This document shows, in pieces, positions 1-64,000 of a stretch of 64,000 nucleotides of DNA. The position numbers and the translations under genes were made by a program. Every line of letters begins with the position of its first letter. Position 1 is the first letter of the stretch. The notes below the pieces were generated by a model. The model searched no databases, was not told the origin of the DNA, and worked only from the letters and a program-made list of their open reading frames with translations. The DNA comes from Agromyces fucosus (GTDB taxonomy: Bacteria > Actinomycetota > Actinomycetes > Actinomycetales > Microbacteriaceae), in NCBI RefSeq assembly GCF_004134865.1, contig NZ_SDPO01000001.1:992001-1056000 (forward strand), given 5' to 3'.

Positions 1-68
1 CACAGCCGCGAGCCCACGCCGCCGGCGGGGATGACGCTGTAGAAGCCGTCGATCGGGGATTCGTCCAT
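1..68 (-). CDS. manC: Mannose-1-phosphate guanylyltransferase, N-terminal fragment
   Basis: Only the first 22 codons are inside the window; the gene runs off the left edge. The visible residues end in the nucleotide-binding signature IPAGGVGSRLW, typical of the GDP-mannose pyrophosphorylase family, which makes GDP-mannose from mannose-1-phosphate and GTP for cell-wall and exopolysaccharide mannosylation. The ATG at 68-66 is the nearest start; an in-frame GTG at 74-72 is also possible. It is divergent from sdhC, so the two genes share the 69-261 promoter region. Family assignment rests on one motif. Confidence 0.7.
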   Translation of the reverse strand, partial: MDESPIDGFYSVIPAGGVGSRL

Positions 69-109
69 CCGCACAGCTTAACGGGAGCGACCGGCGACGA
101 CACGGGCCA

Positions 110-127
110 CGGATGCCGCGGCATCCG
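110..127. repeat. GGATGCCG-type palindrome between manC and sdhC
   Basis: A perfect 18-bp palindrome built from CGGATGCCG and its complement. It lies between two divergently transcribed genes, so it is not an ordinary downstream terminator. The same core recurs in several terminator hairpins of this window. Confidence 0.6.
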
Positions 128-130
128 ATA

Positions 131-161
131 TCTCGACGTCGAGAGAGTTAGGCCGCCCTAA
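131..161. promoter_or_regulatory. Two adjacent palindromes, candidate operators of sdhCDAB/manC
   Basis: Positions 131-144 form the perfect palindrome TCTCGACGTCGAGA. Positions 148-161 form TTAGG-CCGC-CCTAA. Both lie 100-130 bp upstream of the sdhC start. From memory, TCTCGAYRTCGAGA-like sites occur before TCA-cycle genes in actinobacteria, so a shared TCA regulator is plausible. The second palindrome has DtxR/IdeR-like TTAGG arms, but its spacing does not fit the 19-bp iron box. No regulator can be named from sequence alone. Confidence 0.45.
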
Positions 162-185
162 GCGGCGGGCGAAGCAGCCCGGGTC

Positions 186-191
186 TACACT
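186..191 (+). promoter_or_regulatory. Candidate -10 box (TACACT) of the sdh operon
   Basis: TACACT matches the actinobacterial TANNNT -10 pattern and sits about 70 nt before the sdhC start. No convincing -35 hexamer is visible at 17 nt spacing. The upstream palindromes would lie in the activator/repressor zone. Confidence 0.35.
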
Positions 192-261
192 CGAATCGGG
201 CCGTGTGCCCGTCATGCCCCGGCATCTTCGGGGCGCTTCACACAGCCAGGGAGGGTTGTTC

Positions 262-684
262 ATGCCAGAGACTTCGGCAGGAACCCTGACCGCACCCGCG
301 ACGCCTGCGAAACAGAAGCCTGGTGGCACGCTGTACCGCGGCCGTGAGGGAATGTGGTCATGGGTGCTGCACCGCATCACGGGTGTCGCGATCTTCTTCT
401 TCCTTCTGGTGCACATCCTCGACACGGCGCTCGTGCGGGTCAGCCCCGAGGCGTACAACGCGGTCATCGGCACCTACCAGACGCCCATCATGGGCCTCGG
501 CGAGGTCGCCCTGGTCGGTGCGATCGTGTTCCACGCGTTCAACGGACTGCGCATCATCCTCGTGGACTTCTGGGCCTGGGCCACGCGCCACCAGAAGCTC
601 CTCTTCTGGATCGTGATCGCCCTCTGGGTCGTGACCATGCTCGCGTTCACGCCGCGCCACCTCATCAACGTCTTCAGCCACTAG
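262..684 (+). CDS. sdhC: Succinate dehydrogenase cytochrome b556 subunit
   Basis: Membrane anchor of complex II, carrying quinone and heme b with SdhD. The 140-residue product has three predicted membrane segments (about 36-56, 80-102, 113-132). It has the family signature HRITG at 37-41 and a second helix with FHAFNGLR near residue 91 holding a likely heme ligand His. The frame stays open to 205, but ATG 262 is chosen because a GGGAGG ribosome site lies just upstream and the extra 19 residues look like untranslated leader. First gene of sdhCDAB; sdhD starts 13 nt after its stop. Confidence 0.93.
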   Translation: MPETSAGTLTAPATPAKQKPGGTLYRGREGMWSWVLHRITGVAIFFFLLVHILDTALVRVSPEAYNAVIGTYQTPIMGLGEVALVGAIVFHAFNGLRIILVDFWAWATRHQKLLFWIVIALWVVTMLAFTPRHLINVFSH

Positions 685-697
685 GGAGCCGCGGGAC

Positions 698-1144
698 ATG
701 ACTGCCATCGAAACGTCGGCGCTGAAGCCAGCCGACCGCCCCCGCCGCCGCGGCGTCAATCTGGAGAAATGGGGCTGGATCTACATGCGCGCCTCGGGCG
801 TCGTGCTGATCGTGCTCATCTTCGGACACCTCTTCATGAACCTCATGGTCGGCGACGGCGTCAAGGCCATCGACTTCGGCTTCGTCGGCGGCAAGTGGGC
901 CGACCCGTTCTGGCAGTGGTGGGACGTGCTGATGCTCTGGCTCGCCCTCATCCACGGCGCCAACGGCATGCGCACGATCGTCAACGACTACACGAGCCCG
1001 GGCGTCGTGCAGAAGGTGCTGAAGGGCGCCCTCTTCGCCGCCGCCGCCGTGCTCATCATCCTCGGCACGCTCGTCGTCTTCACCTTCGAGCCCTGCCCCG
1101 TCGGCGCACCCGCCGATCTGCTTCCCTCGTTCTGCGCCGCTTAG
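698..1144 (+). CDS. sdhD: Succinate dehydrogenase membrane anchor subunit
   Basis: 148 residues with three hydrophobic helices (about 33-52, 73-95, 108-130). HGANGMR at about 86-92 in the second helix parallels the heme/quinone-side motif of SdhC. With SdhC it binds the flavoprotein and iron-sulfur subunits to the membrane and passes electrons to menaquinone or ubiquinone. It lies between sdhC and sdhA with a 7-nt gap to the latter. Length and position are standard for actinobacterial type complex II. Confidence 0.93.
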
Positions 1145-1151
1145 GAGATCC

Positions 1152-2960
1152 GTGAACACCCAGAGCGCCGACGCCGAGACCACGGTCATCGACGGCGTCC
1201 ACTACCACCAGTTCGACATCGTCATCGTGGGCGCCGGCGGCGCCGGCATGCGCGCGGCGATCGAGGCCGGCCCCGGTGCGAAGACCGCGGTCATCTCGAA
1301 GCTCTACCCCACTCGCTCGCACACGGGTGCGGCGCAGGGCGGCATGGCCGCGGCGCTCGCGAACGTCGAGGAGGACAGCTGGGAGTGGCACACCTTCGAC
1401 ACCGTCAAGGGCGGCGACTACCTCGTCGACCAGGATGCTGCGGAGATCCTCGCGAAGGAGGCGATCGACGCGGTCATCGACCTCGAGAACATGGGCCTGC
1501 CGTTCAACCGCACGCCCGAGGGCAAGATCGACCAGCGACGCTTCGGCGGCCACACCCGCGACCACGGCAAGGCTCCGGTTCGCCGTGCCTGTTACGCCGC
1601 CGACCGCACGGGTCACATGATCCTGCAGACGCTGTTCCAGAACTGCGTGCGCCTCGGCATCAACTTCTTCAACGAGTACTACGTGCTCGACCTCGTCATG
1701 ACCGAGGTCGACGGCGTCCAGAAGCCGTCGGGCGTCGTGGCCTACGACCTCGCCTCGGGTGAGCTGCACGTCTTCCAGGCCAAGGCCGTGATCTTCGCGA
1801 CGGGCGGTTTCGGCAAGATCTACAAGACGACGTCGAACGCGCACACCCTCACGGGCGACGGCGTCGGCATCATCTGGCGCAAGGGGCTGCCGCTCGAGGA
1901 CATGGAGTTCTTCCAGTTCCACCCGACCGGTCTCGCCGGCCTCGGCATCCTCCTCACCGAGGGCGCCCGCGGCGAGGGCGCGATCCTCCGCAACGCCTCG
2001 GGCGAGCGCTTCATGGAGCGCTACGCGCCGACCATCAAAGACCTGGCGCCGCGCGACATCGTCGCGCGCTGCATGGTGCAGGAGGTCGCCGAGGGCCGCG
2101 GCGCCGGGCCGCACAAGGACTACGTGCTCCTCGACTGCACCCACCTCGGCGCAGAGGTGCTCGAGACGAAGCTGCCCGACATCACCGAGTTCGCACGCAC
2201 CTACCTCGGCGTCGACCCCGTGTTCGAGCCCGTGCCCGTCATGCCGACCGCGCACTACGCCATGGGCGGCATCCCGACCAACGTCGCCGCAGAGGTGCTC
2301 TCCGACAACGACACCGTCGTGCCCGGCCTGTACGCCGCGGGCGAGTGCGCCTGCGTCTCGGTGCACGGCTCGAACCGTCTCGGCACGAACTCCCTGCTCG
2401 ACATCAACGTCTTCGGCAAGCGCGCCGGCCGCAACGCGGTCGAGTACGTGAAGACGGCCGAGTTCACTCCCCTCCCCGACGACCCGGCCGCGGCCGTGCG
2501 CGGCATGCTGGAGCAACTCCGCGACTCCGACGGCACCGAGCGCATCGCTGCGATCCGCAAGGAACTGCAGGACGAGATGGACAAGAACGCCCAGGTGTTC
2601 CGCACCGACGAGTCGCTCGAGCACGTCACCACGGTCATCGCGGGCCTCCGCGACCGGTACCGGAACGTCGCCGTGCACGACAAGGGCAAGCGCTTCAACA
2701 CCGACCTGCTCGAGGCCGTCGAGCTCGGGTTCCTCCTCGACCTCGCCGAGGTCGTCGTGTACTCGGCCCGCAACCGGAAAGAGAGCCGCGGCGGCCACAT
2801 GCGCGACGACTACCCGAACCGCGACGACGCCAACTACATGCAGCACACGATGGCGTACCTGTCGGGCGACGCGCACTCGTCGGATGCCGCCGACCACATC
2901 CGACTCGACTGGAAACCGGTGACGATCACCCGCTACCAGCCCATGGAGAGGAAGTACTGA
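1152..2960 (+). CDS. sdhA: Succinate dehydrogenase flavoprotein subunit
   Basis: 602 residues, the catalytic FAD subunit oxidising succinate to fumarate. Seen directly: the Rossmann motif [14 protein letters not shown] near residue 26, SHTGAAQGG with the His that covalently binds FAD, the substrate-site stretch [22 protein letters not shown], and a C-terminal capping region ending in MERKY. It starts with GTG at 1152 after a GGAGA ribosome site. sdhB follows after 1 nt, implying translational coupling. Confidence 0.97.
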
Positions 2961-2961
2961 C

Positions 2962-3717
2962 GTGAGCACCGCAACGCTCGAGACCCCGCCGACGGACGCG
3001 ATCCAGTCGTTCACCGTCACGTTCCTGATCCGCCGCTTCGACCCCGACGTCGACACCGAGCCGCGCTGGCAGGACTTCGACGTCGAGATGTACGCGACCG
3101 ACCGCGTGCTCGACGCCCTGCACAAGATCAAGTGGGAGCAGGACGGCTCGCTCACGTTCCGTCGCTCGTGCGCGCACGGTATCTGCGGATCCGACGCGAT
3201 GCGCATCAACGGCCGCAACCGCCTGGCCTGCAAGACGCTCATCAAGGACCTCGACATCTCGAAGCCCATCTACGTGGAGGCCATCAAGGGCCTACCGCTC
3301 GAGAAGGACCTCATCGTCGACATGGAGCCGTTCTTCGCGAGCTTCCGCGACGTGCAGCCCTTCCTCGTCGCGAACTCGAAGCCCGAACCCGGCAAGGAGC
3401 GCGTGCAGTCGGTCGCCGAGCGTGCCATCTTCGACGACACCACCAAGTGCATCCTCTGCGCGGCGTGCACCTCCTCGTGCCCCGTCTTCTGGACCGACGG
3501 CCAGTACTTCGGCCCCGCGGCGATCGTGAACGCCCACCGCTTCATCTTCGACTCGCGTGACGACAACGCGCAGACGCGTCTCGACATCCTCAACGACAAA
3601 GAGGGAGTGTGGCGGTGCCGCACGACCTTCAACTGCACCGAGGCGTGCCCCCGAGGCATCGAGGTGACCAAGGCGATCGCCGAGGTCAAGCAGGCCGTCA
3701 TGCGCGGCAAGCCGTAG
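2962..3717 (+). CDS. sdhB: Succinate dehydrogenase iron-sulfur subunit
   Basis: 251 residues carrying electrons from SdhA to the membrane anchor. The [2Fe-2S] ligands are in CAHGICGSD with a later Cys. The third position is Asp, as in E. coli SdhB, so this is not a defect. The [4Fe-4S] motif is CILCAACTSSCP, and CRTTFNCTEACP supplies the remaining cluster ligands. GTG start at 2962. Last gene of the operon, followed by a strong hairpin. Confidence 0.97.
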   Translation: MSTATLETPPTDAIQSFTVTFLIRRFDPDVDTEPRWQDFDVEMYATDRVLDALHKIKWEQDGSLTFRRSCAHGICGSDAMRINGRNRLACKTLIKDLDISKPIYVEAIKGLPLEKDLIVDMEPFFASFRDVQPFLVANSKPEPGKERVQSVAERAIFDDTTKCILCAACTSSCPVFWTDGQYFGPAAIVNAHRFIFDSRDDNAQTRLDILNDKEGVWRCRTTFNCTEACPRGIEVTKAIAEVKQAVMRGKP

Positions 3718-3737
3718 TCGCACCACCACTGCAGGTC

Positions 3738-3787
3738 GAGCCTGTCGGATCCCGCTGAGGCGGGGCATCCGACAGGCTCTTCCGTTT
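3738..3787 (+). terminator. Rho-independent terminator of sdhCDAB
   Basis: A 13-bp perfect stem (3738-3750 with 3767-3779) whose 16-nt loop can itself pair (CCCGC/GCGGG). A T-rich tail TCTTCCGTTT follows. It lies 20 nt after the sdhB stop. Confidence 0.85.
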
Positions 3788-3844
3788 GCGGGCGACGATG
3801 CCACCGCAGCCTGGGGACCCCCGGCATCGCTCAGGGCACGAGAG

Positions 3845-3870
3845 AGGGCCGGGTCACTCGACCCGGCCCT
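3845..3870 (-). terminator. Terminator of the 3140-aa adhesin gene
   Basis: Perfect 10-bp stem (AGGGCCGGGT at 3845-3854 with 3861-3870) and a 6-nt loop, 24 nt past the stop codon of the giant minus-strand gene. Together with the sdh terminator it insulates the two convergent units. Confidence 0.75.
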
Positions 3871-3893
3871 TCCCGTTCGCGGTGGCGGAGCCG

Positions 3894-6800
3894 TTACTCG
3901 GCGGACTCCCCCGCTCGGCGACGACGGATCATCATCGCGGCGATCAGGAGCGCACCGGCGACGAGCAGGCCGCCCGCACCCCACAGGAGTGGCGCTCCCG
4001 CGAACCCGGTCGAGGCGATTGCGCCCGCCTGCGGGATCTTGACGGTGACCGTCGAGTCGTCGCAGAGCACCGGCAGCTCGGGATCGATGGCCGAGAGCAC
4101 CGAGAGCTCCCCTTCGGGCTGCACCTCGGGCGGTTCCGGCAGATCGTTCCAGCAGACCTCGCCCGTGTTGTCGATGCTCGACTTCTTCGAGGCGGGGTTC
4201 AGCGTCACGGCCAGCACCACGTCCGGAGCATCGGGCTCGGTGCCGCCGATCATGCCGTTCAGCACGCAGTGGAGCGTGCCGCCGTAGCCGGCCGAGTCCT
4301 TGCCGGTGACCTCGCAGTCGTCCCAGCGCGGGAAGGCGGGAGCGGGATCGGTCGTGATCGCGGTGACCTTGAGGTCGCCGGGGATCTCGTCGAACAGCTC
4401 CACGGCCTCGACCGCGCCGAGCCCCGAGTTGGTGACCGACAACGTGTAGTCGAAGGAACTGCCCGGCTTCGCCTCGGTCACGCTCGACGTCTTCAGGATC
4501 TCGACCGTCGGATCGCGCTGCACCTCGCAGGCCGGCGTGGCCTGGGGGTAGACCGCGAGCACGGACTGGCTCGGGTTGACCTGGAACGTGATCGTCATCG
4601 GGTTGAACTGGTCGGCGAACGCGTAGCTCTCGAGCTTCGAGTCCTTCACCATGTTCTCCCAGATGTCGACGATGCCGTTCTCGCCGACGACGTCGCCCTC
4701 CTGGATCAGGCGCCAGCCGGGCCATCCGATCGAGATGCCCTCATCGTTCACCACGCCGTACGGCCACAGCGTGCGACCGTTGCGCTCCTCCCACGGGATC
4801 TCCATGACGATCGGAGTCGCGTCGGGGTAGACGCTGGCGTCGGGCGTCCACGTGACCGTGATCGGTCCCGGAGCGACCGAGCCGGTCGTCTGCACGTTGT
4901 GGTAGAGGTACGGCACGTCGTTCACGCACTGCACGTAGGCGTTCGCCTGCATCGCCTTGGTCGGCACGTCTGCGGTGTCGCAGTCGTTCGTGGGATCGAT
5001 GTCGAACTCCGAGACCTCGACGCAGGCCGTGTTCTCGATGTTCTCCGCCGGTACGAGCGGCGGGACCTCACCCGGGTTCTCCGGCAGTTCCGGCCCGACC
5101 GCGGGGTCCTTCAGCGTCACGGGGATCGTGATCGTCACGATCGGTCCGGGGGCGAAGGTCGCATCGGTCGTCCAGGTCAGCTCATTGCCGTTCTGGAGGA
5201 ACGTCCACGATCCGATCGGGTCGAGCGTGATGTCGGCCGGGTTGAACTCGAGCGAGTCGGCGAGCGTGTCGGTGACGACGACGCCGTCCACCGGCGTGGG
5301 CCCGTTGTTCGTCACCGTCAGCACCCAGTTGAAGGTGTTGTCGTCGGTGCCGGCCTCGACCGCGTCGACGCCGTCGGGCAGCACCGCGGTCTTCACGATG
5401 CCGACCTCGACGATCGGGATGTCGACGCAGCCACTGATCGGCGTCTCGATCGTGCCGCTCGTGAAGAGCGCCCCGTTGAAGAAGCCGTGGCCGCTCTGCG
5501 TCTCGACGCACGTCGCGAGATCGATGTCGGTGATGCCCGTGATGTCGACGACCGCCGTGATCGACCAGGTCTGGTCGACGCCCGCCAGGATCTGTCGCGC
5601 CTCGGCGAGGACGGTGTCGTCACCGGTGCCGGTCCAGCCGGCGACCGGGTCGCCGTTCGGATCCTCGGCCGTGGCCGTGAACGTCGTGCCCGCCGGGAAG
5701 GCCGGCTCGTCGCTCAGGTCGTAGGAGAGGTCCTTGTCGGGGTCGGCGGTCACGACGATCTCGTACGCCACGGTGAACGTGCCGTCGAGGTTGTCCGTCG
5801 GCGAGCCGACGACCGTCTTCTCGGCGCTGGCCCGTCCGGGCTCATCGCACGCGCTGTCCTCCGTCGGCAGGTCGCCGACGGTGAGGATGGCCGTGTTGCG
5901 GAAGCCGCCCTCGCCCTCGGTGCACTCGACGGTCTCGTCGTCCCATGCGTCTTCGGTCACCGTCGCCTCGACGGTCACGAAGTACTCGTGCGTCACCTCG
6001 CCCGCCGTGAGGATCACGTTGTTCGCGAGCTCCTCGGTGGGCTCGATGGCCGGATCCAGCCAGCTGCCGCTCGAACCGCCGGGACCCGTCCATGTCGCCT
6101 CGGAGACCGTGATGCCCTCGCCGAAGTCGGCGAGCGTGTCACTCAGGTCGTAGGTGACGGCCGAGACGACGCTCTCGTCGGTGACCGTGATCTTGTAGTC
6201 GATCGTCCAGGTGCCATCGGCGTTCTGAACGGTCGAGACGACCTCCTTGTCGAGCCGGTAGGTCGCCGGGGCCGCGGTGTTCGTGATCTCGCACGTCACC
6301 TCCTGCCCGGGCTGCAGCGCGACGTCGCCGTCGGCCGCGTCGAGCACGAGCGGCTCGACGCCGTTCGTGGAGACGCAGCTCCAGAGCGAGGGCGTGAACT
6401 CGTCGTCACCGGCGAAGTCAGCCGCTTCCGAGAGCGTGTAGGCCAGGTTGGAGTCGACGGTTCCGGTCGCCGTTCCATCGCCCGTGACGACCGGCGGGTT
6501 GGCGCCGTCGGCAGCAGCGAGCGTCCAGAGCGTCGCCGGGAAGTCCGGCGCGATCTCGGGCGGCATCACCTTCTTCTCGAGCGTCAGCTTCGGCGCGACA
6601 TCCGTGTTCGTGATATCGCAGTCGACGGATGCGCCGAGCTCGGTGACCGTCAGGGTCGCACTCGTCGAACCGGGCACCTGCACGAGGGTGAAGGCGTCCT
6701 CCCCCTGCGGAGAGATGCAGCTCCACGTCGCCGAGACGGTGTACTCGATGCCGTTCTCGTAGCTCGTGCTGACCTCGTTGAGGGTGTAGCCGACGCCGAG

Positions 6801-9800
6801 CTTCACGGGGCCGCTCGACGTCCCGGCACCCGTGAAGGTGTCGGAGTCGTCGCCGACGTTCGTGCCGCTGACGCTCCAGTCCACGGGCACTGCTGCGCCC
6901 CCGTGCAGGTTGTCGACGTGCTTCTCGAGGCTGACCGTCTGCGTGCAGGTGACGGGGTTCGTCACCGTGTAGGTGCTGACCGTGCCCGCGAGGGTCTTGT
7001 CGCCCACGCCGATCGGGTCGTCGGCGACGCAGCCGTTCGGCACGAGTACTTCGCCCTCGTCGACGGTCACCTCGGCGCCATCGACGTACGGACCCTGCTC
7101 GATGCTCCACGGCACGTTCTGTCCGTCGAGTGTGGCCTGAGCGGTGAAGCCTGCCGGGAGGGACGGGCTGTCCCACTCGATCGGCGAGCCGCCGTTGATC
7201 GTCCACATCTTCTCGAGCACCACGACGACCGGAACGTCGAAGCAGGCGTCATCCGTGTACGTGTCACCCGAGGTGACCGTGGCGGTGTTCAGCAGTCCTT
7301 GCTCCTCGCAGCTCAGCGAGGGGTCGCTCGGCGTGGATTCGACCGTGAACTTCACGAGCACCGTGAACACGTCGCTCGCACCGCCCGGAAGCGCCTGGTT
7401 CGCGACGATCGAGTCGGTCTCCACCGGAATGGTGTTCCAGTCGGGGTCGACCGTCGCGTCGGAGCTCGTCACCGTGCGCGCCGTGATGGTGGCGGCATCG
7501 GCGAAGTCGGGCACGTCATCGAGGTCGTAGACGAGCCCCTGGCTCGGCGAGGTGTTCTTCACCGTGATGGTGTAGCTCGCCTCCCAGTGGTCCCCGACCT
7601 TGGTCACGGATCCCGTGGTGCTCTTCGTCACCTCGGGCTCGGCAGGCACGCCACAGCCGGTGTCGGTCTGCGTGCTCGTGCCTGAGGTGAGCTCGGCCTC
7701 GTTCAGGAACCCGACGTTCGGAGCTTCCTGGCTCGGCGTGCACGTGTCGGTCGCCGGGTCGGCGAAGGCCGCCTTGTCGACATTCGCGGTCACCGTGACC
7801 GTGAACTCCTCGACGACGTCGACGCCGATGGTCCGCGGCGAGCTCACGAGCGTCGCCGTCGGGTCGGCCTCGGGGTCGGCCCAGCTGCCCGACGTCGTTC
7901 CCGACCATGCTGCGGTCAGCACATCGATCTCGGGTCCGAACTTCAGGGTGTCGGCCAGCGTGTACTTCGTGATGAAGTCCGCGTTGCCGGTGACCGTGAT
8001 CGGGTAGGTGATGGTCCACACGCCGTCAGCACCCTGCACGACCGTCGGGTCGCCCTTCACGACCGTCGGCACGCCGCCGTCGGTGATGTCGATGCAGTCG
8101 CTGTCTTCGAGCTCGAACTGGCCGCTTGTGAGCACTGCCGTGTTGAAGAAGCCCTTGCCCGCGGTCGGAGCAGTCGGAACGCACTTGAGATCGGCGCCGG
8201 GCACGGAGCCGGACGGGACATCGACGTTCAGCACGATCGTGTAGACGTGCGTGGCGCCTGCCGCGATCGCGGTGGACCCGACGACCTCGATCGAGCCGCC
8301 GGCGTACGACTCCACCGGGCCGCCGTCGACCTGGTACGAGTGGAACTCGACGCCTGCGGGGAAGCCGGGTTCGTCATCGAGCGAGTAGTACGAGGGCTTG
8401 GCGCCGGGGGCCGTGTTCGAGACCGTCAAGGTGTAGGTCACGTTCCAGCTGCTGTCGGGCTGCTGGGCTGCGGTCGCCCCCGACTTCACGATCGTCGGAA
8501 CGCTCGGCGCATCGCACGCGGTGTCGACGGTCGGGACTCCGGCGACGGTCAGCGTGGCAGCGTTGTTGAATGCCGCGGCGTTCGCGTTGGGGCCCGGGCA
8601 CGCCGTCTGGGACGGCAGTGGGGTGGGGCCGGTCAGCACGATGCCGGTCACCGTGATGCGATACACGTCGCTCGGGTCGGGATCGCCGGCTGCGAGGTAG
8701 GCGCCGGTCGCGAGCGCCGCGCCATCCGTCCACGGTGCAGGGGCGCCGCCGTTCTTCGCGAGCGTGTAGCTCGCGCCCGAGACGTCGACGCCGGCGCCGA
8801 ACTTCGTCGCATCGACGAGATCGTAGACGCCGCCGATGGCACCGGTGTTCGTGACGGTGATGTCGTACGCGATCGACCAAGTGCCGTCGGCGGCCTGGCT
8901 CACCGATCCCGCCACGACGGTCTTGTCGTGCACGATGGTCGGCTTGTCGATGGAGACGCAGCCGGTCGCGGAGCCGGACTGGTTTCCGGCCGTGACCTTC
9001 GCGGTGTTGTCGAGGTTCGGGCAGAGGAGTGCCGGAGCATCCGCCCCGATCGCGACCTTCACCGCGACGGTGTAGACGTGCGTGTCGACGCCGGCGGTGC
9101 CGGCGAGCGTCACGTTGTCGGCGAGCAGGGTGTGCCCCGCGACGCCGGTCCACCCGGGCACGACGGTCACGCCGGCCGGCGGGGTGACCGTGCGGTCGAG
9201 CACGTCGACGGATGCCGGGTAGCCCAGTGTGTCGTCGAGGTCGTACTGCACGCTCGTGGTGGCCGAGGGGTTCGTCACCGTGATCGTGTAGGGCAGGGTC
9301 CAGGTGCCGTCACCGTTGTCGACGGCGGTGCCGCCGACCTTCGTGATCGTCGGCTTGACCGGGATCGAGCAGTCCTGAGCGGGGTAGTCGACGCCGCCGA
9401 CGGTCATGACCGCGGTGTTCAGGAAGCCGACGGTGCCGGGGGTGCCGGCGTCGCAGGCGGTCGGGCTCGTGCCGCCGAAGTCGGCGCCCGGGGCGACCGT
9501 CGCGTTGACGGTCACGTGCCAGGTGTGCGAGGTGCCCTTGACGAGGCTCGGCTCGCCGGCGAAGGCCTGCTCGCTGCCGAACGCGACGTTCCATGGCGTC
9601 AGCGAGCCCGGCGGTGCCGGCAGCGTGCGCTGGTAGTTCGCGCTGTTCACCGTGACGTTCGCCCCGAAGTCGAGCGTGTCGGTGAGGCTGTACGTCAGAT
9701 CCTGGAACGCACTCGGGTTCGTCACGACGATGTCGTAGCCGATGTCCCAGCTGACGCCGTCGGCGTTGGGCGTGGGAACGGCTGCGTTCTTCACGATCGT

Positions 9801-12800
9801 CGGGGTGATCGCCTTCAGCGTGTTCGTCACGGTGCAGTCGACCTTGTCGCCCGGAGCGAGCGGAGACACCGAGGGGCCGGGAACTGCTGCTCCCCCGTTC
9901 GTCGAGCAGAGCCACGTTCCGGCCTGGAACTGGTCGGCGTTCGGCAGTGCCGTCGACTCGGAGAGCGCGATCGTCTCACCGGCGGGCACATCGACGAATC
10001 CGGCCGTGCCGCCGTCGCCCTGGGCGACGATCGTGGCGCCGACCTTCGCGGCGAGGTTCCACGACGTCGGGAGTGCCACGTTTCCGGTGACGACCTTCGT
10101 CAGCTTCAGCTGCGGCGGGATCGGCTTGTTCGTGATGACGCAGGTGCCCTGTGCGAGAGCCGTGAGGGTGATCGTCGTCGTCGTGACGTACTGACCGTTC
10201 GGGCTCGTCTTGCACTGGATGCTCAGCTGCTCGTAGCCGGCGGGGCCGCCGGTCTCGGAGATCGTGTAGCTCGTGCCCGGTCGGACGAGCACGGTGTTGC
10301 CGCTCGTGGTCTGCACCGGACCGAGGCCCGGGATCGAGCCGCTCGGCGTGGCGACGAGGTTCCAGTCGCCCGGTTCGGCGTCGGCGCCGTCGAGCTGCTC
10401 GACGCTCTTGACGAGGGTGAGCTGCGCGGTCTGGTTGACCGCGGTGCACTGCACGCGGAATCCGAGGGGCACCGTGACGCCGCCGTTCAGGCCGTCGGCG
10501 AACCCGGGCACGACGACTCCCTGAGCGTTCACCTGCACGCAGTCCCAGCTGCCGGACGAACCCGGAATGGGGACGGCGTTCAAGCCGAGCGTCTGCACGT
10601 AGCGCGGGTCGCCGCTCTCGGTGAGCGGGTAGGTCACGTTCGGCGTCACGAGTGCCGTCGCGCCGGCGGTGCCGGTCGCTCCGTTCGGGCCGGCGAGCGC
10701 GCCTCCGGGCGCCACGGCGTCGAGGTTCCAGGTGTTCGCGGCCACGCCGCCGTTCGCCACCGTCTTCTTCAGCGTGAGCTGGGAGTCGCAGGTGACCGTG
10801 TTGGTGATCGTGTAGCTGTTGTCACCGGGTTGGAGGGTGGGGCTGAACGGCAGGGCGCCGTTGGCCGGCACCTGGCCGTTCGCGAGCGTGACCTTCCGAT
10901 CTGTGATCGTGCACAGGTCGCGCGATCCCACGCCCGTCGTCTCGTTGAGGGAGACGACCGTGTTGGCCGGCAGCGGGCCCTGCGTGGTCACCCAGGGCGC
11001 ATTGACTCCGCCGACCGTCAACTGCGCGGTGAGCCCGGGCGGCTGGTTGCCGTGCTGGTACGTGGTGCCGTTGACCACCCAGACCTTGTTGACGCTGAAG
11101 TTCGACTGCGGCAGTGGCGGTCGGTTCCAGACGTTGCATGTGACCGCCTGCGTCGAACTCACCGGGATCGAGAAGCCGTTCGCCTCGTTGGACACGGTGA
11201 TGGCGTTGCCCGTGGCCTGATCGGTGCAGACCGCGTTCTTGCCGCCCGTCTGCACGATGCTGTGGCCCTGCGGATCCTCGGTGACCTTCACCGTGCCGTT
11301 CGTGGTGCCGCCCGCGAAGGTGAGCGGGAGGTTGACCGCGCCGGTACCGGCGGCGGTCGTCCCCTCCTGCGTGGGCGGGGTGATGCCGGCGGTCGTGGGC
11401 TGGGCGGTGAACTTCCACCCGCCCGCGGGCGTCTGACCGGTCTTCTGCTCACCGGTGCTCGAGCTCGAGACGACCTGCTTGACGACCGAGACCGAGCCCT
11501 GGCAGGCGCCGAGCGCGAGGTCTCGGAGGATCGTTCCGGCCTGGTCGTAGCTCGAGGACTGGAAGTAGTCGGAGTTCAGCTGGTCGCCCGAGATCGCGAT
11601 GAGGTTGTCGGGCGAGCCCCCGACACCGCTGCCGACGCCGAAGGCGATGACGCGGGTGCCGAGCGCCTTGACCGCGTTCGCCGAGAACACGCCGTTCTCG
11701 ACCTCGCGGAAGCGGGTGCGGCTACCGGGGCCCTCGTCGTTCGCGTAGACCGTCGGGTTGCCGTCGGTGAGCACGAGCGCGATGTCGTACTGCGTGCCGC
11801 TCGTCGCGACCTGGTAGATGCCGCGATCCCAGTTCGTGGCCTCGGTCGGGGTGCTGAACGAGTCGATGTGGTTGCGCACGATGTTGGCACCGGCGACGGT
11901 GGAGACCGGCGTGATGCCGAGGTTCGCTCCGGCGGTCGCGGGGGCGACGTTGTTGAACGTGAAGATGCCCACCTGCGAGGGAGTGCCCTGCAGGGCGGTG
12001 ACGAAGCCCTTCGCCGCGTTCTTCAGGTCGGTGAAGTTCGGCGCCACGGAGCCCGAGAGGTCGATCACGAGGGCGATGCGCACACCGCACTGCTGTGCAC
12101 GGGTCGGGTTCGCGAGCGAGTTCTGCCAGATGCCGCCCGAGGCGTTGTTCGCCGTGTTGCCCGTGGCGATCATGAAGTCGGCCAGCGAGCTGAGGGTCTC
12201 ACCGGCGTCGACGTCCGCGATGCGGAATCGGTAGGCGGCGGACGCGGGCGTCTCGCCGACGGCGAGGGTGTCATTGGCGGACCAGCCGGCCGGGACGCCG
12301 GGCACGGCCTGCGCGACCCAGAAGTTCGAGTTGTTGGCATTCGGAACGGTGAAGGTGCAGACGCCTGCGGCGGTCGACACGCACGTGGCCCACGGCTGGT
12401 TGATGACGGAGCCGAAGGAGCCGCCGTTGTCGGTGTAGAGCTGGAGGGTCACTCCCCCGAGACCTCCGACGCTGGAGATGCCGGTGCGGGTGCCGCCGAC
12501 CTGGACGTTGACGGTGGCCGGGCCGCTGTAGGTGTGGGTGAACGTGCAGTTCGCGAACTTCTGGGTCGGAGAGCCGTTCGTGTTGCTGAACGTCACGGTC
12601 CGGTCGTCCTCGTCCCACGAGGGGTCCTGGTTGCCCGAGCCGCCGGTCGTGCACGTGAAGTCGGTGAGGGTGTAGTTCGCCGGCCCGCTGTCGGCGAAGA
12701 GCGTGTAGGTGTTGTTGCGGGGCACGGGGCGGGTCTGGCCCGAGGTGAAGTTGTAGTTGTCGCTGTTGCTCGAGCGAACGGCGTGCAGGGTCCACTGGCC

Positions 12801-13316
12801 CGGTGTCGCTGCTCCCCCGGAGACGACGTTCGTGATGGAGAGGTTCCCGCAGTTCGTCGTACAGTCGGCGGTGTCCGCCGGGAAGATCGCCATCGGCGTG
12901 ACGTCGATCGGTGCCTTGAGCTGGGCCGGCGGGGCCTGTGCCGGCGGGTCGGCCGGCGCCTCCTTGGCGGGAGCCTCGGTCGGAGCCTCGGAGGGCTCCT
13001 CGCTCGCGGGCTCCCCACTCGCCGGGGTCTCGCTCGCCGGCGTCTCGCTCGCGGGCGTCTCGTTCGAAGGCGCCTCGCTCGTCGACTCGTCGCCCGACGT
13101 CGCTTCCTGAGTCTCACTCGTCGTCGCGGCATCCGGTGCCGGCTCGGCCGCCTGCTCGGCGAACGCCGTCATCGGCAGCCCGATCGCGAGCAGCGCTCCG
13201 ACCGAGAGCGATGCCACGAGCGCGGTCGCCCTGCGCTTCCTGGTCTCCACTCGCTGTCGACGCGACCGACGGGGTCGTGCATCGTCGTTGGGCGTGTTTC
13301 CGAACCAGCTGTTCAT
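3894..13316 (-). CDS. Giant VWA/repeat surface adhesin (protein A), 3140 aa
   Basis: Function unknown; architecture is that of a secreted anchored adhesin. Order: long basic signal peptide (about 1-54, ending AFA), Pro/Glu/Ser/Thr linker with ETPAS repeats (55-135), an N-terminal beta region (about 145-400), and a von Willebrand A domain (about 412-605) with an intact MIDAS (DLSGS, later LTDG). Prealbumin/Cna-B-like units ending in C-x-[VI]-[TW]-N follow, then eight about 140-residue units with signature W-x-x-x-Y-x-[IL]-x-V and [FL]-x-N-x-A-x-[LMVF]-T (near 1296, 1434, 1582, 1722, 1869, 2007, 2471, 2613). Last come a DUF11-like domain (2640-2780), a conserved Cys/Trp module (2787-2935), a second DUF11-like domain (2936-3085), IASTGF, a membrane helix and RRRR. 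Start supported by AAGAAGG. No stop or frameshift anywhere. Confidence 0.9.
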   Translation of the reverse strand: MNSWFGNTPNDDARPRRSRRQRVETRKRRATALVASLSVGALLAIGLPMTAFAEQAAEPAPDAATTSETQEATSGDESTSEAPSNETPASETPASETPASGEPASEEPSEAPTEAPAKEAPADPPAQAPPAQLKAPIDVTPMAIFPADTADCTTNCGNLSITNVVSGGAATPGQWTLHAVRSSNSDNYNFTSGQTRPVPRNNTYTLFADSGPANYTLTDFTCTTGGSGNQDPSWDEDDRTVTFSNTNGSPTQKFANCTFTHTYSGPATVNVQVGGTRTGISSVGGLGGVTLQLYTDNGGSFGSVINQPWATCVSTAAGVCTFTVPNANNSNFWVAQAVPGVPAGWSANDTLAVGETPASAAYRFRIADVDAGETLSSLADFMIATGNTANNASGGIWQNSLANPTRAQQCGVRIALVIDLSGSVAPNFTDLKNAAKGFVTALQGTPSQVGIFTFNNVAPATAGANLGITPVSTVAGANIVRNHIDSFSTPTEATNWDRGIYQVATSGTQYDIALVLTDGNPTVYANDEGPGSRTRFREVENGVFSANAVKALGTRVIAFGVGSGVGGSPDNLIAISGDQLNSDYFQSSSYDQAGTILRDLALGACQGSVSVVKQVVSSSSTGEQKTGQTPAGGWKFTAQPTTAGITPPTQEGTTAAGTGAVNLPLTFAGGTTNGTVKVTEDPQGHSIVQTGGKNAVCTDQATGNAITVSNEANGFSIPVSSTQAVTCNVWNRPPLPQSNFSVNKVWVVNGTTYQHGNQPPGLTAQLTVGGVNAPWVTTQGPLPANTVVSLNETTGVGSRDLCTITDRKVTLANGQVPANGALPFSPTLQPGDNSYTITNTVTCDSQLTLKKTVANGGVAANTWNLDAVAPGGALAGPNGATGTAGATALVTPNVTYPLTESGDPRYVQTLGLNAVPIPGSSGSWDCVQVNAQGVVVPGFADGLNGGVTVPLGFRVQCTAVNQTAQLTLVKSVEQLDGADAEPGDWNLVATPSGSIPGLGPVQTTSGNTVLVRPGTSYTISETGGPAGYEQLSIQCKTSPNGQYVTTTTITLTALAQGTCVITNKPIPPQLKLTKVVTGNVALPTSWNLAAKVGATIVAQGDGGTAGFVDVPAGETIALSESTALPNADQFQAGTWLCSTNGGAAVPGPSVSPLAPGDKVDCTVTNTLKAITPTIVKNAAVPTPNADGVSWDIGYDIVVTNPSAFQDLTYSLTDTLDFGANVTVNSANYQRTLPAPPGSLTPWNVAFGSEQAFAGEPSLVKGTSHTWHVTVNATVAPGADFGGTSPTACDAGTPGTVGFLNTAVMTVGGVDYPAQDCSIPVKPTITKVGGTAVDNGDGTWTLPYTITVTNPSATTSVQYDLDDTLGYPASVDVLDRTVTPPAGVTVVPGWTGVAGHTLLADNVTLAGTAGVDTHVYTVAVKVAIGADAPALLCPNLDNTAKVTAGNQSGSATGCVSIDKPTIVHDKTVVAGSVSQAADGTWSIAYDITVTNTGAIGGVYDLVDATKFGAGVDVSGASYTLAKNGGAPAPWTDGAALATGAYLAAGDPDPSDVYRITVTGIVLTGPTPLPSQTACPGPNANAAAFNNAATLTVAGVPTVDTACDAPSVPTIVKSGATAAQQPDSSWNVTYTLTVSNTAPGAKPSYYSLDDEPGFPAGVEFHSYQVDGGPVESYAGGSIEVVGSTAIAAGATHVYTIVLNVDVPSGSVPGADLKCVPTAPTAGKGFFNTAVLTSGQFELEDSDCIDITDGGVPTVVKGDPTVVQGADGVWTITYPITVTGNADFITKYTLADTLKFGPEIDVLTAAWSGTTSGSWADPEADPTATLVSSPRTIGVDVVEEFTVTVTANVDKAAFADPATDTCTPSQEAPNVGFLNEAELTSGTSTQTDTGCGVPAEPEVTKSTTGSVTKVGDHWEASYTITVKNTSPSQGLVYDLDDVPDFADAATITARTVTSSDATVDPDWNTIPVETDSIVANQALPGGASDVFTVLVKFTVESTPSDPSLSCEEQGLLNTATVTSGDTYTDDACFDVPVVVVLEKMWTINGGSPIEWDSPSLPAGFTAQATLDGQNVPWSIEQGPYVDGAEVTVDEGEVLVPNGCVADDPIGVGDKTLAGTVSTYTVTNPVTCTQTVSLEKHVDNLHGGAAVPVDWSVSGTNVGDDSDTFTGAGTSSGPVKLGVGYTLNEVSTSYENGIEYTVSATWSCISPQGEDAFTLVQVPGSTSATLTVTELGASVDCDITNTDVAPKLTLEKKVMPPEIAPDFPATLWTLAAADGANPPVVTGDGTATGTVDSNLAYTLSEAADFAGDDEFTPSLWSCVSTNGVEPLVLDAADGDVALQPGQEVTCEITNTAAPATYRLDKEVVSTVQNADGTWTIDYKITVTDESVVSAVTYDLSDTLADFGEGITVSEATWTGPGGSSGSWLDPAIEPTEELANNVILTAGEVTHEYFVTVEATVTEDAWDDETVECTEGEGGFRNTAILTVGDLPTEDSACDEPGRASAEKTVVGSPTDNLDGTFTVAYEIVVTADPDKDLSYDLSDEPAFPAGTTFTATAEDPNGDPVAGWTGTGDDTVLAEARQILAGVDQTWSITAVVDITGITDIDLATCVETQSGHGFFNGALFTSGTIETPISGCVDIPIVEVGIVKTAVLPDGVDAVEAGTDDNTFNWVLTVTNNGPTPVDGVVVTDTLADSLEFNPADITLDPIGSWTFLQNGNELTWTTDATFAPGPIVTITIPVTLKDPAVGPELPENPGEVPPLVPAENIENTACVEVSEFDIDPTNDCDTADVPTKAMQANAYVQCVNDVPYLYHNVQTTGSVAPGPITVTWTPDASVYPDATPIVMEIPWEERNGRTLWPYGVVNDEGISIGWPGWRLIQEGDVVGENGIVDIWENMVKDSKLESYAFADQFNPMTITFQVNPSQSVLAVYPQATPACEVQRDPTVEILKTSSVTEAKPGSSFDYTLSVTNSGLGAVEAVELFDEIPGDLKVTAITTDPAPAFPRWDDCEVTGKDSAGYGGTLHCVLNGMIGGTEPDAPDVVLAVTLNPASKKSSIDNTGEVCWNDLPEPPEVQPEGELSVLSAIDPELPVLCDDSTVTVKIPQAGAIASTGFAGAPLLWGAGGLLVAGALLIAAMMIRRRRAGESAE
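13018..13062. repeat. 15-bp tandem repeat inside protein A linker
   Basis: About three imperfect 15-bp units encode repeated E-T-P-A-S in the Pro-rich stretch just after the signal peptide. The units are in frame, so slippage would change linker length without breaking the gene. Confidence 0.7.
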
Positions 13317-13470
13317 GGTGGCCTTCTTGTGCTCGGGTGAGAAAGCGGAACGAGACTGTTGCGCAGTCGGGGCGAGTCAAGCAGAGGAAATGGGGGACAC
13401 GATAGGGCGCGCATGGCACCAATCCGGGGGACACGATTCGCCCGGAATCCCGTAATCATCAGGATCTTCG

Positions 13471-13500
13471 TCCTCAATGTCACCCGAAAGCGGGGTACGC
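13471..13500 (-). promoter_or_regulatory. Conserved upstream element of protein A (copy 1)
   Basis: In gene direction it reads GTACCCCGCTTTCGGGTGAC followed by ATTGAGGA. It closely matches elements before the 679-aa and 1429-aa adhesin genes. It lies about 155-185 bp upstream of the start codon. The rest of 13317-13535 also holds two GTGTCCCCC words in gene direction (about 13389-13398 and 13422-13431) but no clear promoter hexamers. Confidence 0.5.
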
Positions 13501-13535
13501 GAGATTTGCTCATGCGCCTCGAATGGGGGACACGC

Positions 13536-13574
13536 AGCGAAGCGGACCGGGTCGATGACCCGGTCCGCTTCGCT
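13536..13574 (-). terminator. Terminator of the 2389-aa adhesin gene
   Basis: Perfect 17-bp stem (13536-13552 with 13558-13574) around a 5-nt loop, 22 nt past the stop codon of protein B. It separates protein B from the protein A promoter region. Confidence 0.85.
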
Positions 13575-13596
13575 CGTCGTCGTGCTTTGAGCGGTG

Positions 13597-16500
13597 CTAC
13601 ACCGTTCCGCCTGCCCGACGTCGCCGGACCACGTACGCTCCGCCGACGAACACGCCGCCGAGGAGGAGCAGCAGCGCACCGACCCAGATGTACGCCTCAC
13701 CGGCGAACCCGGTCACCGCCATCGGCTGCGGCACTCGAACCGTGACGGTCGAGTCGTCGCAGAGCACCACGGGATCCGATGACGCATCGTCGGCGTTCTG
13801 CCAGCACACCTCGCCCGTGTTGACGATGCTCGTCGCCTTGGTGTTCGGGTTGACGTGCACGTCGAGCACGATCGGCGGCGCCGTCGGGTAGTTCGGCCCG
13901 AGGACTCCGAGCAGGTCGCAGTGCAACGTGCCGCCGTAGCCCGCCGAGTCCGTGCCGGTGACGTCGCAGTTCTCCCAGCGGGGGAACGCAGGCGACGGCG
14001 CCGTCGTGATCTCGTCGACCCGCAGGTTCGACGGGATCTCGTCGAACACCTCCACGGGGTCGGCCGAACCGGTGCCGGTGGTCGAGACGGCGAGCGTGTA
14101 GTCGAAGTTCGTGCCGGGCTTCGCCTCCTGGACGCTCGCCGTCTTCACGATGTCGACCGCAGGTTCACGCTCGATCGCGCAGGCGGGCAGCGCTTGCGGG
14201 TACACCGCGAGCACCGACTGCGAGGGGTTCACCGAGAACGTGATCGTCGCGGGGTTCACCATGTCGCGCCACGGGTAGGTGGGCACGTTCTCATCGAGGA
14301 TGAGGTCGCCGAACCTGGTGCCGGGCACCGGCGGGTTCGTCAGGTCCTCCTCGGTGATCGGGCGCCAGCCCGGGAACTCGTACGGCACGCCGTTCTCGTC
14401 CACTGCGGCACCCGGCCAGAGCAGTCGGCTGTCGTGGTCCTCCCACGGCACCGTCTCGACCTTCGTGAGCGGCTCGAGCGGGCCGTCGCCATCGGGATCC
14501 GCCGAGGTCCAGGTGACGGTGATGTCACCGGTCTCCACGTGCTCGCTGGCCGCGACGTTGAAGTACAGCCACGGGACATCCGCGATGCAGCGCACGTAGG
14601 CGGCCGGGTCGATCGCCTTGCGAGGCACCTCGACCTCGTCGCAGTTGTTGGCCTCGATCAGGTCGCCGAGCACGCCTTCATCGGAGGTGATCGCGACGCA
14701 CGCCTCGTTCGGCACGTCTCCCAACTCGATCTCGGGCAGCGGCGGCACCGGGTCGTCGGGGTCGACGATCTCGGCCTCGACCGGGTCGGGCATCGGCAGA
14801 CGCACCGGGATGGTGATGGTCGTCACGGCGCCCGGCGCGAAGGGTCCGACGCCGTGAGCGGTGAACGCGTTGTCACCGACGGTCGGCTGCTCGGTCCAGG
14901 TGCCCGCGCCCTCGAAGGCCGCAGGACCCGTGACCTCGAGTTCGGGGTCGACGAGGTCGGTCACGTCGAGTTCCGCCACGGGGATGCTCGAGTGGTTCGT
15001 CACCGTCAGCACGAAGTCGAACTCGTCGCCGCCTTCGATCGCGTCGTCGGGAAGGCCACTGAGGTCGTAGTTCTTCTCGATGCCGACATCGACCAGTTCG
15101 GCCTTGTTCACGAGCGAGCACGAGGTGAGCTCGCCCAGGTTCACCGTCGCCGAGGTGGCCGGCTCATCGCCGCATCGCCAACCCTGCGCGAAGAAGTACG
15201 AGAGCAGGGGGTGCGTGGATGCCTCGGTGGTGGCCGCCTCGTTGAGGAGGTAGTCGCCCGTGGGCACCGTGAACACGACACCGGCGCCGCCGAGCGACCC
15301 GACCGTTCGCGTCGTACCGATGCCGCTGAGGTTCCAGTCGTTCGGCGTCAGCATCGTGATGTCGCCGAAGCCGAGATCATCGATGTCGATGCCCTCGAAG
15401 GCCGAGACGTCGACCGTCTTCAGCAACGTGAGGCGCCCGACCGGGATGGTCTCGCAGTCGGAGACCACCTCGGTGATCGTGCCGTTGAGCATCGTCGCCT
15501 CGTTGAAGAAGCCATGCCCGCTCGTCGTCGCGACGCACGTGACGTCGTCGATGACGGTGATCGCATCGACGTCGGCGCGCACCACGATGGAGAACGTGTG
15601 CACGTCACCGGCGGTGATCAGCTCGTCGTCGGCGAGGACCGTCACGGTGTCGCCGTTCCAGGCGGTCGTGTTGATCCCGGCGTCGTTCGTCGCCGTCGCC
15701 GATTCGATGTCGACGCCGTCGGGGAACCCGAGGTCGTCGTCGAGATCGTAGTAGAGCGGCAGGTCGGACTCGCTCGTGACCACGATCTCGTAGTTCACGA
15801 TCCAGTCGCCGAAGTTCGGGTCGGCGATGTCGTCGATCCGCACCGGCGAGCCGACGAGGTCCTTCGTGACGGTCGTGCGACCCGGCTCCCCGCAGTCGGT
15901 TGCGGGCTGGGGGTCGCCCTCCCCGACCGTGAGGAACGCGGTATTGCGGAACCCGCCCTCGGTGGTCTGTCCCTCCTGGCACTGGTCCTGAGAGGTGTTG
16001 AACACCTCTTCGCCGGCGGTCGCATTGATCGTGATCGTGTAGGTGTCGGTCGCCGAGGCCGGCACCGACTCGTCATCGGCGAGCACGTAGTTCGAGGCCT
16101 TCGGGTCCCAGCTCGCCGCTTCGCCGCTCGGGCCCTCGGCCGACGCGTCGTTGATGATGATCCCGACTCCGAAGTACGGCTGGTCGTCGAGGTCGTAGAC
16201 GAGGGGGGCCACGGGGCTCTGGTTCGCCACCTTCACCTCGTACACGAGGTCCCAGGTGCCGTCGGTGAGCTGCTCGATCGAGACGAGGTCCTTCGTGATG
16301 ATGCCGGTCGGCGGCACCACGTCGTTCGTGACCTCGCAGGTGAGCGATGCTCCCGGCGTCGCCACGAACGTGTTCCCGACGGTCTGCGGGTCGCCGTCCT
16401 CGCAGACGACGGCGCCACCCGACCAACCGGGCGGCAGCGCGCCCTCGGTGACGGTGTAGATCGTGCCGATCGCGAGGTTGGTCCACGTCGCCGTGTCGGT

Positions 16501-19500
16501 CGTGTTGCCGGTGCCGCTCACCGACTGCGGGTTCGCGCCCACGACATCATCGGTCGGAGCGATCGTGAGCGGGAAGGACCACTGGAACCCGTCGGGAACT
16601 CCGGTGACGTGCTTGGTCACAGTGACGTCGGCCGGCTCGGCCGTGTTCGTGATCTCGCAGCTCAGCGAGAGCCCCGGCGTCACGACGAACTGGAATCCAT
16701 CGAGCGTACCGTCGGCGTCCTCGAGGGCGCCGCCGTTGCAGGTGAAGTCGCTCTCGGTCCATCCGTCCTGGCCGATCTCGGTGAGGGTGTAGGTCTCCCC
16801 GACGACCAGGTCGGTCCACTCGACGCTCGAGTCCTCGTCGGTGACGTGCTGCTGCACGGCCTGGACCCCGACCTGCGGTGAGATCGCGATGATGAAGTCG
16901 AAGTCGTACCCTGCCGGGACACCCTCGACGATCTTGCGCACCGTGACGTCACCGGTGTCGGGGGCGTTGACGTAGGTGCAGGTGACCACTTCCCCGGCGA
17001 GGAGGGTGATCGTCGCGAGGCCGTCGTCGTACACGACGCCGTTCGAACCGACGCACTGCAGGCTCTGCAGGGTCCAGTTCGTCTCGCCGAGTTCTTCGAT
17101 CGTGTACGTTCCCGGCTCGAGCAGGTCGGATTCCCACGGGTCGGCGGAGCCGGTGAGCGCGAAGCTCGTGGTGCCGGCCTTCTCCGTGTACTCGAAGTCG
17201 AACGACTGATCGCTGTCGAACGTCACGTTCTTGTCGACGATGATCTTGCCGAGCTGCGTGTTCGAGTAGGTGCAGGTGATCGTCTCGCCCGGGTCGAGGT
17301 CGATCGAGCCGACGAGTCCCTGAACACTCGATCCGTTGTCGGCGGCGCCGCCTGAGCGACTCTCGACACAGCCTTGGAGTTCACCGACATGGGTGTTCGT
17401 GAGCAGCTCCGTCACGGTGTAGCTGCCGGCGACGATGTTCGAGAACACCTCCTGGCCGGTTCCGTTCTCGGTCGTCACCCCGAAGTTCGTGGTTCCGGGC
17501 CACGTGCCCGTGAAGTCGAACGTGTCGTCGGCGCCGTTGATGTTCTTGACGATGATGATCGTGCCCTTGGCCGTGTTGGTGATCGTGCAGTCGAACACGT
17601 CACCCGCCACCACGGTGAAGCCGGACTCGGTGACGGCGACTGCGCCGCCGCCTCCGGCGTGCGTGACCGTGCAGACGAGTTCGCCCGCGACCCATCCCGA
17701 GCCGGGGTCCTGCTCGGCGATCGAGTACTTCGTACCCGGCACGAGGTTCGCGAAGGTGGTCTCGCCGGCCCCGCCACCTGCCGGCGTCTGGATGACCTGC
17801 TCGACGGGATCTCCTGCAGGGTCGATCGGAGTGAGCACGAAGGTGAAGGAGCCCGAGGCGCCCACCGAGGTCTTGGTGACCTTCGCTGAGCCCGGTGACG
17901 CCGCGTTCTCGACGGAGCACTCGAGCGACGAGCCCGGAGCCGCGACGAACTGGTCGCCCGGAAGACCCGGGTTCGAGTCGGGGCCGCACTCGACGACTCC
18001 GCCGGTCCAGCCGGCCGGGAGCGTCTCGGTGATCGTGTACTCCGTGCCGATCACGAGGTTCGTCCAGGTCACCGAGTCGGAGGAGTTGCCCGAGCCGCTG
18101 ACGACCTGCTTCGCCGCGGGCAGGACGCCGGCCGCGGGCGAGATGGTCAGGTCGAACGACCAGGCCTGGCCGGCCGCGACGCCCGTGACGGTCTTCTCGA
18201 CGGTCACCTCGCCGGGTTCGGCGTCGTTGGTCACCTCGCAGTCGAGGGAGAGACCGGGAGTGACGGTGAACTGGAAGCCGGCGACATCCGCCTTCTCGTC
18301 GGTGATGCCGGTGCAGGTGATGTCGCCTTCATCCCAGCCCGTGAGGTCGCCTTCAGTCAGCGTGTACTGGACGCCGACGTCGAGGTCGGTCCATGCGACC
18401 GTCGGGACGAGGTTCGTGGCGTTGCGCGTGCCGGGCTGGCCCGGGACCTCGGGGCTGATCGAGATCGGGAACGACCACGCGTAGTCGGCGGGTACGCCGG
18501 TGACCTTCTTCTCGACGGTCACGTCGCCCTTCGTCGCCGTGTTGAGCACGGTGCACTCGACGGTCTCACCCGGCGAGAGCGTGATGCCGATGGGCGAGTC
18601 GGTGGTCGGGTTCTCACCCGAGCAGGTCATGCTCGTGACATCCCAGCCCGCCTCGGCCAGCTCGGCCAGCGTGTACGAGCCGGGAACGATGTTCATGAAC
18701 GACTTCGAGGCGCCGTCGACGAGCGTGAAGCCCGCCTGGCCGGTCAGCGTGAAGTCGAACACGGCGCTCGACTTGTCGGGGTTCGTCTGCTTCGTGACGA
18801 TGATGTTGCCGCGTTGCGTGTTCGTGTAGGTGCAGGTCACGAGTTCGCCCGGCTGCACGTTGATGGCCGCGGTGCCGGTGGCGAGCGTCGGGATCGAGTC
18901 GCCGATGACGTCGTCGACGCACGACAGGCTCGTGAGGTCGTACTTCGGGGCCGGCGACGTCTCGGTGACCGAGTAGGCACCGGGTGCCACGCTCTCGAAG
19001 AGCTTCGTCGCGGTGCCGCCGACCGTCGTGAGTTCGAAGTCGGAGAGGTCGGCACCGGTCGTCGAGAAGTCGAACGTGTCGTTCGCTCCCGCGACGTTCT
19101 TGATGATCTTGATCTGGCCGTCCTGCACGTTCGTGTAGGTGCAGTTCACGACCTGGCCGGCGACGGTGGTGACGCTCGCCTGTCCGAGGGGCAGGTTGAC
19201 CACCGCTGCGCCGCCATCGCAGGCGAGTGCCGTGAGGTTCCACGCGGGCGTCGAGATCTCGGGGAGCTCGGTGATCGTCACGGGCGTGCCCGGCACGTAG
19301 TAGAAGACCTGCGAACTCGCGTTGCCGGCGACCTGCACGTTGCCCTGCTGGCCGGTCACGGTGTAGTCGAAGGTCGCGGCGTCTCCCTGTGCGACCTTGG
19401 TGATCTTGACGCCCGACGTGACGTTGGTGATCGTGCACGTGGTCGTCGCGCCGATGTAGATCGCGAACGCGGCCGGGTTCGTGTACGTCTCGAGCTGGTT

Positions 19501-20766
19501 CGTCGAGGGGTTCGTCACCGTGCAGACGGTCGACTGGAACGCCCAGGGCGCCGGCGGCGTCGCCTCGGTGAGCGAGTAGTTGGTTCCGGCGAAGACGTTG
19601 CCCCAGGTGTGGGTGTCGCCGACGCCGATCGGCGCGCCGAGCCCGGCGTTGCCGGCGACCGCGTCACCGGCCGGCGTCTGGCCGACGCCGGGACCGGTGA
19701 GGGTGCCGTCGTGCACGGCGGCACCGCCGGCGCGGGTCACGGAGTAGTTGAACGAGGCGTTCGGTGCGCCGGCCGTGCCGACCTTCTTCACGACGAGTCC
19801 GCCGCAGTTCGAGAGGGTGATCGGGTCGGAGGAGACGAGGCGGTCCTGCAGCGTCGCGGTGTCGCTGTTGCCGGTTCGTGTGATGAAGCCGGAGTCGAGG
19901 AAGCTGCGGCAGGCGCCGTCGGCCGGGAGCAGGCCCGAAGCCGTGAGGTCGACGGCCATCTCACCGAACGTCGCGTCGGTGCCGGAGGTGTTGGTGTCGG
20001 TGTTGCCGCCGACCGCGGCCTGGTAGACGATCGGCGCACCGGTCGGCTCCCAGCTGTTGCCGTCCCAGCCCAGGATGCGAACCGAGGTGTTCGGGTTGCC
20101 GGAGGGGTCGTAGTTGAACTCGATGAGGTAATCGTCGGCACGACCGGCCGCGGGCCCCTCGAACACCTCGTACGAGGTCATGTCGCCGTTGCCCGACAGG
20201 CGCGTCCAGTAGGCGTAGAAGATGGTGTGCGGCACGCCGCCGACCGTGACGACCTCGTAGGCCGAGCCGCCGGTGCAGGCGTCGCCCTTGGCGTTCGCCG
20301 AGTTCGTGATGAGTGCTGCCCACGGGTTGTCATTGACCTTCGCACCGCCCGGGAACACGCTCAAGGTCTCACTGGCCCCGCAGGTGCCCGGCGAGCCGAG
20401 CGTCGCGCCGCTGTCAGCAGTTCGCTGCGCGTCGAGGATGCCCGAGGACGGCCCGCCGCCGGCCGCGTACGGCGCCTTCGGCGTGCTGCCGACGACGTTG
20501 TTCCAGTCGAGACCACCGTTCGGTGCGGTGTTCCCGTCGATCTCGAACGAGGTCGTGATCGGCCCGAGCGTCGCGGCCTGCGCCGACTCGGCCGGCGCGA
20601 CCGCCATCACGACGGCGCCGCCCGATGCCACGAGCGCGGTGGCCACCACGAAGGACAGGAGCCTCCGCCTGGCCCGACTCGCCTGCAGTCGGAGAGACCG
20701 GGCGCCGAGGGGCTCGGTCGCCGGGGTCGTTGAACGGGTACGCAGACGTCGCTGGGCGCTCATCAT
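13597..20766 (-). CDS. Giant prealbumin-repeat surface protein (protein B), 2389 aa
   Basis: Function unknown; likely a long surface stalk. Signal peptide about 1-65 (RRRLL then hydrophobic to AQAA). A unique N-terminal beta domain (about 66-330) has no VWA. About eleven tandem prealbumin/Cna-B-like units follow (about 330-1480), each closing with C-x-[VIYL]-x-N (CTITN, CTYTN, CEVTN, CTYVN and so on). Then two 140-residue units with FRNTAFLT and FFNEATML, a DUF11-like domain (about 1898-2040), the shared Cys/Trp module (2050-2198), a second DUF11-like domain (2199-2340), MAVTGF, one membrane helix (about 2356-2378) and RRRR. Two adjacent ATGs (20766, 20763); the second has better spacing to GAAGG. 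Domain names are from pattern recognition only. Confidence 0.9.
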   Translation of the reverse strand: MMSAQRRLRTRSTTPATEPLGARSLRLQASRARRRLLSFVVATALVASGGAVVMAVAPAESAQAATLGPITTSFEIDGNTAPNGGLDWNNVVGSTPKAPYAAGGGPSSGILDAQRTADSGATLGSPGTCGASETLSVFPGGAKVNDNPWAALITNSANAKGDACTGGSAYEVVTVGGVPHTIFYAYWTRLSGNGDMTSYEVFEGPAAGRADDYLIEFNYDPSGNPNTSVRILGWDGNSWEPTGAPIVYQAAVGGNTDTNTSGTDATFGEMAVDLTASGLLPADGACRSFLDSGFITRTGNSDTATLQDRLVSSDPITLSNCGGLVVKKVGTAGAPNASFNYSVTRAGGAAVHDGTLTGPGVGQTPAGDAVAGNAGLGAPIGVGDTHTWGNVFAGTNYSLTEATPPAPWAFQSTVCTVTNPSTNQLETYTNPAAFAIYIGATTTCTITNVTSGVKITKVAQGDAATFDYTVTGQQGNVQVAGNASSQVFYYVPGTPVTITELPEISTPAWNLTALACDGGAAVVNLPLGQASVTTVAGQVVNCTYTNVQDGQIKIIKNVAGANDTFDFSTTGADLSDFELTTVGGTATKLFESVAPGAYSVTETSPAPKYDLTSLSCVDDVIGDSIPTLATGTAAINVQPGELVTCTYTNTQRGNIIVTKQTNPDKSSAVFDFTLTGQAGFTLVDGASKSFMNIVPGSYTLAELAEAGWDVTSMTCSGENPTTDSPIGITLSPGETVECTVLNTATKGDVTVEKKVTGVPADYAWSFPISISPEVPGQPGTRNATNLVPTVAWTDLDVGVQYTLTEGDLTGWDEGDITCTGITDEKADVAGFQFTVTPGLSLDCEVTNDAEPGEVTVEKTVTGVAAGQAWSFDLTISPAAGVLPAAKQVVSGSGNSSDSVTWTNLVIGTEYTITETLPAGWTGGVVECGPDSNPGLPGDQFVAAPGSSLECSVENAASPGSAKVTKTSVGASGSFTFVLTPIDPAGDPVEQVIQTPAGGGAGETTFANLVPGTKYSIAEQDPGSGWVAGELVCTVTHAGGGGAVAVTESGFTVVAGDVFDCTITNTAKGTIIIVKNINGADDTFDFTGTWPGTTNFGVTTENGTGQEVFSNIVAGSYTVTELLTNTHVGELQGCVESRSGGAADNGSSVQGLVGSIDLDPGETITCTYSNTQLGKIIVDKNVTFDSDQSFDFEYTEKAGTTSFALTGSADPWESDLLEPGTYTIEELGETNWTLQSLQCVGSNGVVYDDGLATITLLAGEVVTCTYVNAPDTGDVTVRKIVEGVPAGYDFDFIIAISPQVGVQAVQQHVTDEDSSVEWTDLVVGETYTLTEIGQDGWTESDFTCNGGALEDADGTLDGFQFVVTPGLSLSCEITNTAEPADVTVTKHVTGVPDGFQWSFPLTIAPTDDVVGANPQSVSGTGNTTDTATWTNLAIGTIYTVTEGALPPGWSGGAVVCEDGDPQTVGNTFVATPGASLTCEVTNDVVPPTGIITKDLVSIEQLTDGTWDLVYEVKVANQSPVAPLVYDLDDQPYFGVGIIINDASAEGPSGEAASWDPKASNYVLADDESVPASATDTYTITINATAGEEVFNTSQDQCQEGQTTEGGFRNTAFLTVGEGDPQPATDCGEPGRTTVTKDLVGSPVRIDDIADPNFGDWIVNYEIVVTSESDLPLYYDLDDDLGFPDGVDIESATATNDAGINTTAWNGDTVTVLADDELITAGDVHTFSIVVRADVDAITVIDDVTCVATTSGHGFFNEATMLNGTITEVVSDCETIPVGRLTLLKTVDVSAFEGIDIDDLGFGDITMLTPNDWNLSGIGTTRTVGSLGGAGVVFTVPTGDYLLNEAATTEASTHPLLSYFFAQGWRCGDEPATSATVNLGELTSCSLVNKAELVDVGIEKNYDLSGLPDDAIEGGDEFDFVLTVTNHSSIPVAELDVTDLVDPELEVTGPAAFEGAGTWTEQPTVGDNAFTAHGVGPFAPGAVTTITIPVRLPMPDPVEAEIVDPDDPVPPLPEIELGDVPNEACVAITSDEGVLGDLIEANNCDEVEVPRKAIDPAAYVRCIADVPWLYFNVAASEHVETGDITVTWTSADPDGDGPLEPLTKVETVPWEDHDSRLLWPGAAVDENGVPYEFPGWRPITEEDLTNPPVPGTRFGDLILDENVPTYPWRDMVNPATITFSVNPSQSVLAVYPQALPACAIEREPAVDIVKTASVQEAKPGTNFDYTLAVSTTGTGSADPVEVFDEIPSNLRVDEITTAPSPAFPRWENCDVTGTDSAGYGGTLHCDLLGVLGPNYPTAPPIVLDVHVNPNTKATSIVNTGEVCWQNADDASSDPVVLCDDSTVTVRVPQPMAVTGFAGEAYIWVGALLLLLGGVFVGGAYVVRRRRAGGTV

Positions 20767-20996
20767 CAGCCTTCGGGTTTCGGACGCGATGTCACCACCG
20801 CATCCGGCTGTGTTCCGACCCGGGCGACCGGGCCACGGAGAACGCGGGTACGAACTCCAGAATCCACGGGTAAGAGGACTCGTTCGTCAGTCTCGCACCG
20901 GGGGCGTTCGCGAGGAACCCTCGGGCTGACACCAAAACAGGGGGTGAAACAGGAAATCGGGGGACACGCCGCGCCGCGCACTGCGGCGAGACGGCA
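20767..20996 (-). promoter_or_regulatory. Upstream region of protein B gene
   Basis: 230 nt without a gene. It keeps only fragments of the element seen before the other three adhesin genes: a GAACGCGGGTACG-like half at about 20837-20852 and a GTGTCCCCC word (gene direction) at about 20959-20967. No clear -10/-35 pair is visible. The RBS is GAAGG immediately upstream of the ATG pair. Confidence 0.3.
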
Positions 20997-21034
20997 CGCG
21001 GATGCCGCGGCTCACGCGAGCCGCGACATCCGCG
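20997..21034 (-). terminator. Terminator of the 1429-aa adhesin gene
   Basis: 17-bp stem with one mismatch (20997-21013 with 21018-21034) and a 4-nt ACGC loop, 17 nt past the stop of protein C. Core GGATGCCGCGG is shared with other hairpins in the window. Confidence 0.8.
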
Positions 21035-21051
21035 CGCCTGATCTCGTGCGC

Positions 21052-24000
21052 CTACACTCCCCCGGTGCGGCGCCTCCGGATCACGACGTAGGCGACCGCG
21101 ATGCCGCCGACCAGGAGCATGCCCGCGGCGATCCAGATGAACGGCCCGCCGGCGAACCCGGTACTCGCGATGGCTGCGCCGGGCTGCGGAACGTGCACGG
21201 TGACGGATGCGTCGTCGCACAGGATCTGCTCGGCGGGATCGAGCGGGATCGCTCCCTCGGCCGATGGCGCGGTCTGGTCGTCGGGGAGGTCGTTCCAGCA
21301 GATCTCACCGGTGTTGACGATGCTCGACGAGGTCGACTTCGGATTCAGCGTGACCGAGAGCACCACGTCGGGTGCATCCGGTCGCGTGCCGCCGATCTGG
21401 CCGTTCAGGATGCAGTGCAGGGTGCCGCCGTAGCCGGCGGAATCCTTGCCCGTCACCTCGCAGTCGTCCCAGCGCGGGAACGCCGGAGCGGGCGGCGTGG
21501 TGATCGAGTTCACCTTGAGGTCGGCCGGGATCTCGTCGAAGAGCTCCATCGCCTTCGTGGCGCCGAGGCCCGGGTTCGTGATCGACAGGGTGTAGTCGAA
21601 CGTCGCGCCGGGCATCGCCGAGGTGACGCTCGAGGTCTTCTCGATCAGCGGCCCTGCCTCACGGGTCACCGCGCAGGCGGGTGTCGCCTGCGGGTAGACC
21701 GCGAGCACCGACTGGCTCGGGTTGATCTCGAAGGTGATCGTCATCGGGTGCAGCTGGTCGGCGAACGCGTAGCTCGGCAGCGACGAGTCCTTCACCATGT
21801 TCTCCCACGAGTCCACGATCGTGCCCTCGCCGACGACGTCGCCGGGCTCTGCGAGGCGCCATCCGGGCCAGGCGATCGAGATCCCCTCGTCGTTCACCTC
21901 GCCGTACGGCCACAGCACGCGGCCGTTGCGCTCCTCCCAGGGGATGACCGTCACGACCGGCACCGCATCGGGGTAGAACACCGGGTCGGGGGTCCACGTG
22001 ACCGTGATGTCGGACGGGGTCACCGGTCCGGCGGTCATGACGTTGTGGTACAGCCACGGCACGTCGTTGATGCACTGCACGTAGGCGTTCGCCTGCATGG
22101 CCTTCGTCGGCACCGTGGTGTCGTCGCAGTCGTTGTCGGGGTTCAGGTCGCTGGTGGGCAGCGACGGGACCTCGACCGCGGCGAGCGCGGCGCTGACGTC
22201 GTCGATCGGAGGCTCGGGCACGACGATCTCGACGCACGCCTCGTTCATCACGGGCTCGGCCGGAATCGGCTCGGGCGGAACCTCGGGGTTCTCGGGCAGC
22301 GGTACGACCGGCTCGCCGAGGAAGCGCACCTGGAACCGGAACACCGTCTCGGACCCGGCGGCGTAGGTGCCGTCGTAGACCGCAGTGAACTCGTTGCCCG
22401 TGAACGACGCATCCCAGTTGGGATCGGCCGGGGTGATCTCGATCGCGCTGAGCACCTCGAGCGTGTCCGGCAGCGTGTCGGTCACCATGGCGCCGGGAAC
22501 GTCGGGGCCGTGGTTCGTCACCGTGAGGGTGAACCAGAAGTCCGAGTCCGCCGGGTCGCCGTCGGGATCGAAGTCGTCGATGGCCTCGACGCCCTCGCTC
22601 AGCTCGTAGTCCTTCACGATGCCGAGGTCGGCCGGGTCGGCGGTGTTCTCGATGCTGCAGGTGACATCGCCTCCTGCCGTCACGTAGACCTCCGCTTCGG
22701 GCTGCAGCCTCTCGAGCTCCGGGCCCCCGTCGCACACCCACTCGCCGGGCACGTAGGTGCCGTCGACGACATAGGGGTTGTCGGAGTCGGGGTTCGGACG
22801 CTCGCTCAGGTCGTACCAACCCTCGGGAACGAGGTAGCTCCTGCCCGGGTCGGACATGCCGGGATCCTCGACCGTGACCGGCCCCTCGGCCTTCAGCAGC
22901 CAGTCGCTCGGCACGGCGAGCGGAAGGTCGGGATCGATGACCTCGTTGATGTCCTCGATCGCCTGGTTGTCGACCTCCTTGATGAGCGTCAGGCGTGCGG
23001 GAGCGTCGCAGTCCTCGTCCTCGCGGACGCCGGTGCCGATCCTGACGATGCCGGTGTTCGAGAACCCGCCGCCCTCTTCGCCGTCGCAGCCGTATTCGGG
23101 CATGCCCTCGTCGTCGATCGTCGCGGTGATCCGCACGTACCAGCTGTCGGTGACGCCGACGGCGATCGGAACGTCGGTGGCGATGAGGTGCTCGCCGTTC
23201 GGAGTGAACGGCCCTGCCAGCGGATGTCCCGGGGCATTGGTGTCCTCACCCGGCTCCCAGTACTCGATGGCCGAGATCGTCATGCCAGGGCCGAAGTCCG
23301 TGGCGTCCGACAGCGAGTACTCGGTGTCGACGTCACCCGTGTTCTCGACGTCGAGCGTGTACCCGAGCGTCCACGCGCCGCTCACGACATCGAGGTCGGT
23401 CTCCACGACGGTCTTCTCGATCGTCACGTCGGGCGTCGGGTTCTCGGTGACGCAATCGTCGACGGGCACCGCCTGCGAGGCCGCGAGGGTGACGGTGTCG
23501 GGGCATCTCCCGTTGTCACTCGGGGTGACGAGGTTCGCCAGTACTCGGTCGAACGCATCGTCGTCGACGCGCACGGTGAAGGAGATGCTCGCCTCCTCCC
23601 CCGGCGCCAGGGTCGGGATCGACCACGTCAGGACGTCGCCGGCGATGCTGAGCGGCGGCGCGATCGGCGTGACCATCTCGGAGTCGTCGAGCACGTCGCC
23701 GAGGTCGTCGACGAGCGTGGCGCCGGTCACCGGCACGAATCCGTCGTTCTCGGCATGCAGGGTGTAGGTGACGTCCTGGCCGGGCAGCACCGTGCTGCCG
23801 TCGGTCGGATCGACCGTCTTCCAGCCGAGCCACCGCGGTGCGAAGGTGTTCAGCACCCAGCAGTGGGTCGTCACCTCTTTCGCCACGCTGGCGGTGAAGG
23901 TCCGAGCGGCCGCGTCGAACGGCACGGCGACGGCGTCGGCCATCTCGGAGGTCGTACCGCACTTGGCCCCGGTCAGGAGGCTGCCGTTGTTCGGAGTCTC

Positions 24001-25341
24001 CGAGAAGACGACCTGGCGGGCGGGCGGGTCGGGCACCACGGCGAAGCCCGTCACCGCATACGGGTCTGTCTGGCTGGACGCGTCGGTGATGTCGCTCGTC
24101 GGGGCGACGTCCGAGGTCGCCGTCGAGAACTCCCAGCCCACACCGCCGGGCGTGCCCGGGAAGGCGACGCCGACCTGCTTGTGGACGATCACGTTGCCGG
24201 CGCACAGCGCCTTCGCGACGAGCTGCAGGTCTTCGGCGAGGCTCGCGTAGTCGTCGGTGTTCATGTAGTCGGCGGTCGAGATGTTCGAGCCGTTGAACGC
24301 GTCAGGGCCGGAGATCGACTGGATCGGGCCGAGGGAGACGTTCGGACCGACCGCCACCACGAAGACGTGCGACGGATCCGCCTTGATCGAGTTGGCCTCG
24401 AGGATCGCCGGGTTCACCGCTTCGGGCGAGCCGTCGGGGAATTCACCGCCGTTGCCGGGGTCGACCGTGTTCGGGTTGCCGTCGGTGATCACGATCGTGA
24501 GTTCCACGGGCTGTTCGCTGAAGCCCCCGAACGAGCCGGCGCCGACCTCGAGTCCGCGCTTCCAGTTCGTCCATCCGTCGGAGACCAGGCTGCCGTAGGA
24601 GTCCTGGATGTCGGCGAGGTTCGCGCTCGTGAGTGCGATCGCCGGTTGCAGCAGTGCCGCATCCTGGTCGAAGGAGGTGACGGAGACTTCGGAGCCCGTG
24701 TCCTTCAGCGCGTCGGTGAACGCGTCGGCGGCGGCCTTGAGGTCCCCCATGCCCTCGTCACCGATCGATCCCGACTTGTCGAGCACGAGCGCGAAGTCGA
24801 GCCCGCAGCTGTTCGGGAGGTCGGGGTTCGGCGCCGGCGCCGGGTCGGCGGCGGCAGCGAAGCTGCGAAGACCGGCCTGCTGCTCCGCGAGGCACGCGTC
24901 GCGCGCACTGCGGTCGTCGTTGCCGATCGGGATCGCCATGCAGTCGACGGGCGCGGGAGCCGCGGCCTGCTGCTGGGCGGCCGCCTCCTCGGCCGGAGGT
25001 TCCACGACCGCGGCGGGCGGCGCCTCCTCCTCAGCCGAGGGTGCCTCCTCGGCAGGCGGCGCCTCCTCGGCAGGCGGCTCGACCGCTTCCGCCGATGGTG
25101 TCTCGTCGACAGGGGGGGCATCCGCCTCCGTCGCGGCGGGCTGGTCTTCCGCCGTCGTGGCGGCCTCGTCAGCGGCCGCAGGCGGCGTCGCCAGCTCATC
25201 GGCGGCCGCGAGCGTCGGGCCACCGAACAGGATCAGCGCGCCGACCGTGATCGCGGCGAGCAGTGCTCGGACCGGCGAGGTCGGAGGCGACGCCGAGTCG
25301 TCGGGGCGGATGGCGGATCGGGTGCGCAGTTTGCGATGCAT
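21052..25341 (-). CDS. VWA-domain surface protein (protein C), 1429 aa
   Basis: Function unknown; a shorter relative of protein A. Signal peptide about 1-47 (hydrophobic core, LAAAD), then an Ala/Pro/Glu linker (48-135) and a von Willebrand A domain (about 180-375). The MIDAS is intact (DKSGS at about 187-191, then ITDGNP). Next come a prealbumin-like unit (about 390-500), a DUF11-like domain (505-635), one 140-residue unit with FSNTGIV (638-780), a prealbumin-like unit (780-910), a DUF11-like domain (912-1078), the Cys/Trp module (1080-1226) and a DUF11-like domain (1227-1380). It ends with IASTGF near 1391, a membrane helix and RRRR. ATG 25341 has GGAG seven nt upstream. The C-terminal 350 residues are very close to those of protein A. 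Confidence 0.9.
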   Translation of the reverse strand: MHRKLRTRSAIRPDDSASPPTSPVRALLAAITVGALILFGGPTLAAADELATPPAAADEAATTAEDQPAATEADAPPVDETPSAEAVEPPAEEAPPAEEAPSAEEEAPPAAVVEPPAEEAAAQQQAAAPAPVDCMAIPIGNDDRSARDACLAEQQAGLRSFAAAADPAPAPNPDLPNSCGLDFALVLDKSGSIGDEGMGDLKAAADAFTDALKDTGSEVSVTSFDQDAALLQPAIALTSANLADIQDSYGSLVSDGWTNWKRGLEVGAGSFGGFSEQPVELTIVITDGNPNTVDPGNGGEFPDGSPEAVNPAILEANSIKADPSHVFVVAVGPNVSLGPIQSISGPDAFNGSNISTADYMNTDDYASLAEDLQLVAKALCAGNVIVHKQVGVAFPGTPGGVGWEFSTATSDVAPTSDITDASSQTDPYAVTGFAVVPDPPARQVVFSETPNNGSLLTGAKCGTTSEMADAVAVPFDAAARTFTASVAKEVTTHCWVLNTFAPRWLGWKTVDPTDGSTVLPGQDVTYTLHAENDGFVPVTGATLVDDLGDVLDDSEMVTPIAPPLSIAGDVLTWSIPTLAPGEEASISFTVRVDDDAFDRVLANLVTPSDNGRCPDTVTLAASQAVPVDDCVTENPTPDVTIEKTVVETDLDVVSGAWTLGYTLDVENTGDVDTEYSLSDATDFGPGMTISAIEYWEPGEDTNAPGHPLAGPFTPNGEHLIATDVPIAVGVTDSWYVRITATIDDEGMPEYGCDGEEGGGFSNTGIVRIGTGVREDEDCDAPARLTLIKEVDNQAIEDINEVIDPDLPLAVPSDWLLKAEGPVTVEDPGMSDPGRSYLVPEGWYDLSERPNPDSDNPYVVDGTYVPGEWVCDGGPELERLQPEAEVYVTAGGDVTCSIENTADPADLGIVKDYELSEGVEAIDDFDPDGDPADSDFWFTLTVTNHGPDVPGAMVTDTLPDTLEVLSAIEITPADPNWDASFTGNEFTAVYDGTYAAGSETVFRFQVRFLGEPVVPLPENPEVPPEPIPAEPVMNEACVEIVVPEPPIDDVSAALAAVEVPSLPTSDLNPDNDCDDTTVPTKAMQANAYVQCINDVPWLYHNVMTAGPVTPSDITVTWTPDPVFYPDAVPVVTVIPWEERNGRVLWPYGEVNDEGISIAWPGWRLAEPGDVVGEGTIVDSWENMVKDSSLPSYAFADQLHPMTITFEINPSQSVLAVYPQATPACAVTREAGPLIEKTSSVTSAMPGATFDYTLSITNPGLGATKAMELFDEIPADLKVNSITTPPAPAFPRWDDCEVTGKDSAGYGGTLHCILNGQIGGTRPDAPDVVLSVTLNPKSTSSSIVNTGEICWNDLPDDQTAPSAEGAIPLDPAEQILCDDASVTVHVPQPGAAIASTGFAGGPFIWIAAGMLLVGGIAVAYVVIRRRRTGGV

Positions 25342-25389
25342 GTTCGAACTCCACGTTCGGGTGCTGGTAGGCCGGCTCGGGCGTTTCTC

Positions 25390-25474
25390 GGGTCAGCGGC
25401 ACCAGTCTGCTCGCACGTTTCCGCAGAACTCAAGGAATTCTCACCTCTTGGTGTCCCCCAATTCGCGGGGTACG
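25390..25474 (-). promoter_or_regulatory. Conserved upstream element of protein C (copy 2)
   Basis: In gene direction: CGTACCCCGCGAATTGGGGG, then ACA, a GAGAATTCCTTGA segment, GCGGAAAC, and the block ACTGGTGCCGCTGACCC (25390-25406). The same blocks in the same order lie before the 679-aa gene, so these two promoters are homologous. The 327-nt gap 25342-25668 otherwise contains only the protein D terminator. Confidence 0.6.
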
Positions 25475-25594
25475 AAGATGGATCCCACAGGCTCCGATTG
25501 CACCGTCGATCCCGCATGATCACTGGCCGAGCGGCCCTTCCCGGCGGCATCTGAGCGCTCGCTCCGCCGCTCGGCCCCGAGGCCCCTGTACCCC

Positions 25595-25642
25595 GAACAG
25601 ACGGATGCCGCGACTCTCGCGAGTCGCGGCATCCGTCTGTTC
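25595..25642 (-). terminator. Terminator of the 679-aa adhesin gene
   Basis: A perfect 22-bp stem (25595-25616 with 25621-25642) and a TCGC loop, one of the strongest hairpins in the window, 27 nt past the stop of protein D. The core is GGATGCCGCG. Confidence 0.9.
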
Positions 25643-25668
25643 GACCTCAGCCGAGGTCGGGGGCCACC

Positions 25669-27708
25669 TCAGGCCCGGACGCGACGCCGGGCGCCGAATC
25701 CGAGTGCTGCGCTGCCGGCCAGCAGGAGCAGCGCGCCCGCGGGCAACATGGCGAGCGCGTCACTGCCCGACTCGGCGAGCGCGGTCGGCGAGCCGCCTGC
25801 CGGCGTGCTGCTCGGCGGGTTCTGCGGCGGTGCCGCGTTGCAGTTCGGCGTCGGCGGCGGGTAGACCGCGATCGCGTCGTTCGACGGGTTGATGCGGATC
25901 TCGACCACGGCCTCGCTGCGGAGGTCGTAGAACGGCGCACTCGGGTCGAGCACCCACGTGCCGTCCGCCTGCAGCGTCCACCCGGGCCAGTCGGTCGGGT
26001 TTCCCTCGGCGTCGACCTCGGCGCCGGGCCAGAGCTGCTGACCGGAGATCGTGTCACCGCTCATCCACCCTGACGGGTACGGGATCGCGTCGACCTGGGA
26101 GGCGCCGTCGGCCAGGAGGGCGGCGACGTCGTCAGCCGGGATCGACGGGTCACGACCGGCGAATGCCGCCGGGGTCCACCAGATCAGCGAGATCGGGTTG
26201 GCCGCGGTGTCCTCGATGCCGTACGGCGTGATCGCGTACATGAACCACGGGGTGTCGTTCACGCACTGCGCCATGCCATCCAGGCCGATCGACTTCACGG
26301 GGTGGTCGACCACGCACGAGCCGTTGCCGTCCCGCGCGACCTCTTCACCATCGACGTCGGGGCACTCGCCACCCGGGCCCGGTGCGACCACGTTGTGGAG
26401 CAGTTCGCCGACGACGTCCTCACCGACCTGCACCGTGTACCAGGTCTGGGCGGACTCGCCCGGTTCGAGCGAGGGCACCGTCCAGGTCAGCTGATTCCCG
26501 TCCTGGACGAGGCCGGGGCCGAGCTCGAGAAGGGTGGCGTTGTCGAGCACGTCGGTGATGTCGTCGAACGCCTGCGCGTCGTCGACCGTCGCCTCCGAGG
26601 TGTTCTCCGCGTCGAGGTAGTACGTGATCATGTCGCCGGCCTCGACGGTCTCGCCGTCAGCCGGGTCGGAGCTCTTCATGAGCTCCCATCCTGGAACGGG
26701 CGGCGGCGGGCAGGGTACGACCGTGACGTTCTTGACGAGGTCCTTCGTCACGTCGTCGCCGACGCGATGCAAGGTCACGGTGAAGCTGCCTGGCACCAAG
26801 GAGAACGGGAACTCCATCTCCATGCTGGACACGGTGAAGTCCTTGAACGCGACCTCGTCATGGGTCTCGGTGTCCACCACGGTGAGGGTGTATTCGAAGC
26901 CCACGAGCAGCTTCGCGAGCGTGACCAGGACGAGCGGCGGCGTGCCGCCGGGCTCCGTGCAGATCGCTGCGAAGACCTCGATCGACGGCGGGGCCGGGTT
27001 GCAGTCCGCCTCGGTGATCTCGGTCTTCGTGGTGTTCAGACCCGGGAAGAACTGCTCGACGTGCTCCGCGTCGAAGTACCAGAACGCCGGGATGATATCG
27101 GCGAAGTCGTGGTGCACCGAGTGCGCCTTCTTGTCGTCCGTCGTGTCATCACCGTCGATGATCGACCGGACGCTCGGCGAGATGAACACGAACGGGTTCG
27201 ACTCGCTGCGCGTCGAGTGACAGATGTCGACGTGATCCTTCCACTCGGGGATCGTCACCGGAGGACCGCCCTCGCCGGCCGCCATGACGCGGGCCTGAGC
27301 CGGCGCCTCGACCGGAACCTCGACCACGGTCTCGCTCGATGCCTCCGGCACGGCCGCACTCTCGGGCACGGGGGGTTCGGCTGCCGGCTCGGGTTCGGGC
27401 TCGGCGGCAGGCTCCGGCGCGGGCTCCGCCACGGGTTCGGGTTCGGCGACGGGAACCTCGACCGGCTCGGCCACAGGGGCCGGCTCGGCTTCGGGGGCGG
27501 ATGCCTCGGCGACGACCGCATCCGCGGGTGGGACCGCGTCGTCGGCCACTGCCATCGAGGGAACGCCGAGCAGCACCAGTCCGCCGATGACGATCGACGA
27601 GAGAATGAGCCGCGCACCCCCGGACCATCCTGGCGGCGGCTCGGTGGCACGCATCGATCGACGGGTGGCGCGAGAATCCTCGCGCGCGCGGGCTCGTGTC
27701 GGGTACAT
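25669..27708 (-). CDS. Small anchored surface protein (protein D), 679 aa
   Basis: Function unknown; first gene of the adhesin block in transcription order. Signal peptide about 1-55, a striking Ala/Pro/Glu/Val linker (56-140), then a Cys/His-containing domain (about 160-237) with CHSTRSESNPFVF and HHDFADIIPAF. From memory this resembles a CHATG...NPY...DIIPPF region seen in other actinobacterial surface proteins. A beta region (240-340) and a DUF11-like domain (340-465) follow. The Cys/Trp module is at about 472-625 (QCVNDTPWF, WPGW, INPS, AVYP). Unlike its three neighbours it has no DUF11-like domain after this module. It ends in LAESG, a membrane helix and ARRRVRA. GGAG precedes the ATG by 6 nt. 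Confidence 0.9.
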   Translation of the reverse strand: MYPTRARAREDSRATRRSMRATEPPPGWSGGARLILSSIVIGGLVLLGVPSMAVADDAVPPADAVVAEASAPEAEPAPVAEPVEVPVAEPEPVAEPAPEPAAEPEPEPAAEPPVPESAAVPEASSETVVEVPVEAPAQARVMAAGEGGPPVTIPEWKDHVDICHSTRSESNPFVFISPSVRSIIDGDDTTDDKKAHSVHHDFADIIPAFWYFDAEHVEQFFPGLNTTKTEITEADCNPAPPSIEVFAAICTEPGGTPPLVLVTLAKLLVGFEYTLTVVDTETHDEVAFKDFTVSSMEMEFPFSLVPGSFTVTLHRVGDDVTKDLVKNVTVVPCPPPPVPGWELMKSSDPADGETVEAGDMITYYLDAENTSEATVDDAQAFDDITDVLDNATLLELGPGLVQDGNQLTWTVPSLEPGESAQTWYTVQVGEDVVGELLHNVVAPGPGGECPDVDGEEVARDGNGSCVVDHPVKSIGLDGMAQCVNDTPWFMYAITPYGIEDTAANPISLIWWTPAAFAGRDPSIPADDVAALLADGASQVDAIPYPSGWMSGDTISGQQLWPGAEVDAEGNPTDWPGWTLQADGTWVLDPSAPFYDLRSEAVVEIRINPSNDAIAVYPPPTPNCNAAPPQNPPSSTPAGGSPTALAESGSDALAMLPAGALLLLAGSAALGFGARRRVRA

Positions 27709-27750
27709 GGCGGACTCCAGACTTCACTGATGAAGCGCTGTCTCGGGTAT

Positions 27751-27829
27751 GGGTCAGCGGCTCCAGTTTCCGCGCACCACCCCATCAATTCAAGGATTCC
27801 TCAGAAATGTCCCCCGAACGCGGGGAACG
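27751..27829 (-). promoter_or_regulatory. Conserved upstream element of protein D (copy 3)
   Basis: In gene direction: GTTCCCCGCGTTCGGGGGAC, then ATTTCTGAGGAATCCTTGA, GCGGAAAC and ACTGGAGCCGCTGACCC (27751-27767). Matches copies 1 and 2. It lies 43-121 bp before the start codon. Whether it is an operator, a promoter or part of an RNA leader cannot be told from sequence. Confidence 0.6.
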
Positions 27830-27892
27830 GGCGAACCCGCGCTCCGACGGCGATCGCAGGCGGAAGCGACGTCCAGGATCGCCCGCCGTCGC

Positions 27893-27898
27893 TAGGGT
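27893..27898 (+). promoter_or_regulatory. -10 box (TAGGGT) of yihY, probably leaderless
   Basis: TAGGGT ends 6 nt before the GTG start at 27905, the spacing expected when transcription begins at the start codon. Leaderless mRNAs are common in actinobacteria; here it is inferred from spacing only. Confidence 0.45.
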
Positions 27899-27904
27899 TG
27901 GAGC

Positions 27905-29146
27905 GTGAGCGAGCGCGGGTCGGGAGCCCCACAACATGGGGAGACGTTCGACGAACGCGCCGGCCGCGATCCACTGGGGCTCGACGAGCACTCCCCCACT
28001 GCGAGGGAGCGCTTCGACGCGGTGAGCCAGCCCATCCGCGATCGGTTCGAGCAGCCGATCAGCACCGTCAGCACGCTCACCCAGAAGACCCTCGCCCTCT
28101 TCCCGGTGCGCGTCTGGCGGCACTTCCTCGACCGCAACGGTTTCATCCTCTCGTCGGGCATGAGCTACCAGGCGCTCTTCGCGATCTTCGCGGCGGTCTA
28201 CGTCGCCTTCGCCGTCTTCGGCATCTGGCTCACGAGCAACGACCAGACCCTGAACGCCTTCGTCGCCCTGCTCAACACCTACGCCCCCGGCCTGATCGGC
28301 GACGAGGGCGTCATCCCCACCGACGAGCTCGAGCAGATCGCCGCCTCCAGCACGAGCCTCTTCGGCTGGACCGGCGCCGTGGCCCTCGCGGGCTTCATCT
28401 GGACGGCGATCGGGTGGATCACGTACTCCCGCATGGCGGTGCGCAGCATCTTCGGCCTCCCCAAGGACCGTCGCGCCTACGTCATCCTCAAAGCGCGCGA
28501 CTTCCTCGCCGGGTTCGGCTTCGGTGCGATCCTGCTCCTCGCCACCGTGCTCTCGGTCGCGACGACCTCCTTCCTCGGCTGGCTGGTGCAGCTGCTCGGA
28601 CTCTCGAACGAATCCGGCTGGTACGGCTTCCTCGTGCAGGGCGGCTCGCTCCTCGTCGTCTTCGTGATCGACACCCTCGCCCTCGCCGTGATGTTCCGAT
28701 TCCTGTCGGGGGCCGCGATGCCCTGGCACCGCATGTGGGTCGGCTCCCTGCTCGGATCCGCCGCGATCTCGGTGCTGCAGGTGATCGGCGGCGCCCTGCT
28801 CTCGCGATCGAGCACGAACCCGCTCCTCGCGACCTTCACGGTGTTCATCGGCCTGTTGCTGTGGTTCCGGCTCACGAGCATCGTGATCCTCGTCGCGGCG
28901 AGCTGGATCGCCGTCGAGGCATCCGACGCCCATGAATCGCTGCGCATGGTGACGCCCGAGCAGCTCGCAGCCGAAGAGCGCGACCGGGAGCGGCGGGCGC
29001 TCGTGACGGCGGCGCAGGTGCGGGTGCGCGAGGCGCGCAAGGAGCTCGAGGCGGCCAACTGGTTCGAGCGGATCCCCGCCCGGCGCCGACTCGCGAAGGC
29101 GGAGCTGCAGCTCGCCGATCTCGAGGCGACCACGGGCTCCGACTGA
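27905..29146 (+). CDS. YihY/virulence factor BrkB family membrane protein
   Basis: 413 residues. The N-terminal 75 residues are soluble, followed by the YihY/BrkB core with RNGFILSSGMSYQALFAIFAAVY (about 78-100) and several hydrophobic helices to about residue 340. The C-terminal tail is charged and Arg/Glu-rich with coiled-coil character (about 345-413). Despite old names (RNase BN, serum resistance protein), the molecular role of the family is not settled; it is an integral membrane protein. GTG 27905 is chosen for the -10 spacing and the AGGG seven nt upstream. It is followed after 83 nt by xthA on the same strand. Confidence 0.88.
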   Translation: MSERGSGAPQHGETFDERAGRDPLGLDEHSPTARERFDAVSQPIRDRFEQPISTVSTLTQKTLALFPVRVWRHFLDRNGFILSSGMSYQALFAIFAAVYVAFAVFGIWLTSNDQTLNAFVALLNTYAPGLIGDEGVIPTDELEQIAASSTSLFGWTGAVALAGFIWTAIGWITYSRMAVRSIFGLPKDRRAYVILKARDFLAGFGFGAILLLATVLSVATTSFLGWLVQLLGLSNESGWYGFLVQGGSLLVVFVIDTLALAVMFRFLSGAAMPWHRMWVGSLLGSAAISVLQVIGGALLSRSSTNPLLATFTVFIGLLLWFRLTSIVILVAASWIAVEASDAHESLRMVTPEQLAAEERDRERRALVTAAQVRVREARKELEAANWFERIPARRRLAKAELQLADLEATTGSD

Positions 29147-29205
29147 CGGCCAAGCGACGTCGGGGGCTCGATGTCACCGATCGATCCCGACGGCCAAGCG
29201 ACGTC
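29145..29205 (+). repeat. 17-bp direct repeat upstream of xthA
   Basis: GACGGCCAAGCGACGTC occurs at 29145-29161 (overlapping the yihY stop) and again at 29189-29205, period 44 bp. The second copy ends 12 nt before the xthA -10 box, so it could bind a regulator. Confidence 0.6.
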
Positions 29206-29217
29206 TGAGGCCTCCCG

Positions 29218-29223
29218 TAGGAT
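29218..29223 (+). promoter_or_regulatory. -10 box (TAGGAT) of xthA, probably leaderless
   Basis: TAGGAT with exactly 6 nt to the ATG at 29230, the same geometry as yihY. No Shine-Dalgarno sequence is present, which fits a leaderless message. Confidence 0.45.
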
Positions 29224-29229
29224 CGATCC

Positions 29230-30069
29230 ATGCCCTCAGCGAAGCCCCTCCGTCTGGCCAGCGTCAACGTCAACGGAGTGCGTGCCGCATTCCGCAAGGG
29301 CATGGGCGAGTGGCTCGCGGCGCGTGACGTCGACATCCTCGCCATGCAGGAGGTTCGCGCCTCCACCGAAGACCTGCAGGGCCTCCTCGGCGACGAATGG
29401 GACATCCTGCACGACCCCGCCACGGCCAAGGGTCGCGCGGGCGTCGCGATCGCGAGCCGCAATCGTGCGAGCATCCACCGCGTCGAACTCGGCGCCGCCG
29501 ACTTCGACAGCGCGGGCCGCTGGCTCGAGGCCGACTACGAGGTCGGCGATCGCATCGTCACGGTCGTCTCGGCGTACGTGCACTCCGGCGTGGTCGACAC
29601 TCCGAAGCAGGTCGAGAAGTACAAGTTCCTCGACGCGATGGTCGAGCGGATGCCGCGGCTCGCGGAGCACTCCGAGCTCGCCGTGATCGTGGGCGACCTG
29701 AACGTCGGCCACCGCACCCTCGACATCAAGAACTGGAAGGGCAACGTGAAGCGCGCCGGCTTCCTGCCCGAGGAGCGCGCGTACTTCGATCGCTTCGTCG
29801 GCGCGGAGGGCGACGACGACTACAACGCTGGCGGCGGGCTCGGCTGGATCGACGTCGGCCGCCGCTTCTCCGGCGAGGTCGAGGGCCCCTACACGTGGTG
29901 GTCGCAGCGCGGCAAGGCGTTCGACACCGACACGGGCTGGCGCATCGACTACCAGCTCGCGACGGCCTCCCTGGCCGACGCCGCAGTCGCCTACGTGATC
30001 GATCGCGCCGACTCGTGGGACACGCGATGGTCCGACCACGCTCCCGTGGTCGTCGACTACGCCATCTGA
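29230..30069 (+). CDS. xthA: Exodeoxyribonuclease III
   Basis: 279 residues of the exonuclease/endonuclease/phosphatase fold; cleaves DNA at AP sites and removes 3' blocks in base excision repair. Visible motifs: VNVNGVRAA near residue 13, metal ligand Glu in MQEVRAS (about 39-45), DLNVGHRTLDIKN (catalytic Asp and Asn), and the C-terminal WSDHAPVVVDY holding the catalytic Asp-His. Length is normal. It is followed by trpS after a 39-nt gap. Confidence 0.95.
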   Translation: MPSAKPLRLASVNVNGVRAAFRKGMGEWLAARDVDILAMQEVRASTEDLQGLLGDEWDILHDPATAKGRAGVAIASRNRASIHRVELGAADFDSAGRWLEADYEVGDRIVTVVSAYVHSGVVDTPKQVEKYKFLDAMVERMPRLAEHSELAVIVGDLNVGHRTLDIKNWKGNVKRAGFLPEERAYFDRFVGAEGDDDYNAGGGLGWIDVGRRFSGEVEGPYTWWSQRGKAFDTDTGWRIDYQLATASLADAAVAYVIDRADSWDTRWSDHAPVVVDYAI

Positions 30070-30108
30070 CCTGCGGGCAACGCGGCCGCACCCACCGAAG
30101 GAACTCCC

Positions 30109-31122
30109 ATGACGCAGAAGCCCCGCCTCTATTCGGGCATGCAGCCCTCCGCCGATTCGCTCCACGCCGGCAACTACATCGGCGCCCTCCTGCAGTGGAA
30201 GGAGCTGCAGTCGACGCACGACGCCTTCTTCTCAGTCGTCGACATGCACGCCATCACCGTGGCGCAGGACCCAGCCGAGCTCCGCGAGAAGACCCGCCGC
30301 ACGGCTGCGCAGTACATCGCCGCCGGCATCGACCCTTCGAGTTCGACGCTCTACGTGCAGTCGCACGTGCCCGCCCACGCCGAGCTCGCGTGGGTGCTCA
30401 ACACCATCACCGGCTTCGGCGAGGCCGGCCGCATGACGCAGTTCAAGGACAAGTCGCAGAAGCAGGGCGCCGATGCCACGAGCGTCGGCCTCTTCGCGTA
30501 TCCCGTGCTGATGGCCGCCGACATCCTGCTCTACCAGACCGAGATCGTGCCCGTCGGCGACGACCAGAAGCAGCACGTCGAGCTCACGCGCGACCTCGCG
30601 ACCCGGTTCAACGCACGGTTCGGCGCCGACACCTTCGTGCTGCCCGAACCCGCCATCCAGCGCGAGACCGCCCGCATCTACGACCTCCAGAACCCCACGT
30701 CGAAGATGTCGAAGTCGGGCGAGACTCCCGCCGGCATCCTGTGGCTGCTCGACGAGCCCTCGGTCACCGCGAAGAAGATCATGCGCGCCGTGACCGACAC
30801 CGACGGCGAGGTGCGCTTCGACCGCGAGCACAAGCCCGGGGTGTCGAACCTGCTGACGATCTTCTCCGTGCTCTCGGGCCGCACCATCACCGACATCGAG
30901 CAGGAGTTCGCCGGGCGCGGGTACGGCGACTTCAAGAAGGCGCTCGCCGAGGTCGTCGTGAGCGAGTTCGAGCCGATCCGCGCGCGGGTGCTGGAGCTGC
31001 TCGACGACACGGCCGAACTCGACCGCCTGCTGGCCGTCAATGCCGATCGGGCGAGCGAGGTCGCCGAGGCCACCCTCGCCACGGTCTACGACCGCATCGG
31101 CTTCCTCCGGCGCGCGCGCTGA
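30109..31122 (+). CDS. trpS: Tryptophan--tRNA ligase
   Basis: 337 residues, class I aminoacyl-tRNA synthetase charging tRNA-Trp. The HIGH-type motif is HAGNYIGAL (about 21-29), the KMSKS loop is intact at about 200, and the AIDP-like region reads [11 protein letters not shown]. An ATG with AAGGA seven nt upstream sets the start. A GNAT gene starts 2 nt after the stop, implying co-transcription with the next two genes. Confidence 0.96.
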
Positions 31123-31124
31123 CC

Positions 31125-31700
31125 ATGCTGCCCGTCGTGCTCCGCACCGAACGGCTCGTGCTCGACCTTCCCGTCGAGACCGACACCGAGCTCGTGGCGC
31201 ACTATTGCGCCGACCCGCTCTTCCTCAAGTACCTCACGACCCCGTGGCCGTACACCACCGAGCATGCGCGAGCATTCCTCACGGAGTATATTCCCGTTGC
31301 GTGGGACTCCGGCGACGAGCTGACGTGGGCGATCCGCCGTGCCGACGGCGCTCCGCTGCTCGGCGTCATCGGCCTCCGTCGCGACCACGAGATCGGGTTC
31401 TGGCTCGGCGCCGAGCACCGCGGCGAGGCGCTGATGGCCGAGGCGGCGACGGCGGTGAGCGAATGGGCGCTCGGCGGTGCCGTCGCCGGTGCCGAGACGC
31501 TGCTCTGGCGTGCGAACGAGGGCAACCTCGCGTCGGCGCATGTCGCCCGCGCCGCGGGATTCCGGCGCATCACGCCGCGGATCGCCACGGTGCCCGGTCG
31601 CGACGGGCGCACCCTGGCGGCGTGGCACGCCGAGCGCCGAGCCGAGGTCGAACCCGACGCGTACGCGAGCTGGGAGCCGATCCTCGGGATCGTGGCATGA
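31125..31700 (+). CDS. GNAT family N-acetyltransferase
   Basis: 191 residues resembling RimJ/RimL-type GNAT enzymes: an N-terminal LRTERLVLDLP strand, IGLRRDHEIGFWLGAEHRGEALMAEA (the acetyl-CoA pyrophosphate loop region, here GEALM) and NLASAHVARAAGF for the substrate side. Acceptor unknown (protein N-terminus, amine or antibiotic). It starts 2 nt after trpS and its stop overlaps the next ATG (ATGA), so it lies in a trpS-GNAT-HAD unit. Confidence 0.85.
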   Translation: MLPVVLRTERLVLDLPVETDTELVAHYCADPLFLKYLTTPWPYTTEHARAFLTEYIPVAWDSGDELTWAIRRADGAPLLGVIGLRRDHEIGFWLGAEHRGEALMAEAATAVSEWALGGAVAGAETLLWRANEGNLASAHVARAAGFRRITPRIATVPGRDGRTLAAWHAERRAEVEPDAYASWEPILGIVA

Positions 31701-32449
31701 CCGCGACCGCTCCCCCGGGCCCGGCCGCTCCCGTCATCCTGTTCGACCTCGACGACACCCTCATGGCGCATCGCGCGGCGGTGACCGCCGGCCTCGCCCT
31801 GCACATGCGAGATCTGGCATACGGGGGCGACTCGGCGGCGGCATCCGATCACTGGCACGATCTCGAAGGGGAGCACTACCACTCCTACCTCGCGGGTCGG
31901 CTGACCTTCGAGGGCCAACGCAGGGCTCGCGCGCGCGACTTCGCCATCGCGCATGGCGAAGAGCTCGACGACCTCGCGGCCGGCGCCTGGTTCGACCGGT
32001 ATTTCGAGCGGTACCGCGCATCGTGGTCGCTGCATGACGATGCAGTGCCCGCGCTCGACGCACTCGTCCGGTCGCTGCCCGATGCGCGCTTCGGCATCAT
32101 CACGAACGGCGAGCTCGACTTCCAGCTCGCCAAGCTCGAGCGGCTCGGCATCCGCGATCGCTTCGAGCACGTCATCGCCTCGGGCGACGTCGGGGTGACG
32201 AAGCCCGATCCCGAGATCTTCCGCATCGCGCTCGAGCGCTTCGGCCTCGGCACAGCGATCGGGCGAGCGGCGTACATCGGCGACCGATTCGCGACCGACG
32301 CGGTCGGCGCTGCGGAGGCCGGCCTCATCGGCGTGTGGCTGAATCGCACCGGCGATGACTCGGCCCCCGATCCGAAGACGAGCGCGGTGCTCGAGATCAG
32401 CTCGCTGGCCGAACTGCCGGGCCTGCTGGCACCGCTCCTCGCCGGCTGA
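31697..32449 (+). CDS. HAD family hydrolase
   Basis: 250 residues of the haloacid dehalogenase superfamily. Motif I DLDDTL (about 16-21) has both Asp residues, motif II is the Thr in IITNGE, motif III the Lys in TKPDPEIF, and motif IV GDRFATDAVGA. Helical cap between about 30 and 110, similar to YjjG/pyrimidine nucleotidase-type members. Substrate probably a small phosphate ester; not determinable here. ATGA overlap with the GNAT gene. Confidence 0.88.
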   Translation: MTATAPPGPAAPVILFDLDDTLMAHRAAVTAGLALHMRDLAYGGDSAAASDHWHDLEGEHYHSYLAGRLTFEGQRRARARDFAIAHGEELDDLAAGAWFDRYFERYRASWSLHDDAVPALDALVRSLPDARFGIITNGELDFQLAKLERLGIRDRFEHVIASGDVGVTKPDPEIFRIALERFGLGTAIGRAAYIGDRFATDAVGAAEAGLIGVWLNRTGDDSAPDPKTSAVLEISSLAELPGLLAPLLAG

Positions 32450-32487
32450 CCGATTCACGGGCTGCGCGCGGCCTCCGAGACGTGAAA

Positions 32488-32517
32488 GGGCCGGGCGCAC
32501 CCCCATGCGCCCGGCCC
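32488..32517. terminator. Bidirectional terminator between HAD gene and glpK
   Basis: Perfect 12-bp stem (GGGCCGGGCGCA at 32488-32499 with 32506-32517) and a 6-nt loop, placed between two convergent genes, so it can serve both. Confidence 0.8.
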
Positions 32518-32611
32518 CGCTCTTCAACCGTACTTCGGCACGGTCGATCGAGCCGTCATCAGGTCGCCGTGTGTCTGCGCGCTCCCCAGCTCGCAGCCGA
32601 CCGGCCGACCG

Positions 32612-34126
32612 TCAGACGACGTCGTCGTCGACCCAATCGAGGGTCTTCGAGACCGCCTTCTTCCAGTTGCGGTCGAGGCGCGCACGCTCGGCGTCGTCCA
32701 TCGACGGGGTCCAGCGCTTGTCCTCCTGCCAGTTGGCCCGCAGTTCGTCGAGGCTCGACCAGAAGCCGACCGCGAGCCCCGCCGCATACGCGGCACCGAG
32801 TGCCGTGGTCTCTGCGACGACCGGTCGCACGACCGGCACGCCGAGGATGTCGGCCTGGAACTGCAGCAGCGTGTCGTTCGCGGTGGCTCCACCGTCGACG
32901 CGGAGCTCCGTCAGGTCCACTCCGGCGTCGGCGTTCACGGCCTCGATGACATCGCGAGTCTGGAACGCGATGGCTTCGAGGGCTGCGCGGGCGATGTGGC
33001 CCTTGTTCACGTACCGGGTGAGGCCGACGAGCGCGCCGCGGGCGTCAGGGCGCCAATACGGCGCGAACAGGCCAGAGAACGCGGGCACGAAGTAGGCACC
33101 GCCGTTGTCCTCCACCGACTTCGCGAGCTCTTCGACCTCGGCGGCCGAGGAGATGAGGCCGAGGTTGTCGCGGAGCCACTGGATGAGCGACCCGGTGACG
33201 GCGATCGAGCCCTCGAGCGCGTAGTGCACCGGCTGGTCGCCGAGCTTGAAGCCGACGGTCGTGAGCAGGCCGTTCTTCGAGTGGACGATCTCCTCGCCCG
33301 TGTTGAAGATCAGGAAGTTGCCCGTGCCGTAGGTGTTCTTCGCCTCGCCGGTCTCGAACGCTGCCTGGCCGAACGTCGCGGCCTGCTGGTCGCCGAGGAT
33401 GCCCGAGATGGGCGTCTCGCGGAGCAGCGAGTGCTCGTTCGCCATGCCGTAGACCTCTGAGGACGACTTGATCTCGGGGAGCATCGACTTGGGCACGCCG
33501 AACGCGGCGAGGATGTCGTCGTCCCACGCGAGCGTCTCGAGGTCCATGAACATCGTGCGGCTCGCGTTCGTGACATCCGTCGCGTGCACGCCGCCGTCGA
33601 CGCCGCCGGTAAGGTTCCACAGCACCCAGGTGTCGGTCGTGCCGAAGAGCAGGTCGCCGGCCTCGGCCTTCTCACGCGCACCCTCGACGTTCTCGAGGAT
33701 CCACACGATCTTCGTGCCCGAGAAGTAGGTCGCGAGCGGCAGCCCCACCTGCTGCTTGAACCGCTCGACGCCGCCGTCCGCCGCGAGCCGGTCGACGATC
33801 GACTGCGTGCGGGTGTCCTGCCACACGATCGCGTTGTACACCGGCTCGCCGGTGTTCTTGTCCCAGACGACGGCGGTCTCGCGCTGGTTCGTGATGCCCA
33901 CCGCGGCGATGTCGTGCCGGGTCAGGTTGACCTTGCCGAGGGCCTGGCCGATCACCTCGCCCGTGTTGCGCCAGATCTCGGCCGGGTCGTGCTCGACCCA
34001 GCCCGCCTTGGGGAAGATCTGCTCGTGTTCGAGTTGTCCGGTCGAGACGATCGATCCGGCCTTGTCGAAGATGATCGCGCGCGACGAGGTCGTGCCCTGG
34101 TCGATCGCGAGGATGTAGTCGGCCAT
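32612..34126 (-). CDS. glpK: Glycerol kinase
   Basis: 504 residues, FGGY carbohydrate kinase making glycerol-3-phosphate from glycerol and ATP. N-terminus [18 protein letters not shown] is the first ATP phosphate-binding motif. [17 protein letters not shown], and [16 protein letters not shown] with the later [11 protein letters not shown] complete the family pattern. It lies downstream of glpF (53-nt gap) on the same strand, and its product feeds GlpD. Length is normal. Confidence 0.97.
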
Positions 34127-34179
34127 CTGAGAACTCCGTTGCTGTCAGTGAAACGAATGGATGAATCGGAAGGGGAAGA

Positions 34180-34956
34180 TCAGGTGAGCAGCGGCAGCAG
34201 CGGGATCGCCGCCCAGCCTGCCGCGAGACCGCCGAGGAGCGGGCCGACGACGGGCACCCACGAGTACGCCCAGTCGCTGCCGCCCTTGCCCGCGATGGGC
34301 AGGATGGCGTGCGCGATGCGCGGACCGAGGTCACGTGCCGGGTTGATCGCGTAGCCCGTCGGGCCACCGAGCGAAGCGCCGATGCCGATCACGAGCAGCG
34401 CCACGGGCAGTGCGCCGAGGGCTGCGAGGCCGCCGTCGCCCTGGCGTCCGCCGCCGAAGCCGATCACGACGAAGACGAGCACGAACGTGGCGATGAACTC
34501 GGTCACGAGGTTCCAGCCGTAGGAGCGGATCGCGGGGCCCGTCGAGAAGACGCCGAGCTTGGCGCCGGCGTCGGGCTCGGCGTCGAAGTGCTGCTTGTAG
34601 GCGAGCCAGCACGCGACCGCACCGAGGAAGGCGCCGATCATCTGGGCACCGATGTAGGTGAGCACCGACACGACGTCGACGGGCACTTCGATGCCCGCTG
34701 CGGCGTTGCCGAACTCGGTCGCGCCGTTGGCCACGAGGCCCACGGTGACCGCGGGGTTCAGGTGCGCGCCCGAGGCGTAGGAGACGATGACGCCGGCGAA
34801 GACCGCGAGGCCCCAGCCGAAGTTGATCATGAGCGTGCCGCCGCCGAAGCCCTTCGTCTTGGCGAGGATGACGTTCGCGACGACGCCGCAGCCGAGGAGC
34901 ACGAGCATCGCCGTGCCGACGAGTTCGGACAGGAACACGGTTCCGAGATTGTCCAC
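34180..34956 (-). CDS. glpF: Glycerol uptake facilitator (aquaglyceroporin)
   Basis: 258 residues, MIP channel with six transmembrane helices. Both half-helix signatures are visible: HLNPAVT (about 66) and INPARD (about 211); the Asp after the second NPA-type motif is typical of glycerol channels. Works with GlpK, which traps glycerol by phosphorylation. It lies between glpD (upstream) and glpK (downstream). Confidence 0.95.
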   Translation of the reverse strand: MDNLGTVFLSELVGTAMLVLLGCGVVANVILAKTKGFGGGTLMINFGWGLAVFAGVIVSYASGAHLNPAVTVGLVANGATEFGNAAAGIEVPVDVVSVLTYIGAQMIGAFLGAVACWLAYKQHFDAEPDAGAKLGVFSTGPAIRSYGWNLVTEFIATFVLVFVVIGFGGGRQGDGGLAALGALPVALLVIGIGASLGGPTGYAINPARDLGPRIAHAILPIAGKGGSDWAYSWVPVVGPLLGGLAAGWAAIPLLPLLT

Positions 34957-35090
34957 GTTGACCTTCTTTCTTGAGGTGTGGTGCCGGCCGCCTGGACGAC
35001 CGTCGACCGGGAGGCTCCGTCGAAGCTACCGGGCGTTGCAGCCCGGACGACACGGATTCCGGTGCACATCCGTGCAGATTGCGCCCTGCG

Positions 35091-35151
35091 GGTCGAGCCG
35101 GTCGAGACCTCCGCGCAGACCGCGACGAACCGTGTCCCGACCGGCTCGACC
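35091..35151. repeat. Long-loop inverted repeat between glpD and glpF
   Basis: 14-bp perfect arms (GGTCGAGCCGGTCG at 35091-35104 and complement at 35138-35151) around a 33-nt loop, directly after the glpD stop. Could attenuate read-through into glpF or be a dispersed palindromic element. No T-tract. Confidence 0.45.
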
Positions 35152-35160
35152 TGCAGATCG

Positions 35161-36912
35161 TCAGACGAGGGTGGCGGATGCCTCGAGCTCGACGCCGTGG
35201 CGCTCGGCCAGCAGTTCCCTCGTGGTGGCCATCTCGACGGCGCGGCGTTCGAAGTCCCATCCGAGCTCAGCGCCGACGACCTCGGCGAGCTCGTCGAGGA
35301 GCGGCGCGGTGAGGGCCCCGGTGAACGCGATGCTGGTGCGACGCAGCACGATGTCGGAGAGGTGCACGACCCGTTCGTTGCGGGCGAGCCACGCGATCTC
35401 GCGCCGGCTGTAGCCCGTGTGGTGGGCGAGCGGCTCGTCGCGTTCGCCCTCGGTCGAGGCGATGAACGCCTCGGCACGGGTGCCGTAGCGCTCGAGCAGT
35501 TCCTCGGCGCGGAGGCGGCCGACCTCGTCGCCGTGCGCGACCGTCCAGACGCGTCGCGCGTCCTCGGTGGTCGGGTAGCCGGCGCCGCCGCCGATCGCGA
35601 GGCCCGCCGTGGAGTGGGTGCGGTCGCGGCCGAGGAGCGCCAGCACCTCGTCGGAGAGGTGCTCGGCGAGGGCGCGGAACGTGGTCCACTTGCCGCCGAC
35701 GAGACTCAGGAGCGTGGTGCCAGGGCGCTCAAGGACATCCGCTCGTTCGATGCGGTAGTCGCGGGAGACGAAGCCCGGCGCTTCGTCGTCGTGCCGGGGC
35801 AGCGGGCGCACGCCCGAGAAGCGGTAGACGATCTGCGAGCGGTCGACGGGCACCGCTGGGAAAACGTGCGCGATGAGTTCGAAGAAGTAGTCGACCTCGG
35901 CCTCGGTGCACACGGCGGGCTCGCGCATGTCGTGCTCGAGGTCGGTCGTGCCGACCATGACCCTGCCCTTCAGCGGGTAGATCAGCACGATGCGACCGTC
36001 TTCGTGCTCGAAGAAGATCTCGCGGCCGCCGGTGGCGGCGAGGAGCTCGTCGTTGTCGAGCACGATGTGCGAGCCCTTGGTGCCGCCCATGAAGGCGGTC
36101 GGCCGGCCGAGCCCCTCGTTCGTGAGGTCGGTCCACGGCCCAGACGTGTTCACGACGACGTCGGCGGCGACGTCGAACTCCGCGCCGGTGACGGTGTCGC
36201 GCAGGCGCACTCCTTCGGCACCCGTGCCGACCGCCTCGAGGTAGTTCGCGGCGCGGGCGTGGTCGCCGGCCGCGAGGCCGTCGAAGAGCACGTCGAGCGC
36301 GAGCCGCTCGGGGTCGTGCATGCTCGCGTCGTAGTAGGTCGCGGTGTACTTGATGCCGTCGTTCAGGGCGGGCAGCTCGGCGAGCGAGCGCTTGCGGCCG
36401 TGGAAGCGGTGGCGCGGCACCGAACCGCCGTCACGCGAGAAGGAGTCGTAGAGCACGAGCCCGGCCTTGATGAGGGCGGCGCCGCGTTCGGTGGGCTTGC
36501 CCGACTTGTGGGTGAGGAAGCGCATCGGCGCCGACAGGATGCCGGAGAAGGTCGAGAAGATCGGCACGGTCGTCTCGAGCGGCTTCACGTAGTGGGGCGC
36601 GATGCGGATGAGCGCGTTGCGCTCGGTGACCGATTCCTTGACGAGCCGGAACTCGCCGTTCTCGAGGTAGCGGATGCCGCCGTGGATCATGTGCGACGAG
36701 GCGGCGGATGCCCCGGAGACGAAGTCGCCTCGCTCGACGAGCACGACGTCGACGCCCTGCAGGGCGAGGTCGCGGAACGTCGCGATGCCGTTGATGCCGG
36801 CGCCGATGACGAGCACGGAGGCCTGCGGCCGGGTTCGGATGGCCGCGACATCCGCTCGCTCGCCGCCGGAGCCGGGGCGGGGCGTGGTGGGGATCGTCTG
36901 CTGCGGAGACAT
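35161..36912 (-). CDS. glpD: Glycerol-3-phosphate dehydrogenase (FAD)
   Basis: 583 residues, membrane-associated flavoenzyme oxidising glycerol-3-phosphate to dihydroxyacetone phosphate and reducing quinone. FAD-binding motif VIGAGINGIATFRDLALQG lies near residue 34, followed by ERGDFVSGASAASSHMIHGGIRYLE; the central KGSHIVL and C-terminal DUF-type cap (from about 440) fit the family. The frame is open to 37071, but ATG 36912 is chosen because AGAGGAC precedes it and homologous sequence begins about 30 residues later. Divergent from a SorC-like regulator. Confidence 0.94.
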   Translation of the reverse strand: MSPQQTIPTTPRPGSGGERADVAAIRTRPQASVLVIGAGINGIATFRDLALQGVDVVLVERGDFVSGASAASSHMIHGGIRYLENGEFRLVKESVTERNALIRIAPHYVKPLETTVPIFSTFSGILSAPMRFLTHKSGKPTERGAALIKAGLVLYDSFSRDGGSVPRHRFHGRKRSLAELPALNDGIKYTATYYDASMHDPERLALDVLFDGLAAGDHARAANYLEAVGTGAEGVRLRDTVTGAEFDVAADVVVNTSGPWTDLTNEGLGRPTAFMGGTKGSHIVLDNDELLAATGGREIFFEHEDGRIVLIYPLKGRVMVGTTDLEHDMREPAVCTEAEVDYFFELIAHVFPAVPVDRSQIVYRFSGVRPLPRHDDEAPGFVSRDYRIERADVLERPGTTLLSLVGGKWTTFRALAEHLSDEVLALLGRDRTHSTAGLAIGGGAGYPTTEDARRVWTVAHGDEVGRLRAEELLERYGTRAEAFIASTEGERDEPLAHHTGYSRREIAWLARNERVVHLSDIVLRRTSIAFTGALTAPLLDELAEVVGAELGWDFERRAVEMATTRELLAERHGVELEASATLV

Positions 36913-36939
36913 CGCTGTCCTCTCGGGTGTGGAACGGCG

Positions 36940-37023
36940 GCTTGCATGAGCATGCCTGATGTGGATGAATACATCGTGAACACGGCGGAACGAACTTGCA
37001 AGCCGAGTGAACAAACGTGCAAG
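36940..37023. promoter_or_regulatory. Candidate operator region between glpD and its regulator
   Basis: The divergent gap holds GCATGAGCATGC (about 36944-36955), an inverted GATGT...ACATC pair (36958-36975), and two TGCAAG words at 36997-37002 and 37018-37023, 21 bp apart, i.e. two helical turns. The second TGCAAG overlaps the regulator RBS. Such spacing suits a multimeric SorC/DeoR regulator; assignment is inference. Confidence 0.4.
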
Positions 37024-37033
37024 GATGGCCGGG

Positions 37034-38053
37034 ATGAACGAACAGGCAGTGATTCCCATCGAGGACGGCACCGAGTCGGTGCCCGGGAAGACGCGTGACG
37101 CGCTCCGCGCCGCTCACCTCTACTACATGCAGGACCTCACGATGGATGCCATCGCGCACGAGCTGCACACCTCGCGATCCTCGGTCTCGCGGCTGCTGAG
37201 CCACGCCAGGGCCAGCGGACTCGTCGAGATCTCCCTGCACTCGCCGCTCGACCTGCCGAGCCGGATCGAGCAGGAGATCCTCGAGCGATTCGCGGTCGGC
37301 GCGCACGTGATCCCGGTGCCCGATCACGCGAGCGACGTCGACCGACTCGACCGCGTGGCGCTCTCGGCTGCACGAATTCTCGGGCGCTTCGTCGACTCGA
37401 ACCAGACGATCGGCATCGCGTGGGGTTCGACGATGAGCGCGATGAGCCGGCATCTCGTGCCGAAGGCGACGCACAACTCCGAGATCGTGCAGTTGAACGG
37501 CGCCGGCAACGGCCGCACCACCGGCATCGTCTACGCGAGCGAGCTGCTGCGCCGCTTCGGCGACGCGTTCGGCGCCCGCGTGCAGCAGTTCCCGGTGCCC
37601 GCCTTCTTCGACGACCCCGAGACGCGCCGCGCCTTCTGGCGGGAGCGCAGCACCCGGCGTCTCCTCGACCTGCAGGAGCGCATGGACGTCGCACTCTTCG
37701 GCGTCGGCTCCCCCTTCGCCGAGGTGCCGAGCCACGTCTACCAGGGCGGCTACCTCGAGCGGGCCGACTACGAGGGCCTCTCGCGCGAGGGTGCCGTCGG
37801 CGACGTCGCGACCGTCTTCTATCGTGCCGACGGCTCGACCGACGGCATCACGCTGAACGAGCGCGCCACCGGTCCCGACTTCTCGGTGCTGCGACGCGCA
37901 CCCCGACGCATCTGCGTCGTCTCCGGCCGGGCCAAGCTCGCGAGCCTCCGCGGCGCCCTCGCCGCAGGCCTGATCACCGACCTCATCGTCGACGAGGGCA
38001 CCGCGCGGGCGCTCGTCGAGTCGCCGCACGAGTCGCCCCGAGACCGGGAATAG
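37034..38053 (+). CDS. SorC/DeoR-type sugar-binding transcriptional regulator
   Basis: 339 residues. The N-terminal helix-turn-helix is LTMDAIAHELHTSRSSVSRLLSHARASG (about 35-62). A long SorC-type effector domain follows (about 75-330), with GIAWGSTMSAM (phosphosugar-binding loop type) and VALFGVGSP. Divergent from glpD, so probably the glp regulator, sensing glycerol-3-phosphate or a related phosphosugar (inference). ATG 37034 is preferred for AAGGA 8 nt upstream; in-frame GTG 37007 and ATG 37025 are alternatives. Confidence 0.85.
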   Translation: MNEQAVIPIEDGTESVPGKTRDALRAAHLYYMQDLTMDAIAHELHTSRSSVSRLLSHARASGLVEISLHSPLDLPSRIEQEILERFAVGAHVIPVPDHASDVDRLDRVALSAARILGRFVDSNQTIGIAWGSTMSAMSRHLVPKATHNSEIVQLNGAGNGRTTGIVYASELLRRFGDAFGARVQQFPVPAFFDDPETRRAFWRERSTRRLLDLQERMDVALFGVGSPFAEVPSHVYQGGYLERADYEGLSREGAVGDVATVFYRADGSTDGITLNERATGPDFSVLRRAPRRICVVSGRAKLASLRGALAAGLITDLIVDEGTARALVESPHESPRDRE

Positions 38054-38075
38054 CTGCGCGTCGCAGGCGTTGACC

Positions 38076-38081
38076 TAGAAT
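38076..38081 (+). promoter_or_regulatory. -10 box (TAGAAT) of the riboflavin operon
   Basis: TAGAAT places a start point near 38088, only a few nucleotides before the first stem of the FMN riboswitch, as expected for a riboswitch-led message. Confidence 0.5.
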
Positions 38082-38092
38082 CGAACACAGAA

Positions 38093-38233
38093 ACGTGCTC
38101 CGGGGTCGGTGTAAGTCCGAACCGGCGGTGACAGTCCGCGAACTGCGAGCGCGAGGTCGAAAGGCCCCGCACCCGTGGTCGAACCGGTGGAACTCCGGTA
38201 CCGACGGTGAAAGTCCGGATGGGAGGGGCACGT
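38093..38233 (+). promoter_or_regulatory. FMN riboswitch (RFN element)
   Basis: Closing stem ACGTGCTC / GGGCACGT (38093-38100 with 38226-38233). The conserved internal pieces are in the canonical order: CGGTGTAAGTCCG, ACCGGCGGTGACAGTCCGCGA, ACCGGTGGAACTCCGGT, ACCGACGGTGAAAGTCCGGATGGGAGG. It lies 88 nt before ribD. FMN binding is known to shut down such operons; in high-GC actinobacteria the effect is often on translation, and no long T-tract terminator is visible here. Confidence 0.97.
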
Positions 38234-38320
38234 GTCGGCAGCGCTGTGGCGCCGCCGGCGAAGGTCGTCGACGAGCGTCGGCGCCGCCCAGCACCCCGGA
38301 GCCCTGAGACAGGATCACGG

Positions 38321-39355
38321 ATGAGTGCGAGCGAACAGCAGGCAGCGGATGCCGCGGCGATGCGCCGCGCGCTCGACCTCGCCGTTCTCGGCCCCGCGCG
38401 AGGCGTGAACCCGCGCGTCGGCTGCGTGATCCTCTCCCCCGCCGGCGAGCGCCTCGCCGAGGGCTGGCATCGCGGCGTCGGCACCGCGCACGCCGAGGTC
38501 GACGCGCTCGCGAAGCTCGAACCCGGCGCCGCCCGCGGGGCGACCGCGGTCGTGACGCTCGAACCCTGCAACCACACCGGGCACACCGGACCGTGCGCCG
38601 TCGCGCTCATCGAGGCCGGCATCGGACGCGTCGTCTACGCCGTCGCCGATCCCGGTGAGCACTCCTCGGGCGGTGCCGAGCGGCTTCGCGCCGCCGGCGT
38701 CGAGGTCACCGCGGGCGTGCTCGTCGACGAGGTCGAGGCGATGCTCGACGACTGGCTCTTCGCCGCACGAAACCATCGCCCCCACGTCACCGTGAAGTGG
38801 GCGTCGAGCCTCGACGGCCGGGCCGCGGCAGCCGACGGCACGAGCCAGTGGATCACCGGCCCCGAGGCCCGCGCCGACGTGCACCGCCGCCGCTCGGCCG
38901 CCGACGCGATCGCCGTCGGCACCGGCACCGTCTTCGCCGACGACCCGTCGCTCACCGCTCGTGCGCCGGGCGGCGAGTTCTTCGACGCCCAGCCCGTGCC
39001 CGTCGTCTTCGGTCGTCGCGCCGTGCCGTCGGATGCCGCGATCACCCGGCACCCGCACGCGCCGCTGTTCTTCGAGGGCGCCGACCTGCGAGCCGATCTC
39101 GCCGAACTCGCGCGCCGCGGCATCCGCTCGCTGTTCATCGAGGGCGGGCCGACGCTCGCGAGCGCCTTCATCGCCGACGGCCTCGTCGACGAGCTGCTCG
39201 TCTACCTCGCGCCCGCGCTCCTCGGCGGCCCGCGCCTCGCCCTCGGCGAGCTCGGCGTCCCGACGATCGACGCGGCGATCCGCCTCGACTTCGCCGTCAT
39301 CGAACGGCTCGGCGACGACGTGCTGCTCGTCGCCAGACCCACGGAAGGGAACTGA
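38321..39355 (+). CDS. ribD: Bifunctional diaminohydroxyphosphoribosylaminopyrimidine deaminase/reductase
   Basis: 344 residues; catalyses the second and third steps of riboflavin synthesis. The N-terminal deaminase domain has the zinc site HAEVDAL and PCNHTGHTGPC (about 50-90). The C-terminal reductase domain (about 150-344) begins HVTVKWASSLDGR and has FIEGGPTLASAF. ATG 38321 (AGGA 6 nt upstream) is chosen over an earlier in-frame start inside the riboswitch. ribE starts 1 nt after its stop. Confidence 0.95.
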   Translation: MSASEQQAADAAAMRRALDLAVLGPARGVNPRVGCVILSPAGERLAEGWHRGVGTAHAEVDALAKLEPGAARGATAVVTLEPCNHTGHTGPCAVALIEAGIGRVVYAVADPGEHSSGGAERLRAAGVEVTAGVLVDEVEAMLDDWLFAARNHRPHVTVKWASSLDGRAAAADGTSQWITGPEARADVHRRRSAADAIAVGTGTVFADDPSLTARAPGGEFFDAQPVPVVFGRRAVPSDAAITRHPHAPLFFEGADLRADLAELARRGIRSLFIEGGPTLASAFIADGLVDELLVYLAPALLGGPRLALGELGVPTIDAAIRLDFAVIERLGDDVLLVARPTEGN

Positions 39356-39356
39356 C

Positions 39357-40100
39357 ATGTTCACCGGAATCATCGAGGAACTCGGCACGGTCGAGCGCGT
39401 CGAGCGCACCGCCGACGCCGCACGACTCACGGTGCGCGGCCCGCTCGCCGTGGAGGGCGTCGCACACGGCGATTCGATCGCCGTGTCGGGCGTGTGCCTG
39501 ACCGTCGTCGAGTTCGACGCTGAGCGCTTCACGGCCGACGTCATGGCCCAGACCCTCGCGATGTCGACGCTCGACACCGTGCGCGAAGGGCTCGCCGTGA
39601 ACCTCGAACGCGCGGCACGGGTGGGCGACCGCCTCGGCGGGCACATCGTGCAGGGACACATCGACGGCACCGCCGAGGTGCTCGAGATCCGCCCGGGCGA
39701 GGCCTGGCGGGTCGTGCGGTTCTCGCTCGACCCCGCGCACGCACCGCTCGTGGTCGACAAGGGCTCGATCGCCGTCGACGGCGTCTCCCTCACGGTCAGC
39801 GCTGTGGGCGACGAGCCCGGCGGCTCGTGGTTCGAGGTCTCCCTCATCCCCGAGACGCTCACCGCGACGACGCTCGGCGAGCGCACCGTCGGCGACCGGG
39901 TGAACATCGAGACCGACATCGTCGCGCGTCAGGTCGCGCGGATGCTCCGCTTCGCCCCGGGCTGGGAAGCCACGCCCGAAGCGCGCCCGAACTCGGTCAT
40001 CGGATTCCAGGCGGCGCCGCCCTCGCAGCAGCCGACCGCGCCGCAGCCGTCGGCGCCCCAATTCGGCGAACCGCGGTCGACGGCCGGAGGTGCCGCATGA
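39357..40100 (+). CDS. ribE: Riboflavin synthase alpha chain
   Basis: 247 residues; dismutates two 6,7-dimethyl-8-ribityllumazines to riboflavin. The two lumazine-binding repeats are visible: [10 protein letters not shown]...GVCLTV and [13 protein letters not shown]...[12 protein letters not shown]. The enzyme body ends around residue 200 ([20 protein letters not shown]). The remaining 40 or so residues form an unusual Gln/Pro/Ala tail not part of the known fold. ATGA overlap with ribBA. Confidence 0.95.
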
Positions 40101-41401
40101 GTCTCGCCACGATGCCCGAGGTACTCGAGGCGCTCCGCGCCGGCAAGCCCGTCATCGTCGCCGACGACGAGGCCCGCGAGAACGAGGGCGACGCCATCAT
40201 GGCCGCCGAGTTCGCGACGCAGGAGTGGATCGCCTGGATGGTGCGCCACACGAGCGGCTACCTCTGCGCGCCCATGCCCAACGAGCTCGCCGACCGTCTC
40301 GCGCTGCCGCTCATGACCGAGCGCAGCGAAGACGTGCGCGGCACGGCGTACACGATCTCGGTCGACGCCGCGGACCGCACGTCGACCGGCATCTCGGCCT
40401 CCGACCGCGCCCACACCCTCCGCGTGCTCGCCGATCCCGCGTCGACCCCCGACCGACTCATCCGCCCGGGCCACGTCATCCCGCTGCGCGCGGTCGACGG
40501 CGGCGTGCGGGAGCGCGCCGGGCACACCGAGGCCGCAGTCGACCTCATGCGGCTCGCGGGCCTCTCGCCCGTCGGCGTCATCGGCGAGATCGTCGCCGAC
40601 GACGGCGAGATGATGCGCCTGCCCGGGCTCATCGAACTCGGCGAGCGCGAGGGCCTGCCGGTCACGACCGTCGCGGCGCTCATCGACTGGCTCGAGCAGC
40701 ACCACTCGGGCCACGACCTCGCGGCGACGTCGCCAGCCGCAGCAGTGCCCGAGACGTCCTCCGTCGACTTCGAGGTCGAGACGGCCCTGCCGACCGAGCA
40801 CGGCGAGTTCCGCGTGCGCGCCTACCGCGACCGCGCGACCGGCGCCGACCACGTCGCGATCATCGCGGGCGACCCGGCTTCGGCGACCGACGGAGCGGTC
40901 GTCCGCGTGCACTCCGAGTGCCTCACGGGCGAGGCCTTCGGCTCGCTCAAGTGCGAATGCGGGCCGCAGCTCGACGCCGCGCTCGAGACCATCCAGCAGG
41001 ACGGCGGTGTCGTCATCTACCTGCGCGGCCACGAGGGGCGCGGCATCGGCCTCATCAACAAGCTCCGGGCGTACCGCCTGCAGGAGGACGGACTCGACAC
41101 CCTCGACGCGAACCTCGCGCTCGGGCTGCCGATCGACGCGCGCGACTACAGCGCGGCGACCGCGATCCTCACCGACCTCGGCATCGACCGGGTGCGACTG
41201 CTCACGAACAACCCCGAGAAGGTGCGCCAGCTCGAGGCGCACGGCATCACGGTGAGCGAGCGGCTCCCGCTCGTCGTGGGTGTCGGCACCGGCAACACGG
41301 GATACCTCGACACCAAGCGGCACCGCATGGGGCACGCGATCGACGACCGGCAACTCACCGACGGCGCAGCCGAAACCCTCCTGGAAGGACACCCATCATG
41401 A
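40097..41401 (+). CDS. ribBA: 3,4-dihydroxy-2-butanone-4-phosphate synthase / GTP cyclohydrolase II
   Basis: 434 residues, fusion of two entry enzymes of the pathway. The N-terminal RibB domain (1-210) carries [10 protein letters not shown] (metal and substrate acids), [11 protein letters not shown] and GHTEAAVDL. The C-terminal RibA domain (about 225-434) has the zinc Cys set in [27 protein letters not shown], and the NNPEK motif. It overlaps ribE and ribH by ATGA, indicating tight coupling. Confidence 0.96.
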
Positions 41402-41865
41402 GCGGAGCAGGATCCCCCGCACTCGACGTCGACGGCCGCGGCCTGACGGTCACGATCGTCGCCGGCAGCTGGCACGACGAGATCACGAACGGCCTGATCG
41501 CCGGGGCGACGCGCACGCTCGAGGCATCCGGTGCCGACTTCTCGCTCGTTCGCGTTCCCGGCAGCTTCGAGCTGCCGGTGGTCGCGAAGGCTGCGCTCGA
41601 TGCCGGGGCCGACGCGGTCGTCGCGCTCGGCGTGATCATCCGCGGCGGCACGCCGCACTTCGAGTACGTTTCGGCGGCCGCGACCGACGGGCTCACGCGG
41701 GTCGCGCTCGACACCGGCAAGCCCGTCGGGTTCGGCCTGCTCACCCTCGACGACGAGCAGCAGGGGCTCGACCGCGCGGGCCTGCCGGGCTCGAAGGAGG
41801 ACAAGGGCCGCGAGGCGGCCGAGGCCGCCATCGCGACGGTTCGCGCCCTGCGCGAACTCTCGTAG
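41398..41865 (+). CDS. ribH: 6,7-dimethyl-8-ribityllumazine synthase
   Basis: 155 residues, forms icosahedral or pentameric capsids that condense the RibB and RibD products. Motifs [27 protein letters not shown] with the catalytic His, and [12 protein letters not shown] are present. Last gene of the rib operon; its stop abuts the stop of a convergent minus-strand gene with no intergenic base between them. Confidence 0.96.
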
Positions 41866-42327
41866 CTACGGCTTCCAGACCATCAGCACGACGACGGCGA
41901 GGAGCAGGAGCGACGAGATGCCGCTGCCCGCCGCGATCGCGGGGTAGCTCGCCTTCGGCGCCTCGCCGCCGTCGCCGGCGCCGGTGCCTGCACCGGCGGT
42001 GAGCGCCTCGGCGGCCTTCTTCATCGACGGCACGACGACGAAGAGCGTCAGTGCGAAGGCGATGACGTAGAGGATGATCGACCAGAGGATCCACGGCGTC
42101 GTGATCGAGAGTTCGTACTCGTCGGGCGCCATGCTCATGGCGCCGAAGCCGAACACGAAGACGAGGAGCGAGAGCCACGCGAAGATCGTGGTGGACTTCG
42201 CGAGGACCGCGACCTGCGCCCCGTTTCCGGCGCGCACCGCCCGCATCGCCGTCATGGGGAGGATCGCCATCGGGCCGACGATGAAGACGGCGCCGGCGAC
42301 GTGCAGAATGCTGATCAGGGTATCCAT
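41866..42327 (-). CDS. Small DUF2269-like integral membrane protein
   Basis: 153 residues with about four hydrophobic helices (residues near 1-28, 40-65, 75-105, 128-150) and a Gly/Ala-rich loop before the last. HVAGAVFIVGPMAILPMTAMRAVR near the start resembles DUF2269-type proteins, whose role is unknown. ATG 42327 is chosen over an upstream ATG that lacks an RBS. Convergent with ribH, with the two stops abutting, so the 3' ends of the transcripts must overlap. Confidence 0.75.
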   Translation of the reverse strand: MDTLISILHVAGAVFIVGPMAILPMTAMRAVRAGNGAQVAVLAKSTTIFAWLSLLVFVFGFGAMSMAPDEYELSITTPWILWSIILYVIAFALTLFVVVPSMKKAAEALTAGAGTGAGDGGEAPKASYPAIAAGSGISSLLLLAVVVLMVWKP

Positions 42328-42348
42328 GGGGCTCAGCCTAACGACGAG

Positions 42349-42366
42349 CGGATGCCGCAGCATCCG
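42349..42366. repeat. CGGATGC hairpin in the divergent gap before the MFS gene
   Basis: Seven-bp stem (CGGATGC / GCATCCG) with a CGCA loop, extended by ACGA/TCGT after a bulge. It is upstream of both flanking genes, so it is not a terminator for either. Confidence 0.45.
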
Positions 42367-42471
42367 TCGTTCGATCCATCCCGCACGTGCCCGGCGCGCC
42401 GTTCACCGCGCCGATGCCACCGTTCGTCGCACGTGACCCGCCTTCTCAGAGGACCGACAACGATCCCGGCG

Positions 42472-42477
42472 TAGGGT
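42472..42477 (+). promoter_or_regulatory. Candidate -10 box (TAGGGT) of the MFS gene
   Basis: TAGGGT about 105 nt before the start codon; no clear -35. It would give a leader of about 100 nt. The rest of 42328-42582 shows nothing else recognisable. Confidence 0.3.
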
Positions 42478-42582
42478 AGTTCGGTTGCCACAAGCGACGA
42501 TTCCACCCCACCGACTCCGCTCGACGCCAGACCGACGTGCCCGGAGGCGGGCGCATCGAAACCCCTTGGAGTCCTCGCGACG

Positions 42583-43953
42583 ATGTCCACATCGACCGCG
42601 GCCTCGGCCGCCCCAGCAACCCCCGCAGCACCCGCGAATCCCCGCAGCCGCGTCGTCCTCGCCAGCCTCATCGGCACGACGATCGAGTTCTACGACTTCT
42701 ACGTCTACGCGACCGCAGCGGTCCTCGTCTTCCCCCACCTCTTCTTCCCGACCGGCGACCCGACGACGGCGCTCCTCGCCTCGTTCGCCGTCTTCGGCGC
42801 GGCGATGGTGGCTCGTCCGCTCGGCGCGGTCATCTTCGGTCACCTCGGCGACAAGCACGGCCGCAAGGCCACCCTCGTCGGCGCGCTGCTCACGATGGGC
42901 ATCGCGACGTTCCTCATCGGCCTCCTGCCGACCTACGCGATGGTCGGCTGGCTGGCACCGCTGCTCCTCGTGATCCTCCGCATCGCGCAGGGCTTCGCGC
43001 TCGGCGGCGAGTGGTCTGGCGCCGCGCTCGTGGCGACCGAGAACGCGCCGAAGGGCAAGCGCGCCTGGTACGGCACGTTCCCGCAGCTCGGTGCGCCCAT
43101 CGGCTTCATCATCGCGAACGGCCTCTTCCTCATCATCGCGGCGGCGCTGCCGTCGGACGACCCGACGATGCCGTCGCAGGCGTTCCTCGACTGGGGCTGG
43201 CGCATCCCGTTCCTCTTCTCGGTCGTCATGGTGATCGTCGGCCTGTGGGTACGCCTGCGCCTCGTCGAGTCCACCGCGTTCTCGAAGGCGTCGAAGGAGG
43301 GCAAGCTGAAGAAGCTCCCACTCGGCGAGGTCTTCAAGCACCACTGGAAGCAGCTCATCCTCGGCACGTTCTTCATGCTGGCCACGTACGTGCTCTTCTA
43401 CCTGATGACGACGTTCTCGCTGAGCTACGGCCGCGCTCCGGTCGAAGCCGTCGACGGCGCACTGCCCGGCCTCGGGTACTCGTACAACACCTTCGTGCTG
43501 ATGCTCATCGGCGGCGTGGTGTTCTTCGGCGTCTTCACCCTGCTGTCGGGTCCGTGGGCCGACCGCTGGGGTCGCCGCAAGACGCTCCTCTGGGTGACGC
43601 TCGGCATCATCGTGTTCGGGCTCCTCTGGGTGCCTCTGCTCGGTGCCGGGTTCTGGGGCGTGATGCTCTGGCTCGTCGTGGGCTTCTCGCTCATGGGCAT
43701 GACGTTCGGCCCGATGGGCGCACTGCTGCCCGAGCTCTTCCCGACGAACGTGCGGTACACGGGCTCCGGCATCTCGTACAACGTGTCGTCGATCCTCGGC
43801 GCCGCCGTCGCCCCGTTCATCGCGGTGGCGCTCTGGCAGGCCGGCGGTGGCAGCCCGTTCTGGGTCGGCATCTACCTGTCGGCCATGGCCGTGCTCACCT
43901 TCATCGCACTGCTCGTCTCGAAGGAGACGAAGGACGTCGACATCGACGCCTGA
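42583..43953 (+). CDS. MFS transporter, metabolite:H+ symporter (MHS) type
   Basis: 456 residues, twelve predicted membrane helices. Family marks: GTTIEFYDFYVYATAAVLVF in helix 1, GHLGDKHGRKATL in loop 2-3, LRIAQGFALGGEWSGA in helix 4, and PWADRWGRRKT in the second half. These fit the proline/betaine and alpha-ketoglutarate symporter branch. The substrate is probably a small organic acid or osmolyte; not resolvable. A strong hairpin follows. Confidence 0.88.
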   Translation: MSTSTAASAAPATPAAPANPRSRVVLASLIGTTIEFYDFYVYATAAVLVFPHLFFPTGDPTTALLASFAVFGAAMVARPLGAVIFGHLGDKHGRKATLVGALLTMGIATFLIGLLPTYAMVGWLAPLLLVILRIAQGFALGGEWSGAALVATENAPKGKRAWYGTFPQLGAPIGFIIANGLFLIIAAALPSDDPTMPSQAFLDWGWRIPFLFSVVMVIVGLWVRLRLVESTAFSKASKEGKLKKLPLGEVFKHHWKQLILGTFFMLATYVLFYLMTTFSLSYGRAPVEAVDGALPGLGYSYNTFVLMLIGGVVFFGVFTLLSGPWADRWGRRKTLLWVTLGIIVFGLLWVPLLGAGFWGVMLWLVVGFSLMGMTFGPMGALLPELFPTNVRYTGSGISYNVSSILGAAVAPFIAVALWQAGGGSPFWVGIYLSAMAVLTFIALLVSKETKDVDIDA

Positions 43954-43964
43954 GCACTGCGATG

Positions 43965-43998
43965 CGAAGGGCGGATGCCGCGTGGCATCCGCCCTTCG
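43965..43998 (+). terminator. Terminator of the MFS gene
   Basis: Perfect 15-bp stem (43965-43979 with 43984-43998) with loop GCGT, 11 nt past the stop. Contains the GCGGATGCC core seen in other hairpins of the window. Confidence 0.85.
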
Positions 43999-44142
43999 TC
44001 GTCCCCGTCGATCATTCACGCGATCGTCACATGCACCCCTTCTCGCGCATGATGGGCCGGCGTAGCATGGCTGCGAACAGGGCAGCCGAGTCATCCGCCG
44101 GCATCGTCGACGCTCGGCCGCCCAGGATGGCGGGTCGAGCCG

Positions 44143-44568
44143 ATGAACATGACGATGGACATGATGAAGGGGGCCATGTCGTCGTCGGAGATGCCCATGC
44201 AGGGCATGGATCCGGCGATGCTGCAGGAGTGTATGGAGGCCCTGTCCGCCTGCATGCAGGCGTGCGTGATGTGCGCCGACGCCGATGCGGGCGAGGGCAT
44301 GGGTCGCTGCGCCAGCCTCTGCGCGAACTGCGCCGACATGTGCGACACGATGATGCGCATGATGCTGCGCATGCACGGCTGGGACACGCAAGTGATGATG
44401 TCGATGATGCAGTCGACGGTCACGATGGCGCGCGCCTGCTCCGCCGAGTGCATGAAGCACGCCGAGATGAGCGAGCACTGCCGCATGTGCGCGATGGCGT
44501 GCGATCAGGCCGTCATGGCGATGGAGAAGATGATGGGCTCGATGAGCGAGGCGATGCCGATGGCGTGA
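44143..44568 (+). CDS. Met/Cys-rich four-helix copper-storage-like protein
   Basis: 141 residues, of which I count 36 Met and 13 Cys. Cys are spaced as C-x3-C and C-x2-C along predicted helices (LQECMEAL, SACMQACVMC, CASLCANCADMC, ACSAEC, HCRMCAMAC). This is the pattern of four-helix-bundle (DUF326/Csp) proteins that hold many Cu(I) ions. No signal peptide, so cytosolic like Csp3. The Met-rich N- and C-terminal tails are unusual. ATG 44143 lacks a strong RBS; ATGs at 44149 and 44155 are alternatives. A TAGCAT -10-like box lies at 44063-44068. Confidence 0.82.
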   Translation: MNMTMDMMKGAMSSSEMPMQGMDPAMLQECMEALSACMQACVMCADADAGEGMGRCASLCANCADMCDTMMRMMLRMHGWDTQVMMSMMQSTVTMARACSAECMKHAEMSEHCRMCAMACDQAVMAMEKMMGSMSEAMPMA

Positions 44569-44604
44569 GGCCCGGGCCAGCCCGGCCCGCTCAGCTCCGC
44601 CCGA

Positions 44605-44958
44605 TCAGGCCGCCGCGACGCTGAAGCGGCGACCGCCGTGCGCGAGCACTCCGTACACGTCGTGCACCGCGACGGGTGCACCCACGACCAGCACGCCGCC
44701 GAAGGCGTCGTGATGCCACACGCGGCGCAGTCGCTCCCCCGCGAACTCGGCGACGGTGGCGAATCCGTCGCCGTCGATCTCGACGACGATCGCGTCGACC
44801 CATTTGCTCGCCGTCGCTCCGGCGAGCCGCTCCTGCATCGCGTGCAGCCGGTGACCCGGCCGGTCGCTGCCGCACGTCGCAGCCGCCTCGCAACCGCGCA
44901 TGCCCATGACCGTGCCGGCGTGCGGCTCGGTGCTGGTCTGCGGTTCGCGGTGCGACAT
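44605..44958 (-). CDS. Hypothetical protein, 117 aa
   Basis: I do not recognise the family. The product is soluble with no signal peptide; residues 1-35 look disordered, and about 45-117 look like a compact beta-rich domain (KWVDAIVVEIDG, GGVLVVGAPVAVHDVYGVLAHGG). ATG 44958 has a GAGGAGC ribosome site, which supports a real gene. It is convergent with the copper-storage-like gene, with 36 nt between the stops. Confidence 0.6.
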   Translation of the reverse strand: MSHREPQTSTEPHAGTVMGMRGCEAAATCGSDRPGHRLHAMQERLAGATASKWVDAIVVEIDGDGFATVAEFAGERLRRVWHHDAFGGVLVVGAPVAVHDVYGVLAHGGRRFSVAAA

Positions 44959-45161
44959 GATGGCTCCTCGGGATTCGTTGCGGCCACGATACGCCGGGGG
45001 CGAGCGGATGTCCCGGCCGCCCGTCATACGCGGAAATGATCCGCCGAACGGCGGGAGAATGGCTCGCATCCCGCCGCGGACGGCGGTTTCGTGGCACCGG
45101 GATGCGCCGGAGGATCGAAGGAGTCGTCACGACGAGGTGGCGCACGACGGAGGAGCTCCAC

Positions 45162-46127
45162 ATGACCGACACCCTGGCCCGTCCCCCCTTCGATCCCGAG
45201 CTGGAGGCCGTCCTCGGCCTGCTCGCCGAATCGCTGCCGCCATCGATCACGCCCGAGATGATCACGCTCATGCGCCAGGCCCCGATCGTCGCTTCGGTCG
45301 ACGACCTGCTCGTCGCACGGGGCATCACGCGGCGCGACGTGACGATCCCGGGGCACGAGGGTGCCGACATCATCGTCACGGTCCTGGCTCGCGAGGGCCG
45401 TACCGGCACCGGTCCCGGGATCTTCCACACCCACGGCGGCGGCATGATCATCGGCGATCGCTTCGTGGGCATCGCCGCGATCGTCGACTGGATCGAACGC
45501 TTCGACGCCGTGTGCGTCACGGTCGAGTACCGCCTCGCGCCCGAGTTCCCCGACCCGTACCCGGTCGAGGACTGCTACGCGGGACTCCTCTGGACCGCCG
45601 AGCACGCCGACGAGCTCGGGATCGATCCGACCCGGCTCATCATCGCCGGCGCGAGTGCCGGCGGCGGGCTGGCAGCCGGTGTCTCACTGCTCGCGCGCGA
45701 CCGCGGCGGCCCCGCACTGGCCGGCCAGGTGCTGATCTACCCGATGCTCGACGACCGCGATGCCTCCGTGTCGACGCGACAGATCGACGGCGTCGGCGTG
45801 TGGGACCGCACGAGCAACGTCACCGGCTGGGGTGCGCTGCTCGGCGACCGGCGCGCAACGGGCGACGTCTCGATCTACGCCGCCCCGGCGCGCGCGACCG
45901 ATCTCTCCGGCCTGCCGCCCGCGTTCATCGACTGCGGCAGCGCCGAGGTGTTCCGCGACGAGGACGTGGCCTACGCCTCGCAGATCTGGGCCGACGGCGG
46001 CCAGGCCGAGCTGCACGTCTGGCCCGGCGGCTTCCACGGATTCGACATGATGGCCCCGCACGCGGCACTCTCCCGTTCGATGACGGAGACCCGCACCAAC
46101 TGGGTCGGCCGCGTCCTCGGGGCCTGA
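45162..46127 (+). CDS. Alpha/beta hydrolase, hormone-sensitive-lipase type
   Basis: 321 residues. The oxyanion-hole motif HTHGGGM (about 93-99), nucleophile elbow GASAGGG (Ser near 169), an acidic residue in the CGSAEVFRDED region and catalytic His in GGFHGFD (about 287-293) form the HSL-family triad. Likely an intracellular carboxylesterase or lipase acting on short acyl esters. ATG 45162 has GGAGGAG upstream. It is followed by a hairpin and then a PucR-like regulator. Confidence 0.9.
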   Translation: MTDTLARPPFDPELEAVLGLLAESLPPSITPEMITLMRQAPIVASVDDLLVARGITRRDVTIPGHEGADIIVTVLAREGRTGTGPGIFHTHGGGMIIGDRFVGIAAIVDWIERFDAVCVTVEYRLAPEFPDPYPVEDCYAGLLWTAEHADELGIDPTRLIIAGASAGGGLAAGVSLLARDRGGPALAGQVLIYPMLDDRDASVSTRQIDGVGVWDRTSNVTGWGALLGDRRATGDVSIYAAPARATDLSGLPPAFIDCGSAEVFRDEDVAYASQIWADGGQAELHVWPGGFHGFDMMAPHAALSRSMTETRTNWVGRVLGA

Positions 46128-46131
46128 TCTT

Positions 46132-46178
46132 CCGCGGTCGCGGGCGGCGAGCGTGCCTGCCCCCGCCCGCGGCCGCGG
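46132..46178 (+). terminator. Terminator after the HSL-type esterase gene
   Basis: 16-bp stem with one G-U pair (46132-46147 with 46163-46178), 15-nt loop, 4 nt past the stop. No T-tract, but the stem is very GC-rich. Confidence 0.7.
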
Positions 46179-46195
46179 GAACCACCGGCGTGACC

Positions 46196-46201
46196 TAGGG
46201 T
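46196..46201 (+). promoter_or_regulatory. Candidate -10 box (TAGGGT) of the PucR-like regulator
   Basis: TAGGGT 29 nt before the ATG at 46231 and directly after the preceding terminator, consistent with an independent promoter. No clear -35. Confidence 0.35.
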
Positions 46202-46230
46202 TGGCAGAACCCCGCGATGGAGCCAGGCAT

Positions 46231-47235
46231 ATGCAGGAACTCGTCGGTCGACTGACCGCATTGGACCCCGAGGCGAGCGACACCCTGAAGGTCGTCTCGT
46301 ACTTCGACACGCTCGTCGCCGGCGGCGTCGGCGTCGAGACCCTGCTCCGCGGTGCCGCCGTGCTCACCGGCACGACCGCCGGCCGCGCGATCGAGGGGCG
46401 GGCCCCGACTCGCATCGCCCCCGACGGCGAGCGGGCGGAGTCAGGCACCGACGCCGAGGCATCCGTCTGGCCGTCGCGTCGGACGAGCGACGGCTCGCGC
46501 GTCTGGATCGAGCGCGAGGGCCAGGCGCACGCGAACGACGCGATGGTGCTCGAACGTCTCGCCCTCGCGGTCGCGATCACCTCGGCCCGGCGCGCGAACA
46601 CGGCGGATGCCGCCGTCGAGGTGGTGGTCTCCTCGAGTGCCGCGCCCGCGGAACGCGCGGTGGCGGCCGCGAGGCTGCGCCTCGACACGCGCGATCACGT
46701 GCGCGCGGTCGCCTTCCATCCGGATGCCGCGGCGCTCGTGCCCGGCCCGAACGCCGTCGTCGCGACATCGCGAGGCCTCGCGAGGGTCGTGCTCGTCGGC
46801 CGTACGGTCGACGTGCCGAGCGGCATCCTCGCCGGCATCGGCATCGACGGCCCGGCCGATCGGCTCCCCGAGTCGTGGGCGTCGGCGCTCGTGGCGCTCC
46901 GGCTGAGCACCGTGCACCAACCCGTCGTCGATGCCGCCGAACTCGGCGCCGTGCTCCTCGTCGCGGAGGCTGCCGACCGGCGGGGCGAGCCGCATCCCGA
47001 CGCCACGGCGCTCGCCGCGCTCGACCCGCGCACTCGCGAGGTACTCGACGCCGTCGCCGATGCGGGCAGCATGCGGGCCGCGGCATCCGTGCTCGGCATG
47101 CACCACTCGAGCGTGCAGGCACGGGCCGACGCGATCACCGTGCAGCTCGGGTACGACCCGCGAACGCCGACGGGCCGCACCCGGTACTTCCTCGCCCGGG
47201 CGCTCGCGGCGCTCGCCCGGCCCGGGCTCGGCTGA
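46231..47235 (+). CDS. PucR/CdaR-like helix-turn-helix regulator
   Basis: 334 residues. The C-terminal part has the PucR-type HTH: TREVLDAVADAGSMRAAASVLGMHHSSVQARADAITVQLGYD (about 270-310) then RTPTGRTRYFLARALAALARP. The N-terminal 150 residues look like a GAF-type ligand domain (VETLLRGAAVLTGTTAG). Effector unknown. ATG 46231 is preferred for the GGAG upstream over an earlier in-frame ATG at 46153. It could control the adjacent esterase, by proximity only. Confidence 0.75.
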   Translation: MQELVGRLTALDPEASDTLKVVSYFDTLVAGGVGVETLLRGAAVLTGTTAGRAIEGRAPTRIAPDGERAESGTDAEASVWPSRRTSDGSRVWIEREGQAHANDAMVLERLALAVAITSARRANTADAAVEVVVSSSAAPAERAVAAARLRLDTRDHVRAVAFHPDAAALVPGPNAVVATSRGLARVVLVGRTVDVPSGILAGIGIDGPADRLPESWASALVALRLSTVHQPVVDAAELGAVLLVAEAADRRGEPHPDATALAALDPRTREVLDAVADAGSMRAAASVLGMHHSSVQARADAITVQLGYDPRTPTGRTRYFLARALAALARPGLG

Positions 47236-47240
47236 GCCCG
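47223..47240 (+). terminator. Weak hairpin over the regulator stop codon
   Basis: 7-bp stem CGGGCTC/GAGCCCG with a 4-nt loop, containing the stop codon; short and without a T-tract. Confidence 0.3.
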
Positions 47241-47286
47241 ACTCTCCCAACACCGCCCTGCGTCGGGCGCGCATCAGGCGCGTGCG

Positions 47287-47613
47287 TCAGGCGTGCGCCG
47301 CCTGCGGCGGCAGCGCGGCGATGACCGGGTGGTCGAAGTCGAGCACGCCCGTCTTCGCGGCACCGCCGGGCGAGCCGATCTCGTCGAAGAACTCGACGTT
47401 GGCCTTGTAGTAGTCGGCCCAGACGTCGGGCAGGTCGTCCTCGTAGTAGATCGCCTCGACCGGGCACACCGGTTCGCAGGCACCGCAGTCGACGCACTCG
47501 TCGGGGTGGATGTAGAGCGAGCGCTCACCCTCGTAGATGCAGTCGACCGGGCACTCGTCGATGCAGGCCCGGTCCTTGACGTCGACGCAGGGCAGCGCGA
47601 TGACGTACGTCAC
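47287..47613 (-). CDS. fdxA: Ferredoxin, 7Fe FdxA type
   Basis: 108 residues. The Cys pattern [17 protein letters not shown] and [12 protein letters not shown] supplies one [3Fe-4S] and one [4Fe-4S] cluster, followed by the typical IYYEDDLP and a long C-terminal tail. GTG 47613 overlaps the upstream reductase stop (GTGA). With Fpr it can carry NADPH electrons to sulfite reductase encoded in the same run of genes. Confidence 0.95.
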
Positions 47614-49037
47614 GAGACGACCAGTGCCCCGTCGCGCGAGATGCCGACCTGCTCGTCGCGGGGCACGACCTTGACGCGCTCGCGCACGATCTCGCCGTAC
47701 ACCTCGTGCGGCTCGAACGCCTCGCCGAGCGAGCGCTCGTGCGCGTCGAGCGCGAGCCATCCGCTCCACGTCGTGTAGTGCACGCCACGGGCCTCGAGCA
47801 GCTCGAAGACCTCTTCGCCGTCGGCGGGGTCGACGAGCAGGGCGGGCAGCGAGCCCGACGCGGCATCCTCGACGAGGTTCGTGATGGTCTCGAGCGCGTC
47901 GCCCTTCGTGTGGCCGATGAGGCCGACCGGGCCGCGCTTGATCCAGCCGGTCGCGTAGACGCCGGGCAGGTGCTCGCCTGAGGCATCCGTCACGCGTCCG
48001 CCGGCGTTCGGGATGACCGCGCGCCGCTCGTCGAACGGCACGCCGGCGACCGGCGAGCTGGCGTAGCCGACGGCGCGGTACACGGCCTGGACGGGCACGT
48101 CGACGAACTCGCCGGTGCCCTCGACCGAGCCGTCGCCGACGGGGCGGGTCAGTTCGAAGCGCACGGCCTCGACGGCGTCAGCGCCGAGCACCTCGACCGG
48201 GGCGTGCAGGAAGTGCAGGTGCAGACGACGGGACGCCGTGTACTCGTGCTCGGAGGGCTTCCGCCATCCGTTGAGCGTGCGGGTCATGACCTTGACCTGG
48301 TTGTTCGAGGCGAACAGCGCCTCGGCGTGCGGGTCGTTCGCCGCGCGCTCGAAGTCGTCGTCGTAGACGATGACGTCGACGTCGGGCACCTCGCCGAGCT
48401 CGCGGAGCTCGATCGGGGTGAACTTCACGTGACCGGGACCGCGGCGGCCGAAGACGTGCACGTCGGTGACGGGCGAGGCCTCGAGCCCCTCGACGACGTT
48501 GGCCGGGACATCCGTCGACAGCAGGTCCTTCGGGTGCTTCGCGAGCACGCGGGCGACGTCGAGCGCGACGTTGCCGTTGCCGATGACGGCGATCGACTGC
48601 GCCTCGAGCGGCCAGGTGCGGGGTACGTCGGGGTGGCCGTCGTACCAGGCGACGAAGTCGGCCGCACCGTACGAGCCGGGCAGGTCGATGCCGGGGATGT
48701 CGAGTGGGGCGTCCTTCAGGGCGCCGGTGGCGAAGATGACCGCGTCGTAGCGCTCCTGCAGCTCGGCGACCGTGATGTCGCGGCCCACCTCGACGTTGCC
48801 GATGAGGCGGATCGTGCCGGCGTCGAGCATCTCGTGCAGCGAATTCACGATGCCCTTGATGCGCGGGTGGTCGGGCGCCACGCCGTAGCGGATCAGGCCG
48901 TAGGGCGCCGGAAGCGACTCGTACAGGTCGATCGCGACCTCGCCGCCGGCCTCGCCGACCTGGCGGTTCAGGATGTTGCCGGCGTAGATGCCGGCCGGGC
49001 CGGCGCCGATGATCGCGACGCGGAGGGAGAGGGTCAT
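47610..49037 (-). CDS. fprA: Ferredoxin--NADP(+) reductase, FprA type
   Basis: 475 residues, adrenodoxin-reductase-like flavoenzyme. FAD motif [17 protein letters not shown] at the N-terminus, [21 protein letters not shown] motif [15 protein letters not shown] (about 152-166), and the C-terminal [17 protein letters not shown]. Last but one gene of the sulfur run; overlaps cobA and fdxA by 4 bp, supporting a role as electron donor to siroheme sulfite reductase. Confidence 0.95.
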
Positions 49038-49855
49038 GGCTGCGTGGTCTTTCGGTCTGCTGAGGCGGGCGGCGCCTCGGTGGCGGGGGTCACGGCGGGT
49101 GCGACCGCCGAGGTGGTGATGGCTTCGGGGGCGTACGGGCTCAAGGCCACGACGTCGCCGACGACGACGACCGCGGGCGAGCGGACGCCGCGGCGCGCCG
49201 CCTGCAGCGCGATCGTGTCGAGCGTGCCGACGGTCACGCGCTGGGCGGGGCCGTAGCCGTCTTCGATGATCGCGACGGGGCAGTCGACGCCGCGTTCGCC
49301 GCGGGCGAGGGTGATGGCGGAGTTCGCGAGGGTCCCGATGCCCATGAGCAGCACGACCGTGTGGTCGCGGCCGCCGCCGAGCGACTGGATCTGCTCGTGC
49401 CCCGTGACGACGGTGAAGGTCGTCGCGAGCCCGCGGTGCGTGAGCGGGATGCCGGCGATCGCGGGCACCGAGATGGCGCTCGTGATGCCGGGCACGACCT
49501 CGACGTCGATGCCGTGGTCTCGGCAGAACGCGAGTTCCTCGCCGCCGCGGCCGAAGATGAAGGGGTCGCCGCCCTTCAGCCGCACGACGCGCTTGCCGTC
49601 GCGGGCGATGCTCACGAGCAGCGCATTGATGGCGTCCTGCGGCACCGCGTGGTGACCGGGCAGCTTGCCGACGTCGACGACCTCGGCGCTGAGCGCGATG
49701 CCCTCGGCGGCGAGCCCGTCGAGCACTCCGCGGGCACCGAGGCGATCGGCGACGATCACGTCGGCGGCCTCGAGGGCACGGAGGCCGCGGATCGTGAGGA
49801 GGCCCGCGTCGCCCGGTCCGGCGCCGACGAGCACGACAGATCCGGCGGCGGTCAT
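49034..49855 (-). CDS. cobA: Uroporphyrinogen-III C-methyltransferase (SUMT)
   Basis: 273 residues; adds two methyl groups to uroporphyrinogen III giving precorrin-2, the siroheme precursor. Motifs VGAGPGDAGLLTIRGL, KLPGHHAVPQ, RLKGGDPFIFGRGGEE and VPGITSAISVPAIAGIPLTHRG are diagnostic. It is a single-domain enzyme, with no fused CysG-type dehydrogenase. It overlaps the ABC permease (upstream) and fprA (downstream). Confidence 0.95.
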   Translation of the reverse strand: MTAAGSVVLVGAGPGDAGLLTIRGLRALEAADVIVADRLGARGVLDGLAAEGIALSAEVVDVGKLPGHHAVPQDAINALLVSIARDGKRVVRLKGGDPFIFGRGGEELAFCRDHGIDVEVVPGITSAISVPAIAGIPLTHRGLATTFTVVTGHEQIQSLGGGRDHTVVLLMGIGTLANSAITLARGERGVDCPVAIIEDGYGPAQRVTVGTLDTIALQAARRGVRSPAVVVVGDVVALSPYAPEAITTSAVAPAVTPATEAPPASADRKTTQP

Positions 49856-50847
49856 CGGGTGCCTCCCAGGAGTCCGCGGCGACGCAGCATCCGCCGTTCG
49901 AGCGGGGCGAAGAAGACGAGCTCGATGAGGATGCCGATGAAGAGGATCACGAGCACGGCCGCGAGCACGCCGCCGATGTCGGCGAGTTCTCGGCTCTGCT
50001 GCAGCATCGAGCCGAGGCCGAAGCCGATCGTTCCGCCGACGGCGATGATCTCGGCCGCCATGAGCGAGCGCCATGAGAACGCCCAGCCCTGCTTGAGGCC
50101 GGCGACGTAGCCCGGGAGCGCCGCGGGAAGCACGACGAGGGTGGCGAGCCGGGTGCGCCCGGCACCGAGCACGGTTCCCACGCGGCGCAACTGCGGCGGC
50201 ACCTGCTCGACGCCCGCGATGAGGCCGTTCACGATCGACGGCGTGGCGCCCATGAGCACGACGAAGTAGACCGTGGCGTCCGTCAGCCCGAACCAGAGGA
50301 TCGCGGCGGGCACCCACGCCACCGACGGCAGCACCTGCAGGCCCGAGATGATGGGGCCGACCGCCCGGCGCAGCGGCTTCACCTCGGCGAGCAGGAGGCC
50401 GAGGGGCGTTCCGACGACGACCGCGATGAGGAATCCGACGACGCCGCGCTCGAGGCTCGTGAGCACGGCGGTCTGCAGTCGTCCCGACTCCCATGCCTGC
50501 GACATCGCGGCGAGGACGTCGAGCGGGCCGGGAACGATGTCGGGGCGCGGCTGCGCGATCACGACGTAGAGCTGCCAAGCGGCGATGAGCGCCAGGACGA
50601 AGAGGATGGGCGGCAGGACGCTCGTGGTGAAGCGCTGCCAGGCTCGCGGTGCGTGCTCGGGATCGGTCTGCAGCCGGTCGAGGCCCGCCTCGAGGCTCCT
50701 GAGGTCGTCATTGGCTTGTCGAGTAGCGCCCGACGAAGGAGGACGCGTATCGAGATCCGGTGCGGGGATCTCGGTGTCGGCTTCCAAGGTCTCGATACGC
50801 TCCTGCGTCGCTACTCGACCGGCGGTGGAATTCTCGTCATGCGGCAT
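49852..50847 (-). CDS. ABC transporter permease, sulfonate/nitrate/taurine type
   Basis: 331 residues, six predicted membrane helices in about 85-320, with the EAA-type loop GAGRTRLATLVVLPAALPGYVAGLKQGWAFSWRSL. The N-terminal 70 residues are unlike the family. Residues about 18-48 are translated from an inverted-repeat element (ERIETLE, LDTRPPSSGATRQA), so the cytosolic N-terminus is probably extended by insertion. It partners with the next two genes. Start ATG 50847 overlaps the ATPase stop by 11 bp. Confidence 0.85.
   Translation of the reverse strand: MPHDENSTAGRVATQERIETLEADTEIPAPDLDTRPPSSGATRQANDDLRSLEAGLDRLQTDPEHAPRAWQRFTTSVLPPILFVLALIAAWQLYVVIAQPRPDIVPGPLDVLAAMSQAWESGRLQTAVLTSLERGVVGFLIAVVVGTPLGLLLAEVKPLRRAVGPIISGLQVLPSVAWVPAAILWFGLTDATVYFVVLMGATPSIVNGLIAGVEQVPPQLRRVGTVLGAGRTRLATLVVLPAALPGYVAGLKQGWAFSWRSLMAAEIIAVGGTIGFGLGSMLQQSRELADIGGVLAAVLVILFIGILIELVFFAPLERRMLRRRGLLGGTR
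50711..50825. repeat. Inverted-repeat element inside the permease gene
   Basis: Left arm about 50711-50757 (TTGTCGAGTAGCGCC, GAAGGAGGACGCGTATCGAG) and right arm about 50786-50825 (GGTCTCGATACGCTCCTGCG, TCGCTACTCGACC) are imperfect complements around a 28-nt centre. The GGTCTCGATACG...CTACTCGAC theme is, from memory, a dispersed palindromic element in Microbacteriaceae. Here it is in frame and translated. Confidence 0.7.
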
Positions 50848-51580
50848 TTCGGCGGATCTCCTTCCGGAGCTGTTCCGTGATCTCGATCGAGAGCGCCGCG
50901 ACCTCCGGCGACTCGATGCGGCGGCCGGATGTCTCGGCGATGCGCCACTCGCCCGCGACTCGGCCGGGCCGGGACGACAGGAGGACGACCCGTTGCCCGA
51001 GCCGAGCAGCTTCGCGGACATTGTGTGTGACGAAGACGATGGTGCGACCGGTGCGGCGCCAGACCCGTTCGAGCTCCTCGTGCAGGAGGTCGCGGGTGAT
51101 CGCGTCGAGGGCGGCGAACGGCTCGTCCATGAGGAGCACCGGCCGGTCCTGCGCGAGGGCACGGGCGAGCGCGACGCGCTGCCGCATGCCGCCCGAGAGT
51201 TCATGGGGGCGCTTCTCCGCGGCATCCGCGAGGTTGACCGTGTCGAGGAGCTCCAGCGCCTCGCCTCGCCGGGCCGACCGCGCGACGCCGCGCAGGCGCA
51301 GCGCGAGCTCGACGTTCTGGCGGGCGGTGAGCCACGGCATGAGCGCCGACTCCTGGAACATCACGGCGGCGCCCTCGGCGGGCACGTCGATGGTGCCCGT
51401 CGTCGGGCGGTCGAGGCCGGCGATGAGGTTCAGCAGCGTCGATTTGCCGCATCCGGAGGCGCCGAGCAGGCAGACGAACTCTCCGGCCCCGACCGACAGG
51501 TTCACGTCGTCGAGCACGAGCGGGCCCGCGCCGAAGCGCTTGCCGAGCTGCTCGATGCGGATGGCCGTCTGCCCGCTCAT
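50837..51580 (-). CDS. ABC transporter ATP-binding protein, SsuB/TauB type
   Basis: 247 residues. Walker A GASGCGKST (about 38-46), Q-loop FQESALMPWLT, signature LSGGMRQRVALARAL, Walker B VLLMDEPFAALD and H-loop THN are all intact. The close match to sulfonate/taurine/nitrate importers and the location in a sulfur assimilation run suggest uptake of sulfate esters or alkanesulfonates. It overlaps the permease gene and follows the binding-protein gene by 8 nt. Confidence 0.92.
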   Translation of the reverse strand: MSGQTAIRIEQLGKRFGAGPLVLDDVNLSVGAGEFVCLLGASGCGKSTLLNLIAGLDRPTTGTIDVPAEGAAVMFQESALMPWLTARQNVELALRLRGVARSARRGEALELLDTVNLADAAEKRPHELSGGMRQRVALARALAQDRPVLLMDEPFAALDAITRDLLHEELERVWRRTGRTIVFVTHNVREAARLGQRVVLLSSRPGRVAGEWRIAETSGRRIESPEVAALSIEITEQLRKEIRRNAA

Positions 51581-51588
51581 GGTCGCTC

Positions 51589-52701
51589 CTACTCCTCGCC
51601 GAGGCCGCCGGCCGAGACCGGCTCGCCGCCGTCGGACTCGAGGAGCCCGTTCAGGAGACGCAGGTCGAACAGCCCGTCGATCGAGCCGTCCTTCTGCGTG
51701 CCGGCTTCGAGGCCGTTCGCGACCAGCGTCTCGAAGGTCTCTGCGTGCGGATCGACCGAGAAGGTGACGTACTCGAGCGCCCGGGTGAGCACCTCGTCGG
51801 CCAGCGGCTTGCCTGTCTCGGCCTCGAGGGCGGCGTTGATGACGGTCGGCGCCTCGTCGGCATGGTCCTCGAGCCACGCGACGGAGGCCACGTGGCCCTC
51901 GAGCAGCGCCTCCACCGTCTCGGGGTGCTCCTCGAGGAAGTCGGCGCGGACGAGCAGCACGGTCGTCGGGAACGCGCCGTCCTCCCAGAGGTCGGCCTCG
52001 TCGACGAGCACGTGCGCACCGGCGTCGACGATCAGCCGCGAGACCCACGGCTCGGGCAGCCAGGCGCCGTCGATCGCGCCCTGCTGGAAGAGCGTGAGGG
52101 TCTGCGCGTTCTCGGTCGGCGTGATGTGCACGTCGCCGCCGCCCGTGGTGTCGGTCTCGTATCCCTCGCTCGCGAGCCATGAGCGCAGCGCCACGTCCTG
52201 CGTGTTGCCGAGCTGCGGCGTTGCGAGGGTCGTGCCCTCGAGGTCGGCCGGCGAGTCGATGCCGTCGCGGACGACGAGCGCAGCACCACCGGTGGCGGCG
52301 CCGGCGACGATGTGCGCCGACTGCCCGCCCGACTGGATGAACGTGTTGATCGACGGGTTCGGCCCGATGTAGGTCGCGTCGATCGCGCCGGCCGAGAGTG
52401 CCTCGATCGCGGCGGGGCCGGCGTTGAAGACCTGCGTCGTGAGCTTCGTGTCGCCGAGGGCGTCGGCGAAGAGGCCCTCCTCGAGCCCCACGAGCGCGGG
52501 CGCGTGGGTGACGTTCGCGAAATAGCCGAGGCGCAGCTCGGCGGCGGGCGTGGTCGTCGCCGAGGCATCCGTCGCCTCCCCCGCTGCCGACTGCGGAGCG
52601 CAACCGCTGAGGGAGAGCACCGCTGCCGTGACGATCGCCGCCGCGAGCATCATGCCCGCGACCAGGCCGAGGCGGGAACGGGCGCGTGATGTTGCGGTCA
52701 T
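51589..52701 (-). CDS. ABC transporter substrate-binding lipoprotein, sulfonate type
   Basis: 370 residues. Lipoprotein signal peptide with lipobox LSGC at about 32-35. The mature part resembles SsuA/TauA: LRLGYFANVTHAPALVGLEEGLF, GAIDATYIGPNPSINTF, and FQQGAIDGAWLPEPWVSRL. Likely ligand an organosulfur compound, given the flanking cys genes; nitrate-like ligands cannot be excluded. It overlaps cysN by 4 bp. Confidence 0.9.
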   Translation of the reverse strand: MTATSRARSRLGLVAGMMLAAAIVTAAVLSLSGCAPQSAAGEATDASATTTPAAELRLGYFANVTHAPALVGLEEGLFADALGDTKLTTQVFNAGPAAIEALSAGAIDATYIGPNPSINTFIQSGGQSAHIVAGAATGGAALVVRDGIDSPADLEGTTLATPQLGNTQDVALRSWLASEGYETDTTGGGDVHITPTENAQTLTLFQQGAIDGAWLPEPWVSRLIVDAGAHVLVDEADLWEDGAFPTTVLLVRADFLEEHPETVEALLEGHVASVAWLEDHADEAPTVINAALEAETGKPLADEVLTRALEYVTFSVDPHAETFETLVANGLEAGTQKDGSIDGLFDLRLLNGLLESDGGEPVSAGGLGEE

Positions 52702-54062
52702 GCTGCTACTCCTTCGGTGTCGGTGGTCGTGCGGGTGGTGCTCCCGGCTTCGCCGGTGTCTGGGGTCACCGGTGCGGTGACGATCCCGGCGGCGAGCGTG
52801 GCGCCCGACTGCGGGTCGATGACGAGGAACGCGCCGGCGCGGCGGTGCGCGGCGTACTCCTCGACGGGCAGGTCGGCCGAGAGGCGCACGCGCACCTGGC
52901 CGATGTCATTGATCTCGAGCAGGTCGGCCGGCTCGAGTTCGAGCGAATCGAGGTCGCGACGTCCGACGATCTCGGGCACGAGCGCCTGCACGGTCGTCGT
53001 GCCCGACTTCACGAGCACGCGCGCGCCGGGGCGGAGCGCTGCCGCGCCGAGCCAGAACACGGATGCGTCGAGCTCGCGTCGCGGCTCGGGCAGCGCGCCC
53101 TCGGCCACGATGACCGCACCGCGTGCGGCATCGAGCTGGTCGGCCAGGCGCAGTGAGACCGAGCGCGGCGCTGACGCCTCGTCGACCGAGGCCGAGCCGG
53201 CGTCGATGCCCGTCACGGTCGTCGTCGCGCCGCCCGGGAACACCTGCACCCGGTCGCCGACGCGTACCGTGCCGGAGGAGATGCGACCCGCGAAGGCACG
53301 GTAGTCGCGGAAGGACTCGGTGTCGTCGACGTCGTGCGCGAGCGCGCCCTGCGGGCGGATCACGAGCTGCACGGGGAAGCGAAGCGCCTCGAACTCGGTT
53401 TCGAGCTCGTCGAGCGACGGCAGCGTCTCGAGCAGTTCGAGCAGGCTCGGGCCCTCGTACCACGGGGTGTTCGCCGATCGGTCGACGATGTTGTCGCCCT
53501 CGAGCGCCGACACCGGGATCACATGCGTGTCGGCGAGGCCGAGTTCGCGCGCGAGCGCGGCGACATCCGATGCGACCGTGTCGTAGGCATGCTGCGAATA
53601 GCCGAGCAGGTCGATCTTGTTGACCGCGATGATCACGTGCGGCACGCGGAGCAGCGCGACGACGGCGAGGTGTCGCCGCGTCTGCTCGAGCACGCCGTTG
53701 CGGGCGTCGACGAGCACGACGACGGCATCGGCGGTCGTGGCGCCGGTCACCATGTTGCGCGTGTACTGCACGTGTCCGGGGCAGTCGGCGAGGATGAACG
53801 ATCGGCGGCCGGTCGAGAAGTAGCGGTAGGCCACGTCGATCGTGATGCCCTGCTCGCGCTCGGCGCGGAGTCCGTCGGTGAGCAGCGCGAAGTCGATCGC
53901 GCCGGGCTCGCCGCCGAAGCCGCGCTCGGCGGACGTGCGGGCGACCGACTCGAGCTGGTCGGCGAGGATCGCCTTCGAGTCGTGCAGCAGGCGGCCGACC
54001 AGGGTCGACTTGCCGTCGTCGACGGAGCCGGCCGTTGCGAAGCGGAACAGTGCGTCGCTCAT
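52698..54062 (-). CDS. cysN: Sulfate adenylyltransferase subunit 1 (GTPase)
   Basis: 454 residues. EF-Tu-like GTPase domain with GSVDDGKST (P-loop), DCPGH and NKID, followed by two beta-barrel domains. The GTPase drives formation of APS from sulfate and ATP by CysD. There is no fused APS kinase (CysC), consistent with a route through APS reductase. The frame stays open upstream to 54500, but ATG 54062 begins MSDALFRFATAG and shares one base with the cysD stop. Confidence 0.95.
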   Translation of the reverse strand: MSDALFRFATAGSVDDGKSTLVGRLLHDSKAILADQLESVARTSAERGFGGEPGAIDFALLTDGLRAEREQGITIDVAYRYFSTGRRSFILADCPGHVQYTRNMVTGATTADAVVVLVDARNGVLEQTRRHLAVVALLRVPHVIIAVNKIDLLGYSQHAYDTVASDVAALARELGLADTHVIPVSALEGDNIVDRSANTPWYEGPSLLELLETLPSLDELETEFEALRFPVQLVIRPQGALAHDVDDTESFRDYRAFAGRISSGTVRVGDRVQVFPGGATTTVTGIDAGSASVDEASAPRSVSLRLADQLDAARGAVIVAEGALPEPRRELDASVFWLGAAALRPGARVLVKSGTTTVQALVPEIVGRRDLDSLELEPADLLEINDIGQVRVRLSADLPVEEYAAHRRAGAFLVIDPQSGATLAAGIVTAPVTPDTGEAGSTTRTTTDTEGVAA

Positions 54063-54985
54063 CAGAAGTACCCGTCCTTCTTGCGATCCTCCATGGCGGC
54101 CTCCGAGATGCGGTCGTCGGCCCGGGTCGCCCCGCGCTCGGTGAGCGTGGAGGTCGCGACCTCGGCCACGACATCGGCGACGGATGCCGCGTGGGACTCG
54201 ACGGCCCCGGTGCAGCTCATGTCGCCCACGGTGCGGTAGCGAACCGTGCGACGCTCGACGACCTCGTCGGGGCGCGCGGGCGAGACGTCGGAGATCGCAC
54301 GCCACATGCCGTCGCGGCGGTAGACCTCGCGTTCGTGCGCGTAGTACAGCGGCGGCAGCTCGATCCCCTCGCGTTCGATGTAGCGCCACACGTCGAGTTC
54401 GGTCCAGTTCGAGATCGGGAACGCCCGCACGTGCTGGCCGACGGTGTGGCGGCCGTTGTACAGGTCCCAGAGCTCGGGGCGCTGGTTGCGCGGGTCCCAC
54501 TGGCCGAACTCGTCGCGAAGACTGAGGATGCGCTCCTTGGCTCGGGCCTTGTCCTCGTCGCGGCGGGCGCCGCCGAAGACGGCATCGTGCCTGCCCGCCG
54601 CGATCGCGTCGAGCAGCGGCTGCGTCTGCAGCGGGTTGCGCGTGCCGTCGGCGCGCTCCTGCAACCGGCCGTCGTCGAGGTAGTCCTGCACGGACGCCAC
54701 CTCGAGCCGGAGGCCGAGCCGCTCGACCGTGCGGTCGCGGAAGTCGATGACCTCGGGGAAGTTGTGGCCGGTGTCGACGTGCAGCACCGGGAACGGCACT
54801 CGGCCGGGCCAGAAGGCCTTGGCCGCGAGGTGCAGCACGAGCACGGAGTCCTTGCCGCCCGAGAAGAGCAGCACGGGCCGCTCGAACTCGGCGACGACCT
54901 CGCGGATGATGTGGATCGCCTCGGACTCGAGGGCGTCGAGCGCGTCGATGCCGGTCTCGACGGGGATCGTGTCGATGGCGCTCAT
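54062..54985 (-). CDS. cysD: Sulfate adenylyltransferase subunit 2
   Basis: 307 residues, PP-loop ATP sulfurylase subunit. Motif LFSGGKDSVLVLHLA (about 40-54), HVDTGHNFPEVI, GARRDEDKARAKER, QWDPRNQRPELW, and the conserved end MEDRKKDGYF. ATG 54985 overlaps the cysH stop (ATGA). Works with CysN to activate sulfate. Confidence 0.96.
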   Translation of the reverse strand: MSAIDTIPVETGIDALDALESEAIHIIREVVAEFERPVLLFSGGKDSVLVLHLAAKAFWPGRVPFPVLHVDTGHNFPEVIDFRDRTVERLGLRLEVASVQDYLDDGRLQERADGTRNPLQTQPLLDAIAAGRHDAVFGGARRDEDKARAKERILSLRDEFGQWDPRNQRPELWDLYNGRHTVGQHVRAFPISNWTELDVWRYIEREGIELPPLYYAHEREVYRRDGMWRAISDVSPARPDEVVERRTVRYRTVGDMSCTGAVESHAASVADVVAEVATSTLTERGATRADDRISEAAMEDRKKDGYF

Positions 54986-55725
54986 ACGTGCAACCCGCAT
55001 TCCGTCTTGTCGAGGCCCGCCCAGCGGCCGGCCCTGGGGTCTTCGCCCTCGGCGACCTTGCGTGTGCACGGCTCGCAGCCGATCGACGGGTAGCCCTGGG
55101 TCAGGAGGTCGTTCACGGGCACGCCGAAGGCGTTCGAGTAGTCGATCAGCTCGTCGAAGCTCCACGCCGCGAGCGGGTTGACCTTGACCAGCCCGTTGCG
55201 CTCGTCGAACGTCACGAGCGGGGTGTTCGTGCGCGTGGGCGCCTCGTCGCGGCGCACGCCCGTGAACCACAGCTCGTACCCCGTGAGCGCGTCGTGCAAC
55301 GGTGCGACCTTGCGCATGGCGCAGCACTCGGCCGCGTCGCGGGCGAAGAGGTCGAGCCCGAACTTCGCGTTCTGCTCGGCGACCGTGAGCTCGGGCAGCA
55401 CGTCGACCACGCGCACGTCGAGTGCGGCTGCGACCCGGTCGCGCGTCTCGTACGTCTTCGCGAAGTGGTAGCCGGTGTCGAGGAACAGCACGTCGACGCC
55501 CGGCAGCGACTGCGCCACCACGTGCGGGAGCACGGCGTCGGCCATCGAGCAGGCGACGGCCGCGGCATCCGCGTCGAAGTTGCGCGCGACCCAGGCGATG
55601 ACCTCGTAGGCGGATGCCTCGTCGGCCGCGAGGCTGCGGAGTTCGGCGTTGCCCGCCTCGGCGAGCGCGCGCAATTCGTCGTGCGTGCGCAGCGCGGCGG
55701 CGCGGGGAGCGAGGGAGACGCTCAT
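54982..55725 (-). CDS. cysH: Adenylylsulfate (APS) reductase
   Basis: 247 residues; reduces APS to sulfite using thioredoxin. PP-loop-like LFLDTGYHFAKTYETRD, ECCAMRKVAPL plus GCEPCTRKV, and the catalytic KTECGLH. The CC...CxxC set binds a [4Fe-4S] cluster, which marks APS rather than PAPS reductases. ATGA overlaps on both sides. Confidence 0.95.
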   Translation of the reverse strand: MSVSLAPRAAALRTHDELRALAEAGNAELRSLAADEASAYEVIAWVARNFDADAAAVACSMADAVLPHVVAQSLPGVDVLFLDTGYHFAKTYETRDRVAAALDVRVVDVLPELTVAEQNAKFGLDLFARDAAECCAMRKVAPLHDALTGYELWFTGVRRDEAPTRTNTPLVTFDERNGLVKVNPLAAWSFDELIDYSNAFGVPVNDLLTQGYPSIGCEPCTRKVAEGEDPRAGRWAGLDKTECGLHV

Positions 55726-57455
55726 CGGAGCACCTCCTCGTCGGCGCGGTGCGCCCATTCGGCGAACGTCTCGTCGGCCGCGGCGTCGCGCTCGTCGAGG
55801 AAACGCTTCACGACCCGCTCGACGTAGACGGCGATGCCGTCGGCTTCGACCTTGAGGCCGCGGACGGTGCGGCCGAGGCCGGCGTCCTCGCGGTCGGCCG
55901 TCGCGAGCCCGCCGCCGAGGTGCACCTGGTAGCCGGGCACCTGCTCGCCGGCGTCGTTCATGATGAGCTGGCCCTTGAGCCCGATGTCGGCCGTCTGGAT
56001 GCGCGCGCACGAGTTCGGGCAGCCGTTCACGTGCAGGCTGATGGGGTGCGGCAGGTCGAACCCGTCGAGCGTGCGCTCGAGGTCGAGCACGGCGGCCGTG
56101 GCGAACGCCTTCGTCTCGACGATCGCGAGCTTGCAGAACTCGATGCCGGTGCACGCGATCGTGCCGCGGCGGATGAGGCTCGGGCGTGCCGACAGGCCGA
56201 GCTCGTCGAGGCCCGTGATGAGCGACTCGACGCGATCCTCCGGGATGTCGAGGATCACGAGCTTCTGGTGCGGCGTCGTGCGCAGGCGCGAGGAGCCGTG
56301 CGCCTCGATGAGCTCGGCGAGCTTCGCGAGGGTCGGTCCCGAGACGCGGCCGACGATCGGCGTCGCGCCGATGTAGAACCGGCCGTCCTTCTGACGGTGG
56401 ACGCCGACGTGGTCGCCGTGCGCGAGCGGCTTGGGGGCCGCCGGCCCGTCGGGCAGCGGCGCCTCGAGGTACTCGGTCTCGAGCACTTGGCGGAACTTCT
56501 CGGTGCCCCAGTCGGCGAGCAGGAACTTGAGGCGTGCCTTGTTGCGCAGCCGCCGGTAGCCGTAGTCGCGGAAGATCTGGGCGACGCCGTGCCAGGCGTC
56601 GGCCACGAGCTCCGGCGCGACGAAGACGCCGAGGCGCTCTGCGAGGCGCGGCGACGTCGAGAGCCCGCCGCCGACCCAGAGGTCGTATCCGATGCCGAGC
56701 TCGGGGTGCTCCACCGCGACGAACGCGACGTCGTTGATCTCGTGCACGACGTCCTGGCTCGGGTGCCCGGTGATCGCGGTCTTGAACTTGCGGGGCAGGT
56801 TCGCGAGCGTCTCGTCGCCGATGAAGCGGCTCGTGATCTCGTCGATCTGCGCGGTCGGGTCGATGAGCTCGTCGGCGGCGATGCCGGCGACGGGAGAGCC
56901 GAGCACGACGCGTGGCACGTCGCCGCACGCCTCGGTCGTGCCGAGGCCGACGGCCTCGAGACGGCGCCAGATCTCAGGCACGTCCTCGACGCGGATCCAG
57001 TGCAGCTGGATGTTCTGCCGGTCGGTGAGGTCGGCGGTGCCCCGGCCGAAGTCGATCGAGATATCGGCGATCACGCGAAGCTGTTCGGTCGTGAGCTGCC
57101 CGCCGTCGATGCGCACGCGCAGCATGAAGAACTCGTCTTCGAGCTCGTGCGGCTCGAGGGTCGCGGTGCGGCCTCCGTCGATGCCGGGCTTGCGCTGGGT
57201 GTACAGCCCCCAGACCCGGAAGCGGCCGTGCAGGTCGGTCGGGTCGATCGACGCGAACCCGCCCTTCGAGTAGATCTTCTCGATGCGGTCGCGCACGCTC
57301 AGGCCGTTGTCGACCTGCTTCCACTCCTCGTTGCCGTTGAGCGGTGCCGTGCCGTCGACCTTCCATTGCCCGTGCGGGCGACTCGCCGGTCGGGGCGGAC
57401 GCTCGCCGGAGCGGGCCGCGGGGCGGTTCGGCGCCTCGATCGTCTCCTGCGTCAT
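55722..57455 (-). CDS. sir: Ferredoxin-type sulfite reductase (siroheme)
   Basis: 577 residues; six-electron reduction of sulfite to sulfide. Two half-domains of the nitrite/sulfite reductase fold; TDRQNIQLHWI is the siroheme-binding stretch. The cluster ligands are Cys in TIACTGIEFCK and NGCPNSC. Start ATG 57455 has GGAGAG upstream. It leads the overlapping cys run and is preceded by repeats that may bind a regulator. Nitrite reductase is less likely, given the neighbours. Confidence 0.94.
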   Translation of the reverse strand: MTQETIEAPNRPAARSGERPPRPASRPHGQWKVDGTAPLNGNEEWKQVDNGLSVRDRIEKIYSKGGFASIDPTDLHGRFRVWGLYTQRKPGIDGGRTATLEPHELEDEFFMLRVRIDGGQLTTEQLRVIADISIDFGRGTADLTDRQNIQLHWIRVEDVPEIWRRLEAVGLGTTEACGDVPRVVLGSPVAGIAADELIDPTAQIDEITSRFIGDETLANLPRKFKTAITGHPSQDVVHEINDVAFVAVEHPELGIGYDLWVGGGLSTSPRLAERLGVFVAPELVADAWHGVAQIFRDYGYRRLRNKARLKFLLADWGTEKFRQVLETEYLEAPLPDGPAAPKPLAHGDHVGVHRQKDGRFYIGATPIVGRVSGPTLAKLAELIEAHGSSRLRTTPHQKLVILDIPEDRVESLITGLDELGLSARPSLIRRGTIACTGIEFCKLAIVETKAFATAAVLDLERTLDGFDLPHPISLHVNGCPNSCARIQTADIGLKGQLIMNDAGEQVPGYQVHLGGGLATADREDAGLGRTVRGLKVEADGIAVYVERVVKRFLDERDAAADETFAEWAHRADEEVLR

Positions 57456-57493
57456 GTCTCTCCTCGGTCACCGCTGAATGCGGGTTTCGACCG

Positions 57494-57584
57494 AGGCTAG
57501 GCGGATCGGCGGCGAGCCGGGCCGCGAGCCGTCACATCACGGCAAGGAAGGAAACACGGCGTCAATCACGGCAATGCGGCGTCA
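57494..57584 (-). promoter_or_regulatory. Promoter and direct repeats before the cys operon
   Basis: In gene direction: a TTGCCGTGAT word twice (57574-57565 and 57545-57536, 29 bp apart), a TGACGCCG word twice nearby, and a TAGCCT -10-like box at 57499-57494, 39 nt before the sir start. The repeat layout suggests an operator for a sulfur regulator; no -35 is convincing. Confidence 0.45.
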
Positions 57585-57610
57585 CAATCGGTGAGGCGAG
57601 GCGCCCAGCG

Positions 57611-58399
57611 CTATGCTTCCGGCGCGGCATCGGATGCCTCGGCGACGGCCTCGGAGACGGACGCCGCGAACCGGTCGAGCACGACGTCGACGAGCTCGAC
57701 CGGGGCATCACCGGGGGTCAGCAGCGGCTCGGTGACGAGATCGGCACCCGCAGCCGCCGCGAGGTCCTGGAAGTACCCAGGCGCCAGCAGATAGCTCGCC
57801 ACGACGACGCGATGATCCCCTCCCCCATCTCGCACCGCTGCGATCGCGTCCGCGAGCCTGGGTTCGGCCGCCGAGAGGAATCCGACGGTCACCGGTGCGC
57901 CGAGCGCCACCGCGAGCCGCTCGCCCATGTCGCGGCAGTCGTCCACCGCTCGCGCGTCGCTCGAGCCAGCCACCGCGAGCACCACGAGATCGTCGTGCGT
58001 CGCGCCGGCCTCGTCGAGACGACGCCGCAGCACCTCGACGAGCCGGTCGTCGGGCCCGAGGGCGCCGGCGAGGCGCACCGGTCGATCCACGACACCGTCG
58101 ATCTCGCGCCGGAGGTCGACGTGCACGTGATACCCAGCCGAGAGCAGGAGCGGCACGACGACGGCCGGCGCCGAGCGTGGCAGCGCATCGAGAGTGGCCG
58201 CGACATCCGGCTGTTGCACGTCGACGTGCCCGAGACGCACGATCGCCGGCGATGGCACTGGGACGTCCGCTGCTACCGACGCTGAGCGCCCTGCTGCAGC
58301 ATCGCGGACGGCGTCGATGAGTCGCTGCACCGCGGCCTGCCCGTCTGCCGATGCCGTGCCGTGCGAGATGCCGACGAGCGCGGCGGTCGTGTGGTCCAT
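57611..58399 (-). CDS. Sirohydrochlorin chelatase-like protein (CbiX/SirB)
   Basis: 262 residues in two similar halves, the class II chelatase arrangement. ALVGISHGTAS at the N-terminus gives the metal-site His, PLLLSAGYHVHVDLR is the second site, and VASYLLAPGYFQDL in the second half mirrors it. Inserts iron into sirohydrochlorin to make siroheme for Sir. ATG 58399 follows a GGGGGG stretch. It is 155 nt upstream of sir on the same strand, likely with its own promoter. Confidence 0.85.
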   Translation of the reverse strand: MDHTTAALVGISHGTASADGQAAVQRLIDAVRDAAAGRSASVAADVPVPSPAIVRLGHVDVQQPDVAATLDALPRSAPAVVVPLLLSAGYHVHVDLRREIDGVVDRPVRLAGALGPDDRLVEVLRRRLDEAGATHDDLVVLAVAGSSDARAVDDCRDMGERLAVALGAPVTVGFLSAAEPRLADAIAAVRDGGGDHRVVVASYLLAPGYFQDLAAAAGADLVTEPLLTPGDAPVELVDVVLDRFAASVSEAVAEASDAAPEA

Positions 58400-58454
58400 C
58401 CCCCCATCGTGCACTGCTCGCGGGACTTCGAGCGAACGACAGAAATCCACGACA

Positions 58455-58483
58455 TTGACAACGGTGTTGACACCTCGTAGATT
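58455..58483 (+). promoter_or_regulatory. Near-consensus sigma70-type promoter of the esterase gene
   Basis: TTGACA at 58455-58460, 17-nt spacer, TAGATT at 58478-58483; 23 nt to the ATG. The spacer starts with ACGGTG, giving a CAAC-GGT-GTTG palindrome that overlaps the -35, a likely repressor site. Confidence 0.7.
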
Positions 58484-58506
58484 CCGGGTGGACACGAGGA
58501 GGACAC

Positions 58507-60084
58507 ATGACGTCTTGGAGACCCGCGAAGGCGGCGTCGATCGCGGTCGCGGCAACGGCGACGGCACTGCTGCTGAGCGGATGCATCGCCGGCGTCACGG
58601 CCGACGGGGCCACGCCGGCCGCCGCCCCGCAGCTCGAGATCGCACAGGGTGCGCTGACGGGCGTCGCGACGGCTGACGGCGTCGAATACCTCGGCATCCC
58701 GTTCGCCAAGCCCCCGGTCGGAGACCTCCGCTGGCGCGAGCCCGAGGCACCCGAGCCCTGGGCGGGCGTGCTCGACGCGTCGAAGCCCGGACCCGACTGC
58801 GCGCAAGAGGTGAACGGCGACTCCGACGGCTCGCTGAGCGAGAACTGCCTCTACCTGAACGTCTACGCGCCCGGCGAACCAGGGGCGGAGAAGCTGCCGG
58901 TCGTCGTCTTCCTGCACGGCGGCGGGTACACCGCCGGTACGCCGAACATCTACGACGGTCGCAACTTCGCCGCAGCCGGCGATGCCGTCACGGTGATCCC
59001 CGCCTACCGCCTCGGCCTGTTCGGCTTCTTCGCCACGTCGGCGACGGCCGAGGAGGGCGAGTACGGCGCCCAGGGCAACTGGGGCATGCTCGACCAGCAG
59101 CAGGCGCTGCGCTGGGTGCAGGAGAACATCGAGTCGTTCGGCGGCGACCCCGACAACGTCACGATCGTCGGCGAGTCCGCCGGCGGCGGCTCGGTCTGCT
59201 TCCAGCTCGCGTCGCCGACCGCCGAGGGGCTCTTCGACAAGGCCGTGGTGCAGTCCATGGCGTGCGGCGCCGGCGCACCGGCATCCGACCCGGCCGAGTT
59301 CACGACGCAGTGGGGATGCGCGGCCGACGATGCCGAGTGCCTCCGCGCGGTGCCGACCTCGACGATCGTGGGATCGGCGACCGGCTTCGGCTTCGCGGCA
59401 CCGGCGAGCGGCGGACCGGATCAGCCCGTCGGGCCCCTCGAGGCGGCAGCCGATGGAACCCTCGCCGACGTGCCGATCCTGATGGGCGTCACGCGCGACG
59501 AGTGGCTCGGATTCGCCTCGGCGCAGTACCCCCTCGACCCCGCAGAGTACGAAGCCGGCGTCACCGCGCAGTTCGGCGCGCTGGCCCCCGACGTGCTCGA
59601 GCTCTACCCCGCCGATGCCGGCGAGGACCCGACCTTCGCCTCGGGCTGGCTCAGCGGCGACTCGATGTTCGCCTGCCCCTCGATCGTCGCGTCCGACGCC
59701 TTCGCAGATGCCGGACGCTCGGTGTACTTCTACGAGTTCGCCGACGAGACGACGCCCGGATGGCGCTCGCTGGGCGACCCGTTCCCGCCCTCGACGCTCG
59801 AGCTCGGCGCGACGCACACCACCGAGCTCCAGTACCTGTTCAACTACGCGGCGGCGCAGCGTTCGCTGAACGAGGAGCAGGACGCCCTCGCCGACCAGAT
59901 GGTCGCACTGTGGACGTCGTTCTTCGAGAGCGGAGTCCCGAGCCTCGACGGCGGGCCGGAGTGGGGCGAGTTCGCCGACGGACGCGAAGTGCTCGAGCTG
60001 AAGACCGAGGAGGCGGGCGGACTCGAGATGATCGACTCCTTCGAGGCCGCGCACAATTGCGGCTTCTGGAACGAGCTCGGCTAG
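58507..60084 (+). CDS. Secreted carboxylesterase (type B), lipoprotein
   Basis: 525 residues. Signal peptide with lipobox LLSGC (Cys about 26), so probably tethered outside the membrane. Carboxylesterase family marks: GIPFAKPPVGDLRWREP, SENCLYLNVYAP, oxyanion HGGGY (about 138-142), nucleophile GESAGGG, catalytic His in the GATHTTEL region. GAGGA ribosome site upstream. It hydrolyses ester bonds of external substrates; specificity unknown. A strong terminator follows. Confidence 0.92.
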   Translation: MTSWRPAKAASIAVAATATALLLSGCIAGVTADGATPAAAPQLEIAQGALTGVATADGVEYLGIPFAKPPVGDLRWREPEAPEPWAGVLDASKPGPDCAQEVNGDSDGSLSENCLYLNVYAPGEPGAEKLPVVVFLHGGGYTAGTPNIYDGRNFAAAGDAVTVIPAYRLGLFGFFATSATAEEGEYGAQGNWGMLDQQQALRWVQENIESFGGDPDNVTIVGESAGGGSVCFQLASPTAEGLFDKAVVQSMACGAGAPASDPAEFTTQWGCAADDAECLRAVPTSTIVGSATGFGFAAPASGGPDQPVGPLEAAADGTLADVPILMGVTRDEWLGFASAQYPLDPAEYEAGVTAQFGALAPDVLELYPADAGEDPTFASGWLSGDSMFACPSIVASDAFADAGRSVYFYEFADETTPGWRSLGDPFPPSTLELGATHTTELQYLFNYAAAQRSLNEEQDALADQMVALWTSFFESGVPSLDGGPEWGEFADGREVLELKTEEAGGLEMIDSFEAAHNCGFWNELG

Positions 60085-60106
60085 CCGCCAAGGGAATCGG
60101 CGAGGA

Positions 60107-60135
60107 GGCGGGGCGGCTGGATCAGCCGCCCCGCC
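60107..60135 (+). terminator. Terminator of the carboxylesterase gene
   Basis: Perfect 13-bp stem (60107-60119 with 60123-60135) with a 3-nt loop, 22 nt past the stop. Confidence 0.85.
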
Positions 60136-60178
60136 GTCCGCGTCTGCGGCGCGTCGCCCCGGGGCTCGCCACCTCGAG

Positions 60179-60222
60179 GTCAACCGGCGTTGACGATGCA
60201 TCCGGAGTCAACTACGGTTGAC
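60179..60222. promoter_or_regulatory. Two GTCAAC-N4-GTTGAC operators before the small HTH gene
   Basis: Perfect six-bp palindromic arms occur twice, at 60179-60194 (spacer CGGC) and 60207-60222 (spacer TACG), 28 bp apart. The second ends 3 nt before the ATG. Likely autoregulatory sites of the HTH protein or of another dimeric repressor. Confidence 0.65.
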
Positions 60223-60225
60223 GCC

Positions 60226-60453
60226 ATGGACGACCACACCCTCAGGACCGCGATCGCCGCCGCCGACGGCGACGACCCGTATCGCGCGCTCCGCGACCTC
60301 CACCATGCTCGGGTCGCACTCACCCGCGAACTCGACCGCGCCGAGGCGACCGCCGTGCGGCGAGCGCGTGCCGCCGGATCGAGCTGGCAGCTCATCGCCC
60401 TCGCCCTCGAGGTCTCCAAGCAGGCGGTGCACAAGAAGTACGGACGCAGTTAG
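60226..60453 (+). CDS. Small helix-turn-helix protein, 75 aa
   Basis: 75 residues with an N-terminal alpha-helical region (DPYRALRDLHHARVALTRELDRAEATAVRRARA) and a C-terminal HTH (SWQLIALALEVSKQAVHKKYGR). Such tiny proteins are common next to transport or protease genes in actinobacteria and may be regulators of their neighbours. ATG 60226 lies right behind the second palindromic operator, leaving almost no room for a ribosome site, so the message may be leaderless. Target genes unknown. Confidence 0.75.
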   Translation: MDDHTLRTAIAAADGDDPYRALRDLHHARVALTRELDRAEATAVRRARAAGSSWQLIALALEVSKQAVHKKYGRS

Positions 60454-60488
60454 GCCACGTAAGCTTCAAGACGGCGTTTCGCGACACC

Positions 60489-60509
60489 GAGCGGATGCGG
60501 CATCCGCTC
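60489..60509 (+). terminator. Hairpin after the small HTH gene
   Basis: 9-bp stem GAGCGGATG/CATCCGCTC with a 3-nt loop, 36 nt past the stop; the next gene starts 24 nt later, so it may terminate or attenuate. Confidence 0.55.
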
Positions 60510-60532
60510 GTCGCGTACGTCAGGAAGAGGAA

Positions 60533-62410
60533 ATGAGCGACACCCGCACCAGACGATCCCCCTTCTCGCGGCGCACGGAGACCACCGGCCCGCGTGCCAC
60601 CTTCCGACAGTTGCTGCCCTTCATCTTCGAGCACCGTCCCGTGCTCATCTGGGTCGCGATCCTCTCGGTCGTCGGCGCGCTCGCGAGCCTCGCCCAGCCG
60701 TTGCTCGTCGCCCAGGTGATCCAGGTCGTCGAGGCCGGCGAGGCGCTCGGCGGCATCGTCTGGGCACTCGTCGCCCTCGTCATCGTCAGCGGCGTGATCA
60801 CGGGCTACCAGCACTACCTGCTGCAGCGCACCGGCGAAGGCGTCGTGCTCTCGAGCCGCAAGCGCCTCATCGGCAAGCTGCTGCGGCTGCCGATCGCCGA
60901 GTTCGACACCCGCCGCACCGGCGACCTCGTCTCGCGCGTCGGCAGCGACACGACGATGCTGCGCGCCGTGCTCACGCAGGGCCTCGTCGAGGCGATCGGC
61001 GGCACCGTCACCTTCATCGGCGCCCTCATCGCGATGCTCGTCATCGACCCCGTGCTGCTCGGCCTCACCGTGCTCGTCATCGCCGTCGCCATCACGACCG
61101 TCACGCTGTTGTCGCGTCATGTGCGCGAGGCGTCGCACCAGGCGCAGGCGAAGGTCGGCGACGTCGCGGCATCCGTCGAACGCGCCATCGGCGCCGTGCG
61201 CACGATCCGCGCGGCCGGCGCGACCGAGCGCGAGATCCTCGACGTCGAGGCGCACGCCGAGGGCGCCTGGCAGATGGGCGTGAAGGTCGCGAAGATCTCC
61301 GCCCTCATCGTGCCGGTCGCGGGCATCGCGATGCAGGTGTCGTTCCTCGTGGTGCTCGGCGTCGGCGGCTTCCGCGTGGCATCCGGCGCTCTCGAGGTCG
61401 CCGACCTCGTCGCCTTCATCCTCTTCCTGTTCATGATGATCATGCCGCTCGGCCTGTTCTTCGGCGCGATCACCTCGGTGAACCAGGCACTCGGCGCCCT
61501 CGGCCGTATCCAGGAGATCCTCGACCTGCCCGACGAAGACGCGCACGACCGCGAACTCGCACCGCTCGCGCTCATGGTCGGCGAGGCGAACGCGGGCGTC
61601 CTGCCCGACGCACCGGCGATCGCCTTCGACGACGTCTCCTTCGCGTATGCGGTGACGCGCCAGGACCCGGCCGACCCCGCGAACGAGACTGCCGACGAGC
61701 ACCTGCCGGAGCCCGACGTCACGGATCGTCAGCCCGTGCTGCGCGGCGTCTCCTTCCAGGTCCCCCGCGGCCAGCGCATCGCGCTCGTCGGCCCGTCGGG
61801 CGCAGGCAAGTCGACGATCCTCGCGCTCGTCGAGCGCTTCTACGACCCCTCGGTCGGCACGGTGCGCATGGGCGGCCTCGACCTGCGATCGATCGACCGG
61901 GCGGAGCTCCGCGCCCAGATCGGCTACGTCGAACAGGATGCCCCGGTGCTGGCCGGCAGCCTCCGCGACAACCTGAAGCTCGGCAGCCCCGACGCGAGCG
62001 ATGCGGCGTGCGAGCAGGTGCTGCGCGCCGTGAACCTCGGCGGCGTGCTCGATCGCGACCCCGCGGGCCTCGACGCCGCGGTGGGCGACGACGGCATCAT
62101 GCTCTCGGGCGGCGAACGCCAGCGACTCGCGATCGCCCGCGCGCTGCTCGCGGCTCCCCCGATCCTGCTGCTCGACGAGTCGACCTCATCGCTCGACGGC
62201 GTCAACGAGCGCATGATGCGCGACGCGGTCGATGCGGTCTCCGAGGGGCGCACGCTCATCGTGATCGCGCACCGGCTCTCGACGGTCATCGACTCCGACC
62301 GCATCATCGTGCTCGACGAGGGCCGCGTGATCGGCGAGGGCACGCACGCCGAGCTCGTGGCGGCCGTGCCGCTCTACCGCGATCTGGCGGCGCACCAGTT
62401 GCTCGTGTGA
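60533..62410 (+). CDS. ABC exporter, fused permease and ATPase
   Basis: 625 residues. Six-helix membrane domain about 25-330, then the ATPase: Walker A GPSGAGKST (about 421), signature LSGGERQRLAIARAL, Walker B ILLLDESTSSLD, H-loop IAHRLSTV. The linker before Walker A is long and acidic (ADEHLPEPD). Type IV exporter, homodimer or heterodimer; drug or lipid export are the usual roles. AGGAAGAGG gives the start at 60533. Confidence 0.92.
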   Translation: MSDTRTRRSPFSRRTETTGPRATFRQLLPFIFEHRPVLIWVAILSVVGALASLAQPLLVAQVIQVVEAGEALGGIVWALVALVIVSGVITGYQHYLLQRTGEGVVLSSRKRLIGKLLRLPIAEFDTRRTGDLVSRVGSDTTMLRAVLTQGLVEAIGGTVTFIGALIAMLVIDPVLLGLTVLVIAVAITTVTLLSRHVREASHQAQAKVGDVAASVERAIGAVRTIRAAGATEREILDVEAHAEGAWQMGVKVAKISALIVPVAGIAMQVSFLVVLGVGGFRVASGALEVADLVAFILFLFMMIMPLGLFFGAITSVNQALGALGRIQEILDLPDEDAHDRELAPLALMVGEANAGVLPDAPAIAFDDVSFAYAVTRQDPADPANETADEHLPEPDVTDRQPVLRGVSFQVPRGQRIALVGPSGAGKSTILALVERFYDPSVGTVRMGGLDLRSIDRAELRAQIGYVEQDAPVLAGSLRDNLKLGSPDASDAACEQVLRAVNLGGVLDRDPAGLDAAVGDDGIMLSGGERQRLAIARALLAAPPILLLDESTSSLDGVNERMMRDAVDAVSEGRTLIVIAHRLSTVIDSDRIIVLDEGRVIGEGTHAELVAAVPLYRDLAAHQLLV

Positions 62411-62468
62411 CGTCGGCGGTGCGTTCGCGCGTCACCGAGTGAACTGCGCCGCAGCCAGCGGGCCGCAC

Positions 62469-62498
62469 CTCAGTGCGAACCCGAGCGAAACTCAGTGC
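62469..62498 (+). repeat. CTCAGTGC direct repeat upstream of an unknown gene
   Basis: CTCAGTGC at 62469-62476 and 62491-62498, 22 bp apart (about two helical turns), within the 179-nt gap before the next gene. Possible regulator site; nothing else is recognised in the gap. Confidence 0.35.
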
Positions 62499-62589
62499 TT
62501 GCTCGGATGGCGCCCCGGCGCGACCTTCGTAGCGTGACTCCCGCATTCCCGACCGGATGCCCAGAGCCCACGCCCCACGGAGGACCCCC

Positions 62590-63417
62590 ATGACCATCGC
62601 AACCGTCTCGAACGAGCGCGATCTCGCACACCTCGACGAACTCCCCGTCGCTCTCATCGACGAGCTCCCCATCGGAACCGACGACGCCGACACGGCCACG
62701 ACCCGCAGCGGACTCGGCAACTCCTTCGATCGCGTGCAGGCCGGCATCCAGGGCTGGCTCAGGCACTGGGAGCCGTTGCGGCTGCCGGCCTTCACCGCCG
62801 TGCGCGACGTCATGCCCGATGGCGACCGCGGCCGCTCGTCGCTGCGGGCCGCACCGACGCAGCCCGACGGTGCGGTTCGCCTCACCGCGAGCCTCTACGA
62901 CCCGCCGGGCCGCGACGGCGACCCGCTCGCGTGGTCGCGCAACTGGGCGAGCACGGCGGTGCTCCCTCCGGCCCGTGAGGCCGGTCGCCTGTACTACCGC
63001 TTCCGCGTCTCGAGCCGGCTCGTGCTCGACGGCCAAGCCGCGCTCAGCCTCGTCTCGACGAGCGTGAACTTCGGCGTCGTCGCCGACGCGGCGAAGGCGA
63101 GCCCGTTCCACGTCACCGGGTTCGCCACGCCGATCGCGCGCCCGCTCATGGGGGTGCAGTGCCGCGCCGATCAGGATGCGTCTGCGTCGCAGGTCTTCGA
63201 GGGTTCGATCGCCGTGCGCCAGGGCGAGACCCCCGCCATGGCGTTCGTCATCGGCACCGACCTGCTCTTCGAGAACGGATGGGTCCGGATGCACGAGGGA
63301 TCCAGCACCTGGATCGGCCCGACCGAGCCCGGCGCGAGCGGCACGATCGAGTTCCGCTACGCGCCGGCCGCGATGCTGCGGCTGCTCGGCCGCCTCGACG
63401 AGCCGCACGTCGCCTGA
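62590..63417 (+). CDS. Hypothetical protein, 275 aa
   Basis: I do not recognise the family. No signal peptide or membrane helix. The first 45 residues are acidic (DELPVALIDELPIGTDDADTA is one such stretch). The rest looks beta-rich with regular alternation (LYYRFRVSSRLVLDG, ALSLVSTSVNFGVV, GTIEFRYAPAAML), perhaps a jelly-roll type sandwich. ATG 62590 has a GGAGG ribosome site seven nt upstream. It is transcribed with, or just before, the 2H phosphoesterase gene. Confidence 0.7.
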   Translation: MTIATVSNERDLAHLDELPVALIDELPIGTDDADTATTRSGLGNSFDRVQAGIQGWLRHWEPLRLPAFTAVRDVMPDGDRGRSSLRAAPTQPDGAVRLTASLYDPPGRDGDPLAWSRNWASTAVLPPAREAGRLYYRFRVSSRLVLDGQAALSLVSTSVNFGVVADAAKASPFHVTGFATPIARPLMGVQCRADQDASASQVFEGSIAVRQGETPAMAFVIGTDLLFENGWVRMHEGSSTWIGPTEPGASGTIEFRYAPAAMLRLLGRLDEPHVA

Positions 63418-63475
63418 CCCGATCGGCCCGCGGCCCGCGCTGTACGCCTGGCCCGTGGTGGACGAGAATCGGCGG

Positions 63476-63982
63476 ATGATGCACCTCGTCGTCGTGCTGC
63501 CGCTCTCGCCGCTCACCGCCGGCGATTCGTTCACGGTCGCCGAATGGCCGCTGCACGTCACGCTCCTGGAGCCGTTCAGCACCGATCGCCCTGAGGTCGT
63601 GGCGGCTGTGCTCCGCAAGGTTGCGAGGGGCTCCCGGCCGATCCACAGCGCCGCCGGCGAGCCCGCCCTGTTCGGGCGACGGCACGACGTGCCGGTCACG
63701 CTCATCCGCGACGGCGGTGAGCTCTCCGCGCTCCGGGCCACGACGATCGCCGCCCTGGACCGCGCCGGTGTCGCCGCAGGCCGCCTTCGCACCGAATTCC
63801 GCCCGCACGTCACGGTGAAGCGCCGCGGCGGGGTCGAGCCCGGCGACCGGGTGACGCTGCGACAGCTCGCACTCGTCGACATGCGACCGTCGTCGGGCGC
63901 CCACCATCGCAGCGTGCTCGGCGTCTGGCCGCTCGGCGAGGCATCCGTCACCGGCCCGGCACCACCGTCAGCGGCCAACTGA
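63476..63982 (+). CDS. 2H phosphoesterase (2'-5' RNA ligase-like)
   Basis: 168 residues. Two HxT motifs, LHVTLLEPF (about 25-33) and PHVTVKRRGG (about 109-118), are the hallmark of the 2H superfamily, which hydrolyses 2',3'-cyclic or 2'-5' phosphodiester bonds. Two adjacent ATGs (63476, 63479) follow a GGCGG stretch; an upstream GTG is possible. Biological substrate unknown. The window ends 18 nt after the stop. Confidence 0.8.
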   Translation: MMHLVVVLPLSPLTAGDSFTVAEWPLHVTLLEPFSTDRPEVVAAVLRKVARGSRPIHSAAGEPALFGRRHDVPVTLIRDGGELSALRATTIAALDRAGVAAGRLRTEFRPHVTVKRRGGVEPGDRVTLRQLALVDMRPSSGAHHRSVLGVWPLGEASVTGPAPPSAAN

Positions 63983-64000
63983 CGTGAGGGTGCCGGCCCC

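Follow-up and report, generated by a model that had tools for sequence, protein, structure and literature searches.

The closest described relatives of the proteins reported here are the fibrillar adhesins, for which the combination of VWA and SpaA domains has been described in Actinobacteria (PMC8286594, PMC9210967). SpaA_2, SpaA_4, DUF11 and DUF7927 are listed as isopeptide families in a further source (PMC12617251). Within the window, i.e. the whole stretch of 64,000 nucleotides of Agromyces fucosus DNA that we analyzed, four adjacent genes encode proteins (P1 to P4) that a preliminary description could not match to any named system, and that we now assign to this class. P1 and P3 resemble the fibrillar adhesins in length, putative N-terminal VWA domain, SpaA/DUF11 stalk and predicted sortase anchor; length together with a repetitive stalk is present in P1 and P2, and the sorting-signal architecture, which predicts anchoring at the cell surface, in all four. 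Compared to what those reports describe (PMC8286594, PMC9210967), the Agromyces proteins differ in being paralogs arrayed at one fixed site under similar predicted operators, in sharing a wall-end module (hereafter WPG) and exchanging the wall-end cassette, and in the lack of a known adhesive domain in P2 and P4. We consider it likely that the block represents a chromosomal island encoding paralogous fibrillar adhesins, which are anchored to the wall and have stalks of the isopeptide type. Its architecture, linkage, gene-set variation, cassette exchange and box conservation are established at the level of the sequences, and adhesion is its predicted role.

The block is composed of four minus-strand ORFs lying side by side, and the host is a soil actinobacterium. 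The preliminary description had listed four same-strand ORFs of these sizes, each with a basic signal peptide, a sorting signal, a membrane helix, a basic tail and a hairpin 3' of the gene. We confirmed the exact coordinates (Table 1), and found basic signal peptides at the N-terminus and the motif, a hydrophobic stretch and an Arg-rich C-terminus in all four translations. The four hairpins are strong (arms of 11-23 bases, complementarity of 90-100%, shuffle z from -4.1 to -9.6), and none of them was listed by a T-tail terminator scan. From the hairpins and promoter-like elements we predict that each gene is its own transcription unit and would be transcribed singly. The exception to the image of four giant repeat proteins is P4, which is not giant and has no repeat units.

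Table 1. Coordinates of the features of the block, in positions of the window
Feature	Position	Strand	Content or basis
P1, 3140 aa	3894..13316	-	VWA, 8 x 140-unit, 6 prealbumin-like units, DUF11, WPG module, DUF11-type domain, IASTG anchor
P2, 2389 aa	13597..20766	-	N-terminal domain without recognized family, 12 prealbumin-like units, 2 x 140-unit, WPG module, DUF11-type domain, MAVTG anchor
P3, 1429 aa	21052..25341	-	VWA, DUF7927, 1 x 140-unit, SpaA_2, WPG module, DUF11-type domains, IASTG anchor
P4, 679 aa	25669..27708	-	N-terminal domain without recognized family, DUF7927, WPG module, LAESG anchor
P1 VWA domain, DxSGS motif	11529..12077	-	domain scan
P3 VWA domain, DxSGS motif	24274..24798	-	domain scan
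P1 140-units 1-6	7263..9806	-	iterated profile
P1 140-units 7-8	5451..6269	-	iterated profile
P2 140-units 1-2	15478..16314	-	iterated profile
P3 140-unit	23032..23430	-	iterated profile
11 consecutive prealbumin-like units of P2, with K-E-N signature	16321..19794	-	domain scan
P1 WPG module	4503..4970	-	sequence comparison
P2 WPG module	14152..14631	-	sequence comparison
P3 WPG module	21652..22116	-	AF2 model, pLDDT 91.7, Fn3/Ig-like beta sandwich
P4 WPG module	25810..26307	-	sequence comparison
Hairpin after P1	3845..3870	-	hairpin search
Hairpin after P2	13536..13574	-	hairpin search
Hairpin after P3	20993..21038	-	hairpin search
Hairpin after P4	25594..25643	-	hairpin search
Predicted operator box before P1, CCCCGCTTTCGGGTGACA	13478..13495	-	box comparison
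Predicted variant box before P2, CCCCCTGTTTTGGTGTCA	20927..20944	-	3 mismatches to main box
Predicted operator box before P3, CCCCGCGAATTGGGGGACA	25452..25470	-	box comparison
Predicted operator box before P4, CCCCGCGTTCGGGGGACA	27808..27825	-	box comparison
Predicted second promoter element before P3, TGAGAATTCCTTGAGTT	25427..25443	-	promoter comparison
Predicted second promoter element before P4, TGAGGAATCCTTGAATT	27787..27803	-	promoter comparison

The stalk would be made of CnaA-like domains (DUF11, DUF7927 and a unit of approximately 130-140 residues, the 140-unit) and of CnaB-like domains (prealbumin/SpaA). The copy numbers first given for the 140-unit, namely 8, 2, 1 and 0 from P1 to P4, proved exact by iterated profile. 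The units share 26-41% identity with a reference unit; Asp and Asn occur in all 11 of them, and 10 have a Lys in the corresponding alignment column. In P3 the single 140-unit is accompanied by one prealbumin-type unit and by DUF7927 and DUF11-type domains, and P4 has one DUF7927 domain and neither 140-units nor prealbumin-like units. The 140-unit resembles the CLIPPER (DUF11) domain in its K-D-N signature (PMC12617251). The 140-unit model can be aligned with the CLIPPER structure 9ifr (VIA Z 7.7, rmsd 2.8, 102 aligned residues, 22% identity), with a Z near that of unrelated sandwiches (best 8.3); unlike CLIPPER, three of the 11 units, scanned singly, returned no match to the DUF11 model. Lys-Asn isopeptide bonds are predicted in the stalk, which these internal bonds would stiffen.

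At its far end the stalk may carry a distal domain outward, namely VWA in P1 and P3 and domains without recognized family in P2 and P4. The VWA domain of P1 reaches 30.8 bits when the piece is scanned alone (cut-off 23.8) and is absent from the whole-protein scan at E 1; that of P3 scores 22.5 bits, just below the Pfam cut-off of 23.8. Both carry DxSGS, which we take to be a MIDAS-type motif. The long proteins could instead form a surface coat or matrix, protecting the cell or keeping cells attached to one another, with no specific ligand. Such a coat would fit P2, in which the domain scan, as in P4, returned no recognized adhesive domain, and in Actinoplanes a wall-anchored protein is reportedly required for firm sporangia (PMC13293333). 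We regard the coat as unlikely, given the VWA domains with DxSGS in P1 and P3 and the differing N-termini joined to similar wall ends, as expected for different targets.

Once exported, each adhesin would be retained through the hydrophobic stretch and the positive tail at its C-terminus. The sorting motifs depart from LAXTG at position 1 in P1-P3 and at position 4 in P4, where the usual T is missing. TAVTG or TAITG is found at the end of 6 of the 16 P1 orthologs, and some orthologs use LAVTG, LAETG or LAATG. Searching the genome with PF04203 returned a single sortase, encoded on a contig other than that of the block, which scores 242.5 bits as class E and 41 bits as class C (cut-off 160 in both cases); the same search detected no class C (pilin-type) sortase. 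This class E enzyme, the one sortase that PF04203 detects in the genome, probably joins the four proteins to the cell wall. Sortase-assembled pili are known to contain VWA tips and SpaA-type domains, and P1-P4 might be the shaft, tip and base pilins of such a structure, as several linked subunits would also suggest. This is very unlikely, because the sole PF04203 match belongs to class E instead of class C and is encoded on another contig, and subunits of 1400-3140 residues with built-in stalks would need no polymerization. We discarded the polymerized pilus on the absence of a class C sortase in the genome, and the proteins are therefore probably single fibres. Chaplin-type SrtE substrates are small and have an architecture unlike that of the Agromyces proteins. 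As to the SrtE substrates reported for Actinobacteria (PMC5148588, PMC13251363), the likeness lies in a sole sortase of class E, motifs near LAXTG and a basic tail, and the difference in the IASTG, MAVTG and LAESG of the Agromyces proteins. There seems to be little work on the sortase substrates of Microbacteriaceae; in the library that we searched, none of the papers on both subjects had a title on such proteins.

To relate the four proteins, we performed an all-against-all alignment. The C-termini of P1-P3 share 37-59% identity (E 2.5e-105 for P1/P2, 3.0e-117 for P2/P3 and 7.8e-173 for P1/P3), far above background, and together with the common locus this bears out the proposal of one related and linked set. 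P4 can be aligned in the WPG module and in a single Ig-like domain (E from 1.6e-10 to 1.9e-19), and its signal peptide aligns weakly with that of P3 (E 6.7e-4). The preliminary description had also envisaged one ancestral gene that was duplicated and had its stalk lengthened. When compared between species, not strains, the number of 140-units is fixed per gene type: 8 in 16 of 16 P1 orthologs, 2 in 9 of 9 P2, 1 in 4 of 4 P3 and 0 in 8 of 8 P4. Of 1920 best-hit comparisons, 1918 also pair P1 units of like position. Duplication and lengthening as an ongoing process is not supported by these fixed numbers and by positional orthology. Two observations point the other way: a shorter P1-like protein in genome G017, which falls outside the ortholog count, has 6 units, and the prealbumin-like units of P1 range from 5 to 7. 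Periscope proteins vary in unit number and have nearly identical repeats, whereas P1 combines a constant number in its orthologs with low identity of its units to the reference unit, and was not retained as one of them.

What clearly moves between neighbours, as judged from trees and shared sequence, is the wall-end cassette, which has been swapped between the P1, P2 and P3 types. A P1 clade is rejected for the C-terminal cassette (p-AU 1.5e-72), and the P1 and P2 genes of genome G023 share 395 identical bases. G004b 2757050, a protein whose match was split, was left out before a cassette tree was built. As a result of such exchange, the wall ends would remain similar even as tips and stalks diverge. 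If true, these adhesins appear to evolve more by wall-end exchange than by addition of stalk units.

The four genes may be co-regulated by a shared predicted operator. A candidate palindromic pattern, composed after the sites had been seen, has 28 of its 30 distinct sites near the starts of giant genes, which represent 31 kb of 896 kb. With at most one mismatch, the main box precedes 12 of 16 P1 and 3 of 8 P4 genes, compared to 1 of 566 control regions; this one is a P4-like fragment located where a contig ends. The corresponding counts are 0 of 8 for P2, where the operator form is weak, 1 of 4 for P3, 0 of 8 for type Px and 0 of 3 for type Py. Some boxes fall inside predicted P1 ORFs, because the automatic start codon of several orthologs was placed too far upstream. 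Across the genome, CCCCGNTTTCGGGKGACA with up to 3 mismatches has 26 sites versus 3 in the reversed control; two of those inspected (C1:965015 and C3:536309) neighbour genes that we could not link to surface structures. For the loose form CCCCN7GGGGGACA we saw no enrichment (10 genomic sites versus 9 in the reversed control), and in 7 of the 27 genomes the palindrome GTACCCC-N5-7-GGGGTAC matches the reversed control too, with 1 or 2 hits on each strand. We could not link the motif to any known regulator. The predicted operator of the giant genes resembles sites before the flp pilin gene; 6 of the 15 loci fetched contained this gene, and a wider pattern tried on four loci added G034 and G018. 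A common palindromic operator, joined by the second element at P3 and P4 and weak at P2, would let one regulator set the group, perhaps with Flp pili. If so, the locus offers a defined island and operator for finding the regulator.

The WPG domain is common to all four proteins and would form their wall end. It has a conserved Trp-rich loop (LWPGAxVDxxGNPxDWPGW) and no model in Pfam or NCBIfam. Its best sequence match to a solved structure is 8bdw, an LPXTG adherence protein (E 0.029). A Foldseek search of PDB and of viral models with the WPG model returned nothing at E 0.001, and the best VIA Z of 7.5 is at background level, which is not proof of a new fold. Outside Agromyces, the matches listed include Flavobacterium (28-46% identity over the best segment) and Proteobacteria. 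The Flavobacterium T9SS type B giants are, like the Agromyces proteins, long surface proteins with a WPG module, which in them lies mostly 320-426 residues before the end and not directly at the anchor; one of them (L138) has a CHU_C sorting domain. The smallest WPG carrier among the matches listed is a 263-aa frame of Actinotalea (L177). We also dropped a plasmid origin, as tblastn of the P3 module against 72,556 plasmid records returned no match. A wider reading, which we put forward tentatively and would rate below even chances, is that WPG is a new extracellular domain that crosses phyla, probably an Fn3-like sandwich facing the wall or glycans; that with the anchor it forms an exchangeable base cassette for adhesin stalks in Agromyces; and that a palindromic operator already governing Flp pili came to control the set as well, giving one surface-attachment regulon. 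The WPG family would then span sortase-anchored, T9SS-secreted and proteobacterial giants and, if true, could name many unannotated surface proteins.

From one to four such genes lie beside sdh in 20 of 37 Agromyces genomes (19 of 36 congeners and the window genome), so that relatives are linked at the same locus rather than single and unlinked. The block is missing here from 17 of 37, with an empty site in 14 and no yihY in 3. The block is a conserved island. Because the ORF caller filtered on GC by codon position, sdhB is absent from the tables of G013, G029, G026, G028, G015 and Leifsonia, where sdhA is near the block, and yihY from those of G025, G031 and G003, where xth or trpS comes next. 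Unrelated long proteins might merely gather in a recombination-prone gap behind sdhB, as the varying gene content and the empty sites would allow, and another WPG protein of Microbacterium (L117) adjoins the S10 ribosomal operon. This is highly improbable, since the C-terminus and the boxes are common to the set, each gene type has a constant number of 140-units and cassettes are exchanged. The shared wall-end domain and similar control sites point to a testable attachment system of related adhesins, not to four unrelated proteins. Approximately 15 small genes beside L117 were considered as a new system and turned out, on a scan of five of the encoded proteins, to be the S10 ribosomal operon. 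Clusters of gene sizes like those beside L117 also neighbour the giants of G004 and G017.

The preliminary description had placed four genes on one strand of the window, and their positions proved exact: P1 to P4 are minus-strand reading frames of 3140, 2389, 1429 and 679 aa. The hairpin that it gave to each gene is also present, as each gene stops just short of a strong one; their arms span 11 to 23 bases, their folding z-scores run from -4.1 to -9.6, and the four are absent from the list of a T-tail terminator scan. By names read from translations, the block is flanked by sdhCDAB on one side and by yihY, xth and trpS on the other.

Coordinates of the features discussed (window positions, unless a genome, contig or locus is named)
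Feature	Position	Locus
P1 gene	3894-13316	
Hairpin after P1	3845-3870	
P2 gene	13597-20766	
Hairpin after P2	13536-13574	
P2 N-terminal piece	19792-20589	
P3 gene	21052-25341	
Hairpin after P3	20993-21038	
P4 gene	25669-27708	
Hairpin after P4	25594-25643	
P4 end	25669-25810	
P4 N-terminal domain	26689-27261	
Two further WPG proteins	G000:C4:171030-175014	L197
Microbacterium WPG protein before the S10 operon	L117:8024-20115	L117
Leifsonia protein	L115:9152-10477	L115
Three GTACCCC-N5/6-GGGGTAC palindromes before flp of the Tad locus	G000:C2:636859-636946	L193
Single extra GTACCCC-N5-GGGGTAC palindrome	G000:C2:161854-161872	L199

All four translations end in a sorting-signal-like tail. The falling copy number of the 140-residue unit, here about 130-140 residues long, also stood as described (8, 2, 1 and 0 from P1 to P4), and prealbumin-like units number 6 in P1, a run of 11 plus 1 in P2, 1 in P3 and 0 in P4. 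The 140-residue units keep Asp and Asn positions in 11 of 11 and Lys in 10 of 11, a pattern that, on sequence grounds, is the signature of putative CnaA-like isopeptide domains. Three units scanned singly gave no Pfam family above cut-off; the predicted structure (pLDDT 82.4) is similar to 9ifr, the experimental structure of a DUF11/CLIPPER domain (Z 7.7, rmsd 2.8, 102 aligned), and many other sandwiches match it as well (top Z 8.3). Lys, Glu and Asn, read by eye from the alignment, are kept in all 11 tandem prealbumin-like units of P2. DUF11, DUF7927, SpaA_2 and SpaA_4 were matched in the window proteins; PMC12617251 lists all of them as isopeptide families. P1 and P3 each have a VWA domain near the N-terminus that contains a DxSGS motif; that of P1 was matched only when its piece was scanned alone, and that of P3 scored slightly below cut-off.

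P1 to P4 would be exported and retained by the C-terminal tail, joined to the wall via the only PF04203 sortase of the genome, and display their distal domains on covalently stiffened stalks. This sortase is of class E (242.5 bits against a cut-off of 160). We infer wall attachment, internal stalk bonds and binding. The closest named class is that of fibrillar adhesins (PMC8286594, PMC9210967), which P1 and P3 appear to fit, whereas P2 and P4 have no recognised adhesive domain. Tested as class C sortase-type pili and as periscope proteins, the four fitted neither. The open-licence literature, covered partly at title level, yielded no description of an Agromyces or Microbacteriaceae surface-protein array or of the WPG module, an absence that is not proof. 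A 266-residue N-terminal piece of P2 is a candidate adhesive domain and matches nothing in Pfam or NCBIfam; the same holds for the N-terminal domain of P4, with the pattern CHSTRSESNPF...HSVHHDF...IIPAFWYF. P4 ends in LAESG, as in G034 and G013, and its anchoring may be altered; the other five P4 orthologs end in LAETG, LAATG or LPGTG.

The domain common to the four proteins, named WPG after LWPGAxVDxxGNPxDWPGW, lies directly ahead of the anchor in P4 and ahead of one DUF11-type domain plus anchor in P1 to P3. It appears to be a new wall-end domain, for which no Pfam or NCBIfam model was found. Scanned alone against Pfam, two of three window copies had no family and one a chance match (E 0.24); these copies and one from Flavobacterium had no NCBIfam family, and a 263-aa Actinotalea frame with little beyond signal, WPG module and anchor had no Pfam family. 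The P3 module is modelled as an Fn3/Ig-like sandwich (pLDDT 91.7), with only background-level matches in fold searches. Profile searches returned 50 WPG proteins among the fetched Agromyces loci and, among the matches listed, at least 87 copies in at least 85 reading frames from 76 named loci. Across the phylum, 6 of 246 genomes drawn have it, including the window genome and one congener. Matches listed outside the phylum come from many Flavobacterium and a few proteobacterial giants, with 28-49% identity over the best segment; they include giants of Flavobacterium, Wenzhouxiangella and Rhodocyclaceae (L131, L138, L146, L165 and other loci), and the one Flavobacterium giant scanned (L138) has HYR, SprB and CHU_C domains. 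Among the matches listed, 31 proteins judged sortase-type from their tails have their final module 42 to 193 residues from the C-terminus; the distance is mostly 320 to 426 residues in Flavobacterium and at least 1010 in the proteobacterial L154, L159 and L160. Because the modules of these two groups lie farther from the C-terminus, wall-end placement is a rule in Actinomycetota only.

The window genome encodes two more WPG proteins, one of 467 aa that ends in LAETG and one of 836 aa that ends in LASTG; the gene of the larger has a GGGGGACA site upstream. A Microbacterium WPG protein precedes the S10 ribosomal protein operon, and clusters with gene sizes like that operon adjoin giants of G004 (L048) and G017 (L047). 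Two modules occur in one Leifsonia protein at the P1-P4 locus and likewise in an Isoptericola protein (L141).

We surveyed 37 Agromyces genomes, namely the window genome and G001 to G036. One to four giant proteins adjoin the sdh operon in 20, and 14 have an empty site with sdhB and yihY matches 67-244 bases apart. The other three (G007, G020 and G032; L183, L184 and L185) lack a yihY ortholog between sdhB and xth, which adjoins sdhB or, in G020, lies 1.7 kb off. A relative also occupies this locus in one Leifsonia genome. Gene losses occur, since G021 retains, beside yihY, a match to the P4 end with an inner stop.

Giant genes adjoining the sdh operon (Px, a further VWA-type protein; Py, another giant)
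Gene set	Genomes
P1+P2+P3+P4	window genome only
P1+P3+P4	G034
P1+P3	G018, G026
P1+P2+P4+Px	G013, G033, G029, G019
P1+P2+P4	G023, G009
P1+P2	G021; G027 (at contig ends)
P1+Px	G004
Px+Py	G025, G031, G003
P1 alone	G008, G028, G015
Three other giants	G017

Across species, the 140-residue units number 8 in 16/16 P1, 2 in 9/9 P2, 1 in 4/4 P3 and 0 in 8/8 P4, and those of P1 are positionally conserved (1918 of 1920 best-hit comparisons). Stalk growth is therefore mostly old, and the lengthening proposed earlier is not supported as an ongoing process, but a P1-like protein of G017, outside the 16 orthologs, has 6 units, and prealbumin-like units of P1 range from 5 to 7. The C-terminal, wall-end cassette has been exchanged between gene types. 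In the cassette tree P1 does not stay together: 8 rows have ends of the P3 type and 8 of the P2 type, and the AU test rejects a P1 clade (p-AU 1.5e-72). The P1 and P2 ends of G023 are 90-100% identical across about 240 residues, against 21-57% in most windows of the preceding stretch, and have 395 consecutive identical bases in common, which reads as the mark of recent gene conversion.

A palindromic box, CCCCNNNTTNGGGGGACA, occurs at up to 1 mismatch upstream of P1 (12/16), P4 (3/8) and P3 (1/4), with 0/8 for P2, 0/8 for Px and 0/3 for Py; of 566 control regions one has the box, and it belongs to a P4-like fragment at the end of a contig. P2, P3, P4 and, in most cases, Px genes have looser forms upstream. 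A second element, TGAGGAATCCTTGAA, lies at up to 3 mismatches upstream of P3 (4/4), P4 (6/8) and Px (7/8), as opposed to 0/16 P1, 0/8 P2 and 1/566 controls. In the whole 4-Mb genome, box CCCCGNTTTCGGGKGACA at up to 1 mismatch is found solely upstream of P1 and P4, and the second element at up to 2 mismatches solely upstream of P3 and P4. The loose spacing pattern CCCCN7GGGGGACA is by itself not enriched (10 versus 9). A site-derived pattern, whose recall is biased because it was composed after the sites were seen, gave 30 distinct sites in 896 kb of Agromyces DNA, 28 of them near giant-gene starts (31 kb), one upstream of the P4-like fragment and one elsewhere.

The weakest link is that one regulator might serve both adhesins and pili. 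The single extra palindrome of the window genome adjoins no recognised surface gene. GTACCCC-N5/6-GGGGTAC is present in 5/27 Agromyces genomes and its reversed control in 7/27, with one or two sites each. Upstream of flp, the pilin gene of the Tad locus, three copies follow one another in the window genome as well as in G034 and G021, and G018 has one; in G013, G029 and the block-less G030, flp has looser GTACCCC sites ahead of it.
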